Shown: positions 1 through 64,000 of the stretch, in pieces
How the letters are laid out: every line of letters begins with the position of its first letter
How positions within the stretch are numbered: the stretch's first letter is position 1
Position numbers and translations under genes: made by a program
From: Dehalococcoidia bacterium
Lineage (GTDB): Bacteria > Chloroflexota > Dehalococcoidia > Bin125
DNA length: 64,000 bases
Direction of reading: 5' to 3'
Assembly (NCBI GenBank): GCA_022826965.1
Contig: JAJDTU010000009.1
Coordinates: forward strand, 62,001-126,000
The notes under the pieces: model-generated
What the model was told of the DNA's origin: nothing
Seen by the model: the letters and a program-made list of their open reading frames with translations, nothing else
Databases searched by the model: none

Positions 1-417
1 CAGCTTGAGTTCATTCACATCGGCGAGGAATGGATACATGCCGAACGATGGCGGGCAGGACACGATCGACGCACCCGGCTGAAGCAACGCCCGCAGTGTG
101 AGGTCGAGCAACTCGTCGGCCCCCGCGCCAGCGACGATCATCGACGGGTCGAGACCGGTGTAATGCGAAAGCGCAGCGCGCAACTCGGTCTGATTTGGAT
201 CGGGATAGATCGAGCCGAAATGCGGGTCTGCGAGAGCGTCTGACAGCGCCGCTCTCACCTTCGGATGCATCCCGTAGGGATTCTCATTGGCGTCCAGCTT
301 GAGGCAGTCTTCTGGATCGAGACCGGCCCGGCGGGCCCGCTCGGCCAACGGGACGACCGGTGCATATCCAGGCAGTTGCGCGAGATGTCGGCGAACCTGC
401 GGAGGCTGGGACGTCAT
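1..417 (-). CDS. hisC: Histidinol-phosphate aminotransferase, 5' part only
   Basis: This is the N-terminal 139 codons of a PLP-dependent class I/II aminotransferase that converts imidazole-acetol phosphate to histidinol phosphate in histidine synthesis. The gene runs off the left edge, so the PLP lysine is not in view. Visible family features are the LDANENPYG motif near residue 40, the YPDPNQTELR segment and the GAGADELLDL segment, all typical of HisC. The ATG at 417 lies in an ATGA overlap with the hisD stop, so the two are probably translated together. Neighbour hisD supports the histidine assignment over other family members. Confidence 0.9.
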   Translation of the reverse strand, partial: MTSQPPQVRRHLAQLPGYAPVVPLAERARRAGLDPEDCLKLDANENPYGMHPKVRAALSDALADPHFGSIYPDPNQTELRAALSHYTGLDPSMIVAGAGADELLDLTLRALLQPGASIVSCPPSFGMYPFLADVNELKL

Positions 418-1775
418 CGATCGCGCCGGCGGCGTTCCAGCGAGCGCGCGTGCGCGTCGAGTTTCTCCGCGTGCGCGATCAGCTCGGCGTCGGCTGAGAC
501 TTCGTCCAACAGTTCATCGCTGACCTGCACGACGGTCGTGATCTTCATGAACTCGCCGACATTGAGCGCCGAGGCGAACCGCGCCGACCCGCCGGTCGGC
601 ATCACATGGGAGGGCCCGGCAACGTAGTCGCCCAGCGCCTCCGGCGACGCTTCGCCGACGAACAGCCCACCGGCGTTGCGGACTTCGCCAATGCGTTGGT
701 CCGCGTTCTCGACGACCAACGCCATATGTTCGGGCGCGTAGTCATTGGCGATCGCGAGCGCCTCGTCCAGGTCCGCGACGAAGGCGAGTCCACCGCGGTT
801 ACAGAGCGCATTGAGTGCAATCGCTCGTCGCGGGAGATCCGTCGTTTGCTCCAGCAGCTCATCCACCACCGACTCGGCCAGGGTCTCGCTGGTGGCGATC
901 AGAATCGGCGCGGCGAAGTCGTCGTGTTCGGCCTGGGCGAGGAGGTCGGCAGCGACGAGCTCCGGATTGGCGGTCTCGTCAGCGACGATCAGCGTCTCCG
1001 TCGGACCGTAGATCGCGTCGATGCCGACCACGCCATAGAGGCGTCGTTTCGCCGCCGTGACGAAGCGGTTGCCCGGGCCGAAGATCTTGTCGACCGCGCC
1101 GATCGACTCGGTGCCGTAGGCGAGCGCGGCGATCGCCTGCGCGCCGCCGACCTTGTACACGGTCTGGACACCGGCGATCTCGGCGGCGACGAGCTTGAGC
1201 GCGTGGACCTTCGCGGATCCGTCCTCGCTCGGTACCGCTGGAGAGGCGATCACCACCTCCGGCACGCCGGCGACCTGCGCCGGGATCGCCGTGTGCAACA
1301 CGCTTGACGGATACACGGCGGAGGTGCCGGGAACGTAGAGTCCGACTCTTGCCAGGGGCCGAACCAGTTGGCCCAGCCCGTCGGCTGTGAACGACCTGGC
1401 CGCATGCTCAAGTTGCGTTTCGTGATAACGACGGACTCGATCGGCCGCGTGCTGAAGGGCGGAAACCAACTCGGCCGAGACCCCACCCCTCGCCTCGGCA
1501 AACTCCTGATCGCTCACGACCAACGAGTCGGGCGCGGCGCCATCGATCGCCGCTGAGATCTCGCGAACGGCCGCGTCGCCGCCGTTCCGCACGCGCTCGA
1601 TGATTCGGCGCACCGCCTCTTCGAAGTCCGGCTCGTCGTCGAACAGCCGGCGGAGGATCTGTCGCTCGATCTCGCTCAACTCGTCGTCATCGGGACGGCG
1701 GCGCGAGAGGAGCTGTTCTCGGGCAGCCTCCGCGCCGCGCCAGATCGGGATATCGATGTCGGTCGCGCTGACCAT
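414..1775 (-). CDS. hisD: Histidinol dehydrogenase
   Basis: This is a 453-residue enzyme for the last two oxidations of histidine synthesis, histidinol to histidine with NAD. FGPGNRFV and YGPTETLIVAD segments are typical of the family. Probable zinc ligands are the Gln and His of AQAEHDD, the Asp of the NDYAPEHM region and the His of GPSHVMPTGG. The start is placed at the ATG at 1775 because it overlaps the TGA of the upstream gene by one base (TGATG). An in-frame ATG at 1793 would add six residues inside that gene. Length fits the usual 430 or so residues. The gene overlaps hisC by 4 bases downstream. Confidence 0.95.
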   Translation of the reverse strand: MVSATDIDIPIWRGAEAAREQLLSRRRPDDDELSEIERQILRRLFDDEPDFEEAVRRIIERVRNGGDAAVREISAAIDGAAPDSLVVSDQEFAEARGGVSAELVSALQHAADRVRRYHETQLEHAARSFTADGLGQLVRPLARVGLYVPGTSAVYPSSVLHTAIPAQVAGVPEVVIASPAVPSEDGSAKVHALKLVAAEIAGVQTVYKVGGAQAIAALAYGTESIGAVDKIFGPGNRFVTAAKRRLYGVVGIDAIYGPTETLIVADETANPELVAADLLAQAEHDDFAAPILIATSETLAESVVDELLEQTTDLPRRAIALNALCNRGGLAFVADLDEALAIANDYAPEHMALVVENADQRIGEVRNAGGLFVGEASPEALGDYVAGPSHVMPTGGSARFASALNVGEFMKITTVVQVSDELLDEVSADAELIAHAEKLDAHARSLERRRRDR

Positions 1776-2539
1776 CAGGCGGCGCCCAACCATTCGCGCA
1801 GGACCATCGTCGTGCGTTCCGCCGTGGACTCGAAGAACCCGTCAAGCGCCGCCTGGTCGACCCGCGAAAGCGTGTCGTCGAGCAATGCGGGGATGGTTTC
1901 CATGAACTCTCGCAGGCCGGCTTCGCTCTCGATGCCAGCGCTCTTCAGGTGTCGCGAGGCAATGAACGAGAAGCGCTCCCAATCTGGCGGATGCTCGGTC
2001 ATCGCCGCCGTCGTGTCGCGCCACTGGATCAGCAGCGGACGGTCCACGAATCCGGCGTCAATCTCGACAGCCGATCCGAACAGCGCACGGCGCATCCGCT
2101 GCATCTGCTCGTCCGATTCCCGCTCGCGCCGGTCGAGTTCGTACTGCAGCACCCGATCGAGCAAGTTGGCGTGCGAGTTGCCGCCAAGCACCGACCGCGA
2201 GCCGAAGAACGGTCGATAGATCTGCAGCACGTACTCCTGGTCCATGATCACGTGCGTCAGGTATCCGGCCACCCACGCGATCGTCTCAGCCGTCAGATTG
2301 GACGGATCGCGGAACATGCGGTGAGCGCTGAAGAAGTTCTCGACGCAGTCCTGGTGCCCGTCGTCGTAGATATCGAAGAAGTGAGTCCGTTCACGATCCC
2401 AGCGTGTCAGGACGCGAATGTCCGGCGTCGTGGCCCCCAGCAGATAGTCGCCATTCTGCGCGTCGAAACACACGCTGTCGGCGTCGACCTGTCCGCCCGC
2501 CCGCACGGCGGCAATCATGTGCGTCACCAGGGGAGGCAT
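1775..2539 (-). CDS. Zinc-dependent phospholipase C-like protein
   Basis: This 254-residue protein resembles the zinc-dependent phospholipase C / S1-P1 fold family. Metal-binding style residues are spread as in that family: His of THM near residue 7, Asp in GDYLLGATTPDIR, His in THFFD, and the H...D pair of GYLTHVIMDQEY. No signal peptide is visible, so unlike secreted phospholipases it is probably cytoplasmic, and its substrate cannot be read from the sequence. The start at MPPLVTHM avoids overlap with the divergent nfeD gene; a longer frame exists but would enter it. It is first in an overlapping unit with hisD and hisC, although no link to histidine synthesis is known. Confidence 0.7.
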   Translation of the reverse strand: MPPLVTHMIAAVRAGGQVDADSVCFDAQNGDYLLGATTPDIRVLTRWDRERTHFFDIYDDGHQDCVENFFSAHRMFRDPSNLTAETIAWVAGYLTHVIMDQEYVLQIYRPFFGSRSVLGGNSHANLLDRVLQYELDRRERESDEQMQRMRRALFGSAVEIDAGFVDRPLLIQWRDTTAAMTEHPPDWERFSFIASRHLKSAGIESEAGLREFMETIPALLDDTLSRVDQAALDGFFESTAERTTMVLREWLGAA

Positions 2540-2574
2540 GATCGGAGTGTATCCCGCCTGCGTATTCTTGAAGC

Positions 2575-3933
2575 ATGAGTTGCTTGCTGCGGCGTCCGAT
2601 ACGAGCGCTGGCATTGGCCCTCCTCGGCTTGGGGCTTGGCTCCGCGATGCTCACTGCCTGTGGCTCCGACAACCCGCCCGGCGCGGTGCACGTCTCCGAG
2701 ATGGCTCAGGAAATCGGGCCGGTCTCGGCCAACTTCGTCGGACGCGCGCTGGATCGGGCCGAACGCCAGGACGCTGCCGCCTGGATCCTGATGATGGATA
2801 CGCCCGGCGGATTGATTTCGTCGACCGACGACATCGTGCAGCGCATCCTGGCGGCGGACATTCCGGTGATCATCTTCGTCAGTCCGGCCGGCGCGCGAGC
2901 CGCGTCGGCGGGCACGTTCATCACCATGGCCGGACACATCGCGGCGATGGCGCCCAACACGCAGATCGGCGCTGCGCATCCGATCGCGGGCGGCGGCGAG
3001 GACATCGAGGGTGACCTGAACGAAAAGGTGACCAATGACGCGGCGGCAGACATTCGCGGAATCGCGAAGCATCGCGGCCGAAATGAGGAATGGGCCGAGC
3101 AGGCAGTGCGCGAGTCGGTATCGATCACCGGCGACGAGGCAGTCGAACTCAACGTCGTCGATCTCGTTGCCGCCGATCTCAACGACCTGATTGCGCAGAT
3201 CGACGGTCGCACCATCCTCCTCGATCCAGATGGCGAGAGCGTGACGCTCGACCTCTCCGGCGCGCCGATCGTTGAGACCAACTACAACTTCGCCGAATCC
3301 GTGCTGGACGTCATCGCCGACCCCAACATCGCCTTCCTCTTCACCTCGCTCGGCAGTCTGTTGCTCCTGATCGAGGCGTTCTCGCCCGGCCTCGTCGGCC
3401 CCGGCGTGTTCGGCGTGATCATGCTCATCTTCGGATTCTTTGCCCTTGGACCGCTGGACACGAACCCGGCCGGGATCGCGCTGCTGGTCCTGGCGATCAT
3501 CCTGCTCATAGCGGAGGTCTTCGTGGCCGGGTTCGGATTCCTCGGAATCGGAGGGATCATTGCGCTCATTCTGGGAGGCCTCCTATTGATCGGCGACGCC
3601 TCGGTCGACGCGGAACGGGTCTCCATCTGGGCCCTGATCGTCGGGGCAGGGCTGATCGGGCTGGTGGTCTTCGGACTCGGGACGTTGATCGCTGTGGATC
3701 GGCGGCGGCCCAAGTGGTCCTTCCAGGGGACCCGTGGAATCGTGGGTAGAGAGGGCCACGCCCACAACACGCTCTCCCCGGAAGGGACCGTCATGGTTGA
3801 CGCCGAGCTCTGGTCGGCACGGGCGGCAGCGGGTGTAGAGATCACCGAAGGCGCGACGATCAAGGTGATCGGAATGGACGGGTTGACCGCGATTGTCGAA
3901 TCGACCGACACACCAGAGGGTTCGGATGGTTGA
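2575..3933 (+). CDS. nfeD: NfeD-family membrane-bound ClpP-class serine protease
   Basis: This 452-residue protein has the full-length NfeD layout. It starts with a signal sequence ending in an LTAC lipobox (Cys at about residue 29). A ClpP/crotonase-like protease domain follows at about 40-220, with the nucleophile Ser in ARAASAGTFI and a candidate Lys in the LNEKVTNDAAA segment. Next come four or so membrane segments at about 255-375 and a C-terminal OB-fold domain. NfeD proteases cleave membrane-associated substrates such as stomatins. No stomatin gene is adjacent, which is unusual because the two are often paired. The next gene overlaps its stop by 8 bases. Confidence 0.88.
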   Translation: MSCLLRRPIRALALALLGLGLGSAMLTACGSDNPPGAVHVSEMAQEIGPVSANFVGRALDRAERQDAAAWILMMDTPGGLISSTDDIVQRILAADIPVIIFVSPAGARAASAGTFITMAGHIAAMAPNTQIGAAHPIAGGGEDIEGDLNEKVTNDAAADIRGIAKHRGRNEEWAEQAVRESVSITGDEAVELNVVDLVAADLNDLIAQIDGRTILLDPDGESVTLDLSGAPIVETNYNFAESVLDVIADPNIAFLFTSLGSLLLLIEAFSPGLVGPGVFGVIMLIFGFFALGPLDTNPAGIALLVLAIILLIAEVFVAGFGFLGIGGIIALILGGLLLIGDASVDAERVSIWALIVGAGLIGLVVFGLGTLIAVDRRRPKWSFQGTRGIVGREGHAHNTLSPEGTVMVDAELWSARAAAGVEITEGATIKVIGMDGLTAIVESTDTPEGSDG

Positions 3934-4300
3934 GTCAAAGTTCGACCAGTACATCGCCGGCCTTGACGAAGCCGAGCGGACGGTCGCCCTCAAGGTCCGA
4001 GACGCGGTCCGAGACGCCGTCGGCGGCAACCCCAACATCTCGGAAACAACAAAGTGGAGCTATCCGGCCTGGGTCTACTCCGGCAGACGCGGAAACATGT
4101 GCAGCATCATGGGCGCCAGCGGCTACGTCCGGCTGCAGTTCTTCCGCGGCGCGGAACTGCCTGCCTCCGAGTCACGGCTGGAAGGCACAGGCAAGGGCAT
4201 GCGCCATCTCAAGGTGTGGTGCGACGCGGAGGTCCCCGCAGACACGATTCGCCAGTTAGTGTCGGACGCGATCGAGCTCCACGCGGGCCGGAGCGGTTGA
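3926..4300 (+). CDS. DUF1801 domain protein
   Basis: This 124-residue protein matches the DUF1801/YdhG-like fold: a helical N-terminus (LDEAERTVALKVRDAV), then ETTKWSYPAWVYSG and the GYVRLQFFRGAEL strand. The biochemical role is not established for the family. The ATG at 3926 overlaps the nfeD stop by 8 bases, so the two are likely coupled. The stop is one base from the convergent rplS stop, leaving no room for a terminator between them. Confidence 0.75.
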   Translation: MVESKFDQYIAGLDEAERTVALKVRDAVRDAVGGNPNISETTKWSYPAWVYSGRRGNMCSIMGASGYVRLQFFRGAELPASESRLEGTGKGMRHLKVWCDAEVPADTIRQLVSDAIELHAGRSG

Positions 4301-4301
4301 G

Positions 4302-4670
4302 CTAGTACGAATGAACCGCGCGCTTCGCGTTGCGAGGTCGCTGTGGGATACGCGCCGCTCGACCGGTTCGATCACGCAGGTAGTACAGCCGCGACCGGCG
4401 CACTCGCCCGCGCCGCGTGACCTCGACCCGCTCGATCCTTGGTGAGTGATAGAGGAACGTCCGCTCCACGCCGATGCCCTTGGTCACCCGTCGGACCGTG
4501 AAGTTGGACGACGAGCCCTGCTTCTTCCGGCGGATCACGACGCCCTCGAAGACCTGCGTACGCTCGCGGTCGCCCTCCACGATCACCGCGTGGACGCGAA
4601 CCGTGTCGCCGGCCTGGAACTCTTCGATATCCGGGTTGCGGTCAAGGCTCAGGAGATCGCTGCGGTCCAT
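4302..4670 (-). CDS. rplS: 50S ribosomal protein L19
   Basis: This is a 122-residue L19, which sits at the interface of the two ribosomal subunits. Recognisable segments are [48 protein letters not shown] and the [18 protein letters not shown] end. The ATG at 4670 is preferred because GGAG lies 6 bases upstream, whereas an in-frame TTG two codons earlier would sit directly on the GGAG. It follows trmD after 98 bases. The usual partners rpsP and rimM are absent from this window. Confidence 0.95.
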
Positions 4671-4768
4671 CGTCAACTCCGGATACGGCGGCTGGGGTCA
4701 AACTCGTCACTTCATCTTACGATCGCAACTGGCTTGCGTTCTAGCCAGATGCAGCGGCGACCGCGTGT

Positions 4769-5473
4769 TCATGCCGTTGTCTCCGACACATCGTCAATGT
4801 CCGCGAGCAGGTCGGGACGTCGAACGCGGGTGCGTTCAATCTGCCGTTCCCGTCGCCAGCGATCGATCGCGCCATGATCGCCGCTCAAGAGCACGTCGGG
4901 GACGCGCCAACCACGGAACTCGGGCGGTCTGGTGTACTGCGGATACTCGAGCAGACCTGCTGCAAACGATTCCTCGACGATCGATTCGGACGAGCCAAGC
5001 GCCCCCGGCTGCAGGCGGACGACGGCGTCAACCAGGACCGCGGCGGCCGGTTCGCCTCCGGAGAGCACGTAGTCGCCAACCGAGACTTCCTTGTCGACAA
5101 GATGCTCCCGGACCCGTTCATCAACACCCTCGTAACGCCCACAGAGGAGGATGAGCCGATCCTCGGCTGCCAGTTGCTGCACGAGGCCCTGGTCGAGACG
5201 CTTGCCTTGCGGGGTGAGCAGGATGGCGCATCCCGGGTTCCCCGCGACGCGCAGCGCCTCGACCGCCCTGAACCATGGCTCGGGCTTCATCACCATGCCG
5301 GCCCCGCCGCCATACGGGTAGTCGTCAACCGTCCGATGACGGTCGGCCGTGTAGTCGCGCAGGTCGTGGACGTGAATGTCGACGATCCCGCGCTCGCGAG
5401 CGCGCTTGATGATGCTGTGCTCGAACGCGCCCGCAAGTAGCGGGGGGAAGATCGTGACGACGTCAATCCTCAT
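4769..5473 (-). CDS. trmD: tRNA (guanine37-N1)-methyltransferase
   Basis: This 234-residue enzyme transfers a methyl group from SAM to G37 next to the anticodon, which prevents +1 frameshifting. The trefoil-knot SAM site is visible as [14 protein letters not shown] and [32 protein letters not shown] and the C-terminal [16 protein letters not shown] are family hallmarks. Its ATG forms an ATGA overlap with the ftsZ stop, so it is likely translated from the division-gene transcript, an unusual partner for trmD. Confidence 0.96.
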
Positions 5474-6687
5474 TCGCGTCCGAAGGCAGCGTTCGGATCC
5501 CAGCGCCGATTGCCGTTGCGGTTGCCGCCGTTCCCCGAACCGGCGGCTTGCCGGTTGTGCAGGAAGGCCGGAGTGGCGAGTTCCTCCGGACTGCGTGGTT
5601 CGACCGGATTGAAGGTCAGGCTCTCCAGGATGTCCTGCCGCGTCGGAGGCGCCGGCGGAGCTGCAGGTGCGACGAACGAAGACTGCGTTCCCGCGACCGC
5701 TGGCGCCGCCGGAACGGCGGCAGCCTGCTGCTGGTCGAACCCCGTCGCGATCAGCGTCATCTGGATGTCGCCGTCGAGATCCTCGTCGATCACGGTGCCC
5801 ATGATGATCTCGGCGTTCGGGTGCACCTTCTCGCGCACGAAATCGGCTACCTGCGAAAGTTCGAGCATCCCCAGGTCCCCGGACGACGTCACGTTGTAGA
5901 GCACCCGGGTCGCCCCGTGAATGCTGTCTTCGAGCAGCGGCGAGTGGATCGCCTCCTCGACTGCATCCAGCGCACGGTTGTCGCCCGATCCGTGACCGAG
6001 CGCCATCAACGCGTGCCCGCCGCCGCCCATCACCTTCTTCACGTCGTTGAAGTCCAGGTTGATCTCGCCGGGCACCGTCAACACGTCGGATATCCCACGT
6101 ACCGCCTGGCGCAGCACGTCGTCGGCCCGGTGAAACGCGTTGGTCACGGTCAGATTGCGGTCGTTCTTGTCGATCAGCCGCTGGTTGGGGATCACAATGA
6201 CGGTATCCGCCACCTCGTTCAGACGCTCGATCCCGTCCTGAGCCGACTTCGCTCGCGGCACGCCCTCGAACTCGAACGGTCGCGTGACGACCGCGATCGT
6301 CAGTGCGCCGGCCTGCCGAGCCATCTCAGCGACGATCGGCGCCGCGCCTGTCCCTGTGCCACCACCCATGCCGGCCGTGATGAAGGCCATATCGACGTCG
6401 CTGAACAGACTGCGGATCTCCTCGCGACCATTCTCCGCCGCTCGAGCCCCGCGCTCCGGGTCGCCGCCGACTCCGAGTCCGTCCGACTCCGCGTCGGCGA
6501 TCCGAACGATCGTCTCCGCCTTCGAGTTCGAGAGTTGCTGATTGTCGGTGTTAATCGCAACGAACTCGACCCCACGGATCTTGTCGCTGATCATGCGGTT
6601 GACGGCGTTACAGCCTCCACCGCCAACTCCGACGACGGTGATCGGCGGAATACCTTCCTGGCGGCTTCCGTGCTTGCGTCGATTCAT
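5470..6687 (-). CDS. ftsZ: Cell division protein FtsZ
   Basis: This 405-residue tubulin-like GTPase forms the division ring. The GTP-binding signature GGGTGTG lies at about 108-114, and the T7-loop segment [14 protein letters not shown] is present. A variable linker rich in Ala and Pro follows residue 315. The conserved C-terminal peptide that docks FtsA ends in ATPAFLHNR near 371-379. About 25 further residues rich in Gly, Asn and Arg extend beyond it, which is unusual. The start at MNRRKHG is chosen for an AGAGG site 9 bases upstream. A longer frame exists without support and would run into ftsA. Confidence 0.97.
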
Positions 6688-6784
6688 GGGCTCGATCCTC
6701 TCTGTTATGTCCGCTGCGTTTCGTTCAGGGTCGGTCCGCTTGCAAACCGCCGCCCGCACGTTGGACGGCCGGCCAGATTGAAGT

Positions 6785-8074
6785 TCATGAGTTGGGGCTG
6801 AACACTTTCGCCAGGCCGGCAACGCCCGAGGCGAGCGATCCGAACACCGACCCGGTGCTCTCGGTTCGCTGGCGCAGCGTGCGGGCCCCGTTGGCGTTGC
6901 TGGCGCGCATCGCGTCGCCCGAGTCCAGCATCCAGTCCAGCATGCCCACCGCGCCCAGCGCGTCAGGGTTGCGTAGTTTGTCGGTCAGTCCATAGACCTC
7001 GCCGACCACGCCGACACGAGCCGGCGCATCGAGTCCCTTGCTGAACAGCAGGTCGATCCCGCCCAGCATCGCGCCGCTGCCCGTCAACACGACGCCGCCG
7101 GCGACCGCATGCTGGAGCTGGTGCTCCGTAATCCGACCGGCGATCATACTGATCATCTCGCACACACGGGCGTGGATGATCTCGGCCACGAACGCCGGAG
7201 ACACGCGATCTGGCCCGCTCGAACTGCCATTGAAACCGCGCAGGTCGATCTCACGGGCGTCCTGGGCAACCATCTGCGGGACCGCCAAACCATGAGACTG
7301 CATCACCATGGCAGCCTCCTCGTTCGTGCAGTGGAGACCGATCGAAAGATCGCGGGCGATATGGGACGTGCCAATCGGCAGCGCCGATGTGTGCGAAATC
7401 GCACCCTCCTCGAACGCCGTCAGACTGATCGTGCCGGCGTCGAGGCCCACAACCAGCACGCCGAACTCCTTCTCGTCGGCGCGCACCGCTCGCTCGGCGG
7501 CGACAACAGGCTTGGCAGCGATCAACTCAACGTCGACGCCGGCATTTTGTACGCAGTGCGCCGCGTTCTGAATGGCGCTCTGCGACGCCGTCACGAGGTG
7601 CATCGAGACATCGAGCCGTTGACCGTGCTGACCCCGTGGATCAAACGAACGCCGGTCTGAATCGACAACGTAGTAGCGCGGAATCGCGTGCAGCAGCGTG
7701 CTGACGGTGTTGATGGTTACGGCCCGCCCCGAGTCGATCGCACGGATGAGATCGGAGTCGCGAATCGGCTCACCGAACGACGGCAGCGCCACCGCGCCGC
7801 GGTTGTTGAGGCTCTGCAGATGCGCTCCCGAGACGGCGATACCGACCGACAGAATCTGGCGCCCGGATGATGCCTCAGCCTGGTCGAGCGAAGCGCGGAT
7901 GGCGGCCGCTGCGCGCGAGACGTGCGAAATCTGCCCCGCTTCGACCCCGACCGACGGCGACTGACCAACCCCGAGCACATGCAGGTGCCCGTGTTGGTGT
8001 CGCTCGCCGACGATGGTGGTGATGGCGGACGACCCGAGGTCGATGGCGACGCTGGCGCTAGAAGTTGGCGGCAT
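6785..8074 (-). CDS. ftsA: Cell division protein FtsA
   Basis: This 429-residue actin-like ATPase tethers FtsZ to the membrane. VAIDLGSSAITTIVGE is the phosphate-1 motif, VLVVGLDAGT the phosphate-2 region and VVLTGSGAMLGGI the adenosine motif. The last residues (GVAGLAKVFSPN) look like the amphipathic membrane-targeting helix. FtsA in a Gram-positive-style dcw cluster argues against an actinobacterial source. There are 97 bases to ftsZ, which could hold a separate ftsZ promoter, and 30 bases to ftsQ. Confidence 0.93.
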   Translation of the reverse strand: MPPTSSASVAIDLGSSAITTIVGERHQHGHLHVLGVGQSPSVGVEAGQISHVSRAAAAIRASLDQAEASSGRQILSVGIAVSGAHLQSLNNRGAVALPSFGEPIRDSDLIRAIDSGRAVTINTVSTLLHAIPRYYVVDSDRRSFDPRGQHGQRLDVSMHLVTASQSAIQNAAHCVQNAGVDVELIAAKPVVAAERAVRADEKEFGVLVVGLDAGTISLTAFEEGAISHTSALPIGTSHIARDLSIGLHCTNEEAAMVMQSHGLAVPQMVAQDAREIDLRGFNGSSSGPDRVSPAFVAEIIHARVCEMISMIAGRITEHQLQHAVAGGVVLTGSGAMLGGIDLLFSKGLDAPARVGVVGEVYGLTDKLRNPDALGAVGMLDWMLDSGDAMRASNANGARTLRQRTESTGSVFGSLASGVAGLAKVFSPNS

Positions 8075-8104
8075 GTTTGCTCCCCGGCTCGCTATCCGTT
8101 GCCC

Positions 8105-9016
8105 TTACTGCTCGCTGACACTCGCTGTGGCACGATCGTGAATTCGAACGTCACGTCCGATGTTCAAGCCGATTTCGACACGCGGCCTGAGGCCGAAACG
8201 CAGGTCGGCGAACAAGAGCGGTTCGCCGCGTCGATGCGCTTCCCGCTCCAACTGCTCCCAGACGGCGTACTTGTACTCAAGGCCATCGCTGTCGCCGAAC
8301 ACGATGCGGCCGTGCTCGGTGATCACGACCAGGCCATCGCCGAACGACCACTCGTATCCAACGATGCTGGGCAGCGCCAAGGGCGCGCCGCGTGCATGCA
8401 ACTCAGCCGCCACATGGACCGCGTTGATGTCGACCCGCGCACCTGCGGCAATCGCCGGCAGAGCCGAGACCTGCGTCACGACCGGCCCGTGCCAGGCAGG
8501 CGCGGAGCCTTCCAGGATCACGCCCTCGGAATCAATTGCCCACACTGTGTCGTTGGCCCGCCACCGGCCCCACGGCGTACGTTCCACTATGACAACATTT
8601 ATCCCACTCGGCCAGTCCCGGCTGACCGTTACGTGCTTGACCATCGGCAACGCCGCAATTCGCTGTTGCGCAGCCTCGAGATCGGCCAGCATGACGTGCT
8701 CGCCCTTGAGTCGCGTCAGCTGCTTGACCGATGCGGCGGAAATGGCATCGGCGCCTTCCACGCTGACCGACTTCACCTCCAGCAGAGGCGAGTTCAGCAG
8801 CGCCAGCATGACACCCAGCGCTGCAATCGAGAGCACGACGGCAGCGAAGATCAGGCGCGGCCAGCGAATCCTGAACCTGGTCAGCGCCCGTAAGTGTTCC
8901 CTCGAGGTCAGCCGGCGAATCATCCGCTGCCCTCTGCTCAACGGAATCGGCTGGACGATCGGATCGTCCGCCGGCTCGATCCCATCCCGCTCGGGACTGC
9001 GCCGCTCCTCGCTCAT
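8105..9016 (-). CDS. ftsQ: Cell division protein FtsQ/DivIB
   Basis: This 303-residue bitopic protein links early and late divisome parts. A charged cytoplasmic segment (1-50) is followed by a single membrane span at about 53-73 (LIFAAVVLSIAALGVMLAL). The POTRA domain starts near VKSVSVEGADAIS, and a FtsQ beta domain follows (PSGINVVIVERTPWGRW). The start overlaps the ddl stop as ATGA. Length and position between ddl and ftsA fit the family. Confidence 0.9.
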   Translation of the reverse strand: MSEERRSPERDGIEPADDPIVQPIPLSRGQRMIRRLTSREHLRALTRFRIRWPRLIFAAVVLSIAALGVMLALLNSPLLEVKSVSVEGADAISAASVKQLTRLKGEHVMLADLEAAQQRIAALPMVKHVTVSRDWPSGINVVIVERTPWGRWRANDTVWAIDSEGVILEGSAPAWHGPVVTQVSALPAIAAGARVDINAVHVAAELHARGAPLALPSIVGYEWSFGDGLVVITEHGRIVFGDSDGLEYKYAVWEQLEREAHRRGEPLLFADLRFGLRPRVEIGLNIGRDVRIHDRATASVSEQ

Positions 9017-10122
9017 CGGCGAGCCTCTCGCCCCGTGGACGGACGCGAGTGCCGCCGTTGATGACGTTCGATCCCCAACGCGACGAGCCGATCGATCAGC
9101 TCGTTTAGCGGCAGCCCGTCGACCTCAAACACCCGCGGATACATCGACGCCGAAGTGAAGCCGGGAATCGTATTCAGTTCGCCCAGCCACAACTGCCCGT
9201 CTGCTCCAAGCAGGAAGTCGGCGCGGACCATGCCTTCTGCCCCAACGGCACGCCAGGCTCGAAGCGCCAGATCTTGCATCCTTCGACCAACGATCGGATC
9301 GACGGTCGCCGGAGCGATCAGCTCGGTCTCCGGATCCTCGTACTTCGCCGTGTAGTCGTAGAACTCGCGCTTGGTGCGAATCTCCCCCAGGGACGATGCG
9401 ACCGGCGCTCCCTGGCTCGTCGATCCCAATACGCCGCACTCGATCTCGCGAACGGCTGACATCGCCTCCTCGATCAGGATCTCCGAATCGCACGCAAACG
9501 CCCCAGCGTAGGCCTCCGCTGCCTCCTCGCGAGAGTCAATCTTGCTGATGCCAATGCTGGATCCCCCGCGCGAGGGCTTGACGAACTGCGGGTAACCGAA
9601 CTCCGAGCCGCGCCGCACCACGCCCGTCGGGTCGTCGCGCCATTCGTCGCACCTGACAACGATCCACGGCGCGACCGGAATCCCGACATCACGCATGATT
9701 TGCTTACAACGCGCCTTGTCCATCGCGATCGCCGATGCGCCGACGCCCGATCCGACGTATGGCACGTCGAGCGTTTCAAGGAAGCCTTGAAGCATGCCGT
9801 CCTCGCCGGTTGATCCATGTATCAGCGGAAAGACCGCGTCGCACTGCAGCAGCGCAGCGACGGTCGCCGGTGCGATCAACGCGGAGTGGCGAGCGTGAGG
9901 CTCCGGGATCTCCTCCGGAGCTCCCAGTTCGATCGCATTGAGGGTGAGGCCTGACTCCTCGGGCGTCAGCCAGCGTCCGGACCGCGAAACGGCGAACGGC
10001 ACAGTGCGCCAGCGATCGGCGTCGACCGCGGCCATCACGGCCCGCGCGGAGCGGACGGAGATCGTGTGCTCGGCAGACGCGCCGCCCAGAACGACACCGA
10101 GAATGCGTTGCTCGCTAGCCAA
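9013..10122 (-). CDS. ddl: D-alanine--D-alanine ligase
   Basis: This 369-residue ATP-grasp enzyme makes the D-Ala-D-Ala used by MurF. The N-terminal VVLGGASAEHTISVRSA, the ATP-grasp glycine loop PSRGGSSIGISK, REIECGVLG and the metal-binding RADFLLG...LGELNTIPGFT are all present. The start is a TTG at 10122 with GGAGG six bases upstream, inside the end of murB (8-base overlap). A longer frame upstream would lie entirely within murB and has no family similarity. Confidence 0.95.
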   Translation of the reverse strand: MASEQRILGVVLGGASAEHTISVRSARAVMAAVDADRWRTVPFAVSRSGRWLTPEESGLTLNAIELGAPEEIPEPHARHSALIAPATVAALLQCDAVFPLIHGSTGEDGMLQGFLETLDVPYVGSGVGASAIAMDKARCKQIMRDVGIPVAPWIVVRCDEWRDDPTGVVRRGSEFGYPQFVKPSRGGSSIGISKIDSREEAAEAYAGAFACDSEILIEEAMSAVREIECGVLGSTSQGAPVASSLGEIRTKREFYDYTAKYEDPETELIAPATVDPIVGRRMQDLALRAWRAVGAEGMVRADFLLGADGQLWLGELNTIPGFTSASMYPRVFEVDGLPLNELIDRLVALGIERHQRRHSRPSTGREARR

Positions 10123-11047
10123 GCGCCGCCTCCTCACCGACCACCGCGATCTCGGGTTCGAGCTGGATGCCTGCGTGCCGTTCGACGCAACTCTGAACGC
10201 GTTCAACCAGCGCAAGGAAGTCGACCGCCTGCGCACGAGCGACATCGACATTGAGGATGTAGTTGGCGTGCAGCTCGGACACCTGCGCTGCGCCGATTCG
10301 GGTTCCCTTGAGCCCGGCGGCCTCGATCAACTCGCCCGCGGTTCTGGAGTCGCGGGTCGGGTTCTTGAAGATCGAGCCGAGTGAAGGTCCGGTCGGTGCA
10401 TTCGCCTTGCGTAGAGATTCGACCCGGTCGATCTCCGCCAGCGACGCGTAGGCATCGCCGGAACGGAGCTGAAGGGTCAGCGATGTCGCGATATGTCCCG
10501 CCAGACTCCCGCCTCGCAGCTCCGAGTCGCGGTAGCGCAGACCAAGCGCATCGGCGGGAAGTTCGACGATCTCGCCCTCGGGCGAGATCGTCTTGACGGA
10601 CACCAGGACATCGGACAGATCGGAGCCGTAGGCCCCGGCATTGGTCGGCAGACCCCCGCCAATCGCGCCGGGAATGCCGGCAGCCCACTCCAGCCCGGCC
10701 AGTCCGGCCCGAGCCGTCGACCTGGCCAACACCGCGAACCGAGCGCCCGACTCTACCTCGATCCGGCCCTCGCCCACCTGCTCACAACCCCTGGACTCGT
10801 TCTTAAGAACCACGCCGCGGATTCCACCGTCGCGGATCAGCACGTTCGAACCGGCCCCGAGGACTGTCAACGAGACCCCGGCGCAGTGAGCCGCGCGAAC
10901 TGCGGCGATCAACGACTCGCTGTCGCGAATCGTGACGAACCAGTCCGCCTCGCCCCCTACTTGCACGAACGTATGGCGGCTCAGCGGCTCGCTGCGTCGA
11001 GCAGCCAACTCCTGCATCAGCGCCTGCAACACCTGAGATCGGGTCAT
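10115..11047 (-). CDS. murB: UDP-N-acetylenolpyruvoylglucosamine reductase
   Basis: This 310-residue FAD enzyme reduces UDP-GlcNAc-enolpyruvate to UDP-MurNAc. FAD-binding segments are TVLGAGSNVLIRDGGI and AAGIPGAIGGGLPTNAGAYG. The catalytic Ser region is GSIFKNP, and the C-terminal Glu lies in IQLEPEIAVVG. The lack of the extra YxR loop of type I enzymes suggests type II. Its start overlaps the murC stop as ATGA. Confidence 0.95.
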   Translation of the reverse strand: MTRSQVLQALMQELAARRSEPLSRHTFVQVGGEADWFVTIRDSESLIAAVRAAHCAGVSLTVLGAGSNVLIRDGGIRGVVLKNESRGCEQVGEGRIEVESGARFAVLARSTARAGLAGLEWAAGIPGAIGGGLPTNAGAYGSDLSDVLVSVKTISPEGEIVELPADALGLRYRDSELRGGSLAGHIATSLTLQLRSGDAYASLAEIDRVESLRKANAPTGPSLGSIFKNPTRDSRTAGELIEAAGLKGTRIGAAQVSELHANYILNVDVARAQAVDFLALVERVQSCVERHAGIQLEPEIAVVGEEAALG

Positions 11048-12402
11048 AAGGCGCCACCCAGACGAGAGAGAATGAGCGGGCCGGCGACATCGATATCGCC
11101 CGCGCCCATCGTGATAATCAGATCGCCCGCTTCGGCCTGGTCCGCTGCCGTCTCGGCGCTCTGTCCGATTGTCCCGGCGTACGTCGCCTGCGGGGAAACA
11201 ATCTCCTTCGCCAGTTCCTCCGAGGTCAATTCCTCGCCCGTCATCGCGCGGGCGGCGTAGGTGTCGACCGTGTAGACGACATCGGCGCCGCCGAAACAGC
11301 TGCGAAACCCGTCAAGCAAGTACGAAGTTCTCGTGTAAGTGTGCGGCTGAAACAGGACCACGATGCGTCGCTCCGGCCAGCGTTGCCGCGCCGCCTCGAT
11401 CGCCGATGCCACCTCGGTCGGGTGGTGGGCGTAGTCGTCGAGCACCACCACATCGTTGACTTCGCCGTGCAACTGGAAGCGTCGCTTGACCCCATTGAAG
11501 CCGCCCAGCGCATCGACCGAAGTCGAGAGATCGAACCCGGCCCGATCAAGAGCAGCCAATGCGGTCGCAGCGTTTTGGAGCTGGTACTCGCCGGGCTGCT
11601 GCAAGCTCCCGCAGATGCTCCCCGAGGGGGTTCGCAGCTCAAACGCATCCCCCTGGGACACAATCCGATAGTCGGCCTCCGTCCGCGAGGAACAGGTAAC
11701 GACCTCCACGTCCGGACGCATCAGTTGCAGATTGGTGGAAATCTCCACAGCCAGCGGTGAATCGATTCCAACAATCAAGCTGCCGTTGGCCTTTACCGTG
11801 CTCACAAAACGCAGGAACGCCTCTTCCAGTGCATGCTGCGAGCCGTAGTAGTCGAGATGATCCGGTTCGCAGTTGGTCAGCACCGCGACGGCAGGCGTGT
11901 AGTGATGAAAGGCACGCCCGTATTCGTCGGCCTCGAGCACGAGCCACGGGTCCGCGCCTCGTTTGCCGTGGACGCAGAAGTCTCGCGCCTCCGCGCCAAT
12001 CACGTAACCCACATCTCGGCCGGAAGCGCGCATCGAGTGGGCGATCATCGCCGTCGTCGTGGTCTTGCCGTGCGAACCACCGACCGCGATCACCTCTCGC
12101 GGCGCAGCGATATCGGAGAGCAGCTCCGCCCGCGTCTGCACCGGGATGCCGAGTTCGATCGCCCGCGCGATCTCGGGATGCGACTCCGGCACGGCGGCGG
12201 TTCGCACGACCTGGGTCGCGGTCGTCACGTGGTGTTCGTTATGACCGACGACGATCCGAGCCCCGCGCTCGCGCAGCGGCTGCAGGATCGGAGCGTCCGA
12301 CCGGTCGCAACCGGATACGACCAGTCCGTCGTCGAGCAGGATGTGCGCAAGGGCGGACATGTGAATCCCGCCAATTCCGACGAAGTGAACGTTCAGCGTC
12401 AT
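11044..12402 (-). CDS. murC: UDP-N-acetylmuramate--L-alanine ligase
   Basis: This 452-residue Mur ligase adds the first peptide residue, L-Ala, to UDP-MurNAc. The nucleotide fold starts HFVGIGGIHMSALA. The P-loop is GGSHGKTTTT, the EADEYG segment carries the metal-site Glu, and YAHHPTEV is the MurC-specific segment. The ATG at 12402 lies 7 bases after the murG stop. An upstream in-frame GTG at 12426 would overlap murG and has no better ribosome-binding site. Confidence 0.96.
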   Translation of the reverse strand: MTLNVHFVGIGGIHMSALAHILLDDGLVVSGCDRSDAPILQPLRERGARIVVGHNEHHVTTATQVVRTAAVPESHPEIARAIELGIPVQTRAELLSDIAAPREVIAVGGSHGKTTTTAMIAHSMRASGRDVGYVIGAEARDFCVHGKRGADPWLVLEADEYGRAFHHYTPAVAVLTNCEPDHLDYYGSQHALEEAFLRFVSTVKANGSLIVGIDSPLAVEISTNLQLMRPDVEVVTCSSRTEADYRIVSQGDAFELRTPSGSICGSLQQPGEYQLQNAATALAALDRAGFDLSTSVDALGGFNGVKRRFQLHGEVNDVVVLDDYAHHPTEVASAIEAARQRWPERRIVVLFQPHTYTRTSYLLDGFRSCFGGADVVYTVDTYAARAMTGEELTSEELAKEIVSPQATYAGTIGQSAETAADQAEAGDLIITMGAGDIDVAGPLILSRLGGAL

Positions 12403-12409
12403 CGTTACG

Positions 12410-13519
12410 TCACTTTGCCACACCAACGATCACTTCGGCAATCCGACGCGCGGCATCGGTTCGGCGCAGCCCGATCATCGCCTCGCGCATCGATTGCAGA
12501 CGAGGTCGATCGGCGAGCAGCTCGGTGGTCAGATCGAACAGATCGCCCTGGATCCGTTCGTCGCCAACGACAATCGCACCCCCGGCATCCGCCAGAAGCT
12601 CAGCGTTGAAACGCTGATGTCCGCCGGCTTCGCCCAGCGGCGCCAGCACGGCCGGCAGCGCAGCCGCCGGATACTCGCCCATCACCGACGCTCCCGCGCG
12701 CGACACGGCCAGGTCGCAGGCCGCCATGGCCAGCGGCATCTCCTCCGACATGTACGGATAGAGCCGATAACGAGACTGCAGCTTGGCCGGCAGTCGCTCG
12801 CGCAGCTTCGACAGTCGCTCGAAGTCGCTCGCTCCAGAGATATGAATCACCTGGGTCCGGCTCAGCCACTCTTCGAGTTGGTCGGCGATGCAGTCGTTGA
12901 TCCGCTGCGCCCCCCGCACCGCGCCGGTGACCAGCAACGCCGGTCCGCCGTTGAGCTGAAAGTGTGCGCGCGCAAGCGGTTGGTCGAGGTTCTCGAACCC
13001 CGGCCGCACGGGATAGCCCGTGACAACGGCGAGACCCGTCCGGTAGCGCTCGCTCGAACGTTGATGGGTCACGCAAATCCTGCTCGCCAACGGCGCGAGA
13101 CCGCGCAATGTCCAGCCCGGCTCGATGTCCGGCTGCAGCAGGACGATCGGTCGTCGCGTCAGCCACGCAGCGATCCCGACCGGCGCCGAGACGTAACCCC
13201 CGGTCAGGAACACAACGTGCGGCTTGTAGCTCAGCATCAGCGCCAGGGCGTCCAACACGCCGGTCGCCGTCGCGCCCAGCGAGAGAAGCTTCGAGATCAG
13301 ATTGCGCCCCCGCAGCGCTCGCGCCGCGATCGTCGAATAGGGCAGGTCCGCTTCGACCGCCAATTCCGACTCGACCCCGTCCGCCGTGCCGGCGAAGCGA
13401 AAGTCGACGCGGTTCCCCTGCTCGGCGACCACGCTGCGAAGAGCATCCGCCACCGCAAATGCCGGAAAGACGTGCCCCCCGGAACCACCGCCGGACAGCA
13501 GAACCCGCACCGTGTCCAT
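12410..13519 (-). CDS. murG: Lipid II synthase, GlcNAc transferase MurG
   Basis: This 369-residue GT-B glycosyltransferase adds GlcNAc to lipid I on the inner membrane face. The N-terminal SGGGSGGHVFPAFAVADAL is the classic G-loop. TGGYVSAPVGIAAWL and DLAVSRAGASVMGEYPAAALPAVLAPLG are the acceptor and UDP-GlcNAc segments. The ATG shares one base with the ftsW TGA. Confidence 0.96.
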   Translation of the reverse strand: MDTVRVLLSGGGSGGHVFPAFAVADALRSVVAEQGNRVDFRFAGTADGVESELAVEADLPYSTIAARALRGRNLISKLLSLGATATGVLDALALMLSYKPHVVFLTGGYVSAPVGIAAWLTRRPIVLLQPDIEPGWTLRGLAPLASRICVTHQRSSERYRTGLAVVTGYPVRPGFENLDQPLARAHFQLNGGPALLVTGAVRGAQRINDCIADQLEEWLSRTQVIHISGASDFERLSKLRERLPAKLQSRYRLYPYMSEEMPLAMAACDLAVSRAGASVMGEYPAAALPAVLAPLGEAGGHQRFNAELLADAGGAIVVGDERIQGDLFDLTTELLADRPRLQSMREAMIGLRRTDAARRIAEVIVGVAK

Positions 13520-14889
13520 CAGCTGCCGTCTCCGCGCCCGCTATGGAATGGCGACAACACCGGTTTTATCGTGTCGCGCATCGGAGCCGCATCTCGCGTC
13601 GGCGACGCGTCGTCGATCGGCGGATCGGCGGGTTCAGGAAACGTGCCCCGCCCGTGCCGCGAGATCGACACGAGGATCCCGGCCGCGGCCATCGAAGCGA
13701 TCAGTGCCGAAGACCCGAAGCTCAGGAACGGCAGCGGGATCCCAGTCAGCACGATGGTCCGCATCACGCCGGCGACGTTGAAGAACGCCTGCAACGCGAA
13801 CCAGGCCACGATCCCAAACGCAAGCAATGTGCCAAACCGATCCTCCGCCCGCATCCCGGCCCGGATCCCCCGGTAGATCAACACGCCGAACAGCGTCAGC
13901 ACGATCAGCGCGCCCAGCATGCCGGTCTCCTCGCCAATGATCGCGAAGACGCCGTCCGTATGCGCCGAGGGAACGTAGAAGAACTTCTGTCGCGATGCGC
14001 CCAGCCCGACCCCGGTCAGACCGCCCGAGCCGAGCGTCGAGACGAGGTTGATGATCTGGAAGCCGGCCGCCTGCGCGACCTCTTCCGCGTTAAAGAATGT
14101 CCGAATCCGCTCCATCCCGTACCCCGCCCCGACCACGATCGCGAACAGAACCGCCGAACCGCCCACCAGCAGCATCACCATGTGTCGCAGCGCCGCGCCC
14201 GCCAGGAAGAACATCACCACGCCCGTGCACGCGATCGCCGCAAACGTTCCCAGATCGGGCTCCAGCATCAACAGCCCGCCGATCAGCCCGATGATCATGC
14301 AAAACGGAGCCAGCCCGAGTGGAATCCGCTTGATTTCGTCGCCCTTTGCCGCCAGCCACGCGGCGACGTAGATGCAGATCGCGAGCTTCGCGAACTCGGA
14401 GGGCTGCAGCGCCGGCAACGATCCGATCTGGATCCACCGCGTCGCACCGTTCTCTTCATGTCCGATGCCCGGAATCAGGACCGCCGCGAGCAACAGCAGC
14501 GACACCCAGATGATCGGCGAAGAAAGCCGCTGCCAGATGCGGTAGTCGAGCCGCGCCAACAGGAGAAAGGCAACCAGTCCGATGCCCGCGCCGATCAGCT
14601 GGCGCACTGCGAAGTAGCGCGTGTTCCCGTGCAGTTCCTGGGAGATGGCGAAGGAGGAAGAGAAGACGAAGATCAGCCCAATGAAGACCAGCGCCATCAC
14701 CGCGCCGACCAGCACCCAGTCGGGCGGCGACGCCGGCCGCCGGAGCCGGTGGACGATACGTCGGCCGACGGCCAGGCTCTCGTCGCCCTCGAGCCGGCGG
14801 GTTGAGCGCCGCGAAGGGATCCGCACCTTGCCCAGGACACCCGTTTCGTCCGACCCGTGCCCGGGCACGGCAGCTCGATCAACCGACAT
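13519..14889 (-). CDS. ftsW: Peptidoglycan polymerase FtsW (SEDS family)
   Basis: This 456-residue membrane protein polymerises lipid II at the septum with its partner FtsI. About ten membrane segments follow a 60-residue cytoplasmic N-terminus. Family motifs include NGATRWIQIGSLPALQPSEFAKL, MLEPDLGTFAAI (with the catalytic-type Asp), HTDGVFAIIGEETGMLGAL and GIPLPFLSFGSSALI. The ATG at 14889 has GGAGG 7 bases upstream and overlaps murD by 11 bases. A longer reading frame is only a shadow in murD. Confidence 0.95.
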   Translation of the reverse strand: MSVDRAAVPGHGSDETGVLGKVRIPSRRSTRRLEGDESLAVGRRIVHRLRRPASPPDWVLVGAVMALVFIGLIFVFSSSFAISQELHGNTRYFAVRQLIGAGIGLVAFLLLARLDYRIWQRLSSPIIWVSLLLLAAVLIPGIGHEENGATRWIQIGSLPALQPSEFAKLAICIYVAAWLAAKGDEIKRIPLGLAPFCMIIGLIGGLLMLEPDLGTFAAIACTGVVMFFLAGAALRHMVMLLVGGSAVLFAIVVGAGYGMERIRTFFNAEEVAQAAGFQIINLVSTLGSGGLTGVGLGASRQKFFYVPSAHTDGVFAIIGEETGMLGALIVLTLFGVLIYRGIRAGMRAEDRFGTLLAFGIVAWFALQAFFNVAGVMRTIVLTGIPLPFLSFGSSALIASMAAAGILVSISRHGRGTFPEPADPPIDDASPTRDAAPMRDTIKPVLSPFHSGRGDGS

Positions 14890-16228
14890 CTTCCGGCCTC
14901 CTCCCGGACTGCAGCCGACCGACCAGCTCGCGGAAGTGCTGACCTCGCGCCTCGAAGTTTGGATACGCATCGAACGATGTGCCGCCCGGCGACATCAGGA
15001 CGGTCCCGCCGCGATCCGCCGCTGCCACCGCCAGCTCGAAGGCCGCCTCGAATGTGTCCGAGCGGACGTGATTGATGCGCTGCTCCGACAGCCAGCGGCT
15101 CCACGCCGCTGCCGCTTCTCCAAACAGCACGACTTCGCGCACGTGACGATCAAGCTCCGGCAGCAACGGATCGAGCGGGAGCTTCTTGTCGCGCCCCCCT
15201 AGCATCAGCACGATCGGTCCACTGATCGCCCGGAGGCCGGCCAGTGTGCGCTCCGGCGTGGTCGCGATCGAATCATTGACGAATCGAACGCCGCCGAGCT
15301 CGGCCACCAGCTCCAGGCGGTGCGGGACGCCGCTGAAGGCGCGAAGCACATCGGCGGCGACATCGTCGGGAACCAGATCTCCCACGATCGCCAGCGCCGC
15401 CAAGGCATTGCGCAGGTTGTGTTCGCCCGGGATCAGCAGTTCATCGACCCTCATCAACAGCGAGTCGTTGCGCACGATCTGCTCGCCGTCGCTGAACGCC
15501 GTCGCCGCGCACGGTGATGTCGCCAGCCCGAACCACTTTGCGATGGCAGGTGTGCGAGTAATCGCCCGAGCGGCCAGCGGTTCGTCGAGCGGCAGCACGA
15601 CCTGATCCTGGGGCGTCTGAAACTCGACGATTCGGTACTTCAGCGCCTGGTACTCGTCCCAGCTGAACTGGTCGAGATGGTTCGGCGTGATGTTCGTAAT
15701 CGCCGCGACCTGCGGACTCCGAGTCGTGCGCAGCAACTGGGTATGCGAGATCTCTGCCACCACCGTTGTATCCATGGAAATCTCCGGCAGCTGCTGCAGC
15801 AACCCTTGACCGATGTTGCCGCCCAGCGCCGTCGGTACTCCGGCGGCCTTGAGCATTGCATGCACCAGCGTGGTCGTGGTCGTCTTGCCCGCACTCCCGG
15901 TGATGCCAATCACCCGATTGGCGGGGCAGCGCTCAAGGAAGATTTGCACCGGACCAAAGACGGGGACGGACCGCCGCCCGGCCTCGACCAGAAGCGGAAG
16001 GTCGTAGGGAACTCCCTGACTGACGACCAGACTCCGCACCTCGTCCAACAGCGTGAGATCATCCTGCGGCCGATCGGCCCGTTCGGGATCGCGGTCGACC
16101 CGAATCACCTCCGCGCCCTCGCGCCGCAGAAAGGCGACAGCGTCCGCCCCCTCAATGCCGAGACCCACCACGCCCACTCGTTGTCCTTCGAAGGAAGCGG
16201 GTGCTTCCGCCGGCCGTGGCAGCGTCAT
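14879..16228 (-). CDS. murD: UDP-N-acetylmuramoyl-L-alanine--D-glutamate ligase
   Basis: This 449-residue ligase adds D-Glu. VGVVGLGIEGADAVAFLRREG begins the nucleotide-binding fold, GITGSAGKTTTTTL is the P-loop, and ITNITPNHLDQF and PGEHNLRNALAALA are Mur-ligase segments. MLGGRDKKLPLDPL is the MurD-specific C-terminal motif. The ATG at 16228 overlaps the mraY stop as ATGA. Upstream in-frame codons lie within mraY and are discounted. Confidence 0.95.
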   Translation of the reverse strand: MTLPRPAEAPASFEGQRVGVVGLGIEGADAVAFLRREGAEVIRVDRDPERADRPQDDLTLLDEVRSLVVSQGVPYDLPLLVEAGRRSVPVFGPVQIFLERCPANRVIGITGSAGKTTTTTLVHAMLKAAGVPTALGGNIGQGLLQQLPEISMDTTVVAEISHTQLLRTTRSPQVAAITNITPNHLDQFSWDEYQALKYRIVEFQTPQDQVVLPLDEPLAARAITRTPAIAKWFGLATSPCAATAFSDGEQIVRNDSLLMRVDELLIPGEHNLRNALAALAIVGDLVPDDVAADVLRAFSGVPHRLELVAELGGVRFVNDSIATTPERTLAGLRAISGPIVLMLGGRDKKLPLDPLLPELDRHVREVVLFGEAAAAWSRWLSEQRINHVRSDTFEAAFELAVAAADRGGTVLMSPGGTSFDAYPNFEARGQHFRELVGRLQSGRRPEDVG

Positions 16229-17214
16229 CCGGGCACCTGCAATGCCAGAGCGATACCGAGAATTCCCCCGGCCATCCCGATCAACCAGAAACGGGTCACA
16301 ATCTGCGGCTCGGACCAACCGCCCATCTCGAAGTGGTTGTGCAGCGGCGCCATGCGGAACACCCGGCGTCCCTCGCCGCTGCGGCGGCGCGTCCATTTGA
16401 ACCAGCCGACCTGGATGATGTCCGACGATGCTTCCAGCACGAAGACGATCCCGATGACGGGCAGCAGCAGCCAGTGCCCCGTCATCAGCGCAATGATCGC
16501 CAGCGTCCCGCCCAGCGCCATCGCGCCGGTGTCGCCCATGAATACCTTCGCCGGATGAGCGTTAAACCAGAGGAACCCGAGCAACGCGCCGACGGTCGTG
16601 AAGGCGAAGCGAACCAGGAAATCCTGCTCCTGTCCCACGGCGATCACCCCGAACGAAGCGATCGCAATCGCGCCCGTGCCGCCGCAGAGCGTGTCCAGGC
16701 CGTCCGAGATCGCGACCGAAATCACGGTCGCGAAGACCGTAACCGCCGCGATCACGATGTACGCCGGGCCAAGCGAAAACTGGCCCACCCAGGGAACGTT
16801 GAGCGATTCGACGTCGAGCGCGAGATAGAGCACGAGCCCGACGGCAATCGAAAAGAGCACCAACAGTCCAAACTTCAACTTCCACGTCAGTCCGCTTTGG
16901 ATCCGGCCGATCAGGGTGCCCAGATCGTCGACGTAACCCATGGTCCCTAGCACGATGATCCCGACCAGGGGCAGCAGAATGGACCAGCGGTCGCCCTCGA
17001 CGAGATTGGCGACGATCGTCAGCACGATGATCGGGATGAGGAAGATCAGACCGCCCATCGTCGGCGTGCCTTCCTTGACCATGTGCGACGCAGGGCCCTC
17101 GTCCGAGATCGACTTGCCCGCGCTCCGGCGCTGCAGCCAGCGGATGATGAACGGACCGATGATCAGGGTGCAGATGAATGCGATACCAGCCGTGCCGAGG
17201 GAGAACGTGGTCAT
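16225..17214 (-). CDS. mraY: Phospho-MurNAc-pentapeptide transferase
   Basis: This 329-residue, ten-span membrane enzyme makes lipid I from UDP-MurNAc-pentapeptide and undecaprenyl phosphate. GTPTMGGLIFLIP, MGYVDDLGTL (the DD pair), SDGLDTLCGGTGA, NAHPAKVFMGDTGAMALGG and the Mg-site segment MAPLHNHFEMGGWSE are all present. The usual LTDGLDGLA motif is slightly changed (ISDGLDTLC). The start overlaps the murF stop as ATGA. Confidence 0.96.
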   Translation of the reverse strand: MTTFSLGTAGIAFICTLIIGPFIIRWLQRRSAGKSISDEGPASHMVKEGTPTMGGLIFLIPIIVLTIVANLVEGDRWSILLPLVGIIVLGTMGYVDDLGTLIGRIQSGLTWKLKFGLLVLFSIAVGLVLYLALDVESLNVPWVGQFSLGPAYIVIAAVTVFATVISVAISDGLDTLCGGTGAIAIASFGVIAVGQEQDFLVRFAFTTVGALLGFLWFNAHPAKVFMGDTGAMALGGTLAIIALMTGHWLLLPVIGIVFVLEASSDIIQVGWFKWTRRRSGEGRRVFRMAPLHNHFEMGGWSEPQIVTRFWLIGMAGGILGIALALQVPG

Positions 17215-18599
17215 TGGGCGGCCAACCTCTCGACCACGGTCTCGAGATGCATCGCATGAGACGCCTTGACCAGCAGCGTGTCCCTCGGTTCAAGCGACCG
17301 CCGAAGGATCTCCGTCGCCTGCTCCGCCTCGGCGATCCAACAGGCTTCTGGACGTCCGGCCTCCCGCGCCGCCTCAATCAGATCTCGCGATCGTTCGCCC
17401 ACCCCGATCAGCCAGTCGCAACGCGATGCCGCATACTCACCGATCGCCCGATGCGCGGCGCTCTCCTCCGTGCCCAGCTCGTACATGTCGCCCAGCAGCG
17501 CGATCCGTCGCGGCTCGCACTCGCTCAGCAAATCGAGCGCCGCCCGCATCGAGAGCGGCGCGGCGTTGTACGAGTCGTCGATGATCGTGGCGCCGTTCCA
17601 CGACTCGCGTCGGGCGAGTCGCGTGCCCGGCGACAGGCGAGCGAGGCCCTCTGCGATCTGCTCGAGCTCCAGCCCCGCTCGCACGCATACCGCCGACGCA
17701 GCCAGGACGGTCATCGCCTGGTGCGACCCGACCAGCGGCGTCTCCACCTCCACGCTCGTCCCACTGCGCGCCCCACTGCGCGCGACGTTGCGCGCGTCGC
17801 TGAGCGTGAAGCGAATGCCCTCGAAGCCCTTCGCAGCGACGTCGGAAGCTCGCAGATCGCATTGAGACCCGAAACCGAAGCTGACAACCTCGGCGCGAGT
17901 TCGCAGCGACATGCGCCGCACTCGCTCGTCGTCGCCATTGAGCACGGCCAGCCCGCTCGCCGGAAGCGACTCAGGCAGCAGTCCTTTGATCCGCTCGGTG
18001 TCGTCGAACGTCCCGAACCGCTCCAGGTGAGTGGGACCGACGTTGGTCACGATGCCCACATCGGCCCTGGCGGACGAAACAAGCAGCTCCATTTCCCGCT
18101 GCGAGTACGGACCGATCTCGATCACCGCCCACTCGTCGTCCGCATCGATGCCGAGCAGCGCGATCGGCAGACCGATATCGCCGTTGAAGTTCCGCGGCGA
18201 CTGGTGCGTCGAGAAGTGTTCGGAGAGCAGTTGGTACGTCACCTCGCGCACGGTCGTTTTGCCCACGCTGCCGGTGATCCCGACCACCTCGGCCCCGATT
18301 CGCCCCCGCCAGCGTCGGCCCGCCTCCTGCAGCGCCGACAGCGGATCGTCAACGACGAACATCGAGGAACCAAGTAGCCCGGACGCATCAGAGACCAGCG
18401 CGGCCGAAGCGCCCCGCTCAAGCGCATCGTCCACATACTGATGGCCATCCGCTCGTTCTCCACGCAGCGCGACGAACAGCGCGCCCGTCCTCACCTCGCG
18501 AGAGTCGATCACGATCTCCGAAAACGGCTCCTCACTCATCGCCGGTCGGCTCAGCAGCCGCTCGTTGAGTAGCGTCGCGAGATCGGCGGACGAAATCAC
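17211..18599 (-). CDS. murF: UDP-MurNAc-tripeptide--D-Ala-D-Ala ligase
   Basis: This 462-residue ligase adds D-Ala-D-Ala. The N-terminal domain has IDSREVRTGALFVALRGERADGH. The P-loop is GITGSVGKTTVREV, with the NFNGDIGLP and VGPTHLERFG segments. The MurF-type IIDDSYNAAPLSMRAALD and LLGDMYELG identify the family. It directly follows ftsI (ATGA overlap), in the place where murE usually comes first. It contains one ligase core only, so no MurE is fused to it. Confidence 0.95.
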   Translation of the reverse strand: MISSADLATLLNERLLSRPAMSEEPFSEIVIDSREVRTGALFVALRGERADGHQYVDDALERGASAALVSDASGLLGSSMFVVDDPLSALQEAGRRWRGRIGAEVVGITGSVGKTTVREVTYQLLSEHFSTHQSPRNFNGDIGLPIALLGIDADDEWAVIEIGPYSQREMELLVSSARADVGIVTNVGPTHLERFGTFDDTERIKGLLPESLPASGLAVLNGDDERVRRMSLRTRAEVVSFGFGSQCDLRASDVAAKGFEGIRFTLSDARNVARSGARSGTSVEVETPLVGSHQAMTVLAASAVCVRAGLELEQIAEGLARLSPGTRLARRESWNGATIIDDSYNAAPLSMRAALDLLSECEPRRIALLGDMYELGTEESAAHRAIGEYAASRCDWLIGVGERSRDLIEAAREAGRPEACWIAEAEQATEILRRSLEPRDTLLVKASHAMHLETVVERLAAQ

Positions 18600-20512
18600 T
18601 CTGCCTCCTCCGCTTCCTCGACCTCTTCGTCCTCGATGTAGGTCACGGGCGATGGATCGTCCGTTCGTTCGTCGACCTCCGCGGCCAACGCATCGTCTGC
18701 GTCGCGATCTTGATTGCCGTCGTCCGGACCCGACCCGTCAATCTCCGGAGCCGTCTTCCAGGCATCCGGTTGAGCAACGTACGCAGTCGGCGGGACGCCG
18801 AGGTAGGGCAGGACCACGGCCATCAACTCGGAGAAGATCGGCGCCGCAACGATGCCGCCGTACAGCTCGCCCTGCGGACGGTCGATCCGAATCAGCACCA
18901 CAACCCGCGGGTCGTCGGCGGGTGCGAAACCGGCAAACGAAGCCAGCGATTCATCCTCGAGATACACCCCCTCCTCCACCACATCCGATGTGCCCGACTT
19001 GCCCGCCACCGGCCAGCCGTCCACCTGGGCGGGATGACCCAGAACGCCGTCGACCACCGCCTGCATCATCCACGTGAGGGTCGCCGCAGTCTCGCGACTG
19101 ATGGCGCGCGCTCCCGTCCTCGGTTCGAACCGCGTCACCCCCTCCTCCGTGATCACCGCCGACACGAGACGCGGCTGCACCGGCTCGCCGCCGCGCGCGA
19201 TCGTCGCATACGCCTGCACGACCTGCAGCGGCGTCACCGCGATGCCCTGACCGAACGAGTTCGTCGCCAGCTGCGCCGGCGACCAGGTGATGTCGGTCGA
19301 ATCCGTGACCACCCCGCCGATCTCTCCCGGCAGCCCCGATTGCGTGCTCTGACCGAATCCGAACTTGTAGACGTACTCGTAGTACTTGCGAGCCCCAAGC
19401 TGCTGCACCACCCAGACGCTGCCCGTATTCAGCGAGCGCTGCAACACCTGCGTCATCGTCTGTTCCCCGTGATAGGAGAGATCGAAATTCTTGATCGTCC
19501 GATCCCCGATCACCACAGCCCCGGTGTCGACGAACGTCGTGTCCGGCGAGACGATGCCCAGGTCAAGCGCCGCGGCCATCGTGACGATCTTCATCGTTGA
19601 ACCCGGCTCATAGATGTCCGACGCCGCGCGCGAACGCAGCAACGCCATCGAGTCCGGGTCGTCCAGATCGATGGTCGTCGGGTCATAGCTGGGCAGCGAG
19701 GCCAGAGCCAGGATGTCGCCATTGCGTGGGTCCATCATGATGATGTGCCCGCCCTGCGCGTCCCACTGCTGCACCGCTTTGCGCAACGTTGTCTCCGCGA
19801 CCCACTGCAGGTTGCGGTCGATCGTCAGCACGATCGTCGAGCCGTGCTCGTACGGCAACTCCGCCCGCGGGCCGAACGGAATCGCCTGCCCCAGTCCATC
19901 CACTTCCTGGATCAACAGACCCGCTTCGCCCGCCAGCGTCGCGTCGAGCTCGTACTCCAGACCGGCCAGACCCTGTTCGTCCCGTCCCACCAGGCCGATC
20001 ACCGGAGCGGCCATCGAACCCTCCAAGTACCGCCGCGACGATGTCTTGCGCACCTGCACCCCATGCAGCGCCTCAGCATGGATCTGCGCGCCCAGTGCAT
20101 TCGAGAGGCCGTAGGCAATCAGAGCATCATGGCCGCCGCCCGCATGTGTCTGCGCCGCGAGCGAGAGCACCAGCGACTCGTCCGCCCGAAGCAGCTCGGC
20201 CAGCCGTCGAGACGCCGCCGTGGGCTGGAAATCCGAGCGCGCCCAGAGGCGCGTGTCCACGTGGACCTCCCACGCATCGATCGACGTCGCCAGCGGAAAT
20301 CCGTTGCGGTCGAGGATCGCCCCGCGCGGACCCTTCGTCTCGATCACCCAGGTGCGGTCGGCGAAGCTCTCGTGCTGCTCGTGCTCAATCACCTGGATCA
20401 CCACGAGACGCGCCACCACCACCACGGCCAGCGAGACGAACAAGCAAATCACCACCCGCATCCGCCACGTGGACACCGACTCGAAGCCACGGCCCAGGGA
20501 CGGACTCGCCAA
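18596..20512 (-). CDS. ftsI: Septal transpeptidase FtsI/PBP2-type
   Basis: This 638-residue class B penicillin-binding protein crosslinks septal peptidoglycan. One membrane span lies near residues 18-40. A dimerisation domain follows (GPRGAILDRNGFPLA), then the transpeptidase domain with SxxK at S305-K308 (EPGSTMKI), SxN at S360-N362 (RSLNTGS) and KSGT at 505-508. The last 80 residues are very acidic and low in complexity (ending EEAEEAE), a tail not usual for FtsI. A PASTA domain is not seen. It lies 25 bases after ftsL. Confidence 0.95.
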   Translation of the reverse strand: MASPSLGRGFESVSTWRMRVVICLFVSLAVVVVARLVVIQVIEHEQHESFADRTWVIETKGPRGAILDRNGFPLATSIDAWEVHVDTRLWARSDFQPTAASRRLAELLRADESLVLSLAAQTHAGGGHDALIAYGLSNALGAQIHAEALHGVQVRKTSSRRYLEGSMAAPVIGLVGRDEQGLAGLEYELDATLAGEAGLLIQEVDGLGQAIPFGPRAELPYEHGSTIVLTIDRNLQWVAETTLRKAVQQWDAQGGHIIMMDPRNGDILALASLPSYDPTTIDLDDPDSMALLRSRAASDIYEPGSTMKIVTMAAALDLGIVSPDTTFVDTGAVVIGDRTIKNFDLSYHGEQTMTQVLQRSLNTGSVWVVQQLGARKYYEYVYKFGFGQSTQSGLPGEIGGVVTDSTDITWSPAQLATNSFGQGIAVTPLQVVQAYATIARGGEPVQPRLVSAVITEEGVTRFEPRTGARAISRETAATLTWMMQAVVDGVLGHPAQVDGWPVAGKSGTSDVVEEGVYLEDESLASFAGFAPADDPRVVVLIRIDRPQGELYGGIVAAPIFSELMAVVLPYLGVPPTAYVAQPDAWKTAPEIDGSGPDDGNQDRDADDALAAEVDERTDDPSPVTYIEDEEVEEAEEAE

Positions 20513-20537
20513 TGTCCTGTCCTCTCTGCTCCGCGGG

Positions 20538-21050
20538 CTACTCGTAAATCAGGACGTCGAAAATCGAGCGCCAGACCGATGTCCCCGCGTCAGTCGAGGC
20601 GTGCTCAACACCGCCCGCCAACTCGCTGCCCGCCGGCAGGAAACGAGCGGGAAGCGTCCGCGCCGGTGGCGACTGTTCAACTTCCAACACCACGGTCGGT
20701 CGAGCCGGCACCATGTTCAGCCGCTCCACCGCCTGGTCCTTGACCCGCGCCAGCGATCCGAGCTGACCCACATGTGCGGCCAGTGACCGGATCTCCGAGT
20801 TCAGCTGTTCGCGTTCCGCCTCAAGCGCTCTCAACTCGGTCCCGCTCTCCGTCACGCTCGACGTTCGAATCACCGGCAGCGCAGCCGCGATACAGAGGCC
20901 AAACACTGCCAGCCAGGCCCAGGCCGGCATCCGCCCGGTGTAGCGCGGACGCCGCGGTAGCACCGGACTGGGCAGCGCGTGATGCGCATCGCTGGCCGCT
21001 GAGGTGGGCAATGACGCATCGAGCGTCGTCCTTGGTCTGGCCGTTGTCAT
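20538..21050 (-). CDS. ftsL: FtsL/DivIC-like divisome protein
   Basis: This 170-residue protein has the expected bitopic layout: a 40-residue cytoplasmic part, a membrane span at about 42-62 (AWAWLAVFGLCIAAALPVI), and a short coiled coil (LRALEAEREQLNSEIRSLAAHV) followed by a VKDQAVERLNMVPARP stretch typical of FtsL. A 50-residue extracellular tail follows. Sequence identity to any one family is weak, so the name rests on topology and on position before ftsI. No good ribosome-binding site precedes the ATG. It overlaps the stop of an upstream ORF as ATGA, which suggests coupled translation. Confidence 0.78.
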   Translation of the reverse strand: MTTARPRTTLDASLPTSAASDAHHALPSPVLPRRPRYTGRMPAWAWLAVFGLCIAAALPVIRTSSVTESGTELRALEAEREQLNSEIRSLAAHVGQLGSLARVKDQAVERLNMVPARPTVVLEVEQSPPARTLPARFLPAGSELAGGVEHASTDAGTSVWRSIFDVLIYE

Positions 21051-21457
21051 CGGAACGACGCAGATCGACTCGAGGTTCCAACCTCCCCGCGTCGCATCGC
21101 AATCCCAGCCGCTGCGCCGGCTGGGCGGTTACGGAAACTCGGCGGATCGGCGATCCGACCATGCAAAATCGACATAGAGTGAACGGGACGCACCTGCGTC
21201 CGGTGTCGGATCGCTCGGAAATCGTTGAGCGGACCGTGCGCGCAGACAGGGGGACGTAGTCCACGTTCGCCATGACGCAAGGCCATGGGCAACCGTGAGC
21301 TAGTGGGTTGGCGGCGGGGCTTCTCCTTCACTGTATTGGCTGTTGAATAGTCCCCTGCGCACGATCCGCTCAACGATTTCCGAGCGCGCTCCCGGCGCTC
21401 GCGCTGCTCCTGTTCACTGACCCAACAACTGGGCTGCTGGTGCTGCTGCTGAGGCAT
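21047..21457 (-). other. Structured rsmH-ftsL spacer, or 136-codon coupled ORF
   Basis: This is the only stretch over 300 bases without a clear gene. An ORF of 136 codons fills it: its ATG shares a base with the rsmH TGA (TGATG) and its TGA overlaps the ftsL ATG (ATGA), as real genes here do. The product is Gln/Arg/Ser-rich, has no family I recognise, and after about 30 codons uses codons unlike its neighbours. The DNA is unusually palindromic. There is an 8-bp stem with 6-base loop at 21104-21125, a 7-bp stem at 21143-21157, a 7-bp stem at 21186-21201, a 6-bp one at 21072-21085, and a 30-bp near-perfect inverted repeat (21212-21241 and 21357-21386). It may be an RNA-structured leader for ftsL-ftsI, a translated linker, or both. 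Confidence 0.45.
21212..21386. repeat. 30-bp inverted repeat pair with 115-base spacer
   Basis: Arms at 21212-21241 and 21357-21386 are reverse complements with one mismatch in 30. Similarity continues weakly inward (an AGGGG(G)AC stretch) after a short insertion. Such long matching arms are not expected by chance in 400 bases. They could form a long RNA stem or be the remains of an inverted duplication. Confidence 0.8.
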
Positions 21458-22356
21458 CAGATCGCCTCCGCAGCGCGTAGGCGCGCGCTGCGCGCCCGAG
21501 GGTTTCGCTCGATCTCATCGACCGTGGGCCGCATCACTCGTCGAGTGAGCGTACGGAAGCTCGGCGTCGGACCCGTGGATTGCTCCGACAGGAACCGCTT
21601 CACGATCCGGTCCTCCAATGAGTGAAAGGCGATCACGACGAGGCGTCCGCCGATCCGCAGCATCCCGCGCACCTGCTCGAGGAACGCCGCCAGGCGTTCG
21701 AGCTCGCGGTTCACCTCGAGCCGGATCGCCTGGAACACCCGCGTCGCCGGATGAATGCGCGCACCAGGCCGCATGCCTATCGCATCCACGACCGCTTGAG
21801 CCAGCTCCGTCGTCGTCGCAATCGGCCGACGCTCAACAATCCCGCGAGCGATCCGCCGCGAGCGGCGCTCCTCCCCGTACTCGAAAATCAGATTGGCCAG
21901 TTCGGTACTCGGCCATTCATTGACGATCTCGTGGGCAGTGACTGCCTCGCGCTCATCGCTCGGACCCATCCGCATATCCAGCGGACCCTCCACTCGGATA
22001 GCAAACCCGCGCTCGGCGATGTCGAGCTGCATCGATGAGACGCCCAGGTCGCAGAACACGCCATCCAGCGGAGCCATGTCCGTATCGGCTACGACAGCCG
22101 CGCTCTGATCCAGCCAGCAACGCCGAAGCGTCGCTCGCGCCTCGAACTGGGCCAGGCGTTCACCTGCCGCGCTCAGCGCTTCGGGATCCGCGTCGGTGCC
22201 CAGCAATCGACCGTCCGGCGCCGAAGCCTCAAGGATCGCCAGCGCGTGACCCCCCAGCCCGACCGTGCCGTCGAGATAGCGCCCGCCCGGGCGAACCTCG
22301 AGCATCGCCAACGCCTCGTCCAGCATGACCGGGAGATGCCCTGCGGAGGATGCCAT
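21457..22356 (-). CDS. rsmH: 16S rRNA (cytosine1402-N4)-methyltransferase
   Basis: This 299-residue SAM-dependent enzyme methylates C1402 in the decoding centre. HLPVMLDEALAML is the N-terminal motif, LDGTVGLGGHALAILE the SAM site, and GVFCDLGVSSMQLDIAERGF and the C-terminal RPTVDEIERNPRARSARLRAAE are diagnostic. The start at MASSAGHLPV shares one base with the mraZ stop. The much longer frame upstream is a shadow of mraZ. Confidence 0.96.
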   Translation of the reverse strand: MASSAGHLPVMLDEALAMLEVRPGGRYLDGTVGLGGHALAILEASAPDGRLLGTDADPEALSAAGERLAQFEARATLRRCWLDQSAAVVADTDMAPLDGVFCDLGVSSMQLDIAERGFAIRVEGPLDMRMGPSDEREAVTAHEIVNEWPSTELANLIFEYGEERRSRRIARGIVERRPIATTTELAQAVVDAIGMRPGARIHPATRVFQAIRLEVNRELERLAAFLEQVRGMLRIGGRLVVIAFHSLEDRIVKRFLSEQSTGPTPSFRTLTRRVMRPTVDEIERNPRARSARLRAAEAI

Positions 22357-22823
22357 CAGGACTCCTCCGATCCGCTCTGGTTGTCCATCACCTCTGCCAG
22401 ATCCTCCAGCAGGTGGGCGTAGCCCTCGTCGATCGCGGCCTGCTCGGCCCGCCACGTGTCTGCGCTCCAGATTTCCAGGTAGTCGCCCATGCCCACCACC
22501 ACCGTGACCCCGTCCAGACCGCGCTCCTCCCGCATCGCAGGCGGAATCAGGATTCGCCCCTGGCGGTCGATCTCCACCCGCCGCACGCGGCCAAAGAAGC
22601 TGCGCGCCAGCCGGCGCGCCGACGGTCGACGCTTGTCGCCCACCGCGCGCACCTGCTTCTCCGCCTGGTAGCCGTCCGGCGTGTAGAGCTCGATCTGTCC
22701 GTCCGGACCCGGCAGCAGGAATCCGCCGTGCTCGAAAGACGTCCGATAGGCGGCAGGAATCGCCAGACGACCCCGGTCGTCCAGGCGATGTTCGTATTCC
22801 CCGGTGAAGTCGACCGTCGCCAC
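22356..22823 (-). CDS. mraZ: Transcriptional regulator MraZ
   Basis: This 155-residue protein has two SpoVT/AbrB-like DNA-binding units: FTGEYEHRLDDRGRLAIPAAYR at the start and RVEIDRQGRILIPPAMRE in the middle. MraZ forms a ring and in known cases represses its own dcw operon by binding TGGGN repeats upstream. Two such repeats lie 45-60 bases before the start here, so autoregulation is likely. It is first gene of the cluster and shares a base with rsmH. Confidence 0.96.
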   Translation of the reverse strand: MATVDFTGEYEHRLDDRGRLAIPAAYRTSFEHGGFLLPGPDGQIELYTPDGYQAEKQVRAVGDKRRPSARRLARSFFGRVRRVEIDRQGRILIPPAMREERGLDGVTVVVGMGDYLEIWSADTWRAEQAAIDEGYAHLLEDLAEVMDNQSGSEES

Positions 22824-22867
22824 GTGAGAAGCCCCGATTCGCGCTCTGATTCACGTTATGCCGATTC

Positions 22868-22882
22868 CCCCACATTTCCCCA
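22868..22882 (-). promoter_or_regulatory. MraZ operator, two TGGGG boxes
   Basis: On the minus strand TGGGG occurs at 22882-22878 and again at 22872-22868, a 10-base period. This matches the known MraZ target of TGGGN repeats separated by 5 bases. Only two boxes are clear; no third is found at the next period on either side. They lie between the candidate promoter and mraZ. Confidence 0.7.
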
Positions 22883-22900
22883 TCTCGGGGCCTTCGTCGT

Positions 22901-22930
22901 ACTCTAGTGACATAAGTCTTGGGAATGCAA
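22901..22930 (-). promoter_or_regulatory. Candidate dcw promoter
   Basis: On the minus strand TTGCAT (22930-22925) and TAGAGT (22906-22901) are spaced by 18 bases, a fair match to a housekeeping sigma promoter. It would place the start site just ahead of the MraZ boxes. Other weak matches are possible. Confidence 0.4.
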
Positions 22931-22997
22931 CCCCGCATCAGGGAATCCGCGTCCAGCGACTCGCCTGCGACTCGCCGGCGCCGCAGCGGTGCCCGGG

Positions 22998-23060
22998 TTG
23001 TCCACATTCAGAGTGGAAAAGATGCCCCTGGGTCCGCACAGCGGTGGATAATGTGGATAT
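22998..23060. promoter_or_regulatory. Cluster of DnaA-box-like 9-mers
   Basis: Within 63 bases there are TTGTCCACA (22998-23006), the reverse complements of TTATCCACC (23043-23051) and of ATATCCACA (23052-23060), each one base from TTATNCACA, and a weaker reverse TTTTCCACT (23012-23020). They lie in the divergent region between mraZ and mogA. DnaA could regulate one or both operons. No AT-rich unwinding element or dnaA/dnaN gene is nearby, so this is probably not the origin. Confidence 0.5.
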
Positions 23061-23098
23061 ATCGCCGCTCAAGAGGACCAGCCGGACTGAACACGCTC

Positions 23099-23584
23099 AT
23101 GCCCAACGAATTCACCGCCGCCGTCCTCACCCTCTCTGATCAGGGAGCCGCCGGTCGGCGAGAGGACACCTCCGGACCCGCGGTCAGAAAACGTCTGGCG
23201 GAACTCGGAATCGCTGTCACCGACCACGCGATCCAGCCCGACGATCCCGACCTGACCGTCGATCGGCTTCGCGAGTGGGTGGACACCGGCGTCAGCCTGA
23301 TCGTGACGACCGGCGGCACGGGATTCGGACCCCGAGACAACACGCCCGAGGCGACCCGCCGGGTGATCGAGCGGGACGCTCCGGGGCTGGCCGAACTCAT
23401 GCGCGCCGCGGGTCTGCGCAAGACCCCTATGGCGGCCCTCTCGCGCGGCCTCTGCGGGATTGCCGCACGCACCCTGATCGTCAATCTGCCCGGCTCCGAG
23501 CGCGCCGTGCGAGAGAATCTCGATGCGCTCGCGCCGGTATTGCCGCACGCACTGCAGCTCATCGGCGGCGACACTGAACACTAG
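23099..23584 (+). CDS. Molybdenum cofactor biosynthesis protein MogA/MoaB
   Basis: This 161-residue protein matches the MogA/MoaB fold, which adenylates molybdopterin before molybdenum insertion. AAVLTLSDQGAAGRREDTSGP is the N-terminal strand and the conserved SD. LIVTTGGTGFGPRDNTPEAT is the molybdopterin-binding loop with its GGTG, and LPGSERAVRENL is the C-terminal motif. The start at MPNEFTA fits the family; the frame is open further upstream but the sequence there is not conserved. A spacing of 39 bases separates it from the radical SAM gene. Confidence 0.9.
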   Translation: MPNEFTAAVLTLSDQGAAGRREDTSGPAVRKRLAELGIAVTDHAIQPDDPDLTVDRLREWVDTGVSLIVTTGGTGFGPRDNTPEATRRVIERDAPGLAELMRAAGLRKTPMAALSRGLCGIAARTLIVNLPGSERAVRENLDALAPVLPHALQLIGGDTEH

Positions 23585-23623
23585 TGGCTATCCCGCGATG
23601 CAGCCGCGCCTAGACTGGAACCG

Positions 23624-25369
23624 ATGGCTCAACGTTCTCTGTCACGCGGAATCGCCACAGCTCGGCAGCGCCTCGCCGCCGAGTCTGGCGCAGTCGTCAA
23701 GGACTGGGGCGGACGCCTGCCTTTGGCGCTGGTCTATCCCAACAGCTACTACCTCGGGATGTCCAACCTCGGTCTGCAGACGATCTACGGACTGCTCAAC
23801 GCGCGGTCCGACATCGTCTGCGAGCGCGCCTTCTACGATCCGCCGCACAAGACCGAACGCGGCGATAACCCGGCGCTCGCTCCGATCACGATCGAGTCCC
23901 AACGGCCGCTGGCCGACTTCCCCGTGGTCGCCTACACGCTGACCTATGAGATCGACTACTACCACGTCGTGCGCTCGCTCGAAGCCGCGCAGATCGAGCC
24001 CTTGAGCATCAACCGCGACGACGGCGACCCGCTGATTATCGCCGGCGGCGCCGCTGTCATCACCAATCCGTTGCCGCTGGCCGACTGCTTCGACGCCTTC
24101 GTGATCGGCGAGGCTGAGCCAATCCTCGAGCAGCTGATCGACACCTTCAGCGAGTACGCCTACAGCCCCCGCGCCGACCAGCTCGACGCACTGGCCGACA
24201 TCCCCGGCGTGTTCGTCCCCGCTCGAGGCGCCGGCGACGGAGTCGAGCGACAGTGGGTGCGCGACATCTCCACGACCGAGGCGATGTCGCTGGTCCTCAC
24301 CGACGAGACCGAGTTCAACCAGATGACCCTGATCGAAGCCGCCCGCGGCTGCGGTCGCGGCTGCCGATTCTGCATCGCAGGTTATGTCTTCCGGCCGCCC
24401 CGCTACCGTCCCCTCGAGTCGCTCCTGAATCAGGTCGAACAGGGCCTGCAGCGCAGCGAGCGCGTTGGCCTGCTGGGCGCGGCGGTCGCCGACCATCCCC
24501 AGCTCGCCGAACTCGCCGTCGAGGCCGACCGCCTCGGCGGACGCGTGTCCGTCTCATCCCTCCGCGTCGACAACCTCGCGCCCGAGCTGCTCGATGTCCT
24601 CGCTCGAGGCGGCACCCGAACCGTGACGCTCGCGCCCGAGGCCGGCTCCGAGCGCATGCGCCAGCGGATCAACAAGGCGGTCTCTGAGGAACACATCATC
24701 GACGCCGCCGACAAGGTCGGAGCCGCGGCGATGAACCGGCTCAAGCTCTACTTCATGATCGGCCTGCCCGACGAAGAGGATGAAGACGTTGAGGAGATGG
24801 CCCGCCTCGGCCTGGCGCTCAAACAACGCCTCGACGCGCATGGCCACGGAACCGAACTGGTGATGTCGGTCGGGCCGCTCGTGCCCAAGCCGGCGACGGC
24901 CTACCAGGAGCTGATCCAGTCCGACGCCGGTTTGGTCAAGCACCGTCAAAAGATCCTCCAGTCGGCCTTCCGCAACACCGGCATCCGGCTGCGCGGCGAC
25001 AGTCCGACCTGGGCCCGCATCGACGACATCTGCTCGCGCTCCGACCAGCGCCTCGCGCACGCCATCCTCGAGATGGAGGCGCCGTCTGCCCGCGAATGGA
25101 TGCGCGCCGCCGGCGAGTGGAATCTCGACGGTCCCCTCCCCTGGGGTTCCGGCCCCGGACCCTGGTCGGCCGTCGAGACGGGCATCACCGCCCGATTCTT
25201 TGAACGCGAACTGTCGAAACACCGCCGCGAGAAGGCGACCATCGCCTGTCCGCCGCCCGAGATCGGCTGCAACATGTGCGGCGTCTGCGGCGGCAACGAG
25301 ATTCCTTCCTACTCGCCCACCATCGTCCCGTTGGCAACCGTCGCGCCGGAAGCGGTCGTCGGAGTCTGA
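23624..25369 (+). CDS. Radical SAM protein, TIGR03960-like
   Basis: This 581-residue protein has a B12-binding-like N-terminal domain (LALVYPNSYYLGMSNLGLQTIYGLLN) and a radical SAM core with the 4Fe-4S motif CGRGCRFC near residue 240. A distal Cys cluster, PPPEIGCNMCGVCGG, lies near the end. The family is widespread and commonly followed by a short TIGR03936-type partner. That partner is not present here; yggS follows with one intervening base. The reaction is not known for certain. Confidence 0.85.
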   Translation: MAQRSLSRGIATARQRLAAESGAVVKDWGGRLPLALVYPNSYYLGMSNLGLQTIYGLLNARSDIVCERAFYDPPHKTERGDNPALAPITIESQRPLADFPVVAYTLTYEIDYYHVVRSLEAAQIEPLSINRDDGDPLIIAGGAAVITNPLPLADCFDAFVIGEAEPILEQLIDTFSEYAYSPRADQLDALADIPGVFVPARGAGDGVERQWVRDISTTEAMSLVLTDETEFNQMTLIEAARGCGRGCRFCIAGYVFRPPRYRPLESLLNQVEQGLQRSERVGLLGAAVADHPQLAELAVEADRLGGRVSVSSLRVDNLAPELLDVLARGGTRTVTLAPEAGSERMRQRINKAVSEEHIIDAADKVGAAAMNRLKLYFMIGLPDEEDEDVEEMARLGLALKQRLDAHGHGTELVMSVGPLVPKPATAYQELIQSDAGLVKHRQKILQSAFRNTGIRLRGDSPTWARIDDICSRSDQRLAHAILEMEAPSAREWMRAAGEWNLDGPLPWGSGPGPWSAVETGITARFFERELSKHRREKATIACPPPEIGCNMCGVCGGNEIPSYSPTIVPLATVAPEAVVGV

Positions 25370-25370
25370 G

Positions 25371-26042
25371 GTGTCCATCAGGGCAAACCTGGACGAAGTT
25401 CGCCTTCGCATCACGGACGCCTGCCAGCGCGCCGGTCGCGATCCGTCCCGGGTGAACCTGATCGCCGTCTCAAAGTCGTTCCCGGTCGAGGTGATCACGG
25501 AGGCGGCGGCCCACGGACAGCGACACTTCGGCGAGAACCGCGTTCAGGAGGGCCTGGCCAAGCTGCAGCAACTGCCGCCGTCCGACGCTGAAGTCGACAT
25601 CCACCTGATCGGCCATCTGCAGCGAAACAAGGCGCGCCACGCCGGCAGCTTCGCCTCCGTCCAGTCGGTCGACAGCCTGCGCTTGGCAGAAGCGATCTCA
25701 CGTCGCCTCGACCGCGATCTGCCGATCCTGCTTGAGGTGAACGTGGCGCAGGAAGCGTCCAAGTACGGATTCCGGCTCGATGAAGTTCCCCAGGCCCTGG
25801 AGCAGATTCAGACGCTCGAACGTCTCGACGTACGCGGTCTGATGACCGTCGCGCCGGAGGTCGCCGACCCGGAAGAAGTTCGTCCCGTGTTCGCCGCCTT
25901 GAAGGACCTGGCAGAGAAGCTCTCCCTGCCCGAGCTCAGCATGGGCATGACCAACGACTACGCTGTAGCCATCGAGGAAGGCTCCACGATGGTCCGAATC
26001 GGACGCGCCATCTTCGGCGAGCGGCCGGAGGCTCCGGCATGA
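25371..26042 (+). CDS. yggS: PLP homeostasis protein YggS/PLPBP
   Basis: This 223-residue single-domain alanine racemase-like fold binds PLP and buffers its level. The PLP lysine lies in LIAVSKSF. HFGENRVQEGLAKLQ, IHLIGHLQRNKARHA and ELSMGMTNDYAVAIEEGSTMVRIGRAIFG are signature segments. The start is a GTG two bases after the upstream stop. It overlaps proC by 4 bases, the classical yggS-proC-yggT order. Confidence 0.95.
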   Translation: MSIRANLDEVRLRITDACQRAGRDPSRVNLIAVSKSFPVEVITEAAAHGQRHFGENRVQEGLAKLQQLPPSDAEVDIHLIGHLQRNKARHAGSFASVQSVDSLRLAEAISRRLDRDLPILLEVNVAQEASKYGFRLDEVPQALEQIQTLERLDVRGLMTVAPEVADPEEVRPVFAALKDLAEKLSLPELSMGMTNDYAVAIEEGSTMVRIGRAIFGERPEAPA

Positions 26043-26839
26043 CCAGGATCGCCGTCATCGGCGGCGGAACCATGGGCGCGACCTTCATCCGAGCGGTCAC
26101 CAACGCCGGTCTCGTCGAGATGAGCGATCTCACCGTGTGCGAGATCGTTGCCGATCGGCGCGACTGGCTGACGAGTGAATTCAACGGCATCTCCGTCACC
26201 GCCGATCAGGGCGAAGCCGTCTCAAACGGCGAAGTCGTCTACCTCTCCGTCAAGCCACAGGACCTGCGCACACTCAGCGGCAACGACGCGACCGCTGCAC
26301 GCCTCCTGATCTCAATCCTGGCCGGATCGACGATCGCGGAAGTGCAGGCCTCGACCGGCGCCGAGCGGATCGTTCGGGCCATGCCCAACACACCGGCCCA
26401 GATCGGCCGTGGGTTCACCGCCTGGACCGCAACCACCGGCGTCACCTCGGACGAGCGCACCCTCGTCAGCGCGCTCCTCGATACGATGGGTGAACAGCTG
26501 TATGTCGAGGACGAGTCCGCCATCGACAAGATCACGGCCGTCTCCGGCAGCGGCCCCGCCTACGTGTTCCTGATCATCGAGGCCATGATCAACGCCGCCG
26601 TCAATGTCGGCCTACGGCCGGACGAAGCTCGCAGAATGGTCCTGCAAACCATCATCGGCTCCGCCGAGTTCACTTCGCAATCGGGATTGCACCCTGCGGT
26701 GTTGAAGGACATGGTCACCTCGCCCGGCGGCACGACCGCGGCCGGCTTGCGGGTGCTCGAGCAACAGGGCGTACGCGGCGCCATCATCGATGCCGTTGCC
26801 GCCGCCCACCAACGAGCTGAGGAACTGGGGCGACAATGA
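26039..26839 (+). CDS. proC: Pyrroline-5-carboxylate reductase
   Basis: This 266-residue enzyme catalyses the last step of proline synthesis. IAVIGGGTMGATFIRAV is the NAD(P) site, VRAMPNTPAQIGRG and ITAVSGSGPAYVFLIIEAM the substrate region, and LKDMVTSPGGTTAAGLRVLE the signature. ATGA overlaps occur on both sides. Confidence 0.96.
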   Translation: MTRIAVIGGGTMGATFIRAVTNAGLVEMSDLTVCEIVADRRDWLTSEFNGISVTADQGEAVSNGEVVYLSVKPQDLRTLSGNDATAARLLISILAGSTIAEVQASTGAERIVRAMPNTPAQIGRGFTAWTATTGVTSDERTLVSALLDTMGEQLYVEDESAIDKITAVSGSGPAYVFLIIEAMINAAVNVGLRPDEARRMVLQTIIGSAEFTSQSGLHPAVLKDMVTSPGGTTAAGLRVLEQQGVRGAIIDAVAAAHQRAEELGRQ

Positions 26840-27102
26840 GCGAAGTCCTGACGATCATCGGAACCGTGATCCACATCTACTCGTTCATCCTGCTCGCCCG
26901 GGTCCTGATGAGCTGGGTGCCGATGTTCACCAATCGCCCGCTCGACCCCTACAACCCGATCGTCAAATTCCTGCTCGACATCACCGAACCCGTCCTCGCC
27001 CCGCTGCGCCGCTACCTAGTCATCGGAATGATGGATCTCTCCCCGCTCGTCGCGCTGATCGGTCTGCAGATCATCGGCAACGCCCTGCTCAGCGCTCGCT
27101 GA
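26836..27102 (+). CDS. yggT: YggT family membrane protein
   Basis: This 88-residue protein has two membrane helices, one near residues 3-25 (IHIYSFILLARVLMSW) and one at the end. The conserved PYNPIVKFLLDITEPVLAPLRR loop lies between. It probably takes part in osmotic tolerance or in placing division and secretion factors; the role is not settled. The start overlaps proC. Confidence 0.92.
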   Translation: MSEVLTIIGTVIHIYSFILLARVLMSWVPMFTNRPLDPYNPIVKFLLDITEPVLAPLRRYLVIGMMDLSPLVALIGLQIIGNALLSAR

Positions 27103-27133
27103 TCGACTTCAATCCCTTTCCTAGAACGTTTGC

Positions 27134-27162
27134 TTGACGTTGAACGCGTTCCTTGTTAGTGT
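27134..27162 (+). promoter_or_regulatory. recA promoter with possible SOS operator
   Basis: TTGACG (27134-27139) and TAGTGT (27157-27162) are 17 bases apart. The spacer holds the perfect palindrome GAACGCGTTC (27142-27151). Gram-positive LexA boxes are GAAC-N4-GTTC; here the gap is only 2, so the repressor match is inexact. A second GAAC lies at 27124-27127. Confidence 0.5.
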
Positions 27163-27173
27163 GCGCAGCACAC

Positions 27174-27208
27174 ACGTTCGCACTCCTCCTGCCTCACAAC
27201 GCGAACGT
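27174..27208 (+). other. Hairpin in recA leader
   Basis: ACGTTCGC (27174-27181) and GCGAACGT (27201-27208) form a perfect 8-bp stem around a 19-base loop, just downstream of the likely transcription start and 20 bases before the recA ATG. It could affect recA mRNA stability or translation, or be an operator half-pair. Confidence 0.4.
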
Positions 27209-27227
27209 CAGAAAGGCAGCGCATATT

Positions 27228-28457
27228 ATGACATCTAGCCCGACCAACACCACCGACGGCGCAGAACTGCTCGTACCCATCCCGCTCACCGACAACGCAC
27301 AAGAACCCTTGCCCATGACCACCAGCAACGAGACCACCAGCAACGAACCTCCGCCCGCGGTCACGGAACTGCTCGGCGACATGGAACGCCGCTTCGGCGA
27401 AGGCGCGCTCATGCGCCTCGGCGACGCCAGCGGGCGAATGTCGGTCGACGGCATCCCCACCGGAGCGCTCTCGCTCGACGTCGCCCTCGGTATCGGCGGC
27501 CTGCCCCGCGGCCGCATCGTCGAGATCTACGGCCCCGAGTCGGCCGGCAAGTCCACCGTGGCCCAGCACGTCATCGCCGAGGCGCAGCGCCTCGGCGGCC
27601 AGGCCGCCTACGTCGACGTCGAGCATGCCCTCGATCCCGAGTTCGCCTCACGCCTCGGCATCGACACGTCCCAGCTCCTCATCGCCCAGCCCGACACAGG
27701 AGAACAGGCCCTCGAGATCGCCGAAGCCCTCGTGCGCAGCAATGCCATCGATGTCGTCGTCGTCGACTCCGTCGCCGCCCTCGTCCCGCGAGCCGAGATC
27801 GAAGGTGAAATGGGAGACGTCCAGGTCGGCGCGCAAGCCCGACTCATGTCCCAGGCGCTCCGCAAGCTCACCGCCGTCGTCGCCCGCTCCAGGACCGTCC
27901 TCATCTTCATCAACCAGCTGCGCGAGAAGGTCGGCATCGTCTTCGGCAACCCCGAGACCACACCCGGCGGCCGCGCCCTCAAGTTCTATTCCTCCGTTCG
28001 CATCGAGCTGCGCCGCGCCGAGACGCTCAAGGACGGCCAGATGGTCATCGGTTCCCGTGTCAAGGCCAAGGTCGTCAAGAACAAGGTCGCTCCGCCCTTC
28101 CGCACCGCCGAGTTCGACCTCATGTTCACCGCCGCCGAATACGGCATCTCCAAGACCGGCTGCCTGATTGACCTCGGCGTCGAGCAATCGCCGGGGACGC
28201 CCACCGGGACGCCATCCGTGATCAGGAAACAGGGCACCTTCTATTCCTACGGCGAAACCCGCCTCGGACAGGGTCGAGAGCGAACCAAGGCCTTCCTGCG
28301 CGAGAACTCCGAGTTGGCCGAAGAGATTGAAGCCCGCATCCGCGAGGAACGCGGCCTGCCCCAGGCCCCTGAGCTGATGCCCGCCGAAGGCGCGCCCGAC
28401 GCAACGCCGATCGCCAAACCGCCGCCCAAGAAGAAGGGTCGCGCTCGCGCCGGCTGA
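27228..28457 (+). CDS. recA: Recombinase RecA
   Basis: This 409-residue recombinase drives strand exchange and the SOS response. Walker A is [31 protein letters not shown] is the Walker B and L1 region, and [30 protein letters not shown] holds the L2 loop. The N-terminus carries about 45 extra residues rich in Thr, Asn and Pro before the usual start ([21 protein letters not shown]). If real, this extension is unusual; a second ATG at 27315 would shorten it to about 15 residues. The ATG at 27228 is preferred because AAAGG precedes it. The C-terminal tail is basic ([12 protein letters not shown]), unlike the acidic tail of E. coli RecA. Confidence 0.96.
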
Positions 28458-28505
28458 GCCAACCGTGCGGCATGGGCGGCATGAGCGGCATGATTGGACC
28501 GGTCG

Positions 28506-28997
28506 ATGACCGAGGTGCTCTCCATCCGAGCCAGCGCCGCGCTCTCCACCGTCGATTTCGATGACGGCACGTCGCTGCGCTGCACCCGCGACTTCGCGGC
28601 TCGCTCGCGTTTCTCCCGGGGCCAGGACATCGATCCCGTCTTTGTCGATCGCCTGCGCCAGTCGGCCTCCTTCGACCTCGCCACGCATGAGGCGCGCCGC
28701 CTCATTCGCCGTCAGCGCTACAGCCGCAACGAGATCGCGGCCAAACTCAAAGCCTCTGGCCTCTCCAGCGATGTGATCGGCGAGACGCTAAGCTCGCTCG
28801 AACAATGCGGCGAGTTGGATGATCTCGCAGTTGCTCTGCATATTGCGCGACAAAAGCTGCGCCTGGCGCAAGGTCGCAACTCCGGCCTGACCTGGAGCGA
28901 ATTCGGACCCGCGCAAGCCCGACGCTTGACGATGCGAGGCTTCTACGCGGGCACCGCTAAGCAGGCCGTGCGCGTCGCCTGGGCCGAGTTGGCGTAA
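28506..28997 (+). CDS. recX: Regulatory protein RecX
   Basis: This 163-residue helical protein modulates RecA filaments. It has three-helix repeats typical of RecX: ATHEARRLIRRQRYSRNEIAAKLKASGL, IGETLSSLEQCGELDDLAVALHIARQKL and AQARRLTMRGFYAGTAKQAVR. Position 48 bases after recA supports the name. An earlier in-frame TTG is possible, but the ATG at 28506 is preferred. Confidence 0.85.
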   Translation: MTEVLSIRASAALSTVDFDDGTSLRCTRDFAARSRFSRGQDIDPVFVDRLRQSASFDLATHEARRLIRRQRYSRNEIAAKLKASGLSSDVIGETLSSLEQCGELDDLAVALHIARQKLRLAQGRNSGLTWSEFGPAQARRLTMRGFYAGTAKQAVRVAWAELA

Positions 28998-29048
28998 CGT
29001 CCAGTGGCGCGCCATTGACAACGCGCGTACCCTACACAGAGGAGAATC

Positions 29049-29078
29049 CCGGTTCGGTTCAACCCGGTCCCGAACCGG
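29049..29078 (+). other. 9-bp perfect hairpin in rny leader
   Basis: CCGGTTCGG and CCGAACCGG pair perfectly around a 12-base loop. No T-run follows, so it is not a clear terminator for recX. It sits about 77 bases ahead of the RNase Y start and could be a structured leader or a processing site. Confidence 0.45.
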
Positions 29079-29154
29079 ACAGCCAACAGAGCGATAACGA
29101 CCGTGACAAGCGGCAGAGCCAACGCGATGCCAGTCCCAATGAGTCGAGGACACT

Positions 29155-30645
29155 ATGTGGGGAGCCCTGATGCGGCTCCTGCGCGGCGGGCCCGATCCAC
29201 GCGACGAGGCCACGCTGGAAGCCGAACGTATCATCCAACAGGCCCGCGACGGGGCCGATCGGGAGGCGCGTGAGCGGCTACACGAAGCGCGGGAGCAGGC
29301 GCAAGCCGAACGAGACCAGATCCTGGCCGACGTGCGCGGAGCGCGCGACGACCTGCAGCGAGCGGTAGACAGACTCGACCGACGCGAAGCGTCGCTGGAC
29401 GAGCGGCTCAAGTCCCTCGATCAGCGTGATTCCAAGCTGAACCGAGAGCGTCAACAGCTCGACCGGCGCAGTTCCGAGCTCGACGAGCGCGCCGCCGAAC
29501 ATGACCGTCGCCTTGAGGAAATCTCCAGCCTGACCAGGGATGAGGCCCGCACGGTCATCTTCGAGCAGGTCGAACAGGAAGTCTCCGACGAAGCCGGCCG
29601 CCTCGTCCGCGAAGCCGAGCAGAAGGCGAAGGACGAAGGCGAGACCCGAGCCCGCAAGATCGTCGCGACCGCCATCCAGCGCGTCGCCTCCGAGGTCACC
29701 ACCGAGTCCACCGTCTCCGTCGTTCAGATTCCCTCAGACGAGATGAAAGGCCGCATCATCGGCCGCGAGGGCCGTAACATCCGCGCGCTCGAATCGGCCC
29801 TCGGCTGCGACCTGATCATCGACGACACCCCCGATGTCGTCACCGTCTCCGGCTTCGACCCCGTACGTCGCGAGGTTGGTCGCCTGTCGCTCAGCCGCCT
29901 CGTCGCGGACGGCCGCATCCATCCCACGCGGATTGAAGAGACCGTCGCCAAGGCCCAGCGAGATGTCGACCGCATCATTCGAGAGTCCGGCGACGAAGCC
30001 GCGATCGAAGCCCATTGCAGCGGACTGCCGCGCGAGATGCTCGACATCTTCGGCCGCCTCCGCTTCCGCACCAGCTACGGTCAGAACCAGCTCCGACACG
30101 CCGTCGAGACCGCTCACATCGGCGCGATGATCGCCCAGGAGATCCACGCCGACGTCGAGATCACCCGGCGCGGATCACTCCTGCACGACGTTGGCAAAGC
30201 GATCGATCACGAGGTCGAGGGCACCCACGCGATCATCGGCGGCGAACTGGCTCGCCGCTTCAAAATGTCCGAGGAGATCGCTCACTGCATCGAGGCCCAC
30301 CACGACGAGGTCGAACTGCGCACCGTCGAAGCGATCATCGTCCAGATGGCCGATGCCATCTCCGGCGGACGACCCGGCGCGCGCCGTGAGTCGGTTGAAC
30401 GCTACATCGAGCGCCTGCGCTCGCTGGAGGAAATCGCTACATCGTTCGAGGGCGTTGGCCAGGCCTATGCCATCCAGGCCGGCCGTGAGGTCCGCGTCGT
30501 TGTCGACCCGCGTGAAATCGACGACCTCGGCGCGATGCGGCTGGCGCGAGACATCTCCAAGCAGATCGAGGAATCGCTGCAGTACCCGGGGCAGATCCGT
30601 GTCACCGTATTGCGCGAGACCCGCGCCGCCGAGTACGCGCGCTAG
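29155..30645 (+). CDS. rny: Ribonuclease Y without membrane anchor
   Basis: This 496-residue endoribonuclease starts mRNA decay. A long coiled coil (about 15-180) is followed by a KH domain with GRIIGREGRNIR near 199-210. The HD domain has the metal pair H344-D345 (LLHDVGKAIDHE) and EAHHDEVE. The usual N-terminal membrane helix is missing. The first residues (MWGALMRLLRGG) could at most form a short amphipathic anchor. GAGG lies 5 bases before the ATG, so the start looks right. It is followed by a PHP phosphoesterase gene after 15 bases. Confidence 0.95.
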   Translation: MWGALMRLLRGGPDPRDEATLEAERIIQQARDGADREARERLHEAREQAQAERDQILADVRGARDDLQRAVDRLDRREASLDERLKSLDQRDSKLNRERQQLDRRSSELDERAAEHDRRLEEISSLTRDEARTVIFEQVEQEVSDEAGRLVREAEQKAKDEGETRARKIVATAIQRVASEVTTESTVSVVQIPSDEMKGRIIGREGRNIRALESALGCDLIIDDTPDVVTVSGFDPVRREVGRLSLSRLVADGRIHPTRIEETVAKAQRDVDRIIRESGDEAAIEAHCSGLPREMLDIFGRLRFRTSYGQNQLRHAVETAHIGAMIAQEIHADVEITRRGSLLHDVGKAIDHEVEGTHAIIGGELARRFKMSEEIAHCIEAHHDEVELRTVEAIIVQMADAISGGRPGARRESVERYIERLRSLEEIATSFEGVGQAYAIQAGREVRVVVDPREIDDLGAMRLARDISKQIEESLQYPGQIRVTVLRETRAAEYAR

Positions 30646-30660
30646 ATCCCGACGCGGCCG

Positions 30661-31497
30661 ATGGCCCGCCTCGACCTGCACACGCACAGCACGTGCTCCG
30701 ACGGCACGAAGCCGCCCGAGTGGGTGGTCCGGCAGGCCGCCGACAACGGCGTCGAGCTCATCGCCCTGACCGACCACGACACCCTGGCCGGGATCCAGGC
30801 GGCCTGGGACGCCGCCCGACATGCCGGGATCGACCTCATCGCCGGCGTCGAAATCAGCGTCAACGATCCCGATATCGGCGAACTTCATGTGCTCGGCTAC
30901 TTCGCGCCCGATGCTCCGCTCGAAGAGCTTGAGCGGCAACTGACGGTCTATCGGGAAGAGCGCAAGTCCAGGGCGCGCCGCACGGTTGATCGATTACAGG
31001 CGCTTGGCATGCCCATCGAATACGAGTCTGTCGTTCGCATCGCTGGCCGCGCCTCGATCGGACGCCCGCACATCGCCCGGGCCTTGGTCGAAGACGGCTA
31101 CGTTGAATCTGTGCAGGAGGCCTTCGACCGCTATCTCCGCAACGGAGGCCCTGCCCACGTGCCACGGACCCTGCTGAGCCTCTCCGATTCTCTCGACATG
31201 ATTCACCGCAGCGGCGGCTTCTCATCGCTCGCGCACCCGACCCGCTACGACGACCCTATTGGCGCGAGTCAGGCATTCGCCGCAGCCGGAGGACAAGGCC
31301 TGGAGATCTACTACCGCAACGACTCGCCCGACGAAATCGCTAACGGCGAACAACTGGCCCAACGCCTCGGCCTCTTGCCGACCGTCGGCTCGGACTTCCA
31401 CGGCCTGCATCCGTCCGAACTTGGCCCGGGTACGGTTCCCATGCCGGAGCATCAGGCCGCGCGAATCGTGCAGACCTTGAAAGACCTCTCCCCATGA
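30661..31497 (+). CDS. PHP-domain phosphoesterase (RNase AM/YciV-like)
   Basis: This 278-residue protein has the PHP metal motifs [39 protein letters not shown] and GSDFHG. The closest known group hydrolyses 3',5'-nucleoside bisphosphates and trims short 5' RNA ends. Position after RNase Y suggests a shared role in RNA decay, but this is inference. It overlaps fabZ as ATGA. Confidence 0.85.
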
Positions 31498-31952
31498 CCG
31501 ACCTCCAACTGCCGCTGGACGTGCGAGCGATCCAACGCATCATCCCCCACCGATTCCCGATCTTGCTGGTCGATCGCATCGTCGAACTCGAGCCTGGCCG
31601 GCGCGCCGTAGGACTCAAGAATGTCTCTGCCAACGAGTGGTTCTTCGAGGGACACTTCCCCGGCAATCCGATAATGCCCGGCGTGTTGATCGTCGAAGCC
31701 CTCGCCCAAACCGGCGCGGTCGCGGCGCTATCGGCCGATGAGTTCGCAGGCAAACTTGGACTGTTCGCCGGCATCGACGGCGTCCGCTTTCGTCGTCAGG
31801 TAGTCCCCGGCGATCAACTCAGGCTCGAAGTCGAAATGGAGCGATTGCGCCGCGGGATCGGCCGGGCGGCAGCCACAGCCACTGTCGACGGTGAGACCGC
31901 AGCCGAAGGTCGACTGACGTTTGCCCTGGTTGATCCGCCCGACGGGGGCTAG
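31494..31952 (+). CDS. fabZ: 3-hydroxyacyl-ACP dehydratase FabZ
   Basis: This 152-residue hot-dog enzyme dehydrates hydroxyacyl-ACP in fatty acid synthesis. The N-terminal [14 protein letters not shown], the catalytic His in [14 protein letters not shown] and the catalytic Glu in IVEALAQTG are all present. The stop overlaps the end of the convergent gene by 4 bases. Confidence 0.95.
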
Positions 31953-32326
31953 AACGTGACGGCCGCCCACAGCCCGAGCACCAACGCGACGCTCGCCACC
32001 GTCGTGATCGCAACCCAGCGCAGGTCCCCGGGCACGTAGTGGAAGTCGTGCATCGCCGCCGCCGCGCGCGCGCGCCGGTCCCGGCGCTCCACCGCTCCCG
32101 ACGCCCCGCCCCGCGGTCCCCCGGCCGCTTGCCCGGCCCGTGGACCGAGCCCCGTCGGCTGCTGGATGTTGCCGCTGATCGAAGCTCCAGCGGGAGCGTT
32201 CGCAGCGCCCGCCTGCGCCGTCGGCAGCCGATCCTCACGACCCCGTTGCCCGCGCCGTCCCTGCGGCCGCGCCGCTCGCTGCGCCCGATTCGAACCGCCG
32301 CGTCCTCGTCGTGAACCGCGTGCCAT
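31949..32326 (-). CDS. Small basic tail-anchored membrane protein
   Basis: This 125-residue protein of unknown function has an Arg/Gly-rich, disordered first 90 residues. A short conserved-looking [16 protein letters not shown] segment is followed by one membrane helix that ends at the C-terminus ([18 protein letters not shown]). The ATG at 32326 has GGAGG 6 bases upstream, which supports translation. It converges with fabZ and its stop overlaps it. Confidence 0.65.
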
Positions 32327-32401
32327 CTGCAACCTCCAACGCTCCGCTTACACCCTACGCGCTGTTGCCGATCATCACCAGTCGGCGTAAGCTACCCAAA
32401 C

Positions 32402-32478
32402 GGCCCCGTGGTGTAGCGGCCAAACACGCCACCCTGTCAAGGTGGAGATCGGCGGTTCGAATCCGCTCGGGGTCGCCA
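32402..32478 (+). tRNA. tRNA-Asp (GTC), CCA encoded
   Basis: A full cloverleaf is readable. The acceptor stem GGCCCCG pairs with CGGGGTC (one G-T). The anticodon stem CCACC/GGTGG encloses loop CTGTCAA with anticodon GTC. The T arm holds GGTTCGAATCC, the discriminator base is G, and CCA is encoded at 32476-32478. Confidence 0.95.
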
Positions 32479-32504
32479 CCCAACCCTCTGCCTCAAGACT
32501 CGAT

Positions 32505-35500
32505 CTACCACGTATCGATATACGGACGCTTCTTCCCCCGACGCTCCGGCGTCGGCGGCAGACGCTTGAGCCCGTTCACGATCCACGTCCTCGTCTCCGC
32601 CGGATCGATCACGTCGTCCAGCCCCCCGCCCGCCGCCGCGTTGACCGCCTTGGCATTCTCGTACGCTCGGTTCACCATGTGCTCGTAGGTCTCAATCCGC
32701 TCCTCGGGATCCTCAATCGCGATCAGCTCCTTGCGGTAGCCCAACTTGACCGAGCCCTCGAGGTTCATCCCTGCGAATTCCGCGGTCGGCCAGGCCACGG
32801 TGAAGAATCCGACCAGTGCGCTCGCGCCGCACATCGCCTGCACCCCGAGTCCGTAGGCCTTGCGCACGACCACCCCGAATAGCGGCACGCTGAGGTTGGC
32901 CCCGGTGTTGAACATCCTCGCGCAGTGCCGCACCAGCGCTGTCGCCTCAACGTCCGGCCCGACCATCATGCCCGGGCAGTCCATCAGGCTGAGCACCGGG
33001 ATATCGAACGCGTCGCAGAGCTGCAGGAATCGCGCGCCCTTGTCCGAGCCGTCCGAGTCGATCGCCCCTGCCAGGTGATGCGGGTTATTGGCGATCACCC
33101 CAATCGGATAACCCTCAACGCGGATGAACGCCGTGATGATCCCGATTCCGAACTTCTCCCGGATCTCAAGCACCGAGCCCTCATCGGCAATCGTGTGGAT
33201 GATCTCCTTCATGTCGTACAGGCGCAGCCGGTTCTCCGGCACGATGTGCCGCAGCCGCCGCTGGTCCGGAGCCGTCCACTCCTTGATCGGACCCTGGAAG
33301 TAGCTGAGGTACTGCTTCGCGACCTCCGTTGCTTCTTCCTCGTCCTTGCACAGGATGTCGACCACGCCGTTCGGCACCTGGAACGACATCGGTCCGACCT
33401 CTTCCGGCGTATAGATCCCCAGTCCGCCGCCTTCGATCATCGCCGGGCCACCCATCGCCACGGTCGAGCCCTCGGTCGCGATGATCACATCGCAGCAGGC
33501 CAGCAGCGCCGTATTGCCGGCAAAGCAGCGACCGTTGGTCACCCCGACCAGCGGCACTAGGCCCGAGAGCTTCGAGAACTGAGTGAACGTGTACGTATCA
33601 AACGCAACGCCCGGACCGGTGCGGTCGTCGCCCGGTCGTCCGCCGCCGCCCTCGGTGTAGAAGACAATCGGGAAGTTGAACCGCCGCGCCATCTCAAACA
33701 TGCGGTCCTGCTTGTAGTGGTTGCGACCGCCCTGCGTCCCGGCCAGCACCGTGTAGTCGTAGTGCACAACGATCGCCCGCGCATCGCGCTCGTCCTCGAA
33801 CAGATCGCCGTTGATCGTCGCCGTGCCCGCCAGCAGACCGTCGGCCGGAGTGTTCTCGCGCAGTTGTTCGTCGGTGTTGCGTTGGTGCTGACGCGCCACG
33901 ATCAGCGGCCAGTACTCCTGGAACGAACCGGGATCGACAAGCTGCTCAATGTTCTCCCGCGGCATCCGGTACCCGCGACCGCGCCGCTTGCCCACCGCGA
34001 CCGGACGGTTCTCGTCCAGCGTGTAGGCGTGCCGATCGTAGTTCTCCTGCAGGTCGGGACGAATGAAGTCCGGGTCGATCAACTCGCCGCCGCCCAGCGC
34101 CTCGACCGAGACCTCGGCCTCGAGAATGAACACCAGCGGGAAGCCCTCGCGGATCACGTCGCCGACCGAACAGGCGATCCCCTTCACGATCCCGTCGCGA
34201 TCCGCCTGGATCACATGCTCCATCTTCATCGCTTCCATCGCGACCAGGTCCTGCCCCTTCCGCACTTCCTGCCCTTCCTCCACCATGATCGACACAATCG
34301 TGCCCTGGATCGGCGCAGGCAGGCCGATCGAGCCTTCCGGACCGGTCAGATCCGGCGCCTCTTCCTCCACCACCTGGATTGACTGCTCCTGCTTCACCCG
34401 TTGGTCATGCTCGAACAGCGCCAGCGGATCGCGCGAGTCGACCCGTGCGCCCGCGAATCCCGTATCCGCGGCGGGCGCTTCCGTCGACAGGTATCGGATC
34501 CGCTGAGCGCCGTTGCTCGCCGCAAGCTCGGCCATCTGCTCGTCCACCCAGCGCGTGTGAACCCGACCCTCCACCAGGTCCGCATGCTCCAGCACGTTGG
34601 TCAGGAAGGGAATGTTCGAAGCCACGCCCTCGATCCGGAACTCGGACAGCGCCCGCAGCGAGCGCGTCAGCGCATCCTCGAAGCTCGGCGTCGGCGAATG
34701 CGCGATCACCTTGGCCAGCAGCGAATCAAACGCCGTCGATGTCTGGTAGCCGACATAGCCAAACCCGTCCGTGCGAACCCCCGGCCCCGACGGCGCCTCA
34801 TACGCCTTGAGCGTCCCCGACGCCGGACGCACCGACCCATCGGCGGTCAGCGTCTCCATGTTCACGCGAGTCTGGATCGCGAACCCGCGCGGTCGCAGCC
34901 AGGACGCGTCGTCAAGTCCAAGCTCCGCAATCGTCGATCCCCGCGCCGCCCGAAGTTGCGACTGAACCAGGTCGACGCCGGTCACCTGCTCGGTCACCGT
35001 GTGCTCAACCTGCAAACGCGCGTTGGCCTCGAGGAAGTAGAACCGGTCCTCGGAACCCTCGGAAGCGTCGAGCAGAAACTCGAACGTGCCCAGCGACGAG
35101 TACCCCACATCGCGAGCAATCCGCACCGCTGCCTCAACGATCTCCTCGCGCGTCGACGCCGCCAGGTGAGGCGCCGGTGCAATCTCGACGATCTTCTGGA
35201 ATCGCCGCTGCACCGAGCATTCCCGCTCCCAGAGATGCCCAACCCCACCGTGCAAATCGCCGATCACCTGCACCTCGATATGCCGCGCGCGAGGAATCAG
35301 TTGCTCCACGTACAGCGCGCCCGACCCAAAGGACATCTGCGCTTCCGACACGCAACGCTCCCACGCCGCCTCCAGAGCATCGATCTGCGTCACTGCCCGC
35401 GAACCCCGTCCGCCCCCGCCCGCAACCGCCTTGAGCATGATCGCCGCATCCTCGCCCAGCGACTCGAAGAACTCCAACGCCTCCGTCAACGTGACCGCCT

Positions 35501-35927
35501 CGTCCGAACCCTCGATCACCGCCACCCCCGCCTCCCGAGCCGCCTGCCGAGCCCGCACCTTGTCGCCGAACAGATCCAGCAGATGCGGCGTCGGCCCGAC
35601 GAACGTGATCCCGGCATCGCGGCAAGCGCGAGCGAAGTCCGCAGACTCCGCCAGGAAGCCGTAGCCCGGATGCACCGCGTCGCAACCTGTCGACTGAGCC
35701 GCCCCGATCAGGCCGTCGATGTTCAGGTATGCCGGCACGCCCAAGCCGTCGAGTGCCACCGCCTCGTCGGCCGAGTGAACGTGCAGCGACTTCGCGTCGT
35801 CCGTCGAGTAGACGGCGACCGTCTCAATCCCAAGGTCCGAGGCCGCTCGAGCAACCCGGATCGCAATCTCCCCGCGGTTGGCGATCAGCAACTTGGAAAC
35901 CGGAGACACGGAACCACTCACAGCCAT
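32505..35927 (-). CDS. Single-chain biotin-dependent acyl-CoA carboxylase
   Basis: This 1140-residue protein carries all carboxylase parts on one chain. Biotin carboxylase lies at about 10-460 (LLIANRGEIAIRV, GGGGRGSR, LEANARLQVEHTVTE). The biotin domain has Lys568 in MEAMKME, and carboxyltransferase occupies about 640-1115 (GGGGRPGDD, TNGRCFAGNTALLA, LMDCPGMMVGPDVEA). This layout matches the long-chain acyl-CoA carboxylase (LCC) type rather than the multi-subunit ACC/PCC. The exact substrate cannot be told from sequence. It is followed on the same strand by a CoA-transferase gene 59 bases upstream, and both could serve fatty-acid or organic-acid catabolism. Confidence 0.88.
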   Translation of the reverse strand: MAVSGSVSPVSKLLIANRGEIAIRVARAASDLGIETVAVYSTDDAKSLHVHSADEAVALDGLGVPAYLNIDGLIGAAQSTGCDAVHPGYGFLAESADFARACRDAGITFVGPTPHLLDLFGDKVRARQAAREAGVAVIEGSDEAVTLTEALEFFESLGEDAAIMLKAVAGGGGRGSRAVTQIDALEAAWERCVSEAQMSFGSGALYVEQLIPRARHIEVQVIGDLHGGVGHLWERECSVQRRFQKIVEIAPAPHLAASTREEIVEAAVRIARDVGYSSLGTFEFLLDASEGSEDRFYFLEANARLQVEHTVTEQVTGVDLVQSQLRAARGSTIAELGLDDASWLRPRGFAIQTRVNMETLTADGSVRPASGTLKAYEAPSGPGVRTDGFGYVGYQTSTAFDSLLAKVIAHSPTPSFEDALTRSLRALSEFRIEGVASNIPFLTNVLEHADLVEGRVHTRWVDEQMAELAASNGAQRIRYLSTEAPAADTGFAGARVDSRDPLALFEHDQRVKQEQSIQVVEEEAPDLTGPEGSIGLPAPIQGTIVSIMVEEGQEVRKGQDLVAMEAMKMEHVIQADRDGIVKGIACSVGDVIREGFPLVFILEAEVSVEALGGGELIDPDFIRPDLQENYDRHAYTLDENRPVAVGKRRGRGYRMPRENIEQLVDPGSFQEYWPLIVARQHQRNTDEQLRENTPADGLLAGTATINGDLFEDERDARAIVVHYDYTVLAGTQGGRNHYKQDRMFEMARRFNFPIVFYTEGGGGRPGDDRTGPGVAFDTYTFTQFSKLSGLVPLVGVTNGRCFAGNTALLACCDVIIATEGSTVAMGGPAMIEGGGLGIYTPEEVGPMSFQVPNGVVDILCKDEEEATEVAKQYLSYFQGPIKEWTAPDQRRLRHIVPENRLRLYDMKEIIHTIADEGSVLEIREKFGIGIITAFIRVEGYPIGVIANNPHHLAGAIDSDGSDKGARFLQLCDAFDIPVLSLMDCPGMMVGPDVEATALVRHCARMFNTGANLSVPLFGVVVRKAYGLGVQAMCGASALVGFFTVAWPTAEFAGMNLEGSVKLGYRKELIAIEDPEERIETYEHMVNRAYENAKAVNAAAGGGLDDVIDPAETRTWIVNGLKRLPPTPERRGKKRPYIDTW

Positions 35928-35986
35928 ACGTCACTCCAATTTCAGTCGGAACAAAATGAAGGGTCTCATCAACTGTCGCAACGATA

Positions 35987-38500
35987 TCAGCGAGCTTGCG
36001 CCTTTCTCGCCGCCACGTCGTCCATCGTGCCGCTGATCCCGCGCTCCACCAGCGACCGGTACTCGGCCTCCGTCATCCCCAGCTCCTGCGCGAACACCTC
36101 GTACGAGTGCTCGCCGACACAAGGCGATGGCCTCAGCTCGCGATCCTCCGCCCCGCTCAATCGCCACGGCGCCCCGGGCAACCACGACGGTCCGACCTCA
36201 GAATGCTCGACCGACTGGATGAACCCGCTTGCCAGGTAGTGTGCATCGGGCTCCGTGAACTGCTCGTAGGGCCGCGCAACCCGAGCCGCGTCAACGCCAA
36301 CAGCCAACAGCCGTCGTTCCACGTCCATCGAGGCTTGATCGGACGTCCAGTTCGTGATGACCTCGTCCAGCTGCCGTTCGTTGGCCTTGCGCGACGCCAC
36401 GCTCGCGAACCGGGGATCCTCGGACAGATCCGCCCGGCCAACCTCCTCGCACAGCGCCTGCCACTCTGACTCGGAATGCACCGAGATCGCGACCCACTCA
36501 TCCTCCCCGGCACAGCCGTAGATGTTATGTGGAGCTCGCTGCCTGTCGAAGTTGCCGATCGGCACCGGAATCCGACCCGTGGCGTCGTACTCCACAATCG
36601 AATCCCCGACCACCACGCCCATCGCCTCCAGCATCGCCACGTCGATCCGCTGAGGCCCGTCCACTCGCTCGCGCCGGGCCAGCGCCGCCATAATCGCCGC
36701 CGCCATCGAGTAGCCGGAGATCGAGTCCGGATACAGCCCGCCCGTGTTCATGCCCGCATCACCCTCGTATCCGTGAATCGACGACAGACCCGACATCGGC
36801 TCGGTCGTCGCGCCGTTCGCCGGATACGCCGAAAACGGTCCCGTCGCGCCGTATCCCGAGATCGACGCGAGGATCACGTCCGACCGCTGCTCGGCCAGCG
36901 CTTCCAGCGTGATGCCCCAGCCCTCGAGCACGCCCGGCCGGAAGTTCTCGCAGATCACATCAAAGCTCGGCATCATTCGCCAGAAGATCTCCTTGCCTTC
37001 GTCGGTGCCCAGATCGAGCGTGATCCCCCGTTTGTTCAGGTTGACCGCGTTGTACACGCCCTGCAGATTCTCCGGATGCTGCGTCCTCGAGTCGTCCCGG
37101 ATCGCGTCCGGCACCCACGGCCGCAGCAGCCGCCAGATGTCCACCCGACGCAGCGCCTCAATCTGAACCACGTCCGCACCCAGGAACCCCAGCAGCTCCG
37201 TCCCAAACGTCCCGCTCCACGCCTGAGTAAACGTCAGCACCCGAACCCCATCCAGCGGCCCACGTCGGGTCCCGATGTCCTGCTCTTCCCCCGCTCCAGG
37301 CTGCCACTCTCCCCCCGCTCCCTGATCCATTTCTCCCCCCGCTCCGCGGGGGGAGATGTCACGCAGTGACAGAGGGGGGCTCGCCTCTGCAGAAACGGCG
37401 TCCAACCTTGGCGCCGCCGACCGCACCGACCAACTCGGCGGACTCATCGGATGCGGATCGCCTGACGCCCGAACTCGCTCGCCCTCCAGCTCCGTCTCGA
37501 CAATGAACCCCCGCGCCGCAAACTGGTCATTCTCAACCAGCTCGGCAATCGTCTGCATCACACCGGAAATGCAACGTAACTGCGCCAGTCGGTGAAACAG
37601 CGGCCACTTCTCCATCTTCGGCAACTCACGAGCCACCCCGGCCATCACCGCCGACAGATCCTTCGAGTACCGCGCGTTGCGCGCCTGTAGGTCTTCGCGG
37701 GCGCCCTGTTCCGGCAGATTGAACAGCGCCATCGCCTCGGACCAGTTGTGCCAGTCACCGAATCCGAAGTTCATCCGGCCATCCGCCGCATCCCAGAGCG
37801 GTCCCGGCTCTCCCCGAGGCCGCCCGCCCGTGGCCCCCCGCGACCAGCCTGTGCCCTGGTAGATCGCGCTAATCGACCACGGATAGACGGTGTGCGTCAT
37901 CGCCTCCAGCTCGCGCACATCGACGAGCTCGGGCGCGTCGGACTCATACCGGCGATGCAAGGCCGCCGAGCCCGCGACGAAACCGGCCAGTCCGCCCATG
38001 TAACCGAATTGCCGCGACGGCAGCGTCAACGGCGATTCGTCCCTCAGGGCATTCACGTAGGCCCACCCGCAGCGCGCGTTCAGCGTCAGATTCCCACCCG
38101 GCGTGTCGGCCAAGGGACCGTCCAGTCCGTACGGAGTAACCGACAGATGCACCGCGTCACGTCGCATCGCGGCCAGCGGCCAACGCTGCAAGGCTTCACC
38201 GCTGTCGGTCGTGATCACCACGTCCGCGCGGGCAATCCAGGGTTCAGCTTCTCCAGGCTCGCCGATCACGGCCGACCGCTTGTTCCAGTTGATGTACGCG
38301 TGCAGTGCCGAACGCTCGACTCCCGAGACATCCCCCAGGAACGGCGCCTCATGACGCAGAGGATGACCCTCCGGCGGTTCCAGCATCACCACGTCCGCAC
38401 CATGGTCCCCAAACAACCGAGCCGCAAACGCCCCCGACATCCTCCGCGACAAATCCAGGACCACAAGTCCCTCGTAGGCGCTCACCAGAGTGTCGCTCAT
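35987..38500 (-). CDS. Two-domain family III CoA-transferase
   Basis: This 837-residue protein consists of two CaiB/BaiF domains in tandem (about 10-355 and 420-837). Each has the family fold and the Asp-containing segment that carries the acyl intermediate: VDVRELEAM in the first and IDVAMLEAMG in the second. The second domain starts GVRVLTFTQAWSGTFGTELLGFLGADVVQIE. The linker at about 358-415 is low in complexity. Its residues around 374-390 are an in-frame translation of a dispersed palindromic repeat (37332-37380), giving SPPLSLRDISPR. The fusion probably works as an intramolecular dimer; the CoA donor and acceptor are unknown. Confidence 0.85.
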   Translation of the reverse strand: MSDTLVSAYEGLVVLDLSRRMSGAFAARLFGDHGADVVMLEPPEGHPLRHEAPFLGDVSGVERSALHAYINWNKRSAVIGEPGEAEPWIARADVVITTDSGEALQRWPLAAMRRDAVHLSVTPYGLDGPLADTPGGNLTLNARCGWAYVNALRDESPLTLPSRQFGYMGGLAGFVAGSAALHRRYESDAPELVDVRELEAMTHTVYPWSISAIYQGTGWSRGATGGRPRGEPGPLWDAADGRMNFGFGDWHNWSEAMALFNLPEQGAREDLQARNARYSKDLSAVMAGVARELPKMEKWPLFHRLAQLRCISGVMQTIAELVENDQFAARGFIVETELEGERVRASGDPHPMSPPSWSVRSAAPRLDAVSAEASPPLSLRDISPRGAGGEMDQGAGGEWQPGAGEEQDIGTRRGPLDGVRVLTFTQAWSGTFGTELLGFLGADVVQIEALRRVDIWRLLRPWVPDAIRDDSRTQHPENLQGVYNAVNLNKRGITLDLGTDEGKEIFWRMMPSFDVICENFRPGVLEGWGITLEALAEQRSDVILASISGYGATGPFSAYPANGATTEPMSGLSSIHGYEGDAGMNTGGLYPDSISGYSMAAAIMAALARRERVDGPQRIDVAMLEAMGVVVGDSIVEYDATGRIPVPIGNFDRQRAPHNIYGCAGEDEWVAISVHSESEWQALCEEVGRADLSEDPRFASVASRKANERQLDEVITNWTSDQASMDVERRLLAVGVDAARVARPYEQFTEPDAHYLASGFIQSVEHSEVGPSWLPGAPWRLSGAEDRELRPSPCVGEHSYEVFAQELGMTEAEYRSLVERGISGTMDDVAARKAQAR
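37332..37380 (-). repeat. R1 palindromic repeat, copy 1 (inside a gene)
   Basis: Read on the minus strand it has a C-run with TCTGTCAC-TGC-GTGAC, then a CTCCCCCCGC-GGA-GCGGGGGGAG hairpin. It lies inside the CoA-transferase linker and is translated in frame without a stop. Confidence 0.85.
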
Positions 38501-38528
38501 GGCAATCTCACAAGGTCGCCTTCTGATC

Positions 38529-38561
38529 CCCTCTCCCTCTGGGAGAGGGTTAGCGTGAGGG
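38529..38561 (-). repeat. R2 palindromic repeat upstream of GMC gene
   Basis: CCCTCTCCC and GGGAGAGGG form a 9-bp stem with a short loop, followed by TTAGCGTGAGGG. This is the reverse orientation of the copy at 61103-61138. Confidence 0.75.
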
Positions 38562-38671
38562 TTCCCGGCCCGGCAGGGGACACGGGGTTCAGGTGAGGGT
38601 TCTGCTCTGCGTCACGTTATCGGATGATCTTCCAACGCTGACCTATCCTCTGCCGACAGGTGGAGGACGCA

Positions 38672-40204
38672 ATGACGACCTACGACGACATCATCATCGG
38701 CGCCGGATCCGCCGGAGCCGTGATCGCCGCTCGACTCTCCGAAGACCCCAACCGCCGCGTACTCCTGCTCGAGGCGGGACCCGACTACACCCGCGTCGAG
38801 GACATGCCCCGCGACCTGCTCAAGCCCTGGGTCTCCTGGCGCGATCACGACTGGGGTTTCAAGGCCAACGCCCGACACGGGCGCGAGTTCCCCCTGCACC
38901 GCGGCAAGGTCATGGGCGGCTCCTCCGCCGTCAACGGCACCATCGCGCTGCGCGGCGTGCCCGGAGACTTCGCGTCCTGGGTCGCCCTCGGTTGCGACGA
39001 CTGGGCCTTCGAGGATGTGCTCCCCTACTACCGACGGCTGGAATCCGATCCCGAAGGCGGCGACTTCCACGGCCAGTCCGGCCCCATCCCGATCGAACGC
39101 GAGCCCGAAGCGAACTGGCAGCCCCTGCAACGCGCCTTCTACGACGCCTGTCGCGACAGCGGCTTCGACGATGTCTGGGACCACAATCTGCCCGACGCCA
39201 CCGGTGTCGGACCCTGGCCCCGCAACCGCCGCGACGGCAATCGCATCTCCACCAACATCGCCTACCTGCTCGCCATCCGCGACCGCGAGAACCTGACCAT
39301 CCGCCACGGCGTGCTGGTCGACCGACTCAGCTTCGACGACGTCCAGGGCGATGTGCGCGTCAACGGCGTGGTGCTCAGCGATGGCGAAGAGATACGAGGC
39401 GAACGGGTTTGCCTCTCGGCCGGGTCGGCCGTCTCGCCGGCGATCCTGCTGCGCAGCGGCATCGGCCCCGCCGAAAAGCTCTCGCCCCACGGCATCACCC
39501 AGCGGATCCCCCTGCCTGGGGTCGGCGAGAACCTGATCGACCACTTCGGCACGGGCGTCCAGGCATTTCCGAAGCCGGAAGTGATCCACGATCCCGATAT
39601 CGTCACCGAGATCGGTGTGCGCTACACCGCCCCCGGTTCCAACCAGTTCAACGACATGCAGATCGCCATCTCAACAATCTGGGACGAAGACCAGGTGCGC
39701 GGCCTCACCGAAGCGCCGCGCCAGCATCCCTCCTTCGGCATCGGCGCTGTAATCCAGCGCCCATACTCGCGAGGCTCCGTCACGCTCCGTTCCACCGACC
39801 CGGCCGAGCAGCCCCAGCTCGACATGAACTACGCCTCCCATCCCGAGGACCTGCGCCGCCTCATGGACGGCGCACGCCTCTGCTGGCAGCTCATGCACTC
39901 CGACGAGATCATGCCCTTCGTCGACCGCGTCATCGCCCCGCGAGCCGCTGTGATGGAATCCGACAACGCCCTCGCCGACTACATCCGCCGCACCACCTCG
40001 ACCACCTGGCACATCTGCGGAACTGCAAAGATGGGCCCCGCAACCGACCCCCTCGCCGTCACCGATCAACAAGGTCGAGTCCACCAGGTGGAAAACCTCA
40101 GGGTCGCCGACGCCGCAATCATGCCCGACATCGTCAGTTGCAACACCAACCTCACCACCATCATGATCGGCGAACGAATCGCCGAATCACTCATGGAAAA
40201 CTAG
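38672..40204 (+). CDS. GMC-family FAD oxidoreductase
   Basis: This 510-residue flavoenzyme belongs to the glucose-methanol-choline family. The FAD site is DDIIIGAGSAGAVIAARLSE, followed by LLLEAGPDY. HRGKVMGGSSAVNGTIALRG is GMC signature 1 and LSAGSAVSPAILLRSGIGPAE is signature 2. The active-site His is in TTWHICGTAKMG and the partner Asn in SCNTNLTTIMIGERIAE. Choline dehydrogenase-like alcohol oxidation is likely, but the substrate is unknown. The ATG at 38672 has GGAGG 5 bases upstream and is preferred over a GTG four codons earlier. Confidence 0.93.
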   Translation: MTTYDDIIIGAGSAGAVIAARLSEDPNRRVLLLEAGPDYTRVEDMPRDLLKPWVSWRDHDWGFKANARHGREFPLHRGKVMGGSSAVNGTIALRGVPGDFASWVALGCDDWAFEDVLPYYRRLESDPEGGDFHGQSGPIPIEREPEANWQPLQRAFYDACRDSGFDDVWDHNLPDATGVGPWPRNRRDGNRISTNIAYLLAIRDRENLTIRHGVLVDRLSFDDVQGDVRVNGVVLSDGEEIRGERVCLSAGSAVSPAILLRSGIGPAEKLSPHGITQRIPLPGVGENLIDHFGTGVQAFPKPEVIHDPDIVTEIGVRYTAPGSNQFNDMQIAISTIWDEDQVRGLTEAPRQHPSFGIGAVIQRPYSRGSVTLRSTDPAEQPQLDMNYASHPEDLRRLMDGARLCWQLMHSDEIMPFVDRVIAPRAAVMESDNALADYIRRTTSTTWHICGTAKMGPATDPLAVTDQQGRVHQVENLRVADAAIMPDIVSCNTNLTTIMIGERIAESLMEN

Positions 40205-40277
40205 CCCGCTCAGATCCCCTCTCCCGGAGGAGACCTGCGCGCAAACCAACAAAGTCGGCCCGGTGCCGTTCAAAGTC

Positions 40278-40297
40278 GGCACCGCGCAGGCGGGGCC
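40278..40297 (+). repeat. R3 palindromic repeat, degenerate copy
   Basis: GGCACCGC-GCAG-GCGGGGCC is an 8-bp stem with one mismatch, between the GMC gene and the small protein gene. It is related to copies at 40660, 40872 and 50145. Confidence 0.6.
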
Positions 40298-40363
40298 CCG
40301 CCACCCACCTGATACCGGGCCGGCCCCTCCGCCAACCACAACACTTATACCGTACGTCCGTTC

Positions 40364-40372
40364 TGATACGAT
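40364..40372 (+). promoter_or_regulatory. Possible extended -10 of small protein gene A
   Basis: TGATACGAT resembles an extended -10 element and lies 20 bases before the ATG at 40393. The same 9-mer precedes the hydrolase gene at 54791. Confidence 0.35.
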
Positions 40373-40392
40373 CGCCTTCAAAGGAGCCGATC

Positions 40393-40779
40393 ATGCCAAA
40401 CCCATTCCACTACCGAACCCACATCAACCAGCTCTGGCGGACCGTCAACGGACCCAACCCTGGCTACATCCGACTCCGCGCACTCGACGCACTGGCTCGC
40501 GATCTCATCCCCGGCCGCCCCCGCTACGCCATCGCCCAGCAAATGCTCAACGCCGTCGACGCCTACGAGTACGCCCGCCACCTCCTCCGAAACCTCTACG
40601 ACGGCCCCAACCAACCCGACCCCGGAAACCTCGAAGTCGCCGCCGCGCTACTCAAAGTCGCCCCCGCGAAGGCGGGGGCCCCTTCCGACGCCTCCCTCTC
40701 CCTCCCCCTCCCTCCAGGAGAGGGTTCCGTTGCCATCACCGAGGAAGAACCACGTGACGAGGGCGACGACCCCTTGTAG
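40393..40779 (+). CDS. Uncharacterised small protein, paralogue A
   Basis: This 128-residue protein belongs to no family I recognise. It is clearly paralogous to the product at 50114-50443: both start MPNP(F/Y)H(Y/F)R, share LWRT.N...PGYIRL.ALDA.AR.L and end in DDPL. The N-terminal 75 residues look helical, with several Arg and Tyr. The C-terminal third includes in-frame translations of two dispersed palindromes (APAKAGA and LPLPPGEG). AAGGAG lies 6 bases before the ATG. The 3' flank has a T-rich stretch also found after paralogue B. Confidence 0.7.
   Translation: MPNPFHYRTHINQLWRTVNGPNPGYIRLRALDALARDLIPGRPRYAIAQQMLNAVDAYEYARHLLRNLYDGPNQPDPGNLEVAAALLKVAPAKAGAPSDASLSLPLPPGEGSVAITEEEPRDEGDDPL
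40660..40679 (+). repeat. R3 palindromic repeat inside small protein gene A
   Basis: GCCCCCGC-GAAG-GCGGGGGC is a perfect 8-bp stem with a GAAG loop. It is translated in frame as part of VAPAKAGA. Confidence 0.8.
40692..40724 (+). repeat. R2-like degenerate repeat inside small protein gene A
   Basis: A pyrimidine-rich run with CCCTCCCTCC and GGAGAGGG resembles the R2 repeats but is imperfect. It gives the LPLPPGEG stretch of the protein. Confidence 0.45.
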
Positions 40780-40792
40780 TCCCCATCTCCTC

Positions 40793-40820
40793 TATTTTTC
40801 GCCCGCGTTTTTTTTGGAAG
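40793..40820 (+). terminator. T-rich 3' flank of small protein gene A
   Basis: TATTTTTCGCCCGCG followed by eight T lies just after the stop. An equivalent T-rich stretch (six T, CCCGAGCG, seven T) follows paralogue B on the minus strand. It may act as a terminator, although no strong stem precedes it. Confidence 0.4.
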
Positions 40821-40871
40821 GCGCCGAACCCCGACCCTCAGCCCCGCCGTGCCCGCTCCACGGCCACAGTC

Positions 40872-40891
40872 GGCCCCGCGCAGGCGGGGCC
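40872..40891 (+). repeat. R3 palindromic repeat, GCAG-loop copy
   Basis: GGCCCCGC-GCAG-GCGGGGCC is a perfect 8-bp stem. Compared with the 40660 copy, the second base pair is changed on both sides (C-G to G-C). Confidence 0.75.
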
Positions 40892-40947
40892 CCGCCGCAG
40901 ACCGGGAGCAACACCCCCGAATGCTGACCGGAGATGCCGCAATCAGC

Positions 40948-42645
40948 TCAGCCAAATCCCGACTTCTGCGGCCGCTGCAGGACCACCGATCTGCCGCTCG
41001 GCGCGAACTCACGCGCGCCATTCGCCACCACCCCGTTCGAGGAACCTGCAGGCATCGCCGCCACCGACGGTCGCTCCACCGGCTGCCCGCCCTCCCACTG
41101 CATCTGCGTCTGACGTTGGCGCTTTGGCACCAGGATCCAGCCGACCACTCCGGAGATCAGTGCGAAGATGATGCCGAAGCGCATCGTGTCCTTGATCGCC
41201 TCGACGAACGACTCCCGCAGGACGAGTTGTGTCGGTCCAAGGACGGCCTGGTCCAGAGTGGGCAGCACTTGCTGCGCCGCGCCAATCCCGGTGGCGAGGA
41301 TGTCGACCGAGTCCTCGGCGATACCGAGCGGCGTCAGCCCCGACGTCACCCCGGAGGAATACACCGCCGCCGCGAAGGAACCCAGGATTGCGATCGCCAG
41401 CGTGCCGCCCAACTGCCGGCCGGCATTGTTCACCGCCGACGCCTTCCCCGCCAGGTCGACCGGCACCGACGCCATCGCCGTATCGGTCGTGGCGGGCATG
41501 TGCATCGCCCCGCCCATCCCCAGGAAGGCCAAACCCAGCCCGATCATCCAGTAGGGCGTGTCGACGCCGAGGATGAAGCTGAACAGCAGCAATGCCCCGC
41601 CGCCGTGGACGGCGGGCGCCCAGAAGAGCATCAGCCGCGGTCCCAGCCTGGGCAACAGCTTGGCCGCGACCGGCGCGAAGATCATCATCGCCAGCGCCAG
41701 CGGCATCAGGCGCGCGCCGCTCTCCGACGCGGACATCCCTTGCACGAGCTGGAAGAACTGCGGCATGTAGAACATCACGCCCATCAGGGCGAACATGATG
41801 AAGAACATGCCGACCATCGAGCCGGTGAAATCGCGCTGCTTGAAGAACGCCATCGGCAACAACGGTTGGTCGGTGCGCCGCTCGATCACGATGAACAGCA
41901 CCGCCGAGACGATCGCGACCGCGAACGAGCCAACGATTAGCGGGTCGGTCCAGCCCTTCTGAATGCCCTCGATGATCGCAAAGACGATCGCGATCATCGC
42001 GATCGTCCCCGTGATCGCCCCAGGCACGTCGAGCTTCGTGTGCATCTGCGATCGCGACTCCGGCACGGCGGCCATGCCGGCCATGCAGAGGGCCGCGATC
42101 GGCGCCGGAACCCAGAACACGCCCGCCCAACCGATCAGATCGACCAGGACGCCGCCCACCAGTGGTCCGAAGGCCATCCCGAAGCCCATCGCCCCGGCCC
42201 AGATCCCGATCGCGCGGCCGCGCTCTTCACGCGGGAACACGGCCGTCAGGATCGACAGCGTCTGCGGGATCACCAACGCTCCGCCCAGCCCTTGCAGTCC
42301 GCGTCCGACGATCAGGAAGTTGGCGTCGGGCGAGAACGCCACCGCGATCGATGCAGCGACGAAGATCGCCATGCCCGCGATCAAAATCTTGCGGCGGCCG
42401 AAACGGTCGCCGAGCGCACCGGCGAGCAGCAGCAACCCGCCGAAGATCACCATGTAGGCGTCGGCGACCCAGAGCGACTGCGACTCCGACATCTCGAAGG
42501 CCCGCTTGATCGCCGGCAACGCCGTGTTGATGATCGTGGCGTCGAGCTGGACCAGCATCTGCGATCCGGCCAGGACCAGCAGAATCACCCAGCGCCGAGG
42601 GGACGTCGACGCCCCCGCCGAAGCAGCGGGAGCCTGAGTCGTCAT
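40948..42645 (-). CDS. MFS drug/proton antiporter, EmrB/QacA type
   Basis: This 565-residue protein has 14 predicted membrane segments and the DHA2 hallmarks: QLDATIINTALPAI in helix 1, GDRFGRRKI in the loop after helix 2, and GRGLQGLGGALVIPQTLSILTAVFPREERGRAIGIW. It probably exports lipophilic compounds. The C-terminal 60 residues are hydrophilic. It overlaps the DUF35 gene as ATGA, so the two may work on one pathway. Confidence 0.9.
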   Translation of the reverse strand: MTTQAPAASAGASTSPRRWVILLVLAGSQMLVQLDATIINTALPAIKRAFEMSESQSLWVADAYMVIFGGLLLLAGALGDRFGRRKILIAGMAIFVAASIAVAFSPDANFLIVGRGLQGLGGALVIPQTLSILTAVFPREERGRAIGIWAGAMGFGMAFGPLVGGVLVDLIGWAGVFWVPAPIAALCMAGMAAVPESRSQMHTKLDVPGAITGTIAMIAIVFAIIEGIQKGWTDPLIVGSFAVAIVSAVLFIVIERRTDQPLLPMAFFKQRDFTGSMVGMFFIMFALMGVMFYMPQFFQLVQGMSASESGARLMPLALAMMIFAPVAAKLLPRLGPRLMLFWAPAVHGGGALLLFSFILGVDTPYWMIGLGLAFLGMGGAMHMPATTDTAMASVPVDLAGKASAVNNAGRQLGGTLAIAILGSFAAAVYSSGVTSGLTPLGIAEDSVDILATGIGAAQQVLPTLDQAVLGPTQLVLRESFVEAIKDTMRFGIIFALISGVVGWILVPKRQRQTQMQWEGGQPVERPSVAAMPAGSSNGVVANGAREFAPSGRSVVLQRPQKSGFG

Positions 42646-43109
42646 GCCATGCGCCAGCGTGGTTGCGCGACGTCGTCCGCTGTCCGCTCAAAGACCACCC
42701 GCACCCGCGCGCCGATCTTCATCGTGCCGCCCAGCGGTGCATCGACCACCGCGCCCATCAGCTTGATCTCCGGCATATCGTCCAACTCGACCAGCGCCAC
42801 CATGTATGGCCCAAACTCACGCAGCGCGGGATGCGCCGGGTGCACGACCTCGACCCACGAGTACACCGTGCCCGTGCCGACCGACTCCTCCCATTCCATC
42901 TCAAAGCTGTAGCAAGCATGACAGCTGAGTTCGGGCGGGTACTGGCGCACGTCGCAGTCGGCCTCGGCGCAGCGTTGGACGACGAGTCGGCCCTGTGCGG
43001 CGGCGGCGAAGTAGCCCGCGTTGATCGGATCATCGGGATCCGGCACGGTCATGCCTTCGGGAAAGAACGGTGAATCCAGGAACTCTGGGTCGGGCCTCGA
43101 ACTCGTCAT
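42642..43109 (-). CDS. DUF35 zinc-ribbon/OB-fold protein
   Basis: This 155-residue acyl-CoA-binding style OB-fold protein has an N-terminal zinc ribbon with CAEADC and CHAC pairs near residues 46-70, then an OB fold (GTGTVYSWVEVVHPAHP). DUF35 proteins act as partners of thiolase-like enzymes, for example Ltp2 in steroid side-chain removal. A thiolase-like gene lies 1.1 kb away on the same strand, with an unrelated plus-strand gene between. The start at MTSSRPDP is chosen to avoid running into the divergent gene; no strong ribosome-binding site is seen. Confidence 0.85.
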   Translation of the reverse strand: MTSSRPDPEFLDSPFFPEGMTVPDPDDPINAGYFAAAAQGRLVVQRCAEADCDVRQYPPELSCHACYSFEMEWEESVGTGTVYSWVEVVHPAHPALREFGPYMVALVELDDMPEIKLMGAVVDAPLGGTMKIGARVRVVFERTADDVAQPRWRMA

Positions 43110-43152
43110 AGCGCGAGAGTAGCGCGTTGCCTGACTAGTACGCTGACTCGGC

Positions 43153-44172
43153 ATGCGCCGATTGCCCCTACTCGCCCTGCTTCCGGTCCTGATCTGGTTC
43201 GGTGTCGCCCGCCCGGCTTCAGCCGACGCTCCCCTGTGCGCCCTCTCGAACGAATTCGACCGTCAAGTGCTCAACGTCGACGCCGTCCTCGGCGCTGCCG
43301 TGTACGACCTGCAGACCGGGACCATTTGGAGCGGCGGGCACTCGGGACCGTATGCCCTGCATAGCGTGATCAAGCCACCGATCGCCTGGGCCGTCCTGAG
43401 CGATGCGCATGACAATGGGAAGGAACTGACCAAACTGCAGCGTGACGCCCTCTTCTACATGGTCGCCTGGTCTCAGAATCCCGACGTGACGACGTTGTTG
43501 TCGACGATTGGCGGGCTGTCTGGACTGACCGAGTACTACGAGCGCTGGGGCGTTCCGGAACTGGTCGAGTTGACGCACCGGAGCCGCTGGGGCGCCAGCC
43601 TGGCCGAGCCTGCCCATCTGGCCCGTCTCTTCGCCGCGCTGGCGATGTCCGACTCCGTGCCGGAGGAGGCGCGGGCCGACGGCTTCGAACTGCTTCGCGC
43701 AGGGGTGGCCAGCCATCGCTGGGGTGCGACGATTCCGGAGCCAATGCTTCCGGGCTGGGAGTCGCTGATCAAGACCGGCAACTTCACGATTCCCGAGACC
43801 CACGACGAGGATCCGGTCTCGAAGATCAACCCACGCGAGTACGACGACGCCGCCCAGCTCGAACGTGACCTGCAGCAGGCGGAGGCCGAGGCCGAGGCGG
43901 CAGAACAAGGCGACACGCCGCTCCGGGCGAAGGCGAGCAACATGCGGACGCTCGTGCGGATGAACAGCGCCGCCATCTGGTTGGCTCCCCCGTGGCTCGG
44001 CAGCCAGCCCCGCTATGTCGTGACGATCATGCAGGAGAGCTTCATCGGCTGGACGCGCTCCCGCAAGTTGCAGAATCAGATCGGCGCGATCCTCGCCCAT
44101 GCGATAGCCCAACGTGAGTCCGGGCAGTACTCGCAGCCGGCCACTCACTGCATCAAGCGGGCACTCTCGTAG
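43153..44172 (+). CDS. Secreted class A beta-lactamase-fold protein
   Basis: This 339-residue protein has a Sec signal peptide (cleavage likely after about residue 25). It carries the three serine-hydrolase motifs of the beta-lactamase/DD-peptidase fold: SVIK at 71-74, SQN at 107-109 and KTG at 207-209. The class A general-base Glu is not recognisable in the segment after SQN. About 45 charged residues rich in Glu and Ala are inserted after the KTG strand. It is more likely a peptidoglycan enzyme or inactive relative than a true beta-lactamase. Confidence 0.75.
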   Translation: MRRLPLLALLPVLIWFGVARPASADAPLCALSNEFDRQVLNVDAVLGAAVYDLQTGTIWSGGHSGPYALHSVIKPPIAWAVLSDAHDNGKELTKLQRDALFYMVAWSQNPDVTTLLSTIGGLSGLTEYYERWGVPELVELTHRSRWGASLAEPAHLARLFAALAMSDSVPEEARADGFELLRAGVASHRWGATIPEPMLPGWESLIKTGNFTIPETHDEDPVSKINPREYDDAAQLERDLQQAEAEAEAAEQGDTPLRAKASNMRTLVRMNSAAIWLAPPWLGSQPRYVVTIMQESFIGWTRSRKLQNQIGAILAHAIAQRESGQYSQPATHCIKRALS

Positions 44173-44179
44173 TTGCGAC

Positions 44180-45391
44180 TCAGTTACGGAAGATCGCCGA
44201 CGAGATCGGCGCAGAGGCGGGTCCGGCCGCAACGATGCAAGTGCTGGCGCCGTCGACCGGATTAGACGAGTCGCCCCGTAGCTGCCGCACGGCTTCGACG
44301 GCGAGATTGAAGCCGTGGGTGTACGCCTCCGACAGATTGCCGCCGGACGTGTTAATCGGGAACTCGCCCGCGTGCGGCGCGCCCGGTTCGGCGACCTGCT
44401 TCGTCTCGAGTCGTCCGCCTTCGCAGAAGGGGCCACCCTCGCCGACCTCGCAGAACTTGTGGTCCTCGAACGAGGTCAGCACCTGACCGGTGAAGTTCTC
44501 GTAGAACTGACCGCAGTCGATGTCCTCGGGGCCCATGCCGGCGGCCGAGTACAGCCGGTCGACCATCGTCGTGTAGTTGGAACTCATGAAGTCGTCGTGC
44601 CAGAAGCCGTCGACCACGTTGCCCTGTCGGTGACCCGAGCCTTGGACCGACGCGGCCAGGTAGACCGGCCTGTCGGTGAAGTCGCGGGCGATCTCGGCGG
44701 TTGTGAGGATCATCGCCGCCGCCCCGTCGGTCTCGAGGCAACAGTCGTAGAGCCGGTATGGATCGGCGATCATGCGGGAGTTCTGGTGGTCTTCCAGCGT
44801 GATCGGCCGCCCGTTCATCACGGCACGCGGATTGTTCTGCGCATGCTTGTTGGCGGCGACGGCGATGTGTCCCAGATGCTCCGACCTGGTGCCGTACTCG
44901 TACATGTGACGCTGCATCTTCATCGCCAGGAACTGGGCCGGCGACATCAGGCCCTGGGGCACATTGAAGGCGTACTGACCTCGCAGCCGGCCGCCTCGGC
45001 GTGACTGGCCGAAGCGGCCGAACTCGCCCTGGGCCAGGGCTCGGTAGACGACGACGAAGTTGGCGTAACCGGCGACGATGCCCGCCGCCGCGTTGCCGAT
45101 CGCCGCGCAGACGCCTCCGCCACCTCCGCCGTAGACCATGGAGGCGAACGCGTAGTGCGGGAGATCGAGAGCGGTCGAGAGCCGGTTCGGGTCGTTGCGG
45201 TCGGCCGAGTATGAGGAGAAGCCGTCGAGCATCCGCGGTTCGAGTCCGGCATCGCTGCAGGCCGCGAGGATGGCCTCGAGCGCGAGGCGGAACTCCGGAC
45301 GGCCGATACGTCCGTGCTTCGTGTACTCAGTCTCGCCGACGCCGATCACGGCCACCTTGTCGCGAATGTTGCGGTCATACTCGTACGCCAT
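44180..45391 (-). CDS. Thiolase-like (SCP-x/Ltp2-type) protein
   Basis: This 403-residue protein has the lipid-transfer-protein thiolase fold: VAVIGVGETEYTKHG, DGFSSYS, and the C-terminal INTSGGNLSEAYTHGFNLAVEAVRQLRG with its His. At the position of the usual nucleophilic Cys there is a Gly-rich stretch (YGGGGGGVCAAI), so a standard thiolase mechanism is doubtful. Ltp2-like retro-aldolases with DUF35 partners show the same loss, and a DUF35 gene is near. The role may be carbon-chain cleavage of a CoA thioester; this is inference. Confidence 0.82.
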   Translation of the reverse strand: MAYEYDRNIRDKVAVIGVGETEYTKHGRIGRPEFRLALEAILAACSDAGLEPRMLDGFSSYSADRNDPNRLSTALDLPHYAFASMVYGGGGGGVCAAIGNAAAGIVAGYANFVVVYRALAQGEFGRFGQSRRGGRLRGQYAFNVPQGLMSPAQFLAMKMQRHMYEYGTRSEHLGHIAVAANKHAQNNPRAVMNGRPITLEDHQNSRMIADPYRLYDCCLETDGAAAMILTTAEIARDFTDRPVYLAASVQGSGHRQGNVVDGFWHDDFMSSNYTTMVDRLYSAAGMGPEDIDCGQFYENFTGQVLTSFEDHKFCEVGEGGPFCEGGRLETKQVAEPGAPHAGEFPINTSGGNLSEAYTHGFNLAVEAVRQLRGDSSNPVDGASTCIVAAGPASAPISSAIFRN

Positions 45392-45472
45392 GCCGACCTC
45401 CCTCGATCATGCCGAGACTACGCGATCCCAGCGCGTATCCTCGACAGGCCAGTCTTCAGTAAGGAGCCGATC

Positions 45473-46765
45473 ATGTCCGACTTTGCCAATCTTCCTGCTG
45501 CCGATCCTGCCTCTCTCGGTATCGACGCCGAGCGGCTGGCACGCGTGGACGCCCGTATGGCGCAGGCGGTTGAGAACAACGAGGTTCCTGGCGTGGTCAC
45601 AGTCTTGCTTCGACACGGTCATATCGCGCATGTGTCGTCGCATGGATACCTCGACTCCGAGCGGCGGAATCCTCTGCCGATCGACGCGCTGTTCCGGATG
45701 TACTCGCAGACCAAACCGGTCACGGCCGCTCTGACGATGCAACTTCAGGAAGAGGGCGTGTTCTACGTCGATGAGCCGATCACGAAGTGGCTGCCTGAGT
45801 TCGAGAACCGCCAGGTGCTGGCTCCGTTTGATCCGCCGAGCAAGGTGCGCGGAGCGGGGCTGCTGATGGGCCAGACAGTGCCGATGGTGAGGCAGATCAC
45901 GATTCGCGACCTGCTGACGATGACCTCGGGCCTGCCGTCGTTCGGCAACATCCCATCGGCGATGTTCCCGCTGCTCGAACCGGCCTGGAGTGGCACCGAG
46001 TTCGGGATCACTAACCCGGGCGTGGTCGATACGTTGGTGTCGGCTGAGACCCGCGTGCTGCAGATGGCGCAGCTTCCCAACGCGCGGCAGCCCGGCGCGG
46101 CGTGGGAGTATGCGGCAGATTTCGATGTCCTGACCCTGCTGCTGGAACGGGCGACCGGTCAGAATCTGGACGAGCTGTTCCAGGAACGCATCTTCGGGCC
46201 GCTGGGGGTCGAAGGCTGCGGGTTTTACTGTCCTCCGGGCGATGCCGAGCGGCTGGTCACCAATCACCACTGGTCCGAGGAAGGCGCGCTCAACCCGGTC
46301 GAGCGGCCGGAGGACTCGCACAAGGTGCGTGAGTCGCTGGGCCAGCAGATATCGGGGAACGGTCTCTATGGCGGCGTGTTGATGACCCCGGCCGCGTACA
46401 CGCGCTTCGCCGCGATGCTGCTCAACGGCGGCGAACTGGACGGCGCCAGAGTGCTCGGCCGGAAGACGATCGAGTTGATGACCGCGAACCACCTGGGCGC
46501 GATCTGCGGAACGGAGATCGATTTGACCGGTCCCGGATTTGGGTTCGGGTTCGGATATGCGGTGCGCGACCGGATCGCGGGGACGGCGTATCCCGGCAGC
46601 ATCGGGACGTACGGCTGGGGCGGCGCCGCGGGCACATGGTTCTTCGTCGACCCGGCCGAGAACCTCGCCGGCCTCTTCTTCACCCACGTCTTCATGTACC
46701 AGTTCAACCCCGTCGCTTACCTGGAAACCGATTTTGAGAAGGGCGTCTACGAGGCGTTGCTGTAG
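45473..46765 (+). CDS. Class C beta-lactamase-fold serine hydrolase
   Basis: This 430-residue protein has the SxxK motif S78-K81 (YSQTKPV), a candidate second motif at WEYAADFDVL (Tyr in place of YxN) and GWGGAAGTWF in the third-motif region. This pattern is typical of family VIII esterases and related hydrolases rather than AmpC. No signal peptide is seen, which also favours a cytoplasmic esterase. AAGGAG lies 6 bases before the ATG. Confidence 0.88.
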   Translation: MSDFANLPAADPASLGIDAERLARVDARMAQAVENNEVPGVVTVLLRHGHIAHVSSHGYLDSERRNPLPIDALFRMYSQTKPVTAALTMQLQEEGVFYVDEPITKWLPEFENRQVLAPFDPPSKVRGAGLLMGQTVPMVRQITIRDLLTMTSGLPSFGNIPSAMFPLLEPAWSGTEFGITNPGVVDTLVSAETRVLQMAQLPNARQPGAAWEYAADFDVLTLLLERATGQNLDELFQERIFGPLGVEGCGFYCPPGDAERLVTNHHWSEEGALNPVERPEDSHKVRESLGQQISGNGLYGGVLMTPAAYTRFAAMLLNGGELDGARVLGRKTIELMTANHLGAICGTEIDLTGPGFGFGFGYAVRDRIAGTAYPGSIGTYGWGGAAGTWFFVDPAENLAGLFFTHVFMYQFNPVAYLETDFEKGVYEALL

Positions 46766-46804
46766 AGGGGCTGTCGACGGGAGATCGAGTCGGGAGCCTA
46801 GGCG

Positions 46805-47692
46805 ATGAATGGTGTGCGGCCCCAATGGGTCTCCGACAGGTTGTACCCGTTTGAGAGCCGGTTCTTCGACGCGCCGGATGGTCAGCGGATGCACTACGTC
46901 GACGAGGGCAACGGCCCGGCGATCGTGTTCGTGCATGGCAATCCGTCCTGGTCGTTCGAGTTTCGCCACCTGATCGCGGATCTGCGGTCCGACTATCGCT
47001 GCATCGCTCCCGATCACGTGGGATTCGGCTTGTCGTCTCGCAGCGACGACAAGGACGACCACCATCCACATGCGCATGCACGGAGGCTGGCAGCACTGCT
47101 CGACGAACTGCACGTCGGCGAGATGACGTTGTTCATGACGGATTGGGGCGGGCCGATCGGTCTCGACTTCGCTCGTCGCCGCCCGGCGCGGGTTTCGCGG
47201 CTGGTGCTGGCCAACACGTGGTGCTGGCCGGTCAACCGCGATCTGCACTTCCTGATGTTCAGCCTGATGATGTGGAGTCCGCTCGGACAGTACCTGATCA
47301 AGCGTCGCAACTTCTTCGTCGATGGCGTGATGCCGAGGGCGATTGCCGCCAGGTCGGCGATTGCCGACGAAGTGATGCACCACTACCGCAGCGCACAGCC
47401 ATCGCCGCGCGAACGCTCGGCCTGCGCCGCGTTGCCGGGTCACATCGTTCGGGCGAGCCAGTGGCTGGGTGATATCTGGGAGGACCGGGCGCGATTCGTC
47501 GACAAGCCGACGCTGATCTTCTGGGGCCTGCAGGACATCGCATTCCGCCGGAAGGAATTGGATCGGTGGCGGTCGGCATTGGAGTACACCGAGGTCCACG
47601 ATTACGACGACGTTGGTCATTTCGTCGCCGAGGAGGCGCCCGATCGGGTTATCGCGGCGTTGCGGGATTTCATGGCCCGCCATGGCAACTAG
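46805..47692 (+). CDS. Haloalkane dehalogenase-like alpha/beta hydrolase
   Basis: This 295-residue alpha/beta hydrolase has Asp113 as the probable nucleophile in MTDWGGPIGL, next to Trp114. Asn46 lies in HGNPSWSFEFR. Asn and Trp at these places are the halide-binding pair of haloalkane dehalogenases. The acid Asp244 is in WGLQDIAFRRKE and the base His272 in DDVGHFVAEEAP. Dehalogenase activity is a reasonable guess, but related epoxide or ester hydrolases share part of the pattern. The stop overlaps the convergent gene by 4 bases. Confidence 0.8.
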   Translation: MNGVRPQWVSDRLYPFESRFFDAPDGQRMHYVDEGNGPAIVFVHGNPSWSFEFRHLIADLRSDYRCIAPDHVGFGLSSRSDDKDDHHPHAHARRLAALLDELHVGEMTLFMTDWGGPIGLDFARRRPARVSRLVLANTWCWPVNRDLHFLMFSLMMWSPLGQYLIKRRNFFVDGVMPRAIAARSAIADEVMHHYRSAQPSPRERSACAALPGHIVRASQWLGDIWEDRARFVDKPTLIFWGLQDIAFRRKELDRWRSALEYTEVHDYDDVGHFVAEEAPDRVIAALRDFMARHGN

Positions 47693-48138
47693 GTTGAGTC
47701 GCCGGCTCGAGGCAGTGATCGCCAAAGCGCGAGGGCGAGGAACGGGAGGATGATCACCTGCCCGTACGCTCCTGGCGGAGGTCTGTCGATCTTGAGTGGC
47801 TTGGATCGGCCGATCAGGATGCGTCCGATGTTGTCGAGCAGGTTGACGAGCAGGATCAGGGGGATCAATCCTCGGTAGCGAATGAGGGCGAGCCAGGCGA
47901 GGCCGGCGAGGAGGAGCTGCTCGAGTCCCCACTGGGCGAATATGGCGACGATGTTCTGTCCGCCCTCGACGTCGATGTCGATGCCGGCGATCGAGGCTGC
48001 TCCACCGTCCTTGCGGCAGACGTGGACGCAGCTTCGGAAGGTGATCACGAGGCAGAGGAAGAGGTAGAACTTCATGACCCAGGTGTCGCCGCGGTAGGCG
48101 CTGGCGTCGTCGGGGAGGATATCGCTGAGAGATCGCAC
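47689..48138 (-). CDS. Uncharacterised four-helix membrane protein
   Basis: This 149-residue protein has about four membrane helices (FYLFLCLVITF, IVAIFAQWGLEQLLLAGLAWLALI, LIPLILLVNLLDNIGRILIG, IILPFLALALW). I do not recognise the family. The GTG at 48138 is chosen because GGAGG lies 9 bases upstream, just past the parE stop; an earlier GTG would overlap parE. It follows parDE closely and may be co-transcribed. Confidence 0.6.
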   Translation of the reverse strand: MRSLSDILPDDASAYRGDTWVMKFYLFLCLVITFRSCVHVCRKDGGAASIAGIDIDVEGGQNIVAIFAQWGLEQLLLAGLAWLALIRYRGLIPLILLVNLLDNIGRILIGRSKPLKIDRPPPGAYGQVIILPFLALALWRSLPRAGDST

Positions 48139-48142
48139 TTGT

Positions 48143-48472
48143 TCAGTCCTCCATGCCGTCACGTAGCGACTCGGGAATGTCTCTCGCGGTGTGCAGGACT
48201 CTGTAGATGTCGATCGTGTCGTCGCTCTCTACGTAGAGCAGCAGGTATGGGAAACCGCTGACTGGCCAGGAACGTAACTCGGGCCAGTGCAATGGAAGAT
48301 CGAAGCGCGTTGACCCGGTGGCAGGGAAGAGGCTGAGGTGCTGGACGGCGTCCCGAACGGCGCCAGCGAAGGATCGTGCGACATCGGAGGACGCAGTTGA
48401 CGAGTAGTGCCGGACAACCTGTGCGACCTCCACCGAGGCGCGGTCGGACAGAACAACCGGCTTGGGATTCAC
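48143..48472 (-). CDS. parE: ParE/RelE-family toxin
   Basis: This 109-residue protein has the ParE-like fold: a helical hairpin (SVEVAQVVRHYSSTASSDVARSFAGAVRDAV), HLSLFPATGSTRF, then the beta sheet LRSWPVSGFPYLLLYVESDDTIDIYRVLHTARDIP. In the ParDE type it blocks gyrase; the RelE type cuts mRNA. The lack of RelE catalytic basics favours ParE. The ATGA overlap with the antitoxin is typical of a toxin-antitoxin pair. Confidence 0.85.
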   Translation of the reverse strand: MNPKPVVLSDRASVEVAQVVRHYSSTASSDVARSFAGAVRDAVQHLSLFPATGSTRFDLPLHWPELRSWPVSGFPYLLLYVESDDTIDIYRVLHTARDIPESLRDGMED

Positions 48473-48708
48473 GAACGCTTTTCGTTCTCGATGCGCTGAT
48501 ACAGGCGATCAAAGAACTCGTCATCGGCGACCACGGCGGGTCCGGAGGCTGCGCCTTCCGCAACCATGTCGCGCAGCTGCCGAACGTCCATCTCCCGGCG
48601 GATGAGGTCTCGGATGAACTCGTCGCAGGTGAGGTAACCGCGCTCGGCGACCTGGCGTTCGACAAAGGACTGAAGGTCGTCGGGAAGGGTGATCTTGAGG
48701 TTGTGCAT
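48469..48708 (-). CDS. parD: ParD-like antitoxin
   Basis: This 79-residue protein starts with a ribbon-helix-helix DNA-binding unit (MHNLKITLPDDLQSFVERQVAERGYLTCDEFIRDLIRR). It ends with a disordered, acidic tail that would bind the toxin. It probably represses its own operon. It is first in the pair, as usual for ParD. Confidence 0.85.
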   Translation of the reverse strand: MHNLKITLPDDLQSFVERQVAERGYLTCDEFIRDLIRREMDVRQLRDMVAEGAASGPAVVADDEFFDRLYQRIENEKRS

Positions 48709-48759
48709 GGCGTCAGGCTATTCCGCGTGCGGAGGGGCTGCAATCCGCGTATGTCATTG

Positions 48760-49932
48760 TCAGTCTCCGATGGTTCGGGTGGGGAAGTCTTTGGCGGGGT
48801 GGGCCTTGAGGACTTGTTCGTCGAGGTCGATTCCGAGGCCGGGGGCGGTGGGGAGGGTGATGTGGCTGTCTTCGACCTTGAAGGCGGGGGTGGAGGCCTG
48901 TTGGCCCCAGGGTTCGAAGTTGACGAAGTACTCGGTGATGATGAAGTTGGGCATGGTGGCGGCGGCGTTGAGGGTCGAGGCGAGCGCCATGGTGGTCGAG
49001 TTGTAGTTGTGGGGGGCGACGGCAACGAAGTAGATTTCGGCCATCGCGGCGATCTCGGTGAGTTCCTTGATCCCGCCGACGTTGGCGACATCGGGGTTGA
49101 TGATGTCGGCGGCGCGCTGCTCGAAGGCCTCGCGGAACTCGAACTTGGTGTAGAGCTCTTCGCCTGTGACCGTGGGGATGTTGATCTGGGCGGTGGCTGC
49201 GGCGAGGGCGGTCATGTTCTCGGCCCAGACCGGCTCCTCGAACCAGAACGGTTCGTACTCTTCGACCATCCTGGAGAGTCGGACGGCGTTGGAGGGGCTC
49301 AGGCGTCGGTGGATTTCGAGGAGGACGTCGACGTCGGGTCCGACGGCTTCGCGGACGGCGCGGACGCGTTCGGCGGCGAGGCGGAGTTCGTTCATGCCGA
49401 CGTAGCTGCGCCATTTGCCGGGAACCGGGTCGAACTTGAGCGCGTTGAAGCCTCGCTCGACCATGGCGCAGGCGCGGGCCTGAAGCTCTTCGAGGTCGTC
49501 CATTTTGGCCCAGCCGTTGGCGTAGACGCGGAGGCGGTCGCGGACGGCGCCGCCGAGGAGTTGATGGACGGGCATGCCTGCTCGCTTGCCGGCGAGGTCC
49601 CACATGGCCTGTTCGACGCCGGAGATGGCGGAGTAGAGGTCCATCGCGCCTCGCCGATTGCCGAAGTCGTTGTGGATCGCGTCGGTCCAGGGCTTAATGC
49701 GGGCCGAGTCCCAGCCGACGATGTAGCGGCGCATGGCGTCGAGGTGGGCCACAATCTGGATGTCGCGATCGGACTGGGTGTAGCACTCGCCCCAGCCGTG
49801 GAGTCCATCGGCAGTTTCGAGCCGAACGAAGCAGAGGTTCTTGCCGGCGATGTAACGGTCGGGCTGGCCGGTGTCGGGCGGGGTGGGATGGACCAGGTAG
49901 CGGCGCAGGTCGACGATGGTTGAGTCGGACAT
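48760..49932 (-). CDS. Enolase-superfamily dehydratase, GalD-like
   Basis: This 390-residue member of the mandelate racemase branch has metal ligands in LLEIHRR (Glu with a nearby His), FWFEEPVW and VTGEELYTKFE, and a His in VAPHNYNSTT. The EIH pairing is like the D-x-H of D-galactonate dehydratase, with Glu for Asp. Dehydration of an acid sugar is therefore likely, but the sugar is not determined. The ATG at 49932 has GAGG 6 bases upstream; an earlier in-frame ATG lies near 49980. SAR202-type genomes are known for many such paralogues. Confidence 0.85.
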   Translation of the reverse strand: MSDSTIVDLRRYLVHPTPPDTGQPDRYIAGKNLCFVRLETADGLHGWGECYTQSDRDIQIVAHLDAMRRYIVGWDSARIKPWTDAIHNDFGNRRGAMDLYSAISGVEQAMWDLAGKRAGMPVHQLLGGAVRDRLRVYANGWAKMDDLEELQARACAMVERGFNALKFDPVPGKWRSYVGMNELRLAAERVRAVREAVGPDVDVLLEIHRRLSPSNAVRLSRMVEEYEPFWFEEPVWAENMTALAAATAQINIPTVTGEELYTKFEFREAFEQRAADIINPDVANVGGIKELTEIAAMAEIYFVAVAPHNYNSTTMALASTLNAAATMPNFIITEYFVNFEPWGQQASTPAFKVEDSHITLPTAPGLGIDLDEQVLKAHPAKDFPTRTIGD

Positions 49933-50054
49933 TCGCGTCCTCGCAATCGGTGCGGGTTTGGGGGCTTCCCTCATCATCGCATGGGTGGGGCGATTGCCGA
50001 GTTGAAGTCGATCGGGGGCCGCATCCGGTGCGGGACAGGCACGGCGAAGCCGGG

Positions 50055-50112
50055 GTTGGCTGAGCTCCCCTTTCAGAAAAAAACGCTCGGGAAAAAAGAG
50101 ATGAGGTTGGCG
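50055..50112 (-). terminator. T-rich 3' flank of small protein gene B
   Basis: After the stop on the minus strand come TCATCTC, six T, CCCGAGCG and seven T, matching the arrangement after paralogue A. It may serve as a terminator or as the end of a duplicated cassette. Confidence 0.4.
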
Positions 50113-50113
50113 G

Positions 50114-50443
50114 TTACAAGGGGTCGTCGTCTTCGTCGGGTTCGGCCCCCGCCTTCGCGGGGGCGACTTCGGCGTTGAGGGGACCCTGACCCCGGCCCTC
50201 TCCCAGAGGGAGAGGGGGTAAGAGGGAGGGTTGGTCGTGGAGGTGGCGGAGTTTGTGCTGGGCGACTTCGTCGGGGTCGGTGGCGAGGTACATCTTGAGG
50301 TTTTGGCGGGCCTTGTCGGTGGGTCGGTAGAGCGCTCGGGCGACAGCGTCGAGGGCGTTGAGTCGGATGTAGCCGGGGCGGGAGCTGTTGGCGGTTCGCC
50401 AGAGTCGGTCGATGCGGGCTCGGAAGTGGTAGGGGTTGGGCAT
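50114..50443 (-). CDS. Uncharacterised small protein, paralogue B
   Basis: This 109-residue paralogue of the product at 40393-40779 has no family I recognise. The N-terminal 70 residues align without large gaps. The C-terminal part again contains PLPLGEG and APAKAGA stretches encoded by palindromes, but in reverse order compared with paralogue A. It ends DEDDDPL. AGGAG lies 7 bases before the ATG. Both copies sit in the repeat-rich accessory region on opposite strands. Confidence 0.7.
   Translation of the reverse strand: MPNPYHFRARIDRLWRTANSSRPGYIRLNALDAVARALYRPTDKARQNLKMYLATDPDEVAQHKLRHLHDQPSLLPPLPLGEGRGQGPLNAEVAPAKAGAEPDEDDDPL
50145..50164 (-). repeat. R3 palindromic repeat inside small protein gene B
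   Basis: It has a perfect 8-bp stem, the same sequence as the 40660 copy when read on the minus strand. It is translated in the same frame as VAPAKAGA. Confidence 0.8.
50180..50216 (-). repeat. R2 palindromic repeat inside small protein gene B
   Basis: CCCTCTCCC-AGA-GGGAGAGGG forms a perfect 9-bp stem. It encodes the PLPLGEG region of paralogue B. Confidence 0.7.
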
Positions 50444-50520
50444 GGTTGAGCTCCTGGGTGAGGTATGGACGTATGTTCTGATAGTAGTGGGTTCGGTTGG
50501 GTTGTGGGAGGAATGGTGTG

Positions 50521-50576
50521 CCCCCCTCTGTCACTACGTGACATCTCCCCCCGCCTGACGGGGGGGGGGGGAGAGG
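50521..50576 (+). repeat. R1 palindromic repeat, copy 2
   Basis: C-run, GTCAC-TAC-GTGAC, then CTCCCCCCGCC and a G-run of twelve. It lies between small protein gene B and the VWA gene. Confidence 0.8.
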
Positions 50577-50587
50577 GGAAGGGAGGG

Positions 50588-50623
50588 CCCTCACCCTGGC
50601 CCTCTCCCTCGGGGAGAGGGGAC
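50588..50623 (+). repeat. R2 palindromic repeat next to R1 copy 2
   Basis: CCCTCACCCTGG followed by CCCTCTCCC-TC-GGGGAGAGGG. It is directly downstream of R1 copy 2 and upstream of the VWA gene stop. Confidence 0.7.
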
Positions 50624-50659
50624 CGGAAGGGAGAGGGCCTTAGGGCGAGAGGGGCGGTG

Positions 50660-52525
50660 CTAGCGGGAGTAGCCGGGGTCCTCGGAGTTGTGCTCTTCGG
50701 CGATGGCTCCCATGGCGAAGAGGAGTTTGGCGAAGTCGTCGCCGGCCTGGGTGTTGAGGATGTCGGCGGGCAGGGCTTCGAACCAATACGCGATCTCGTC
50801 CAGGTGTTCGGCGGCCAGGTGCATCGTCCCCTGGCTGAGGCCGTCCTGGCCGAACCAGCTGTAGCGATCGGCGGCGAGCGCGACGACGGATCCGAGGTCG
50901 AGCATGGCGTCGTCGCCGAAGCGGGAGACGCCGGAGACCATCTGGACCTGCTGGCTCCTCGATTCGTCGGACATGGGAACCAGCCAGCGGAGCTCGAGTT
51001 CACCGAGGTCGATGAGGCCGTCGCGCTGCGCGTCGCCGGTCAGTTCGACTTCGAAGAACATGGTGGTGGCGGAGCCCATGGGGACTTCGGCGAACTCCTT
51101 GCGGTCCTGCTCGAAGTTGCGGTCGGCGGTGACGCGGTTTTCGTAGCCGACCAGCCGCCAGCCGAGGACAGAGCCGTCGTCCCAGCGGACCTGGGCGCGG
51201 GCCTGGTCGGCGAAGGGGATCGAGAGGGCCAGCCAGTTGTCGCGGCTGAAGGTCGAGCGGGCCTGGGCTACGTCCTGGAGGTAGCGGTACCAACCGTTGC
51301 CATGCTGAGCGAGCTGTTCGAGCAGCACGTCGTTGTAGTTCTCGATGCCGACGCCGACGGTGATCAGACGCAACGGGTTGGAGTCGTCCCGATCCTCGGC
51401 CGTGCGCAGGATGGCGAACGGGTCGGTCGCATCCACGTTGGCGACACCGTCGGACATGAGGATCACGTAATTGTAGGCGTCGGGTCGATCGCGCCTCGCG
51501 TCGTCGGCCAACTCGACGCCGAGGTTCAGGCCGGCCTGCACGTTGGTGGAGCTCTGCGGAGTGAGCCGGCCGATGATCCGCTCGATGTCGCGATCACCTG
51601 GACGCTGGTGCTCCTCGTAGTCGACGATGTAGTCGGAGAACAGCACCACGGCGATCCGGTCACCCCGGCTGAGTCCGCGGCGAATCGAGTCCGCGGCGGC
51701 GCGGGCAATCTCTACTCGATTGCCAGTGCCCATCGAACCGGACGAATCCAGCACAAGGGTGACGTTGAGTGGGGTGTTGTCGACGAACTCGGGCGCTTGC
51801 GTGGCGACGCGAACGAGGTGCAGGTCATCATGCAGCGGGTGTTCGACGATGTCGGTGGTGACGGCGAAGCTGTCGGTCACGTTGGGAAGTTCGTAGTTGT
51901 AATCGAAGGCGTTGATCCACTCCTCAGCGCGGACTGATGCCGGTTCGATCGCGTAGCCGGCCTCGACCCAGTTGAGGGCGAGGAAGTAGGAGGTGCGATC
52001 GACGTCGAGCGAGAACGTGGATGTGTCGTCGTCGACGGTGTCGCGCCAGCCGGTGGTGGCGTAGTCCTCGAAGTTGGTTGATCCGGGCAGTGAGCGTCGC
52101 GGCGTGCGTTGTTCCTCGCTCGGACGCTGCTCGCGCTGCTGGCGACGCGAGCGGGAGCTGTCGGAGGCAGCTTGCTCGGCCTCTTGGGCCTGTTCCTGCT
52201 CCATCGCTTCCTGCTGCGCTTGCTCTTCCTCTTGCTGGTACTCGGCAACCTCTTGCTGGGCTTGTTGTTGGGCCTGTTGCTGGGCTCGTTGTTGGTAGAC
52301 GGCTTCTTGCTGTTCTTGCTGCTGCAGTGCCTCCTGTTGTTGCTCCTGCTGTTCGACCTGCGCGGCTGCCTGTTCGACGCGGGTGGGCTGTTCGCTCTCA
52401 GCCGGTTCGTCGTCGCTGCAGGCGATGGACAGCATTGCCGCCGCGGCCAGCGCCAGGACGATCAACGGCGGGGCGAGGATGCGTATCCATCTCGGGACTC
52501 TGGCTCGGGCGTGGTTCTCGTACAC
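50660..52525 (-). CDS. VWA-domain lipoprotein, YfbK-like
   Basis: This 621-residue protein begins with a signal sequence and lipobox (MLSIAC, Cys near 36). About 100 residues that are mostly Gln and Glu follow, likely a long coiled coil or disordered tether. Then come a YfbK-type N-domain (FEDYATTGWRDTVDDDTSTFSLDVDRTSYFL), a von Willebrand A domain with MIDAS DSSGSMGTG and a C-terminal DUF3520-like part. The role is not known. The start is a GTG at 52525 with AGGAGG 5 bases upstream; the frame is open far upstream but that sequence overlaps other genes. Confidence 0.85.
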   Translation of the reverse strand: MYENHARARVPRWIRILAPPLIVLALAAAAMLSIACSDDEPAESEQPTRVEQAAAQVEQQEQQQEALQQQEQQEAVYQQRAQQQAQQQAQQEVAEYQQEEEQAQQEAMEQEQAQEAEQAASDSSRSRRQQREQRPSEEQRTPRRSLPGSTNFEDYATTGWRDTVDDDTSTFSLDVDRTSYFLALNWVEAGYAIEPASVRAEEWINAFDYNYELPNVTDSFAVTTDIVEHPLHDDLHLVRVATQAPEFVDNTPLNVTLVLDSSGSMGTGNRVEIARAAADSIRRGLSRGDRIAVVLFSDYIVDYEEHQRPGDRDIERIIGRLTPQSSTNVQAGLNLGVELADDARRDRPDAYNYVILMSDGVANVDATDPFAILRTAEDRDDSNPLRLITVGVGIENYNDVLLEQLAQHGNGWYRYLQDVAQARSTFSRDNWLALSIPFADQARAQVRWDDGSVLGWRLVGYENRVTADRNFEQDRKEFAEVPMGSATTMFFEVELTGDAQRDGLIDLGELELRWLVPMSDESRSQQVQMVSGVSRFGDDAMLDLGSVVALAADRYSWFGQDGLSQGTMHLAAEHLDEIAYWFEALPADILNTQAGDDFAKLLFAMGAIAEEHNSEDPGYSR

Positions 52526-52652
52526 GTGGTCCTCCTGACCGACTGATTCGGGGCGGCAGATTGACGACCGGCTGTCGCCCCGTTGGAGGGTTAGACGATG
52601 TAAAGCGGGATATAGTTCCCGGATCGCGACGTGGAGTGAGGCGGGCGGGGAG

Positions 52653-52704
52653 CCCCCCTCTGTCCCTACGGGACATCTCCCCCCGCCTGACGGCGGGGGG
52701 AGAA
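52653..52704 (+). repeat. R1 palindromic repeat, copy 3
   Basis: C-run, GTCCC-TAC-GGGAC, then CTCCCCCCGCC-TGAC-GGCGGGGGGAG. Compared with copy 2 the fourth stem pair is changed on both sides (A-T to C-G). Confidence 0.85.
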
Positions 52705-52786
52705 AGGGAACGGGGTGAGAGAGGGGAAGGGAGCGTTCGCCTATCATTTGGCCAACGAAACAACCTGTAGATGAAATGAGGTCATC

Positions 52787-53602
52787 ATGGCCAGCGCACC
52801 AACTCGGGTACATGTGGTGACCGGTGGGTTTCCGCCGGGGCAGCATGGTGGGCATGACATGGACTTTGCGCGGCTGCGGCTGCTCGACATGCTGTATTCG
52901 GACGGGAATGTTCGGGCGACGACCGGCAACGATTTCACCGACATGTGGAAGTGGCTGCCGGTGACGGACGTGTTGATCACCTACACGGCCGGCCCGTATG
53001 CCGACGACCCGCAGAATGAGATCCTGCGCGACTGGATCGGCAACGGCGGACACTGGGTCGGCCTGCACGGGACGTCGGGCGGCAAGGCTGCCCGCATGGG
53101 CGAGGGCAAGCGCGCGATGGTGAAGATGGAGCACCACGAGACGCTGGGCGGTTTCTTCATCAACCACCCGCCGATCAAGCGCTTCACGGTCGACGTGAAG
53201 AGCGTGGACTCGCCGATCCTCGAGGGTCTGCCGGAGCAGTTCGATGTGATCGACGAGCCGTACATGATCGAGATCACGGATCGCCCCAACACCGACATCC
53301 TGCTGACGGCGCCGATCGGTCCGGACAACTACCCGGACTTTGGCTTCGACTACGAAGAGGACACGGCGCTTGAGGCGGACGGCATCACGCGGGTGTTCGG
53401 CTACACGCGCGGCATCGGTGAGGGCGGGGTCTGCTATATCGCGCTGGGTCACTGCCACTCGCCGCTGACGAACTCGCAGCCGTTCGTCGAGGAGAACGCT
53501 CGGGACGAGAACGGCGAGATGCCGAGGGTCCTGCGTTTCACCTGGGAGACCGAGGAGTACGGTCGGCTGTTGAGTAACAGCCTGAACTGGGCTCGGGGCT
53601 GA
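52787..53602 (+). CDS. ThuA-like domain protein
   Basis: This 271-residue protein matches the ThuA/trehalose-utilisation class I glutamine amidotransferase-like fold: VHVVTGGFPPGQHGGHDMDF, DVLITYTAGPYADDPQNEILRDWIGNGGHWVGLHGTSG and RVFGYTRGIGEGGVCYIALGHCHSP. No signal peptide is seen. The exact reaction is unknown for most members. GAGG lies 5 bases before the ATG, and a TATCAT -10-like element is at 52742-52747. Confidence 0.82.
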   Translation: MASAPTRVHVVTGGFPPGQHGGHDMDFARLRLLDMLYSDGNVRATTGNDFTDMWKWLPVTDVLITYTAGPYADDPQNEILRDWIGNGGHWVGLHGTSGGKAARMGEGKRAMVKMEHHETLGGFFINHPPIKRFTVDVKSVDSPILEGLPEQFDVIDEPYMIEITDRPNTDILLTAPIGPDNYPDFGFDYEEDTALEADGITRVFGYTRGIGEGGVCYIALGHCHSPLTNSQPFVEENARDENGEMPRVLRFTWETEEYGRLLSNSLNWARG

Positions 53603-53626
53603 CGCGAGGAGCCACCCGCAACCTAA

Positions 53627-53648
53627 CCCTCTCCCTGAAGGGAGAGGG
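53627..53648 (+). repeat. R2 palindromic repeat after ThuA gene
   Basis: CCCTCTCCCT-GA-AGGGAGAGGG, a 10-bp perfect stem just after the stop. It could double as a transcript end. Confidence 0.7.
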
Positions 53649-53701
53649 AAATTGGGGCGGCCCTTGTGGCCGCCCCTTTGCATTCGGCGACGTTGCGGGA
53701 G

Positions 53702-53746
53702 CCCCCCTCTGCCTTCGGCATCTCCCCCCGCTGCGCGGGGGGAGAG
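53702..53746 (+). repeat. R1 palindromic repeat, copy 4
   Basis: C-run, TGCC-TTC-GGCA in place of the GTCNC stem, then CTCCCCCCGC-TGC-GCGGGGGGAG. The first stem is different in sequence but still pairs. Confidence 0.8.
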
Positions 53747-53768
53747 CGGAATCGAGTGAGCCGTGGGG

Positions 53769-54791
53769 TTATTCGCCGGCGAGGGGTTCGGGGAGGACTT
53801 CGAGGAGGCCGCCGAAGATATCGGCTTCTTCGTCGAGGGGGGTTGCTTCGACCGGGGTGACGCTGTGGTGGACTCGGGGGCGTTGGCTGAAGAGTTCGTT
53901 GAAGATTGACTCGGCGTGCTCGATGAAGCCGAGGGAACCGACGCCCTCGACGTAGATCGGGCGGCACTGGGGCAGCTCGGAGGCGATTCGCTCGCCCATC
54001 TGGATCGGGTGCGATTCGTCGAGCATTCCGTGCCAGAGCATGACTGGGAAGTCGACGTCGCGCAGTGCGAAGCCCCATGGCTCGAGGTGATGCCGGGCCT
54101 CGTCGCCGGCGGCGGCCGGACCCTGGCGGAAGGCTTCGCGCAGGTCGGTGATGCGGTTCGTCCTGGTGGGTTCGGAGCCGAGGACTGCGCCGTCGACGGG
54201 GGGCATGCGCTTAATCTGCTCGGCGACGACGCGATCGGGGCGCTTCTGCACGGAGCGGCCATAGCCACGCATCCAGAGTGAAGCGAGGCGCTGCGACTTG
54301 AGGAAGAGCGTGTAGATCAGGCGCCACTCGTAGGACATGCCCTCGAGCACGTCGCCTGAGTCGATGACTCCAAGACCGGAGATCGAGGCGACGCGGTGGA
54401 GCCGTTCGGGGATGCGCAGGGCACAGGCCAGGGTGTAGGGCAGGCCGGCGGAGATGCCGGCGACAGAGAACTTCTCGAGTTCGAGGTAGTCGGCGAGCTG
54501 GCGCAGGTCGGAGGGCCAATCGAGGATGGTGCGTCCGGGCAGGGGATCGGAATAGCCGAATCCGGGCCGCTCGGGTGCAATCAGGCGGACGCCCGAGCCT
54601 GCGGCGCCGTCGGCCATGACGGCGGCAGCGACTCGGGAGGAGGGCAGTCCGTGGTGGAAGAAGATCGGTTCGCCGGCGGGATCGCCGTACTCGGTCCAGC
54701 TCAGGGCTCGACCGTCGGACAGCCGGACCAGACTATGTGGCGGTTCCGGATCGTCGTCGGTGGCGCGGCTGGAGACCTCAGGGGTTGTCAT
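53769..54791 (-). CDS. Alpha/beta hydrolase lacking the usual catalytic His
   Basis: This 340-residue protein has the alpha/beta hydrolase core: oxyanion segment FFHHGLPSSR, nucleophile Ser114 in AGISAGLPY and acid Asp258 in LWHGMLDESHP. Where the base His is expected (GxGH before LEHPE) it has GVGSLGFIEHAE, so Ser286 replaces it, with His292 six residues on. It may be inactive, or use another His. The ATG at 54791 has no ribosome-binding site, but TGATACGAT lies 8 bases upstream, which would suit a leaderless transcript. Confidence 0.8.
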   Translation of the reverse strand: MTTPEVSSRATDDDPEPPHSLVRLSDGRALSWTEYGDPAGEPIFFHHGLPSSRVAAAVMADGAAGSGVRLIAPERPGFGYSDPLPGRTILDWPSDLRQLADYLELEKFSVAGISAGLPYTLACALRIPERLHRVASISGLGVIDSGDVLEGMSYEWRLIYTLFLKSQRLASLWMRGYGRSVQKRPDRVVAEQIKRMPPVDGAVLGSEPTRTNRITDLREAFRQGPAAAGDEARHHLEPWGFALRDVDFPVMLWHGMLDESHPIQMGERIASELPQCRPIYVEGVGSLGFIEHAESIFNELFSQRPRVHHSVTPVEATPLDEEADIFGGLLEVLPEPLAGE

Positions 54792-54799
54792 GTAGTCGG

Positions 54800-54808
54800 A
54801 TCGTATCA
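54800..54808 (-). promoter_or_regulatory. Possible extended -10 for leaderless hydrolase gene
   Basis: TGATACGAT on the minus strand ends 8 bases before the ATG. The same 9-mer precedes small protein gene A. Confidence 0.35.
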
Positions 54809-54832
54809 CTCGCGGTAAGAAAGAGCCGAGGG

Positions 54833-54884
54833 CCCCCCCTCTGTCTCTACGAGACATCTCCCCCCGCTCGGAGCGGGGGGAGAA
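54833..54884 (+). repeat. R1 palindromic repeat, copy 5
   Basis: C-run, GTCTC-TAC-GAGAC, then a CTCCCCCCGCTC hairpin. The fourth stem pair is T-A here. Confidence 0.85.
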
Positions 54885-54903
54885 ACGGGGGCGGGGACGG
54901 GGA

Positions 54904-56652
54904 TCAATCCGTAGGTTCGGAGACGAGGAGTTCGGCTTCGACGTCGTCGGCGAGGTTTTCGATGACGGGGGTTTCGCCGAGGCAGCCGTCCTCGACCTGC
55001 ATGTCGAAGGCGTCGGCGAAGTAGCGGTAGGACTGGTACTGGTCGCCGTACTTCATGTGACCGGCCGTGTGATGAGCGGCGGAGAGCAGGAGAGTGTTGC
55101 GCATCTCCGAGGTGGTGCGTCGGTAGTCCTCGAGCATGCAGAGGCCGATTTCCTGGTTGTGCGGGTCGTTGCCCTGCTTGGCGATGCCGTCGGCCAGGGT
55201 CTCGACGAGGGGGGCGTCGTCGTAGCCCTGCTTGAGGTAGTTCTCGACCCAGAACACGGACTGCTCAGAGTCGAGGGCGAGCATGGCCTCGTTGAGTTCG
55301 CCGAGGAGCTTGCCCTGCGTCATCGGCGGGGCGTCCTCGTCCATCGAGTAGCCGGCGAAGTAGGTGGCAGCGCCGCGGGTCTTGTTGCCCTTGGAGTTGG
55401 TCACCCAATGGGCGCACTGGTTGATGAAGTTGGCGGCGATGAAGAGCAGCTTGGTCTTGTGCGGGTGGTCGAAGTTCTCGTAGAACCAGCCGAGCATGTT
55501 GGTGTACTCGTAGCCGTGCTGGGGCATGGAGAAGTTGGCAGGCAGGCCGCACTCGAGCACGACGCGGGCGGCGGCGATCTGAATGGCGTCGAGGATCGAC
55601 TTGGGCGATCGACCGGCCTTGAGCAGCGCCACGATGTCCTCGATGTAGGACTCCTCGGGCTCGCGGATGATCGAGCGGATCAGGCCCTCGGCCTCGGGCG
55701 GGGAGAGCGGGATCTGGTTGGCGAAGAGTTCGATGTCGCGGGTCGAGGTCTGGGTCGCATTGAGCGAGGACGCGGGCGGCTCTTCCTCGAGGTGGTACAT
55801 CATGATCTGGCAGGCGGACTCGAAGAGCGAGTACCAACGCGGGCCGACGGCGATGTCGGGGACACCGGCGTAGAGCACGTGATGGGCGTTGTCCCAGCCG
55901 ATCGCGCGTCCGAGCTGAATGGTGCTGCGGGCGCGGAAGGACTTGTGGCCGGTCGTGTAGGAGCGGTTCCAGAACATTCGGTCCTGGACATCGATCAGGC
56001 CGGCGAACATGAGCTGGGCGAGGATTTCCTCGCGCCGCTCGGGGAACTTCTCCCAGAGACCGAGGAAGAGCGCGTACTCCTCGTTGACCTGTCCGTACTG
56101 GACGAGCGTGAGCCAGTCGTTGAGGCCTTCTTCGAGCGAGCCGTCGTAGTCGGCGGGCTGCTGATCGTCCCAGTGGGCGGCGGGCGGGGCGGGGCCGTCG
56201 GGGTACTTCTCGGGGTCGTAGGTGCGTCGGGAGTAGTGTCCGGGCATCCGGCCCTTGAGCTGGTTCCAGATGTCGAGGCCGGTGGGCACGTACCAGGCGG
56301 TCTGGCTGAGCGGCAGGTGACGCATCTCCTCGGAGACCATGTTCTGCAGACCGAGGGTGGCACGGGAGGAGAGCAGGCAGTGGTCGTTGTTGACGAAGCG
56401 GACGATGCCGGAGTCGATGCGCTGGTGGTAGGGCACGTGCGTGTAGGGAGCGTGGGCGCGGATCGTCTCGGAGAGGATCTCGGTCGTCGGACGGCCGTCT
56501 CTGATCAGGTCAAAGGCCTGGTGGAGCGCGGAGGTGTTGTCGCGTCCGACGATGGTCTCGCGATAGCGGTCGTAGGCGGCCGCGGTCTTGCGATCCATGT
56601 AGTCGGGGGACGAGCCGCTGTCGCCGGTACCGGATGTCTTGTGCAGGCCCAT
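54904..56652 (-). CDS. Unrecognised 582-residue protein
   Basis: I do not recognise this family. The protein is soluble-looking, rich in aromatic residues and His in the N-terminal 150 residues (HAPYTHVPYHQRI, TAWYVPTGLDIWNQLKG), and helical later on, with a GWFYENFDHPHKTKLLFIAANFINQCAHW stretch near 400. No signal peptide or membrane segment is evident. The base composition matches the neighbours. It stands beside a HEPN gene and opposite the DUF1800/DUF1501 pair. A metal-dependent oxidase is one possibility because of the many His and Tyr, but this is only a guess. Confidence 0.7.
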   Translation of the reverse strand: MGLHKTSGTGDSGSSPDYMDRKTAAAYDRYRETIVGRDNTSALHQAFDLIRDGRPTTEILSETIRAHAPYTHVPYHQRIDSGIVRFVNNDHCLLSSRATLGLQNMVSEEMRHLPLSQTAWYVPTGLDIWNQLKGRMPGHYSRRTYDPEKYPDGPAPPAAHWDDQQPADYDGSLEEGLNDWLTLVQYGQVNEEYALFLGLWEKFPERREEILAQLMFAGLIDVQDRMFWNRSYTTGHKSFRARSTIQLGRAIGWDNAHHVLYAGVPDIAVGPRWYSLFESACQIMMYHLEEEPPASSLNATQTSTRDIELFANQIPLSPPEAEGLIRSIIREPEESYIEDIVALLKAGRSPKSILDAIQIAAARVVLECGLPANFSMPQHGYEYTNMLGWFYENFDHPHKTKLLFIAANFINQCAHWVTNSKGNKTRGAATYFAGYSMDEDAPPMTQGKLLGELNEAMLALDSEQSVFWVENYLKQGYDDAPLVETLADGIAKQGNDPHNQEIGLCMLEDYRRTTSEMRNTLLLSAAHHTAGHMKYGDQYQSYRYFADAFDMQVEDGCLGETPVIENLADDVEAELLVSEPTD

Positions 56653-56721
56653 AGAGCGCTCCAGGCACTGAGTACGGAATTGCTGAAGTTGCTGCGCAGT
56701 ATAGCGACGGGTTGGAGCCGC

Positions 56722-57081
56722 TCAGTTGGAGAGAAGATTGAGTCGGCGGACGAACTCGTTGACCTCGTCGAGGCCGTCGGCGATCAGCTGCGGCGGCAGT
56801 TCGCCGTCGTAGAAGTTGTTGTGCAGACCATTGGCGACAAGAAACTGAGTACGCAGGGTCGCGTCGTCGGCTTCGTTTGCCAAGCGCCTCACGGCATCGA
56901 ACAGGTCACGGTGCGAGCTGTGACGCCAACCGCGTTCTTCAGCAGCCGCCTTGACCGAATGTGCGGCCGCTCCCCAACCCTTCTCGGCTGCTTGCAGCAG
57001 ATCACCATCAGCCAACGACGACCGAGCCTTGGCGAGGAAGGCCTGGGCCGTTTCGGTGTGGAAGTCTGCGCGTGTGGTCAT
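56722..57081 (-). CDS. PaREP1/HEPN-like protein
   Basis: This 119-residue helical protein matches the PaREP1 group of HEPN-like domains: AFLAKARSSLADGDLLQAAEKGWGAAAHSVKAAAEERGW, HRDLFDAVRRL and LHNNFYDGELPP. HEPN domains often act as RNases or in nucleotide-linked stress systems; the R-x(4-6)-H catalytic motif is not obvious here. No nucleotidyltransferase gene is next to it. Confidence 0.72.
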   Translation of the reverse strand: MTTRADFHTETAQAFLAKARSSLADGDLLQAAEKGWGAAAHSVKAAAEERGWRHSSHRDLFDAVRRLANEADDATLRTQFLVANGLHNNFYDGELPPQLIADGLDEVNEFVRRLNLLSN

Positions 57082-57249
57082 GGGTCAACGATATTCGGTG
57101 GCAGTTGGTTCAGCAATCCGGGCGAAAATGGTACGCACACGTACTCAGTTTCAAGCCTCGCATGTCCTATATTGCGCTTGTAGAGCAATCGCGCGGGCTT
57201 GACCGATTTTTCGTACCCGCGCACGGACGTTTCTGGAGAGGTGCCATAC

Positions 57250-58647
57250 ATGTCTGACGACCAACGAGCGCTGGTCGCCCACCTGATGCGTCGCGCCGGG
57301 GCCGGCGTGACGCCTGCCGAGCTGGACGAGCTGGCGAAGCGACCATATTCCGACATTGTCGAGGAACTGATCAATCCGGCCCTGGCCGAGGACGACGACG
57401 ATCTGGTCTTCCGCTACTTCCCGGCGTTGGCCAACTCCGATACTCCGTGGCCGTGGAGCGGCCGCTGGATCTACTGGATGGTCAACTCGGAGTCGCCGCT
57501 GCGGGAGAAGATGGCGCTGTTCTGGCACCACGTCTTTGCGACGGCCTGGTTCAAGTCGGAGCACGGCCCGTCGATGCCGGTGCATATCCAGATGTTCCGC
57601 GAGCACGGTCTGGCCAATATGCGGGTGTTACTGACCGAACTGTCGCGCGACCCGTTGATGATCTTCTGGCTCGATAACAGCGAGTCGGTCGTGGGTGCGC
57701 CGAACGAGAACTACGGGCGCGAGCTGCTTGAGCTGTTCTCGATGGGCGTGGGCAACTACACCGAGGACGACATCAAGGCGGCGGCGTACAGCTTTACCGG
57801 CTGGACGTTCGAGCAGCCGATTCCGCTCTACCCGCACGGCGGATACCCGGCGCGATTCGTGTACCGGGACGATCTGCACGACCACTCGGAGAAGGAGTTC
57901 CTCGGCCACACGGGCAACTTCAACGGCGAGGACATCATCGACATCATCGTCCAGCAGCCGGCCACCGGCCGCTTTATCGGGCGACACCTGTACAACTTCT
58001 TCGTCAAGGACGAGCCGGGGGTTTCGGCCTGGTCGGTGACGGACCCGGGCAATCCCGAGGCTGTGGCCGAGCTGGCGTCGGCGTTCGCGGAGTCGAACGG
58101 CGACCTTCAGGCGGTGATGCGCGTGCTGTTCAACGCGGAGTGGTTCAAAGAGGCCCGCTACGAGCGCGTGAAGTGTCCGGCCGAGTGGGTTGCGGGCGCA
58201 TACAAGCTGTCGGGCAAGCTGGCGATGCCGCAGGCCGAGATGTGGAATCTGCACATGACGATGGGCGCCATGGGGCAGAGCCTGATGGACCCGCCCTCGG
58301 TTGAAGGCTGGCACACGGGCAAGGAATGGATCGACGGCGGCACGCTGATGGAGCGGATCAACTTCGCCTCGAAGCTGGTCTCCGATCCGTCGACGCCGGG
58401 CGTGCAGGAACTGGTCAGCCGCTTGCAGGAGATCGGGGCCAGCAGCCCGGAGGAGCTGGTCAACGCGACGCTCGACTTCGCCGGACCGCTGGAGGTTTCC
58501 GACAACACCCGGGCGGCGCTGCTTGAAGCGGCGTCTGCGGGCGGCGATCTGTCGTTCGACGGCGACGAGGCGGCCGAGGAAGCGGGCCAGCGGGCCGCCC
58601 AGGCGCTGCGCCTGGTGATCGCTTCCCCCGAGTACCAGTTCGCCTAG
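57250..58647 (+). CDS. DUF1800 family protein
   Basis: This 465-residue protein matches DUF1800: HLMRRAGAGVTPAELDELA, SPLREKMALFWHHVFATAW, GAPNENYGRELLELFSMGVGNYTEDDIKAAAYSFTGWTF, and PPSVEGWHTGKEWIDGGTLMER. The function is unknown; such genes nearly always precede a DUF1501 gene, as here. No signal peptide is visible, although many members are exported. The ATG at 57250 has GAGAGG 9 bases upstream; a TTG at 57199 is open but unsupported. Confidence 0.88.
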   Translation: MSDDQRALVAHLMRRAGAGVTPAELDELAKRPYSDIVEELINPALAEDDDDLVFRYFPALANSDTPWPWSGRWIYWMVNSESPLREKMALFWHHVFATAWFKSEHGPSMPVHIQMFREHGLANMRVLLTELSRDPLMIFWLDNSESVVGAPNENYGRELLELFSMGVGNYTEDDIKAAAYSFTGWTFEQPIPLYPHGGYPARFVYRDDLHDHSEKEFLGHTGNFNGEDIIDIIVQQPATGRFIGRHLYNFFVKDEPGVSAWSVTDPGNPEAVAELASAFAESNGDLQAVMRVLFNAEWFKEARYERVKCPAEWVAGAYKLSGKLAMPQAEMWNLHMTMGAMGQSLMDPPSVEGWHTGKEWIDGGTLMERINFASKLVSDPSTPGVQELVSRLQEIGASSPEELVNATLDFAGPLEVSDNTRAALLEAASAGGDLSFDGDEAAEEAGQRAAQALRLVIASPEYQFA

Positions 58648-58657
58648 GAAGCCCACA

Positions 58658-58679
58658 CCCTCTCCCAGCGGGAGATGGG
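58658..58679 (+). repeat. R2 palindromic repeat, degenerate
   Basis: CCCTCTCCC-AGC-GGGAGATGGG between the DUF1800 and DUF1501 genes. The stem has one mismatch. Confidence 0.55.
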
Positions 58680-58710
58680 ACCAAACCAAGCAACGGAACG
58701 GAACGAGTCA

Positions 58711-59874
58711 ATGAGCGGCAACGGACACAGCGAGAAGAAGGACCCCGTCCTCGTTATCGTCCAGCTTTCGGGCGGCAACGACTTCATGAACACCCTGGTG
58801 CCGTACACCCAGGGTCACTACTACGACGCGCGGCCGCTGGTCGGCGTCCCTCAGGACGAGGTGATGCCGATCAACGATGAGCTGGGCTTCAACCCTGCCG
58901 CCGAGCGCATGAAGAAGATGTACGACAACGGCGATGTCGCGGTGATCCAGGGCGTCGGATATCCGAACGCTTCACGCTCGCACTTCCGCGGCATGGACAT
59001 CATGCACACGTGCGAGCCGGACCGGATCTCGACCGAGGGCTGGGTGGCGAAGCTGATCCAGCGGCTCGACCCGGACTCGGAGAATCCGCTGACCGGAATC
59101 AACATCGGCCGCGGCCTGCCGCGCGCGATGGCGATGGCGGGTGTGACGGCGACCTCGGTCGGCGACCTCGACAACTATGGTCTGATGCCCGACATCCAGG
59201 CCGAGGAAGACCGCAACCGCGACCTCGAGATCTTCAAGCGGATGTACACGCCGGCGATCGGCGCGGGCATGGTCATGGACTATCTGCGCCAGACCGGGAT
59301 CGACTCGCTGGCCGGCGCCGACATGCTGGCTCCGGTTCCGGGCATGTACGAATCATCGGTCGAGTACGGCTCGAACCCGATCGCGAAGGCGCTGCGCGAC
59401 GTGGCCCGGATCCACACGGCGGGTCTGGGCGCCCGGGTCTTCTACACGAACCACATCGGCTACGACACACACTCGCACCAGCCGCCGGTTCACCCGGGGC
59501 TGCTGCGCGACATGACGGGCGCGCTGGACGACTTCCTGACCGACCTGCGCGAGCACGACGCGGCCGAAGAGGTCGCGGTTCTCGTCTTCACCGAGTTCGG
59601 GCGGCGGATGAAGGACAACGGGTCGGGCACCGACCACGGTTCCGGCGGCGGCTCCTTCATCATCGGCGAGCACGTCGAGGGCGGTCTCTACGCCGAGTAC
59701 CCGTCGGTCGACCCGAAGGACTGGCTGAACGGCGAGGACCTGCAGCACACGATCGACTTCCGCGGGATCTACGGCACGATGCTCGAGCAGTGGATGGGCG
59801 TCGAGCCGGAGGAGATCGTGGTCGGCGAGTTCGAGCAGGTGCGCCCGTTCAAGCAGACGATGCTGTCGAACTAG
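58711..59874 (+). CDS. DUF1501 family protein
   Basis: This 387-residue protein is a sulfatase-like DUF1501 member: LVIVQLSGGNDFMNTLVPY, GVGYPNASRSHFRGMDIMHT, and VLVFTEFGRRMKDNGSGTDHGSGGGSFIIGEHV with probable metal ligands. Many DUF1501 proteins carry a Tat signal; none is seen here, so it may be cytoplasmic together with its DUF1800 partner. A longer frame upstream starts inside a repeat and is not preferred. Confidence 0.88.
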   Translation: MSGNGHSEKKDPVLVIVQLSGGNDFMNTLVPYTQGHYYDARPLVGVPQDEVMPINDELGFNPAAERMKKMYDNGDVAVIQGVGYPNASRSHFRGMDIMHTCEPDRISTEGWVAKLIQRLDPDSENPLTGINIGRGLPRAMAMAGVTATSVGDLDNYGLMPDIQAEEDRNRDLEIFKRMYTPAIGAGMVMDYLRQTGIDSLAGADMLAPVPGMYESSVEYGSNPIAKALRDVARIHTAGLGARVFYTNHIGYDTHSHQPPVHPGLLRDMTGALDDFLTDLREHDAAEEVAVLVFTEFGRRMKDNGSGTDHGSGGGSFIIGEHVEGGLYAEYPSVDPKDWLNGEDLQHTIDFRGIYGTMLEQWMGVEPEEIVVGEFEQVRPFKQTMLSN

Positions 59875-59877
59875 GAG

Positions 59878-59911
59878 ACCCTCACCCTCTCTCTCTCTCT
59901 GAGGGAGAGGG
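59878..59911 (+). repeat. R2 palindromic repeat after DUF1501 gene
   Basis: CCCTCACCCTCTCTCTCTCTCTGAGGGAGAGGG, with an expanded CT run in the loop. Confidence 0.6.
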
Positions 59912-59941
59912 ATCGGAGTGGCGAGAACCGTCGGCAGTGGA

Positions 59942-59982
59942 CCCCCTCAGTCGCTGCGCGACAGCTCCCCCAGAGGGGGAGC
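59942..59982 (+). repeat. R1 palindromic repeat, copy 6
   Basis: CCCCCTCA, GTCGC-TGC-GCGAC, then GCTCCCCC-AGA-GGGGGAGC. It has the same two-hairpin plan as copies 1-5, with G-C at the fourth stem pair. Confidence 0.8.
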
Positions 59983-60009
59983 AAATTGAGAACCTGCAGG
60001 AGGACTCAG

Positions 60010-61032
60010 ATGGCTTTCCCACATGCAATGCTGCGCTGCGGCTACCCCTATGAGCGCGTGCTCGGCATGCGACGCGTGACGACGTTCCCGGTTGACGTCG
60101 CGGTCGGCGACGATCGCATCTATGTGGTCGGCCGGACCGAGTTGGGCGTCGGCGGGAACATCCGGATGGTCTCGTTGAAGTACGACGACGAGCTCGGCGA
60201 CGACCTGACGCACGGCGACCTGGGCACGATGGCCGACACCGGTCACCTGTGGCCGGTCGGACTGCTGCGCACCGACGATGGCAACCTGCACGTCCTGGAT
60301 GAAGGCAACCACAACATCACGACGTACTCGCCCGAAGGCGAGAAGCTCAACCAGTGGGGCGAGCACGGTTCGGCTGAGGGTCAACTCGACCGTCCGTCGG
60401 GTTTTGCCTTCGACGCGGAGGGCAACGTCTGGGTCGTGGACACGCAGAACCACAGGATCCAGCAGTTCTCGTCGGACGGGGAGTACATCGGCGGTTTCGG
60501 CGAGTTCGGCGAGGCGCCGGGCCAGTTCAACATGCCGTGGGGGATCACCTTCGACTCCGAGGGCAACGTGTACATCTCCGACTGGCGCAACGACCGGGTG
60601 CAGAAGCTGACGGCGTCGGGCGAGCACATCATGGACTTCGGCACGCGACCGGGCTACGAAGTGGTTAGGCCCTGCGGCGTCGCGGTTGACGAGCATGGCG
60701 ACCTGTACATCGCGGAACGCAACAAGCATCGCGTCGTGATGTACGACCACCGGGGCCGCTACGTGGAGTCGTTCTACGGCGCAGCGACGCTGGGTCGGAT
60801 GGGTCGCGAATACATTCGCGCCAACCAGAAGACGCTGCGTCTGCGGGAGATGACATCGCTGGAAGAGCAGAAGCTGCTGCGCTTCCCGCAGGGCGTGCGC
60901 TACCACGAGGGTCGGCTGTACGTCTGTGACTTCGGCAGCCACCGGGTGCAAATCTTCAAGAAGGACGCGGAAGCGCTGTCCGAGAAGCAGATCATGGCCG
61001 AGCTGCGGGCTCCGACGCTGTCGACGACGTAG
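60010..61032 (+). CDS. NHL-repeat beta-propeller protein
   Basis: This 340-residue protein has about six NHL repeats, e.g. PSGFAFDAEGNVWVVDTQNHRIQQFSSDG, PWGITFDSEGNVYISDWRNDRVQKLTASG and PCGVAVDEHGDLYIAERNKHRVVMYD. It has no signal peptide. NHL propellers bind proteins, peptides or RNA; the target is unknown. GGAGG lies 6 bases before the ATG. It follows the DUF1501 gene and two repeats. Confidence 0.85.
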   Translation: MAFPHAMLRCGYPYERVLGMRRVTTFPVDVAVGDDRIYVVGRTELGVGGNIRMVSLKYDDELGDDLTHGDLGTMADTGHLWPVGLLRTDDGNLHVLDEGNHNITTYSPEGEKLNQWGEHGSAEGQLDRPSGFAFDAEGNVWVVDTQNHRIQQFSSDGEYIGGFGEFGEAPGQFNMPWGITFDSEGNVYISDWRNDRVQKLTASGEHIMDFGTRPGYEVVRPCGVAVDEHGDLYIAERNKHRVVMYDHRGRYVESFYGAATLGRMGREYIRANQKTLRLREMTSLEEQKLLRFPQGVRYHEGRLYVCDFGSHRVQIFKKDAEALSEKQIMAELRAPTLSTT

Positions 61033-61102
61033 GTCGGGCTCGATTGGGCGCGAGGGAACTGCGAATCGGAAGGTTGATCGTTCCTGAAGCAGCGGACTGC
61101 GG

Positions 61103-61138
61103 ACCCTCACCCTAGCCCTCTCCCAGAGGGAGAGGGGA
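61103..61138 (+). repeat. R2 palindromic repeat before NTase gene
   Basis: CCCTCACCCTAG then CCCTCTCCC-AGA-GGGAGAGGGG, a perfect 9-bp stem, ending about 18 bases before the GTG start. Confidence 0.75.
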
Positions 61139-61155
61139 CATGAGGAACTGACATC

Positions 61156-61494
61156 GTGCCGATGGTGTTCGGTTTCGCCACGCATCGCCGTCAGCAGCTT
61201 GAGGCGGAATTTCTGCGCATTGCCGGGTCGATGCGGCAGCTCGGCGCGGAACGGTTCTGGCTGGCCGGGGACCTGGCGCGCAACGCGGTCGGACCCGAGT
61301 CCGAGCTTGAGTTGTTGCTCGTGCACGAGACCGAGCGGCCGTTTCATCGTCGCTCGGATTTCTTCCAGACGCATCTGCGACCGCAGGTCGGGACGTCGTT
61401 CATCGTCTACACGCCGGACGAGTTCGCAGAACTGTGCGAAACGGATCGCGTGATCGTCGAAGCGACGCGGCTCAGTGATGCGGTGATCGTGTGA
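61156..61494 (+). CDS. Degenerate MNT-type nucleotidyltransferase
   Basis: This 112-residue protein resembles the small nucleotidyltransferases that pair with HEPN proteins. The fold segment is FWLAGDLARNAVGPESELELLLV. The canonical GS is GD and the two catalytic Asp (DxD) are replaced by Glu (ELE). It may thus be inactive or use Glu for metal binding. It starts with GTG and overlaps the HEPN gene as GTGA, so the pair is clearly co-translated. Confidence 0.72.
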   Translation: MPMVFGFATHRRQQLEAEFLRIAGSMRQLGAERFWLAGDLARNAVGPESELELLLVHETERPFHRRSDFFQTHLRPQVGTSFIVYTPDEFAELCETDRVIVEATRLSDAVIV

Positions 61495-61901
61495 GCGCGC
61501 GGGCGGAATCGGAGCGTTGGCTGGCGCAGGCGCGACACGACCTCGAGGCGGCCGAGCACGCGGCGTCGGGGGACTTCCATGCGCTGGCCTGCTTTCTCTG
61601 TCAGCAGGCGGGGGAGAAGGCGGTCGCGGGCTACCTGTTCGCCCGGGGGGCCGATCATGTCTGGGGACACGCGCTCGCCGACCTGTGCGAGGACGCGATG
61701 CAGTTCGACACGTCGTTCGACGTGATCAAGACGGTGGCGATGCTGCTGGACAAGTATCACCATCCGACGCGCTATCCGACCGGCCTGCCCGGCGGTGTGC
61801 CTCACGATGTCTACGACCAGGTCGACTCGGCTCGCGCGGCTGAGATCGCGGGGGACGTGATCGAGTTCGTCTCGACCAAGCTCAGTTCTCTTGAATCGTG
61901 A
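61491..61901 (+). CDS. HEPN-domain protein
   Basis: This 136-residue helical protein matches the PF05168-type HEPN domain: WLAQARHDLEAAEHAASGDFHALACFLCQQAGEKAVAGYLFARG, a HALADLCED helix, and KYHHPTRYPTGLPGGVPHDVYDQVDSARAAEIAGDVIEFV. The RX4-6HXY toxin motif is not evident. With the NTase before it this is a HEPN-MNT module, which in known cases acts in toxin-antitoxin or phage defence. It overlaps the next gene as GTGA. Confidence 0.85.
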   Translation: MSARAESERWLAQARHDLEAAEHAASGDFHALACFLCQQAGEKAVAGYLFARGADHVWGHALADLCEDAMQFDTSFDVIKTVAMLLDKYHHPTRYPTGLPGGVPHDVYDQVDSARAAEIAGDVIEFVSTKLSSLES

Positions 61902-62191
61902 TCCAGTTCCGTCATGTCCGACTGAACGAGTACGACTGCGCCATGCTGGCGGATTTGATGGCGTTGCAGGATCCGCCGGATCCGACGCTGATCGTGGTGG
62001 AGGACGCTGTCGGGGCGGAGGGGTTGGTGTTCCGACCAGCGCTGCGGCACCAGGGGTATCACCCGGGGGTGCTGGCCAAGCTGGCGGAGCACGGACTGGT
62101 TGATCTGACTCATATCGGTGAGTCGGCGTACCGGGTGTACGTGACTCCGGTCGGTCGGGACTGCTTTGACGATATGTGCGGCTTGACCTGA
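61898..62191 (+). CDS. Uncharacterised 97-residue protein, possible winged helix
   Basis: I do not recognise the family. The C-terminal half (GVLAKLAEHGLVDLTHIGESAYRVYVTPVGRDCFDDM) looks like a winged-helix fold with its wing strands. The GTG start overlaps the HEPN stop, so it is a third member of the coupled HEPN-MNT unit and could be its regulator. Confidence 0.6.
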   Translation: MIQFRHVRLNEYDCAMLADLMALQDPPDPTLIVVEDAVGAEGLVFRPALRHQGYHPGVLAKLAEHGLVDLTHIGESAYRVYVTPVGRDCFDDMCGLT

Positions 62192-62196
62192 GCATT

Positions 62197-63135
62197 ATGC
62201 CCGGGACACGCGCCGAACCGGATCTGCCTCGTCCGCTCTCGCCGCAGCGGTTGGGGGCGATACGCAAGCGTCTACTGGCGTGGTACGCCGAGCACGAGCA
62301 ACCGTTCCCGTGGCGGAACGCTCGCGACCCATACGCGGCGCTCGTGGCCGCAGTGGCGGCCCAGCAGACGCAGATGTCCCGCGTGCTGCAGATCTACGAT
62401 CGCTGGATGGCGGCGTTTCCCACGATCCGGGATCTCGCCGAAGCCTCGGACGCGGACGCGATTCGGGTGTGGGGTCGGGCCGGCTATCCACGGCGAGCCG
62501 TGTACCTACACCGCACCGCGCAGATCGTTTGTGAACACTACAACGGCCGGCTGCCGAGCGAGCGGACGTTACTGGAATCGCTGCCCGGGGTCGGCCCGTT
62601 CACGGCGGCGATTGTACTCAACTTTGGACATGGCATCGATGCGGCGGCGGTCGACACGAACATTGTTCGGGTGCTGGGACGCCTGTTGTTTGGTGATTTA
62701 CAACCTGCAATCGACACGCCGAGCGGTGACATCCGATGGGCGGCGGAGCGACTGTTACCAGATAGACAAGCAACTCGCTGGAATCCTGCGTTGATGGACT
62801 TCGGCGCGTCAATCTGCAGCCCGACTCCTAAGTGTGAGCTCTGTCCACTCGCAACGCTTTGCGTCGCGGAGCCAAAGTTCGGCGCGGGGCAGCGGCCCGC
62901 CGCAGCACGCGCCCAGGGTCCGTTCACGGGCTCGCAACGGGAGCTACGCGGGATGATCCTTTCACTGTTGCGAGCGTCGGACGCGCCGCTAACGCGCTCA
63001 TCAGTCATTGAACATGTCGCTCGTGAGGCACGGGTCAAGCAATCACGCGTTCTCTTATCAGAACGTTCATTGATCGAGGATCGATTGATCAGGCGAATCG
63101 ATCATATGCTCACCCTTGGTTCGAGTGACATTTGA
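62197..63135 (+). CDS. MutY-like HhH-GPD protein lacking the catalytic Glu
   Basis: This 312-residue protein is closest to the A/G-specific adenine glycosylase MutY: PFPWRNARDPYAALV, QQTQMSRVLQIYDRW, the helix-hairpin-helix LPGVGPFTA (129-137), and Asp153 in VDTNIVRVLGRLL. Four Cys (207, 213, 216, 222) would hold the 4Fe-4S cluster, spaced 5-2-5 rather than 6-2-5. The residue aligned with the catalytic Glu of MutY (before xMLQQT) is Ala52. The NUDIX-like C-terminal domain is replaced by about 80 residues that look like a winged helix. It may bind DNA without cutting, or act as a different glycosylase. Confidence 0.82.
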   Translation: MPGTRAEPDLPRPLSPQRLGAIRKRLLAWYAEHEQPFPWRNARDPYAALVAAVAAQQTQMSRVLQIYDRWMAAFPTIRDLAEASDADAIRVWGRAGYPRRAVYLHRTAQIVCEHYNGRLPSERTLLESLPGVGPFTAAIVLNFGHGIDAAAVDTNIVRVLGRLLFGDLQPAIDTPSGDIRWAAERLLPDRQATRWNPALMDFGASICSPTPKCELCPLATLCVAEPKFGAGQRPAAARAQGPFTGSQRELRGMILSLLRASDAPLTRSSVIEHVAREARVKQSRVLLSERSLIEDRLIRRIDHMLTLGSSDI

Positions 63136-63253
63136 CGGATGCGCCTAACAAGTGCATATACTGAGTTCGCCGCTGGAAGGTACATGAGGCCGTCACGAAG
63201 TCAAATCACATACGTCCGTTTGGCATTGTGCCGGAGGGAGAGGAATCGCAGAC

Positions 63254-63763
63254 ATGGCTGACACATTTGCGGGGCAACTGCAGTCCGAGCTGGCGGCCAT
63301 CCAGACGGAGATCGACCGCCTGGAGAACAAGCGCCGGCTGATCCAGGAGTTACTGAGTAACGAGTCATCGGGCGCCGCACCCAGCGCGCCTCGGCCGGCG
63401 CGGCGTCGAGCCACTCGACGGACGACGGGCGGCGCCAAGCGCACACGTCGCCCGCGCGGCCTGATTACGGGCAAGGTTCGGGAGTTCCTCGGTGCGCAGA
63501 GCGGGCCGGTACACGCGACGGAGATCCTCGCCTTCCTGGAGAAGAACGATGCTGCGCCGCAGTCAGCCAAGCCCATGCCGACCTTGCAGTCGACGCTGCA
63601 ACGAATGAAGGAAATGGGCGAGATCGAGAACAACGGACGCAACCGTTGGTCGCTGCTCGCCGGAGGAGGCGGATCAAGTCCGGCTCCAGCCCCACGATCG
63701 GACGCGCCTCCGGTGGTCACGTCAACGACGACATTCGGTACGCGTCCAGGAGGTAGCCAGTAG
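63254..63763 (+). CDS. Coiled-coil, basic linker and winged-helix protein
   Basis: This 169-residue protein is of unknown family. Residues 1-35 form a coiled coil (LQSELAAIQTEIDRLENKRRLIQELL). Residues 42-72 are very basic, Arg- and Ala-rich. Residues 72-135 look like a winged-helix domain (GKVREFLGAQSGPVHATEILAFLEKND, STLQRMKEMGEIENNGRNRWSL). The plan recalls nucleoid-associated or Lsr2/H1-like proteins; DNA binding is likely, specific role unknown. An AGAGG lies about 11 bases upstream of the ATG. Confidence 0.65.
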   Translation: MADTFAGQLQSELAAIQTEIDRLENKRRLIQELLSNESSGAAPSAPRPARRRATRRTTGGAKRTRRPRGLITGKVREFLGAQSGPVHATEILAFLEKNDAAPQSAKPMPTLQSTLQRMKEMGEIENNGRNRWSLLAGGGGSSPAPAPRSDAPPVVTSTTTFGTRPGGSQ

Positions 63764-63881
63764 CGGCGGCCGGTCGCGACCGGAGGTCGCGCGGTAGAAT
63801 AGGTTCAGTCATTGGCGCCGTGGTCAACGCTGTTTGCACCGGACGACGCGACGTCTACACGCTCTGAAGGGCAGTCAGGTT

Positions 63882-64000
63882 ATGTTGTTTGAGCTTCGCC
63901 AGTACACGATCAACGAAGGACGGCGGGAAGATTTCGTCCGCTTGATGGAGGAGCAGATCATTCCCTTCCAGGTATCGAAGGGTATGACGATCCTCGGGTC
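63882..64000 (+). CDS. NIPSNAP-like protein, 5' part only
   Basis: The first 39 codons are visible (MLFELRQYTINEGRREDFVRLMEEQIIPFQ...). The start with a LxELRxYxxxxGxxxxF pattern is typical of the NIPSNAP dimeric ferredoxin-like fold. The gene runs off the right edge. A TAGAAT -10-like element lies at about 63795-63800. Confidence 0.75.
   Translation, partial: MLFELRQYTINEGRREDFVRLMEEQIIPFQVSKGMTILG

Follow-up and report, generated by a model that had tools for sequence, protein, structure and literature searches.

The stretch of the Dehalococcoidia contig that we analysed (64 kb, hereafter the window) holds six copies of a short repeat, R1, and three BoxC-like elements. All of them were recovered by a generic finder of class II intrastrand-triplex motifs, whose design is independent of the R1 letters and which was run across the whole window. 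For R1, the strand given below is that of the C-rich strand.

37332 to 37380, minus strand: R1 copy 1, T/T type, mini-hairpin GTCACTGCGTGAC
38529 to 38561, plus strand (G-rich strand): BoxC-like element, generic finder
50521 to 50576, plus strand: R1 copy 2, T/T type, mini-hairpin GTCACTACGTGAC, C arm shorter than G arm
50588 to 50637, plus strand: BoxC-like element(s) directly 3' of copy 2, C-strand form at 50588-50608 and G-strand form at 50600-50637
52653 to 52704, plus strand: R1 copy 3, T/T type, mini-hairpin GTCCCTACGGGAC, between the divergent vWA-protein and ThuA-like genes
52653 to 52661, plus strand: predicted third-strand tract of copy 3, CCCCCCTCT, the arm mirrored
52662 to 52674, plus strand: mini-hairpin linker of copy 3
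52676 to 52684, plus strand: pyrimidine arm of the large hairpin of copy 3, TCTCCCCCC
52695 to 52703, plus strand: purine arm of the large hairpin of copy 3, GGGGGGAGA
53702 to 53746, plus strand: R1 copy 4, T/T type, short mini-hairpin TGCC-TTC-GGCA, between the convergent ThuA-like and abhydrolase genes
54833 to 54884, plus strand: R1 copy 5, T/T type, mini-hairpin GTCTCTACGAGAC
59942 to 59982, plus strand: R1 copy 6, A/G type, mini-hairpin GTCGCTGCGCGAC
61104 to 61136, minus strand (G-rich strand): BoxC-like element, generic finder

Copy 1 lies in frame within an 837-codon ORF (35987-38500), where it occupies codons 374-390, with one CoA-transferase III domain on either side. Copy 2 is adjoined by BoxC, and several relatives have no R1 at the site of copy 4. 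The initial annotation had placed the six copies correctly, with an error of one or two bases at most, and the stem pairs that it listed are those found in the copies. It had also seen no R1 in the first 37 kb, in agreement with the finder, whose first hit is the copy at 37332. With a relaxed R1 pattern, one extra, chance-looking match appeared in the window, at 57417. The confinement of the copies to the right half describes the window and does not extend to the genome, as became clear from the search of the whole genome and its relatives that had been proposed: the 3.0-Mb genome contains 107 occurrences of the R1 core CATCTCCCCCCGC (reversed control, 0), and R1 is present in 14 of 15 genus members, G007 being the one that lacks it. 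Relatives of R1 were found in Clostridia, Bifidobacterium, alphaproteobacteria, Bacteroidota, and others. A literature search with the R1 repeat letters gave, among the matches listed, no title resembling bacterial repeats.

Most R1 copies (61/65) fall outside predicted genes, and the gap types in which they lie follow gap length. Where the flanking genes are co-directional, the coding strand is the C-strand in 14 cases and the other strand in 29. Orientation in the window tracks GC skew, which changes sign near 44 kb; the minus copy is in the negative-skew part and the five plus copies are in the positive part. Throughout the genus, single copies keep the C-rich strand on the strand with G>C, as expected if entry or survival hinges on the strand exposed at the replication fork. 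This strand lock was not seen outside the genus, where it held for 47/101 single copies from seven groups analyzed with a crude gene caller. R1 is present or absent at one orthologous site among relatives, with flanks too divergent for a target duplication to be read in a check of the MITE type, and the sites compared among genus members, those of the DUF559 unit (see below) included, gave neither a clean empty site nor a readable target duplication. R1 also forms an alternating array in G010 and inverted pairs in G003 and G008.

The initial annotation had taken paired stem changes as a sign of selection on the folded shape, and a larger count bears this out. Stretches of three genus members supplied 79 copies whose mini-hairpin is 13 nt long (19 distinct); the variable fourth base of the stem was Watson-Crick paired in 78 of them, compared with a mean of 23.2 and a maximum of 40 in 2,000 shuffles (C-G 27, A-T 26, G-C 19, T-A 6, and a single T-G). 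The description of R1 as two hairpins was right about the hairpins but incomplete, in that the C-run acts as a predicted third strand and the small hairpin as its linker. The leading C-run had been misread as a leader; it mirrors an arm of the large hairpin, and an exact mirror 9-mer was found in 45/52 mini-hairpin copies located by their arm side only. A downstream Watson-Crick partner of the C-run, hinted at by GGGGAGAGGGG in some copies of the same genome, was rejected, as GAGGG within 14 nt after the G arm occurred in only 1 of 158 named elements.

At three free positions, the bases of tract and hairpin fit purine-motif triads in 144/151, 147/150, and 134/150 elements, against maxima of 91, 106, and 103 in shuffles and of 117, 125, and 117 when shuffling within groups. 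Position -3 gave no significant fit (62/150, shuffle maximum 64). The A/G state, found in 64/151 elements, fits only if T.CG is counted as a triad of the purine-motif triple helix. Third strand, arm, and mini-stem thus each appear to be kept as partners, and a triple helix is predicted with the support of this covariation. The G-rich strand, ordered 5'-pyrimidine arm, loop, purine arm, linker, third strand-3', would fold into a class II (purine-motif) triple helix once single-stranded, the small hairpin serving as linker. Since the triads hold at free positions and the C-run mirrors the arm, we assign R1 to the intrastrand-triplex repeats of the BoxC/PIT type, with a hairpin as third-strand linker.

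Two other accounts of this covariation have to be considered. The mirror tract might be an inherited relic, shared by descent and without third-strand pairing; the elements are related, the shuffles do not fully remove descent, and G-rich sequence yields many decoys. Against this, the partner rule holds at the three free positions in several groups and with within-group shuffles, and elements of other sequence that flank DUF559 genes (see below) are laid out likewise, with pyrimidine arm, purine arm, and third strand, so that we regard a relic as very unlikely. Even more improbable in our judgment is an RNA element, with two transcript hairpins that stabilize, terminate, or regulate mRNA, although the mini-stem co-varies and genes are close to many copies. 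The TTTT within 25 nt downstream that would mark an intrinsic terminator is missing from all six window copies, and Rfam at gathering scores found only a tRNA in the 64 kb. The dependence of gap types on gap length and the 14 to 29 split of the coding strand also speak against RNA, as do the tract states A/G and A/T, which are unfit for a pyrimidine-motif RNA triplex. The initial annotation had left the choice between RNA and extruded DNA open. Selection on the fold stands, and between the two options the balance tips toward single-stranded DNA, since the C-run and the large hairpin co-vary by purine-motif triads and such triads, according to PMC4666352, cannot form in RNA.

Knowledge of BoxC/PIT repeats goes back to the 1990s, and the passages of PMC4666352 that treat them (BoxC/PIT/TMECO; Holder et al. 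2015) name no mover and no settled function. R1 resembles these repeats in its class II plan, G/C richness, intergenic location, inverted pairs of unlike types, wide spread, and lability between relatives. In all six window copies, the finder placed a pyrimidine arm, a purine arm, and an antiparallel third strand together on a single strand. The stems of R1 (8-9 nt) fit the ITxF definition (stems 6-15, loops 1-6 nt), but its linker, a hairpin of 10-14 nt, is longer than those loops and mostly longer than the 0-10 nt of the earlier search. Because the R1 letters differ from the TMECO consensus, we file R1 as a variant and not as BoxC. A further difference is that BoxC/PIT is reported there without a mobile-element partner.

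DUF559 is a predicted PD-(D/E)XK nuclease related to Vsr. Among 30 aligned proteins, D, E, D, H, and R columns are conserved, and the solved relative 3hrl is named endonuclease-like. PF04480 matched proteins of the genome of the window and of G010 above the cut-off (E 2e-42 and 1.9e-39). DUF559 was found in 39/49 R1-bearing named genomes, a count that leaves out five already known to carry it, versus 2/14 control genomes. A PF04480 match was absent from 6/14 R1-bearing genus genomes, the R1-richest included, and from 10/49 named ones, although drafts may hide some; the search also gave no match in the E. coli control, even though ycjD of MG1655 carries the DUF559 name. In IMG/VR contigs, 10 stretches matched the DUF559 pattern and none was confirmed.

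Triplex-type elements flank putative DUF559 nuclease genes, often on both sides and in several phyla, as gene context supports. A first flank test with R1-like elements only was positive at 11 of 30 named loci, and the flanks of the 19 misses and of four other loci were read by eye before the generic finder was written. The finder then placed an element within 400 nt of the gene at 13/13 genus loci (both sides in 8) and 23/30 named loci (both sides in 9), counts that are not blind because the finder was written after viewing flanks. Near and far densities were 3.44 and 0.15 per kb in the genus and 1.69 and 0.22 per kb at the named loci, and one Markov shuffle per locus gave 0 elements. Two further sets, picked without regard to R1, were gathered after the finder was written: 21/28 loci had an element (17 on both sides; 2.30 and 0.11 per kb), as did 6/8 plasmid loci. 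The finder saw no element at 7/30 named and 7/28 independently picked loci. Because parallel decoys are many (84 against 149), it supports nearness and not strand geometry. In the controls, for which a fixed gene span was used, elements lay within 400 nt of 0/17 small GIY-YIG genes and 4/11 uvrC genes. In G007, which lacks R1, the single DUF559 gene has BoxC arrays on both sides. In E. coli K-12, chosen for a test because its ycjD is a DUF559 gene (as annotated), an imperfect BoxC that the finder misses lies 167 nt from ycjD.

In G009, an R1 site with a GIY-YIG gene had hinted at another partner, which we rejected given the 0/17 above and GIY-YIG counts that do not follow R1 counts. What accompanies the small GIY-YIG genes in this genus is CGTC palindromes, located with a search pattern that was written post hoc; no CGTCATTCC-type sequence occurs within 400 nt at the 13 DUF559 loci. 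CGTC REPs (dRS3, RPE) are likewise a small repeat class said to be without a dedicated transposase (passages of PMC3733652). They are simple palindromes with a CGTC tag, unlike R1 with its three strands and linker hairpin, and in the genus they lie beside small GIY-YIG genes and not DUF559.

Probably, then, R1 represents a subfamily within the BoxC/PIT class, in a REPtron-like system with DUF559 as the putative enzyme and R1 as the non-autonomous form. DUF559 would recognize the folded single strand and nick at or beside it, and such nicking would spread the unit PIT-duf559-PIT; solitary copies, inverted pairs, and alternating arrays would derive from it as non-autonomous forms, in the relation that REPs and BIMEs have to RAYT. 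R1 shares with REP/REPIN/BIME repeats and their RAYT (REPtrons; passages of Di Nocera et al. 2013, PMC3733652) the short structured intergenic repeats, inverted dimers, alternating arrays, and repeat-flanked small nuclease-type gene, but its partner is a PD-(D/E)XK nuclease. The GTAG tag found beside REPtron palindromes was not seen among the R1 copies displayed. That R1 is an ordinary REP moved by RAYT (a Y1/HUH transposase) was already disfavored and is hardly credible: the inverted pairs and alternating arrays do resemble BIMEs and the genus shows the strand lock, but PF01797 had no match in 14/15 genus genomes (one weak match, in G008), in a search that found matches in 5/14 control genomes. 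IS200/IS605 elements employ a HUH transposase, and none is linked to R1 here. They act on hairpins of the lagging-strand template, which makes them a possible parallel to R1 (a lead only; cf. PMC6006769).

A more serious alternative, though still an unlikely one, makes DUF559 a settler and not a mover: the gene of a homing-type or repair nuclease that enters pairs of triplex-type repeats, or persists between them, while the repeats are spread by other means. The six R1-bearing genus genomes without DUF559 would fit this, as would the Caulobacter DUF559 protein VsrA, proposed as a mismatch-repair nuclease in a passage of PMC12907096, and the shared position of DUF559 in several genus members whose surrounding R1 types differ. 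An empty-site search for the DUF559 unit found the flanking genes, with ca. 1.8-2.0 kb in its place in G001 and G009 and no boundary that could be read. On the other side, the pairing is specific in the genus, small GIY-YIG genes having CGTC palindromes instead, and different triplex families surround DUF559 in different lineages, as expected for co-transmission.

With DUF559 as the putative mover, R1 might, more tentatively, exemplify a transposase-free, REP-like mobile class in which a single-domain endonuclease (DUF559 with triplex repeats, small GIY-YIG with CGTC palindromes) recognizes its own repeat. The triple helix would be the signal, and BoxC of E. coli a residue of YcjD-type activity. 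The partner gene of R1 belongs to the same protein family as YcjD, and the passages of PMC1189080 and PMC12907096 on this family draw no link to repeats. The covariation would be evidence from natural sequences for selection keeping a purine-motif DNA triple helix. DUF559 is a recurring gene partner in several phyla, the E. coli K-12 member included, and the question of the mover is therefore testable in E. coli K-12. The DUF559-flanking pattern suggests how long-unexplained triplex-type repeats may spread.

All six copies of R1, a repeat with a C-run, a mini-hairpin and a large C/G hairpin, were recovered in the window by a generic class II triplex-motif search, which also returned three BoxC-like elements in these 64 kb and was empty in the first 37 kb, where the initial annotation had seen no copies. 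Its paired stem changes were also borne out: in 78 of 79 copies, the two variable bases of the mini-stem form a Watson-Crick pair. The confinement to the right half holds within the window (C12:62001-126000) and not for the genome (3.0 Mb in 14 contigs), where we counted 107 occurrences of the arm core CATCTCCCCCCGC and none of its reversed control. A looser pattern gave 142 rows in this genome, with many elements counted double, and rows in 14 of the 15 genus members (range, 7 to 250), G007 being the only one with none. Rows were found in 6 of 46 genera sampled, with one or two each in the five outside the genus. A search of one genome per species gave at least 119 stretches in Clostridia, Bifidobacterium, Rhizobiales, other alphaproteobacteria, Bacteroidota, Planctomycetota, Chloroflexota, and others.

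On its C-rich strand, R1 reads 5' to 3' as a tract CCCCCCTCT, the mini-hairpin (stem GTC..GAC or GCC..GGC), an A, the arm TCTCCCCCC, a loop, and the arm GGGGGGAGA. The 5' tract mirrors the arm and so has third-strand geometry; read from the complement, the G-rich strand has the order pyrimidine arm, loop, purine arm, hairpin linker, third strand. When own-genome copies were picked by the arm side alone (57 distinct hits, 52 with the mini-hairpin), the exact mirror 9-mer lay upstream in 45 of these 52, and single mirror positions agreed in 47 to 52. Among 158 elements from named genomes whose G arm could be read, GAGGG, the Watson-Crick partner of CCCTC, followed that arm within 14 nt in one.

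At free position X, adjoining the mini-hairpin, and at X', which partners it, 184 elements had T/T in 79, A/G in 66, C/C in 32, and other states in 7; the first three are A.AT, T.CG, and G.GC when read on the G-rich strand. Counting G.GC, A.AT, T.AT, and T.CG as purine-motif fits in 151 distinct elements, we obtained 144/151 at X, 147/150 at -1, and 134/150 at -2 (shuffle maxima, 91, 106, and 103; within groups, 117, 125, and 117), while position -3 was not significant (62/150; shuffle maximum, 64). The pyrimidine motif accounts for 80/151, 143/150, and 100/150 at X, -1, and -2. The purine-motif preference arises at X because T.CG, a tolerated purine-motif triad, was counted as a fit, and at -2 because T.AT was. 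This covariation supports selection on the three-strand plan. In the excerpted text of Holder et al. (PMC4666352), T.AT is among the purine-motif triads and RNA does not form purine-motif triplexes, which favors DNA over RNA for R1. The plan is common to BoxC/PIT, but R1 falls outside the published loop limits and consensus and is thus a variant.

In a 323-kb sample (the window plus 20 stretches picked around R1 copies), 61 of 65 copies were outside predicted genes, against 83% coding, and the types of gap holding them follow gap length. Copy 1 (37332-37380, minus) is an exception, lying in frame and stop-free at codons 374-390 of ORF 35987-38500 (minus), exactly between two CoA-transferase III domains; this is either a single fused gene whose linker derives from the repeat or two genes after stop loss. 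Among the loci that could be read at the site between convergent ThuA and abhydrolase genes, this genome (G000) and genus members G003 and G010 carry R1, the spacer is just 4 to 17 nt in G001, G004, and G013 (flanking gene 87 to 89% identical), and no R1 was seen in the longer spacers of G005, G007, and G009. Presence at a site turns over quickly between relatives. R1 also forms inverted pairs, as well as arrays in which short- and long-stem copies alternate, resembling BIMEs and the A+B pairs in the excerpted account of E. coli BoxC (PMC4666352). The window also holds, at ~50234-50510, a portion of another dispersed repeat (~250-280 bp, ~70-89% identical, many copies genus-wide).

In this genus, single copies are locked to a strand. 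Judged by skew at third codon positions, the C-strand lies on the G>C strand in 56/59, 27/28, and 37/41 copies of three species and matches the majority gene strand in only 22/59, 9/28, and 14/41. BoxC is oriented as R1 in 17 of 18 own-genome copies and in all 10 with clear skew among 17 in G009; the G010 stretches yielded no BoxC. No lock was apparent outside the genus (47/101 over seven groups). Entry via single strands at the fork and loss of copies with the triplex strand as lagging-strand template both fit. The third-codon-position skew, independent of gene strand, flips in the window at ~43.5-45 kb and, judged from stretches only, repeatedly along contigs C2, C4, and C12, for which many inversions or several origins are candidate readings.

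A small gene within a G010 array matched DUF559 (PF04480; E, 1.9e-39), with short-stem plus and long-stem minus copies alternating around it every ~75 bp in a BIME-like manner (L250, G010:C4:370000-389999). We found 13 single-domain DUF559 genes in 9 of the 15 genus genomes, with R1 near 10 and a triplex-type element (pyrimidine arm, purine arm, antiparallel third strand) within 400 nt of all 13, on both sides in 8. The own-genome gene (C7:128426-128740) is flanked by an inverted R1 pair, and in the R1-free G007 BoxC brackets one of two. Counted against a partnership, PF04480 had no match in 6 of the 14 R1-bearing genus genomes, including the R1-richest. Weak matches (E, 1e-5 to 1e-7) lie in open frames of 1352-1945 codons (L264-L268, genus genomes), so the domain seems to occur in large proteins as well.

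Beyond the genus, DUF559 was found in 8 of the at least 119 named R1 stretches (in seven of them the pattern placed R1 no more than 300 nt away) and in 39 of 49 named R1-bearing genomes versus 2 of 14 controls, the other 10 without a match counting against the proposal. Near 30 DUF559 loci fetched from named R1-bearing genomes, R1-like elements occurred at 11 and triplex-type elements at 23. Among loci fetched later and not chosen for R1, triplex-type elements neighbored 21 of 28 in a Chloroflexota sample (both sides, 17), and of 8 plasmid loci, drawn from 43 matching records, 6 had such a neighbor. The control genes gave 0/17 for small GIY-YIG and 4/11 for uvrC. Parallel decoys were frequent with this finder (84 against 149), again counting against the proposal. 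In E. coli K-12, ycjD, annotated DUF559, has BoxC 167 nt away; with 23 copies, the chance that a particular gene has one within 400 nt is ~0.6%. This imperfect BoxC was missed by the finder, and PF04480 had no match in the E. coli control genome, also counted against. By eye, several further triplex-type families flank DUF559 at L271-L273, L280, L285, L276, and L292, examples being CCCCTCATCC-hairpin-ACCTTCTCCC in Brevundimonas and CCTCTCACCC-hairpin-CCCTCCCTCTCTC in Caulobacter. Gene context shows that DUF559 and triplex-type repeats remain together in several phyla.

Small single-domain GIY-YIG genes of the genus have other neighbors:

L181-L191, L196-L199, L209, L210: small GIY-YIG loci, genus genomes
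G000:C14:303229-303450 (L190): own-genome small GIY-YIG gene

Palindromes of the CGTCATTCC type lie within 400 nt of 12 of these 17 loci (both sides, 10), at 3.90 against 0.06 per kb, and of 0/13 DUF559 and 0/11 uvrC genes. Each nuclease is paired with a different class of repeat. According to the excerpted text of Di Nocera et al. (PMC3733652), no transposase is dedicated to CGTC REPs, for which the small GIY-YIG gene is a candidate partner. Among the literature matches listed, no paper linked DUF559 with REP, BIME, or triplex or GIY-YIG with REP or intergenic repeats; those on palindromes, repeats, and endonucleases named DUF559 once, in a CRISPR and type VI secretion paper, and GIY-YIG papers concerned introns and genome editing. 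The pairings are likely new, in a literature mostly excluding subscription papers and preprints.

YcjD/DUF559 is assigned to the PD-(D/E)XK nucleases close to Vsr in the excerpts of PMC1189080 and PMC12907096, and the solved structure 3hrl is a relative. The main rival explanation is that DUF559 settles among repeats that something else moves; no empty site or target duplication was read at the orthologous R1 and DUF559 sites compared, which counts against the proposed partnership. Under that partnership, the nuclease would recognize the folded triplex-type strand and nick it, repair or strand transfer would then spread the repeat-DUF559 unit, and solitary R1 copies would be non-autonomous.

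Follow-up and report, generated by a model that had tools for sequence, protein, structure and literature searches.

A dispersed palindromic repeat read in frame within CoA-transferase linkers and other proteins of a Chloroflexota genus

The repeat R1, a GC-rich palindromic sequence of ~50 nt with two hairpins, is best explained, with a probability of roughly 0.88, as a non-autonomous palindromic element dispersed within one genus of the Chloroflexota, whose in-gene copies are survivors located in loops and linkers, and at which the fusion of a P0002-type CoA-transferase probably took place. A full copy lies inside a gene of the window, i.e., the whole stretch of 64,000 nucleotides that was analysed. 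The best-known translated palindromic elements are those of Rickettsia and Wolbachia, and it is debated how they arose and what they do to proteins. The features of the host gene and its R1 copy are as follows.

35987..38500, minus strand: host gene, a double class III CoA-transferase (CaiB/BaiF) of 837 aa (ORF and Pfam)
37268..37387, minus strand: inter-domain linker, residues 372-411 (pLDDT < 50 between the domains)
37332..37381, minus strand: full R1 copy, translated SPPLSLRDISPRGAGGE, both hairpins perfectly paired (profile match and alignment with ~40 genomic copies)
37281..37328, minus strand: two extra 24-nt tandem copies of the R1 3′ arm (GGAGCGGGGGGAGA...), translated GAGGEWQP and GAGEEQDI (sequence)

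The PF02515 (CoA_transf_3) profile matches two stretches of the 837-aa ORF above its cut-off (E 1.9e-131, Pfam). A sequence-only reading had proposed that a full R1 is read in the CaiB linker with neither stop nor frameshift, and this was borne out by a profile match at 37327-37381 on the minus strand (60 bits, E 1e-17, search within the window) and by coding bias specific to one frame: the SPPLSLRDISPRGAGGE frame is stop-free and is the sole frame with coding potential on both sides of the repeat. The nucleotides of this copy match other genomic copies at up to 94% (BLAST), and we infer from coding bias and orthology that it is translated. That reading recognised the R1 copy itself and overlooked the two additional arm copies. 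Because the 3′ arm recurs twice more at 24-nt spacing, the whole repeat-derived peptide of the linker, SPPLSLRDISPRGAGGEMDQGAGGEWQPGAGEEQ, comprises ~33 residues rather than 12, including the arm-repeat series GAGGEMDQ/GAGGEWQP/GAGEEQDI; the tandem at 37281-37328 is not reported by Tandem Repeats Finder at score 30. The peptide predicted across the R1/host junction is LDAVSAEASPPLSLR. In the structure model of the protein (mean pLDDT 81, pTM 0.88), residues 372-411 are a long low-confidence stretch and the linker bearing R1 is shown as unstructured, low pLDDT in an insert shared by few aligned sequences being weaker evidence of disorder than usual.

Orthologues of the host CoA-transferase are present in every genome but one among the 15 of the genus, and they are fused in every species with a complete gene, other genera included. 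In the closest species on the tree (G004), whose orthologue is 88% identical, the linker reads VLGSDDREPRRSELDRPVSVPTTKG and lacks R1, which is also absent from the linker in G001, G005, G008, G011, and G012 and in the outgroups of other genera; the outgroups G017-G019 have a fused gene without R1, so that the fusion is older than R1 in this family. Two R1 copies in opposite orientation occupy the linkers of G003 and G002, with a partly decayed version in G009, and the linkers of G014, G013, and G010 hold a single copy in the opposite orientation, SPPAKRGEMPKAEGGS. Comparison of these sequences indicates that the linker of the window family gains, loses, and exchanges R1. The repeat had been predicted to be an insertion missing from close relatives and bounded by clean flanks. 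Its absence from the closest relative and from others was observed, whereas the flanks proved not to be clean, since the entire linker, which is Pro/Gly-rich in all orthologues, evolves fast and since other species hold R1 in other orientations. Owing to these flanks, a gain in the lineage of the window's genome (G000) is not separable from a loss in its sister G004. The distant orthologues have unrelated linkers and do not share the linker sequence, as they might if it were ancestral.

In-frame copies are also found in unrelated conserved genes, and the orthologous site is in most cases empty in congeners. Of the 80 R1 loci retrieved from other species, which are the best-scoring copies and not a random sample, nine lie in frame inside recognisable genes (L097, L119, L123, L124, L128, L130, L137, L144, and L153). 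The hosts are MurE, TatD, a DUF885 protein, a terminase, and three CoA-transferase families, i.e., the window family, the P0002 family, and a third that also bears R1. MurE contains R1 in 9 of 15 species, with a gap in the remainder, and TatD contains it in 6 of 13, sometimes in decayed form. In the DUF885 protein, the sister species G002 and G003 have a full R1 in one orientation and G005 has R1 at the same place in the opposite orientation; the copy is decayed in G008, and most other species are without it. The filled and empty sites of these three proteins support the earlier suggestion that R1 is mobile, and the in-frame copies in the linkers of three CoA-transferase families agree with the accompanying idea that it is tolerated at domain linkers. 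The insertion site of TatD corresponds to seven residues in the best solved homologue, and for MurE the quality of the AlphaFold model (pLDDT 48) did not permit its use. In two of the six R1 reading frames, only a minority of genomic copies is free of stops (16% and 41% open), and the in-gene copies read in these usually closed frames are stop-free variants, as would be expected if survival of the host protein filters insertions. The host genes with an R1 insert show coding bias and intact domains, and their proteins may be translated and functional. Read-through at L045, L061, L096, L136, and L165, which are 5 of 11 further coding-bias calls, was rejected by eye and with Pfam as shadow frames or gene-edge cases. 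One of the in-frame hosts, at L137 (G014:C32), is the large subunit of a phage terminase (P0007), so that phages of these hosts may carry R1.

The linker of the second CoA-transferase, P0002 (G000:C11:88393-90744), contains two R1 copies as an inverted pair. The two domains of this enzyme are encoded by separate genes in different frames, with a stop/start overlap TGATG, in three species of the genus (G006, G007, and G012) and in two of other genera (G017 and G019), and they are fused in ten species, all ten junctions of which have an R1 match. The junction scores are 45-60 bits in six species, 23 and 28 bits in G013 and G005, and 19.3 and 12.5 bits at the decayed junctions of G001 and G009 (short-type profile built from non-coding copies); with the long- or short-type R1 profile, all ten are higher than the best of 1500 shuffled junctions (10.0), where the use of two profiles means that the weakest case, G009, needs care, and the species are non-independent samples. 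The same profiles gave no R1 match at any of the five split junctions. Since R1 is present at 10/10 fused and 0/5 split junctions and two of the split cases come from other genera, the split arrangement is likely the ancestral state near the genus. We therefore lean, with some reserve, toward a course of events in which R1 landed on the overlapping stop and start of the coupled subunit genes, removed the stop, and brought the second gene into frame, the repeat-derived linker then joining both domains in a single chain in some species of the genus. R1 would thus occupy the junction of formerly separate genes in place of the stop, and the fusion would have cost the first gene its end. In G000, G010, and G014, the second domain is in a different frame from the ATG within the inverted R1 copy, and re-initiation there would not yield that domain. 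Solved relatives include benzylsuccinate CoA-transferase, which has two such subunits, making a single-chain version structurally reasonable.

A competing course, which we consider quite possible and still the less probable one, is that the fusion of the P0002 family first arose otherwise and R1 invaded the linker later, or that the split genes were derived by fission. The late invasion could be argued from the window family, where fusion predates R1, and from the low scores of the most decayed junctions in G001 and G009, and the fission from homologues at 36-39% identity, which are fused; both sit poorly with the distribution of R1 over fused and split junctions and with split genes in other genera. 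Separately, a contig of a metagenome-assembled genome from another genus (G018:C6:14525-15688, L247) carries a sequence 86% identical to P0002 with an R1-like sequence at its end, and this contig is probably contamination.

The R1 consensus is GCCCCCCTC-TGTCNCTNCGN'GACA-T-CTCCCCCCGC-nnn-GCGGGGGGAGA, and a subtype has a short inner hairpin, TGCC-TNC-GGCA. In its own genome, R1 gives 54 BLAST matches, corresponding to at least 40 distinct copies, and the window contains four further full copies.

50520..50569, plus strand: R1 copy with coding potential on at most one side (profile match)
52651..52708, plus strand: R1 copy with a longer terminal hairpin (profile match)
53700..53750, plus strand: R1 copy of the short inner-hairpin type (profile match)
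54834..54885, plus strand: R1 copy near the ends of two minus-strand ORFs (profile match)

With a covariance model, R1 was found in 12 of 12 sampled congeners, 11 of them with at least 20 copies (counting stopped at 30), and the deep-branching G007 gave one weak match; no match came from the two other genera of the family that were sampled. Among 185 genomes from other genera of the class, only four have matches. One of the four, G167 (family f72), is far from the genus and has 16 weaker matches to the model, suggesting an independent or transferred relative of R1. An array of at least five short-type copies within ~2 kb was noted at L116 (G010:C4:377895-379949).

The inner helix is 100% paired in 37 aligned copies, and 22 cells are changed on both sides compared to 6.7 in shuffles, a number larger than in all 500 shuffles, which overstate compensation owing to the shared ancestry of the copies. 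In 87 distinct copies of the genus, the variable position of the inner stem is occupied by A-T (55), C-G (21), T-A (7), or G-C (4) with zero mismatches, and four pair types at one position would be hard to get otherwise than by compensation. This strong compensatory pairing, together with the many R1 copies that adjoin gene ends, could be taken to mean that R1 is kept as a functional RNA or DNA element, such as an mRNA stabiliser, a terminator, or a protein-binding site, and that its in-gene copies are selected and not tolerated. Such a function is unlikely, given that the presence, absence, and orientation of R1 differ among congeners in the same gene, that conserved hairpins would also be expected in recent copies or in an element that needs the structure in order to move, and that R1 matches no Rfam family at its threshold. 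The known RNA families whalefall-1 (11 bits, threshold 37) and sR32 were rejected as chance-level matches that are inconsistent between R1 copies.

Far less likely still are repeat-driven chimeras arising from the assembly or binning of metagenome-assembled genomes; several contigs end inside R1, e.g., that of G004 at the second CoA-transferase, but the window copy lies well inside its contig, and different species, each with a genome of its own, have in-frame copies at the same site, the two gene halves continuing in frame. That the linker is ordinary ancestral low-complexity protein sequence merely resembling R1, as its composition and fast evolution in all orthologues might suggest, is hardly credible for a structurally perfect 60-bit copy whose close genomic matches include intergenic ones, which the closest relative lacks, and which recurs in unrelated proteins.

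The dispersed element favoured here can be compared with several known repeats. Rickettsia palindromic elements (RPEs) were reportedly described by Ogata et al. in 2000 and 2002. RPEs and the protein-coding palindromes of Wolbachia are dispersed both between genes and in frame in unrelated conserved proteins, where they are tolerated (PMC2229807, PMC10969869), and R1 resembles them in being dispersed, in lying between genes and in frame in unrelated conserved proteins, and in being missing from orthologues. In contrast to the classical RPEs of Rickettsia, whose size is 105-146 bp (PMC2229807), R1 is only ~50 nt long, GC-rich, composed of two hairpins, and found in Chloroflexota; it is also read in both orientations and several frames and is present at gene-fusion junctions. 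Because R1 stands in frame in several genes, mostly with empty congener sites, and at fusion junctions, the RPE resemblance noticed from the sequence alone is right in kind, and R1 is called RPE-like with respect to its behaviour only.

Repetitive extragenic palindromes (REPs) with GTAG and CGTC tags are mostly intergenic and often paired in opposite orientation. According to Di Nocera et al. 2013 (PMC3733652), some lie in frame within genes; such intragenic REPs occur in several Proteobacteria, and cases are known from O. terrae, Thauera, and R. conorii. R1 shares with them the short palindromic units, the opposite-orientation pairs, and the occasional in-frame position in genes. The unpaired GTAG end was not found in the R1 consensus GCCCCCCTCTGTC...GGGGGGAGA, nor was the association of GTAG REPs with RAYT (Y1_Tnp) seen for R1. 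The CGTC REPs, which have no known transposase, are defined by an unpaired CGTC/TGTC/CCTC end tag, an 8-9 bp AT-starting stem, and a CCA tail (PMC3733652), whereas the TGTC of R1 is paired within the inner stem and R1 has neither such a stem nor such a tail. REPIN/RAYT-mobilised REPs are likewise palindromic and, as with R1, include some inverted pairs; unlike them, R1 lacks the GTAG tag, and RAYT (PF01797) is absent from 14 of 15 genomes, that of the window included. As a mobiliser of R1, RAYT was rejected, its one weak match (G008) having no R1 within the surrounding 3.2 kb. A plasmid origin of R1 was also rejected, with one partial match only. Comparable palindromes from other bacteria, such as ACCCCCCTCTGTCACTTCGTGACATCTCCCCCTCAAGGGGGGAGAT, were observed in thirteen viral-contig stretches (L232-L244); they have the inner hairpin and C tracts of R1 and a different terminal loop.

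Collectively, R1 could be described as an element that is REP-like in form and RPE-like in behaviour, spread within one Chloroflexota genus. New copies would land at many places, plausibly through recognition of a single-strand hairpin, and an in-gene copy would survive only if it is stop-free in the frame concerned, keeps the reading frame, and lies in an exposed loop or domain linker. With regard to the terminal inverted repeats and target-site duplication of a MITE, filled and empty R1 sites are too diverged at their edges to define a target-site duplication. The double CoA-transferases would collect R1 repeatedly, in both orientations and several frames, because their linker is long and disordered, and the window copy would be one such insertion that now serves as a passive spacer peptide.

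No R1 or similar in-gene element of Chloroflexota is described in the open-access literature searched. The kind of element is known; new, as far as our searches reach, are the R1 family, its host group, the resolved succession of occupied and unoccupied sites, and the connection with a gene fusion, the repeat as a gene-fusion linker being the freshest part. R1 extends translated palindromes to another phylum. It is GC-rich, apparently recent, and confined almost entirely to one genus, and the related species are numerous enough for the same genes, among them MurE of peptidoglycan synthesis, to be observed with R1 in place, half decayed, inverted, or missing. How protein linkers, and possibly fused genes, originate from selfish DNA can thereby be traced directly.

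Other palindromic families were noted in the window. A second dispersed palindrome of the CCCTCTCCCAGAGGGAGAGGG type is located at 38527-38572, 50181-50225, 50585-50629, 59876-59920, and 61101-61145, and a third family, GTCGCCCCCGCGAAGGCGGGGGCCC, at 40271-40309, 40653-40691, 40865-40903, and 50134-50169. Close to the third family lies a diverged inverted repeat of 115 nt (40392-40506/50330-50444).
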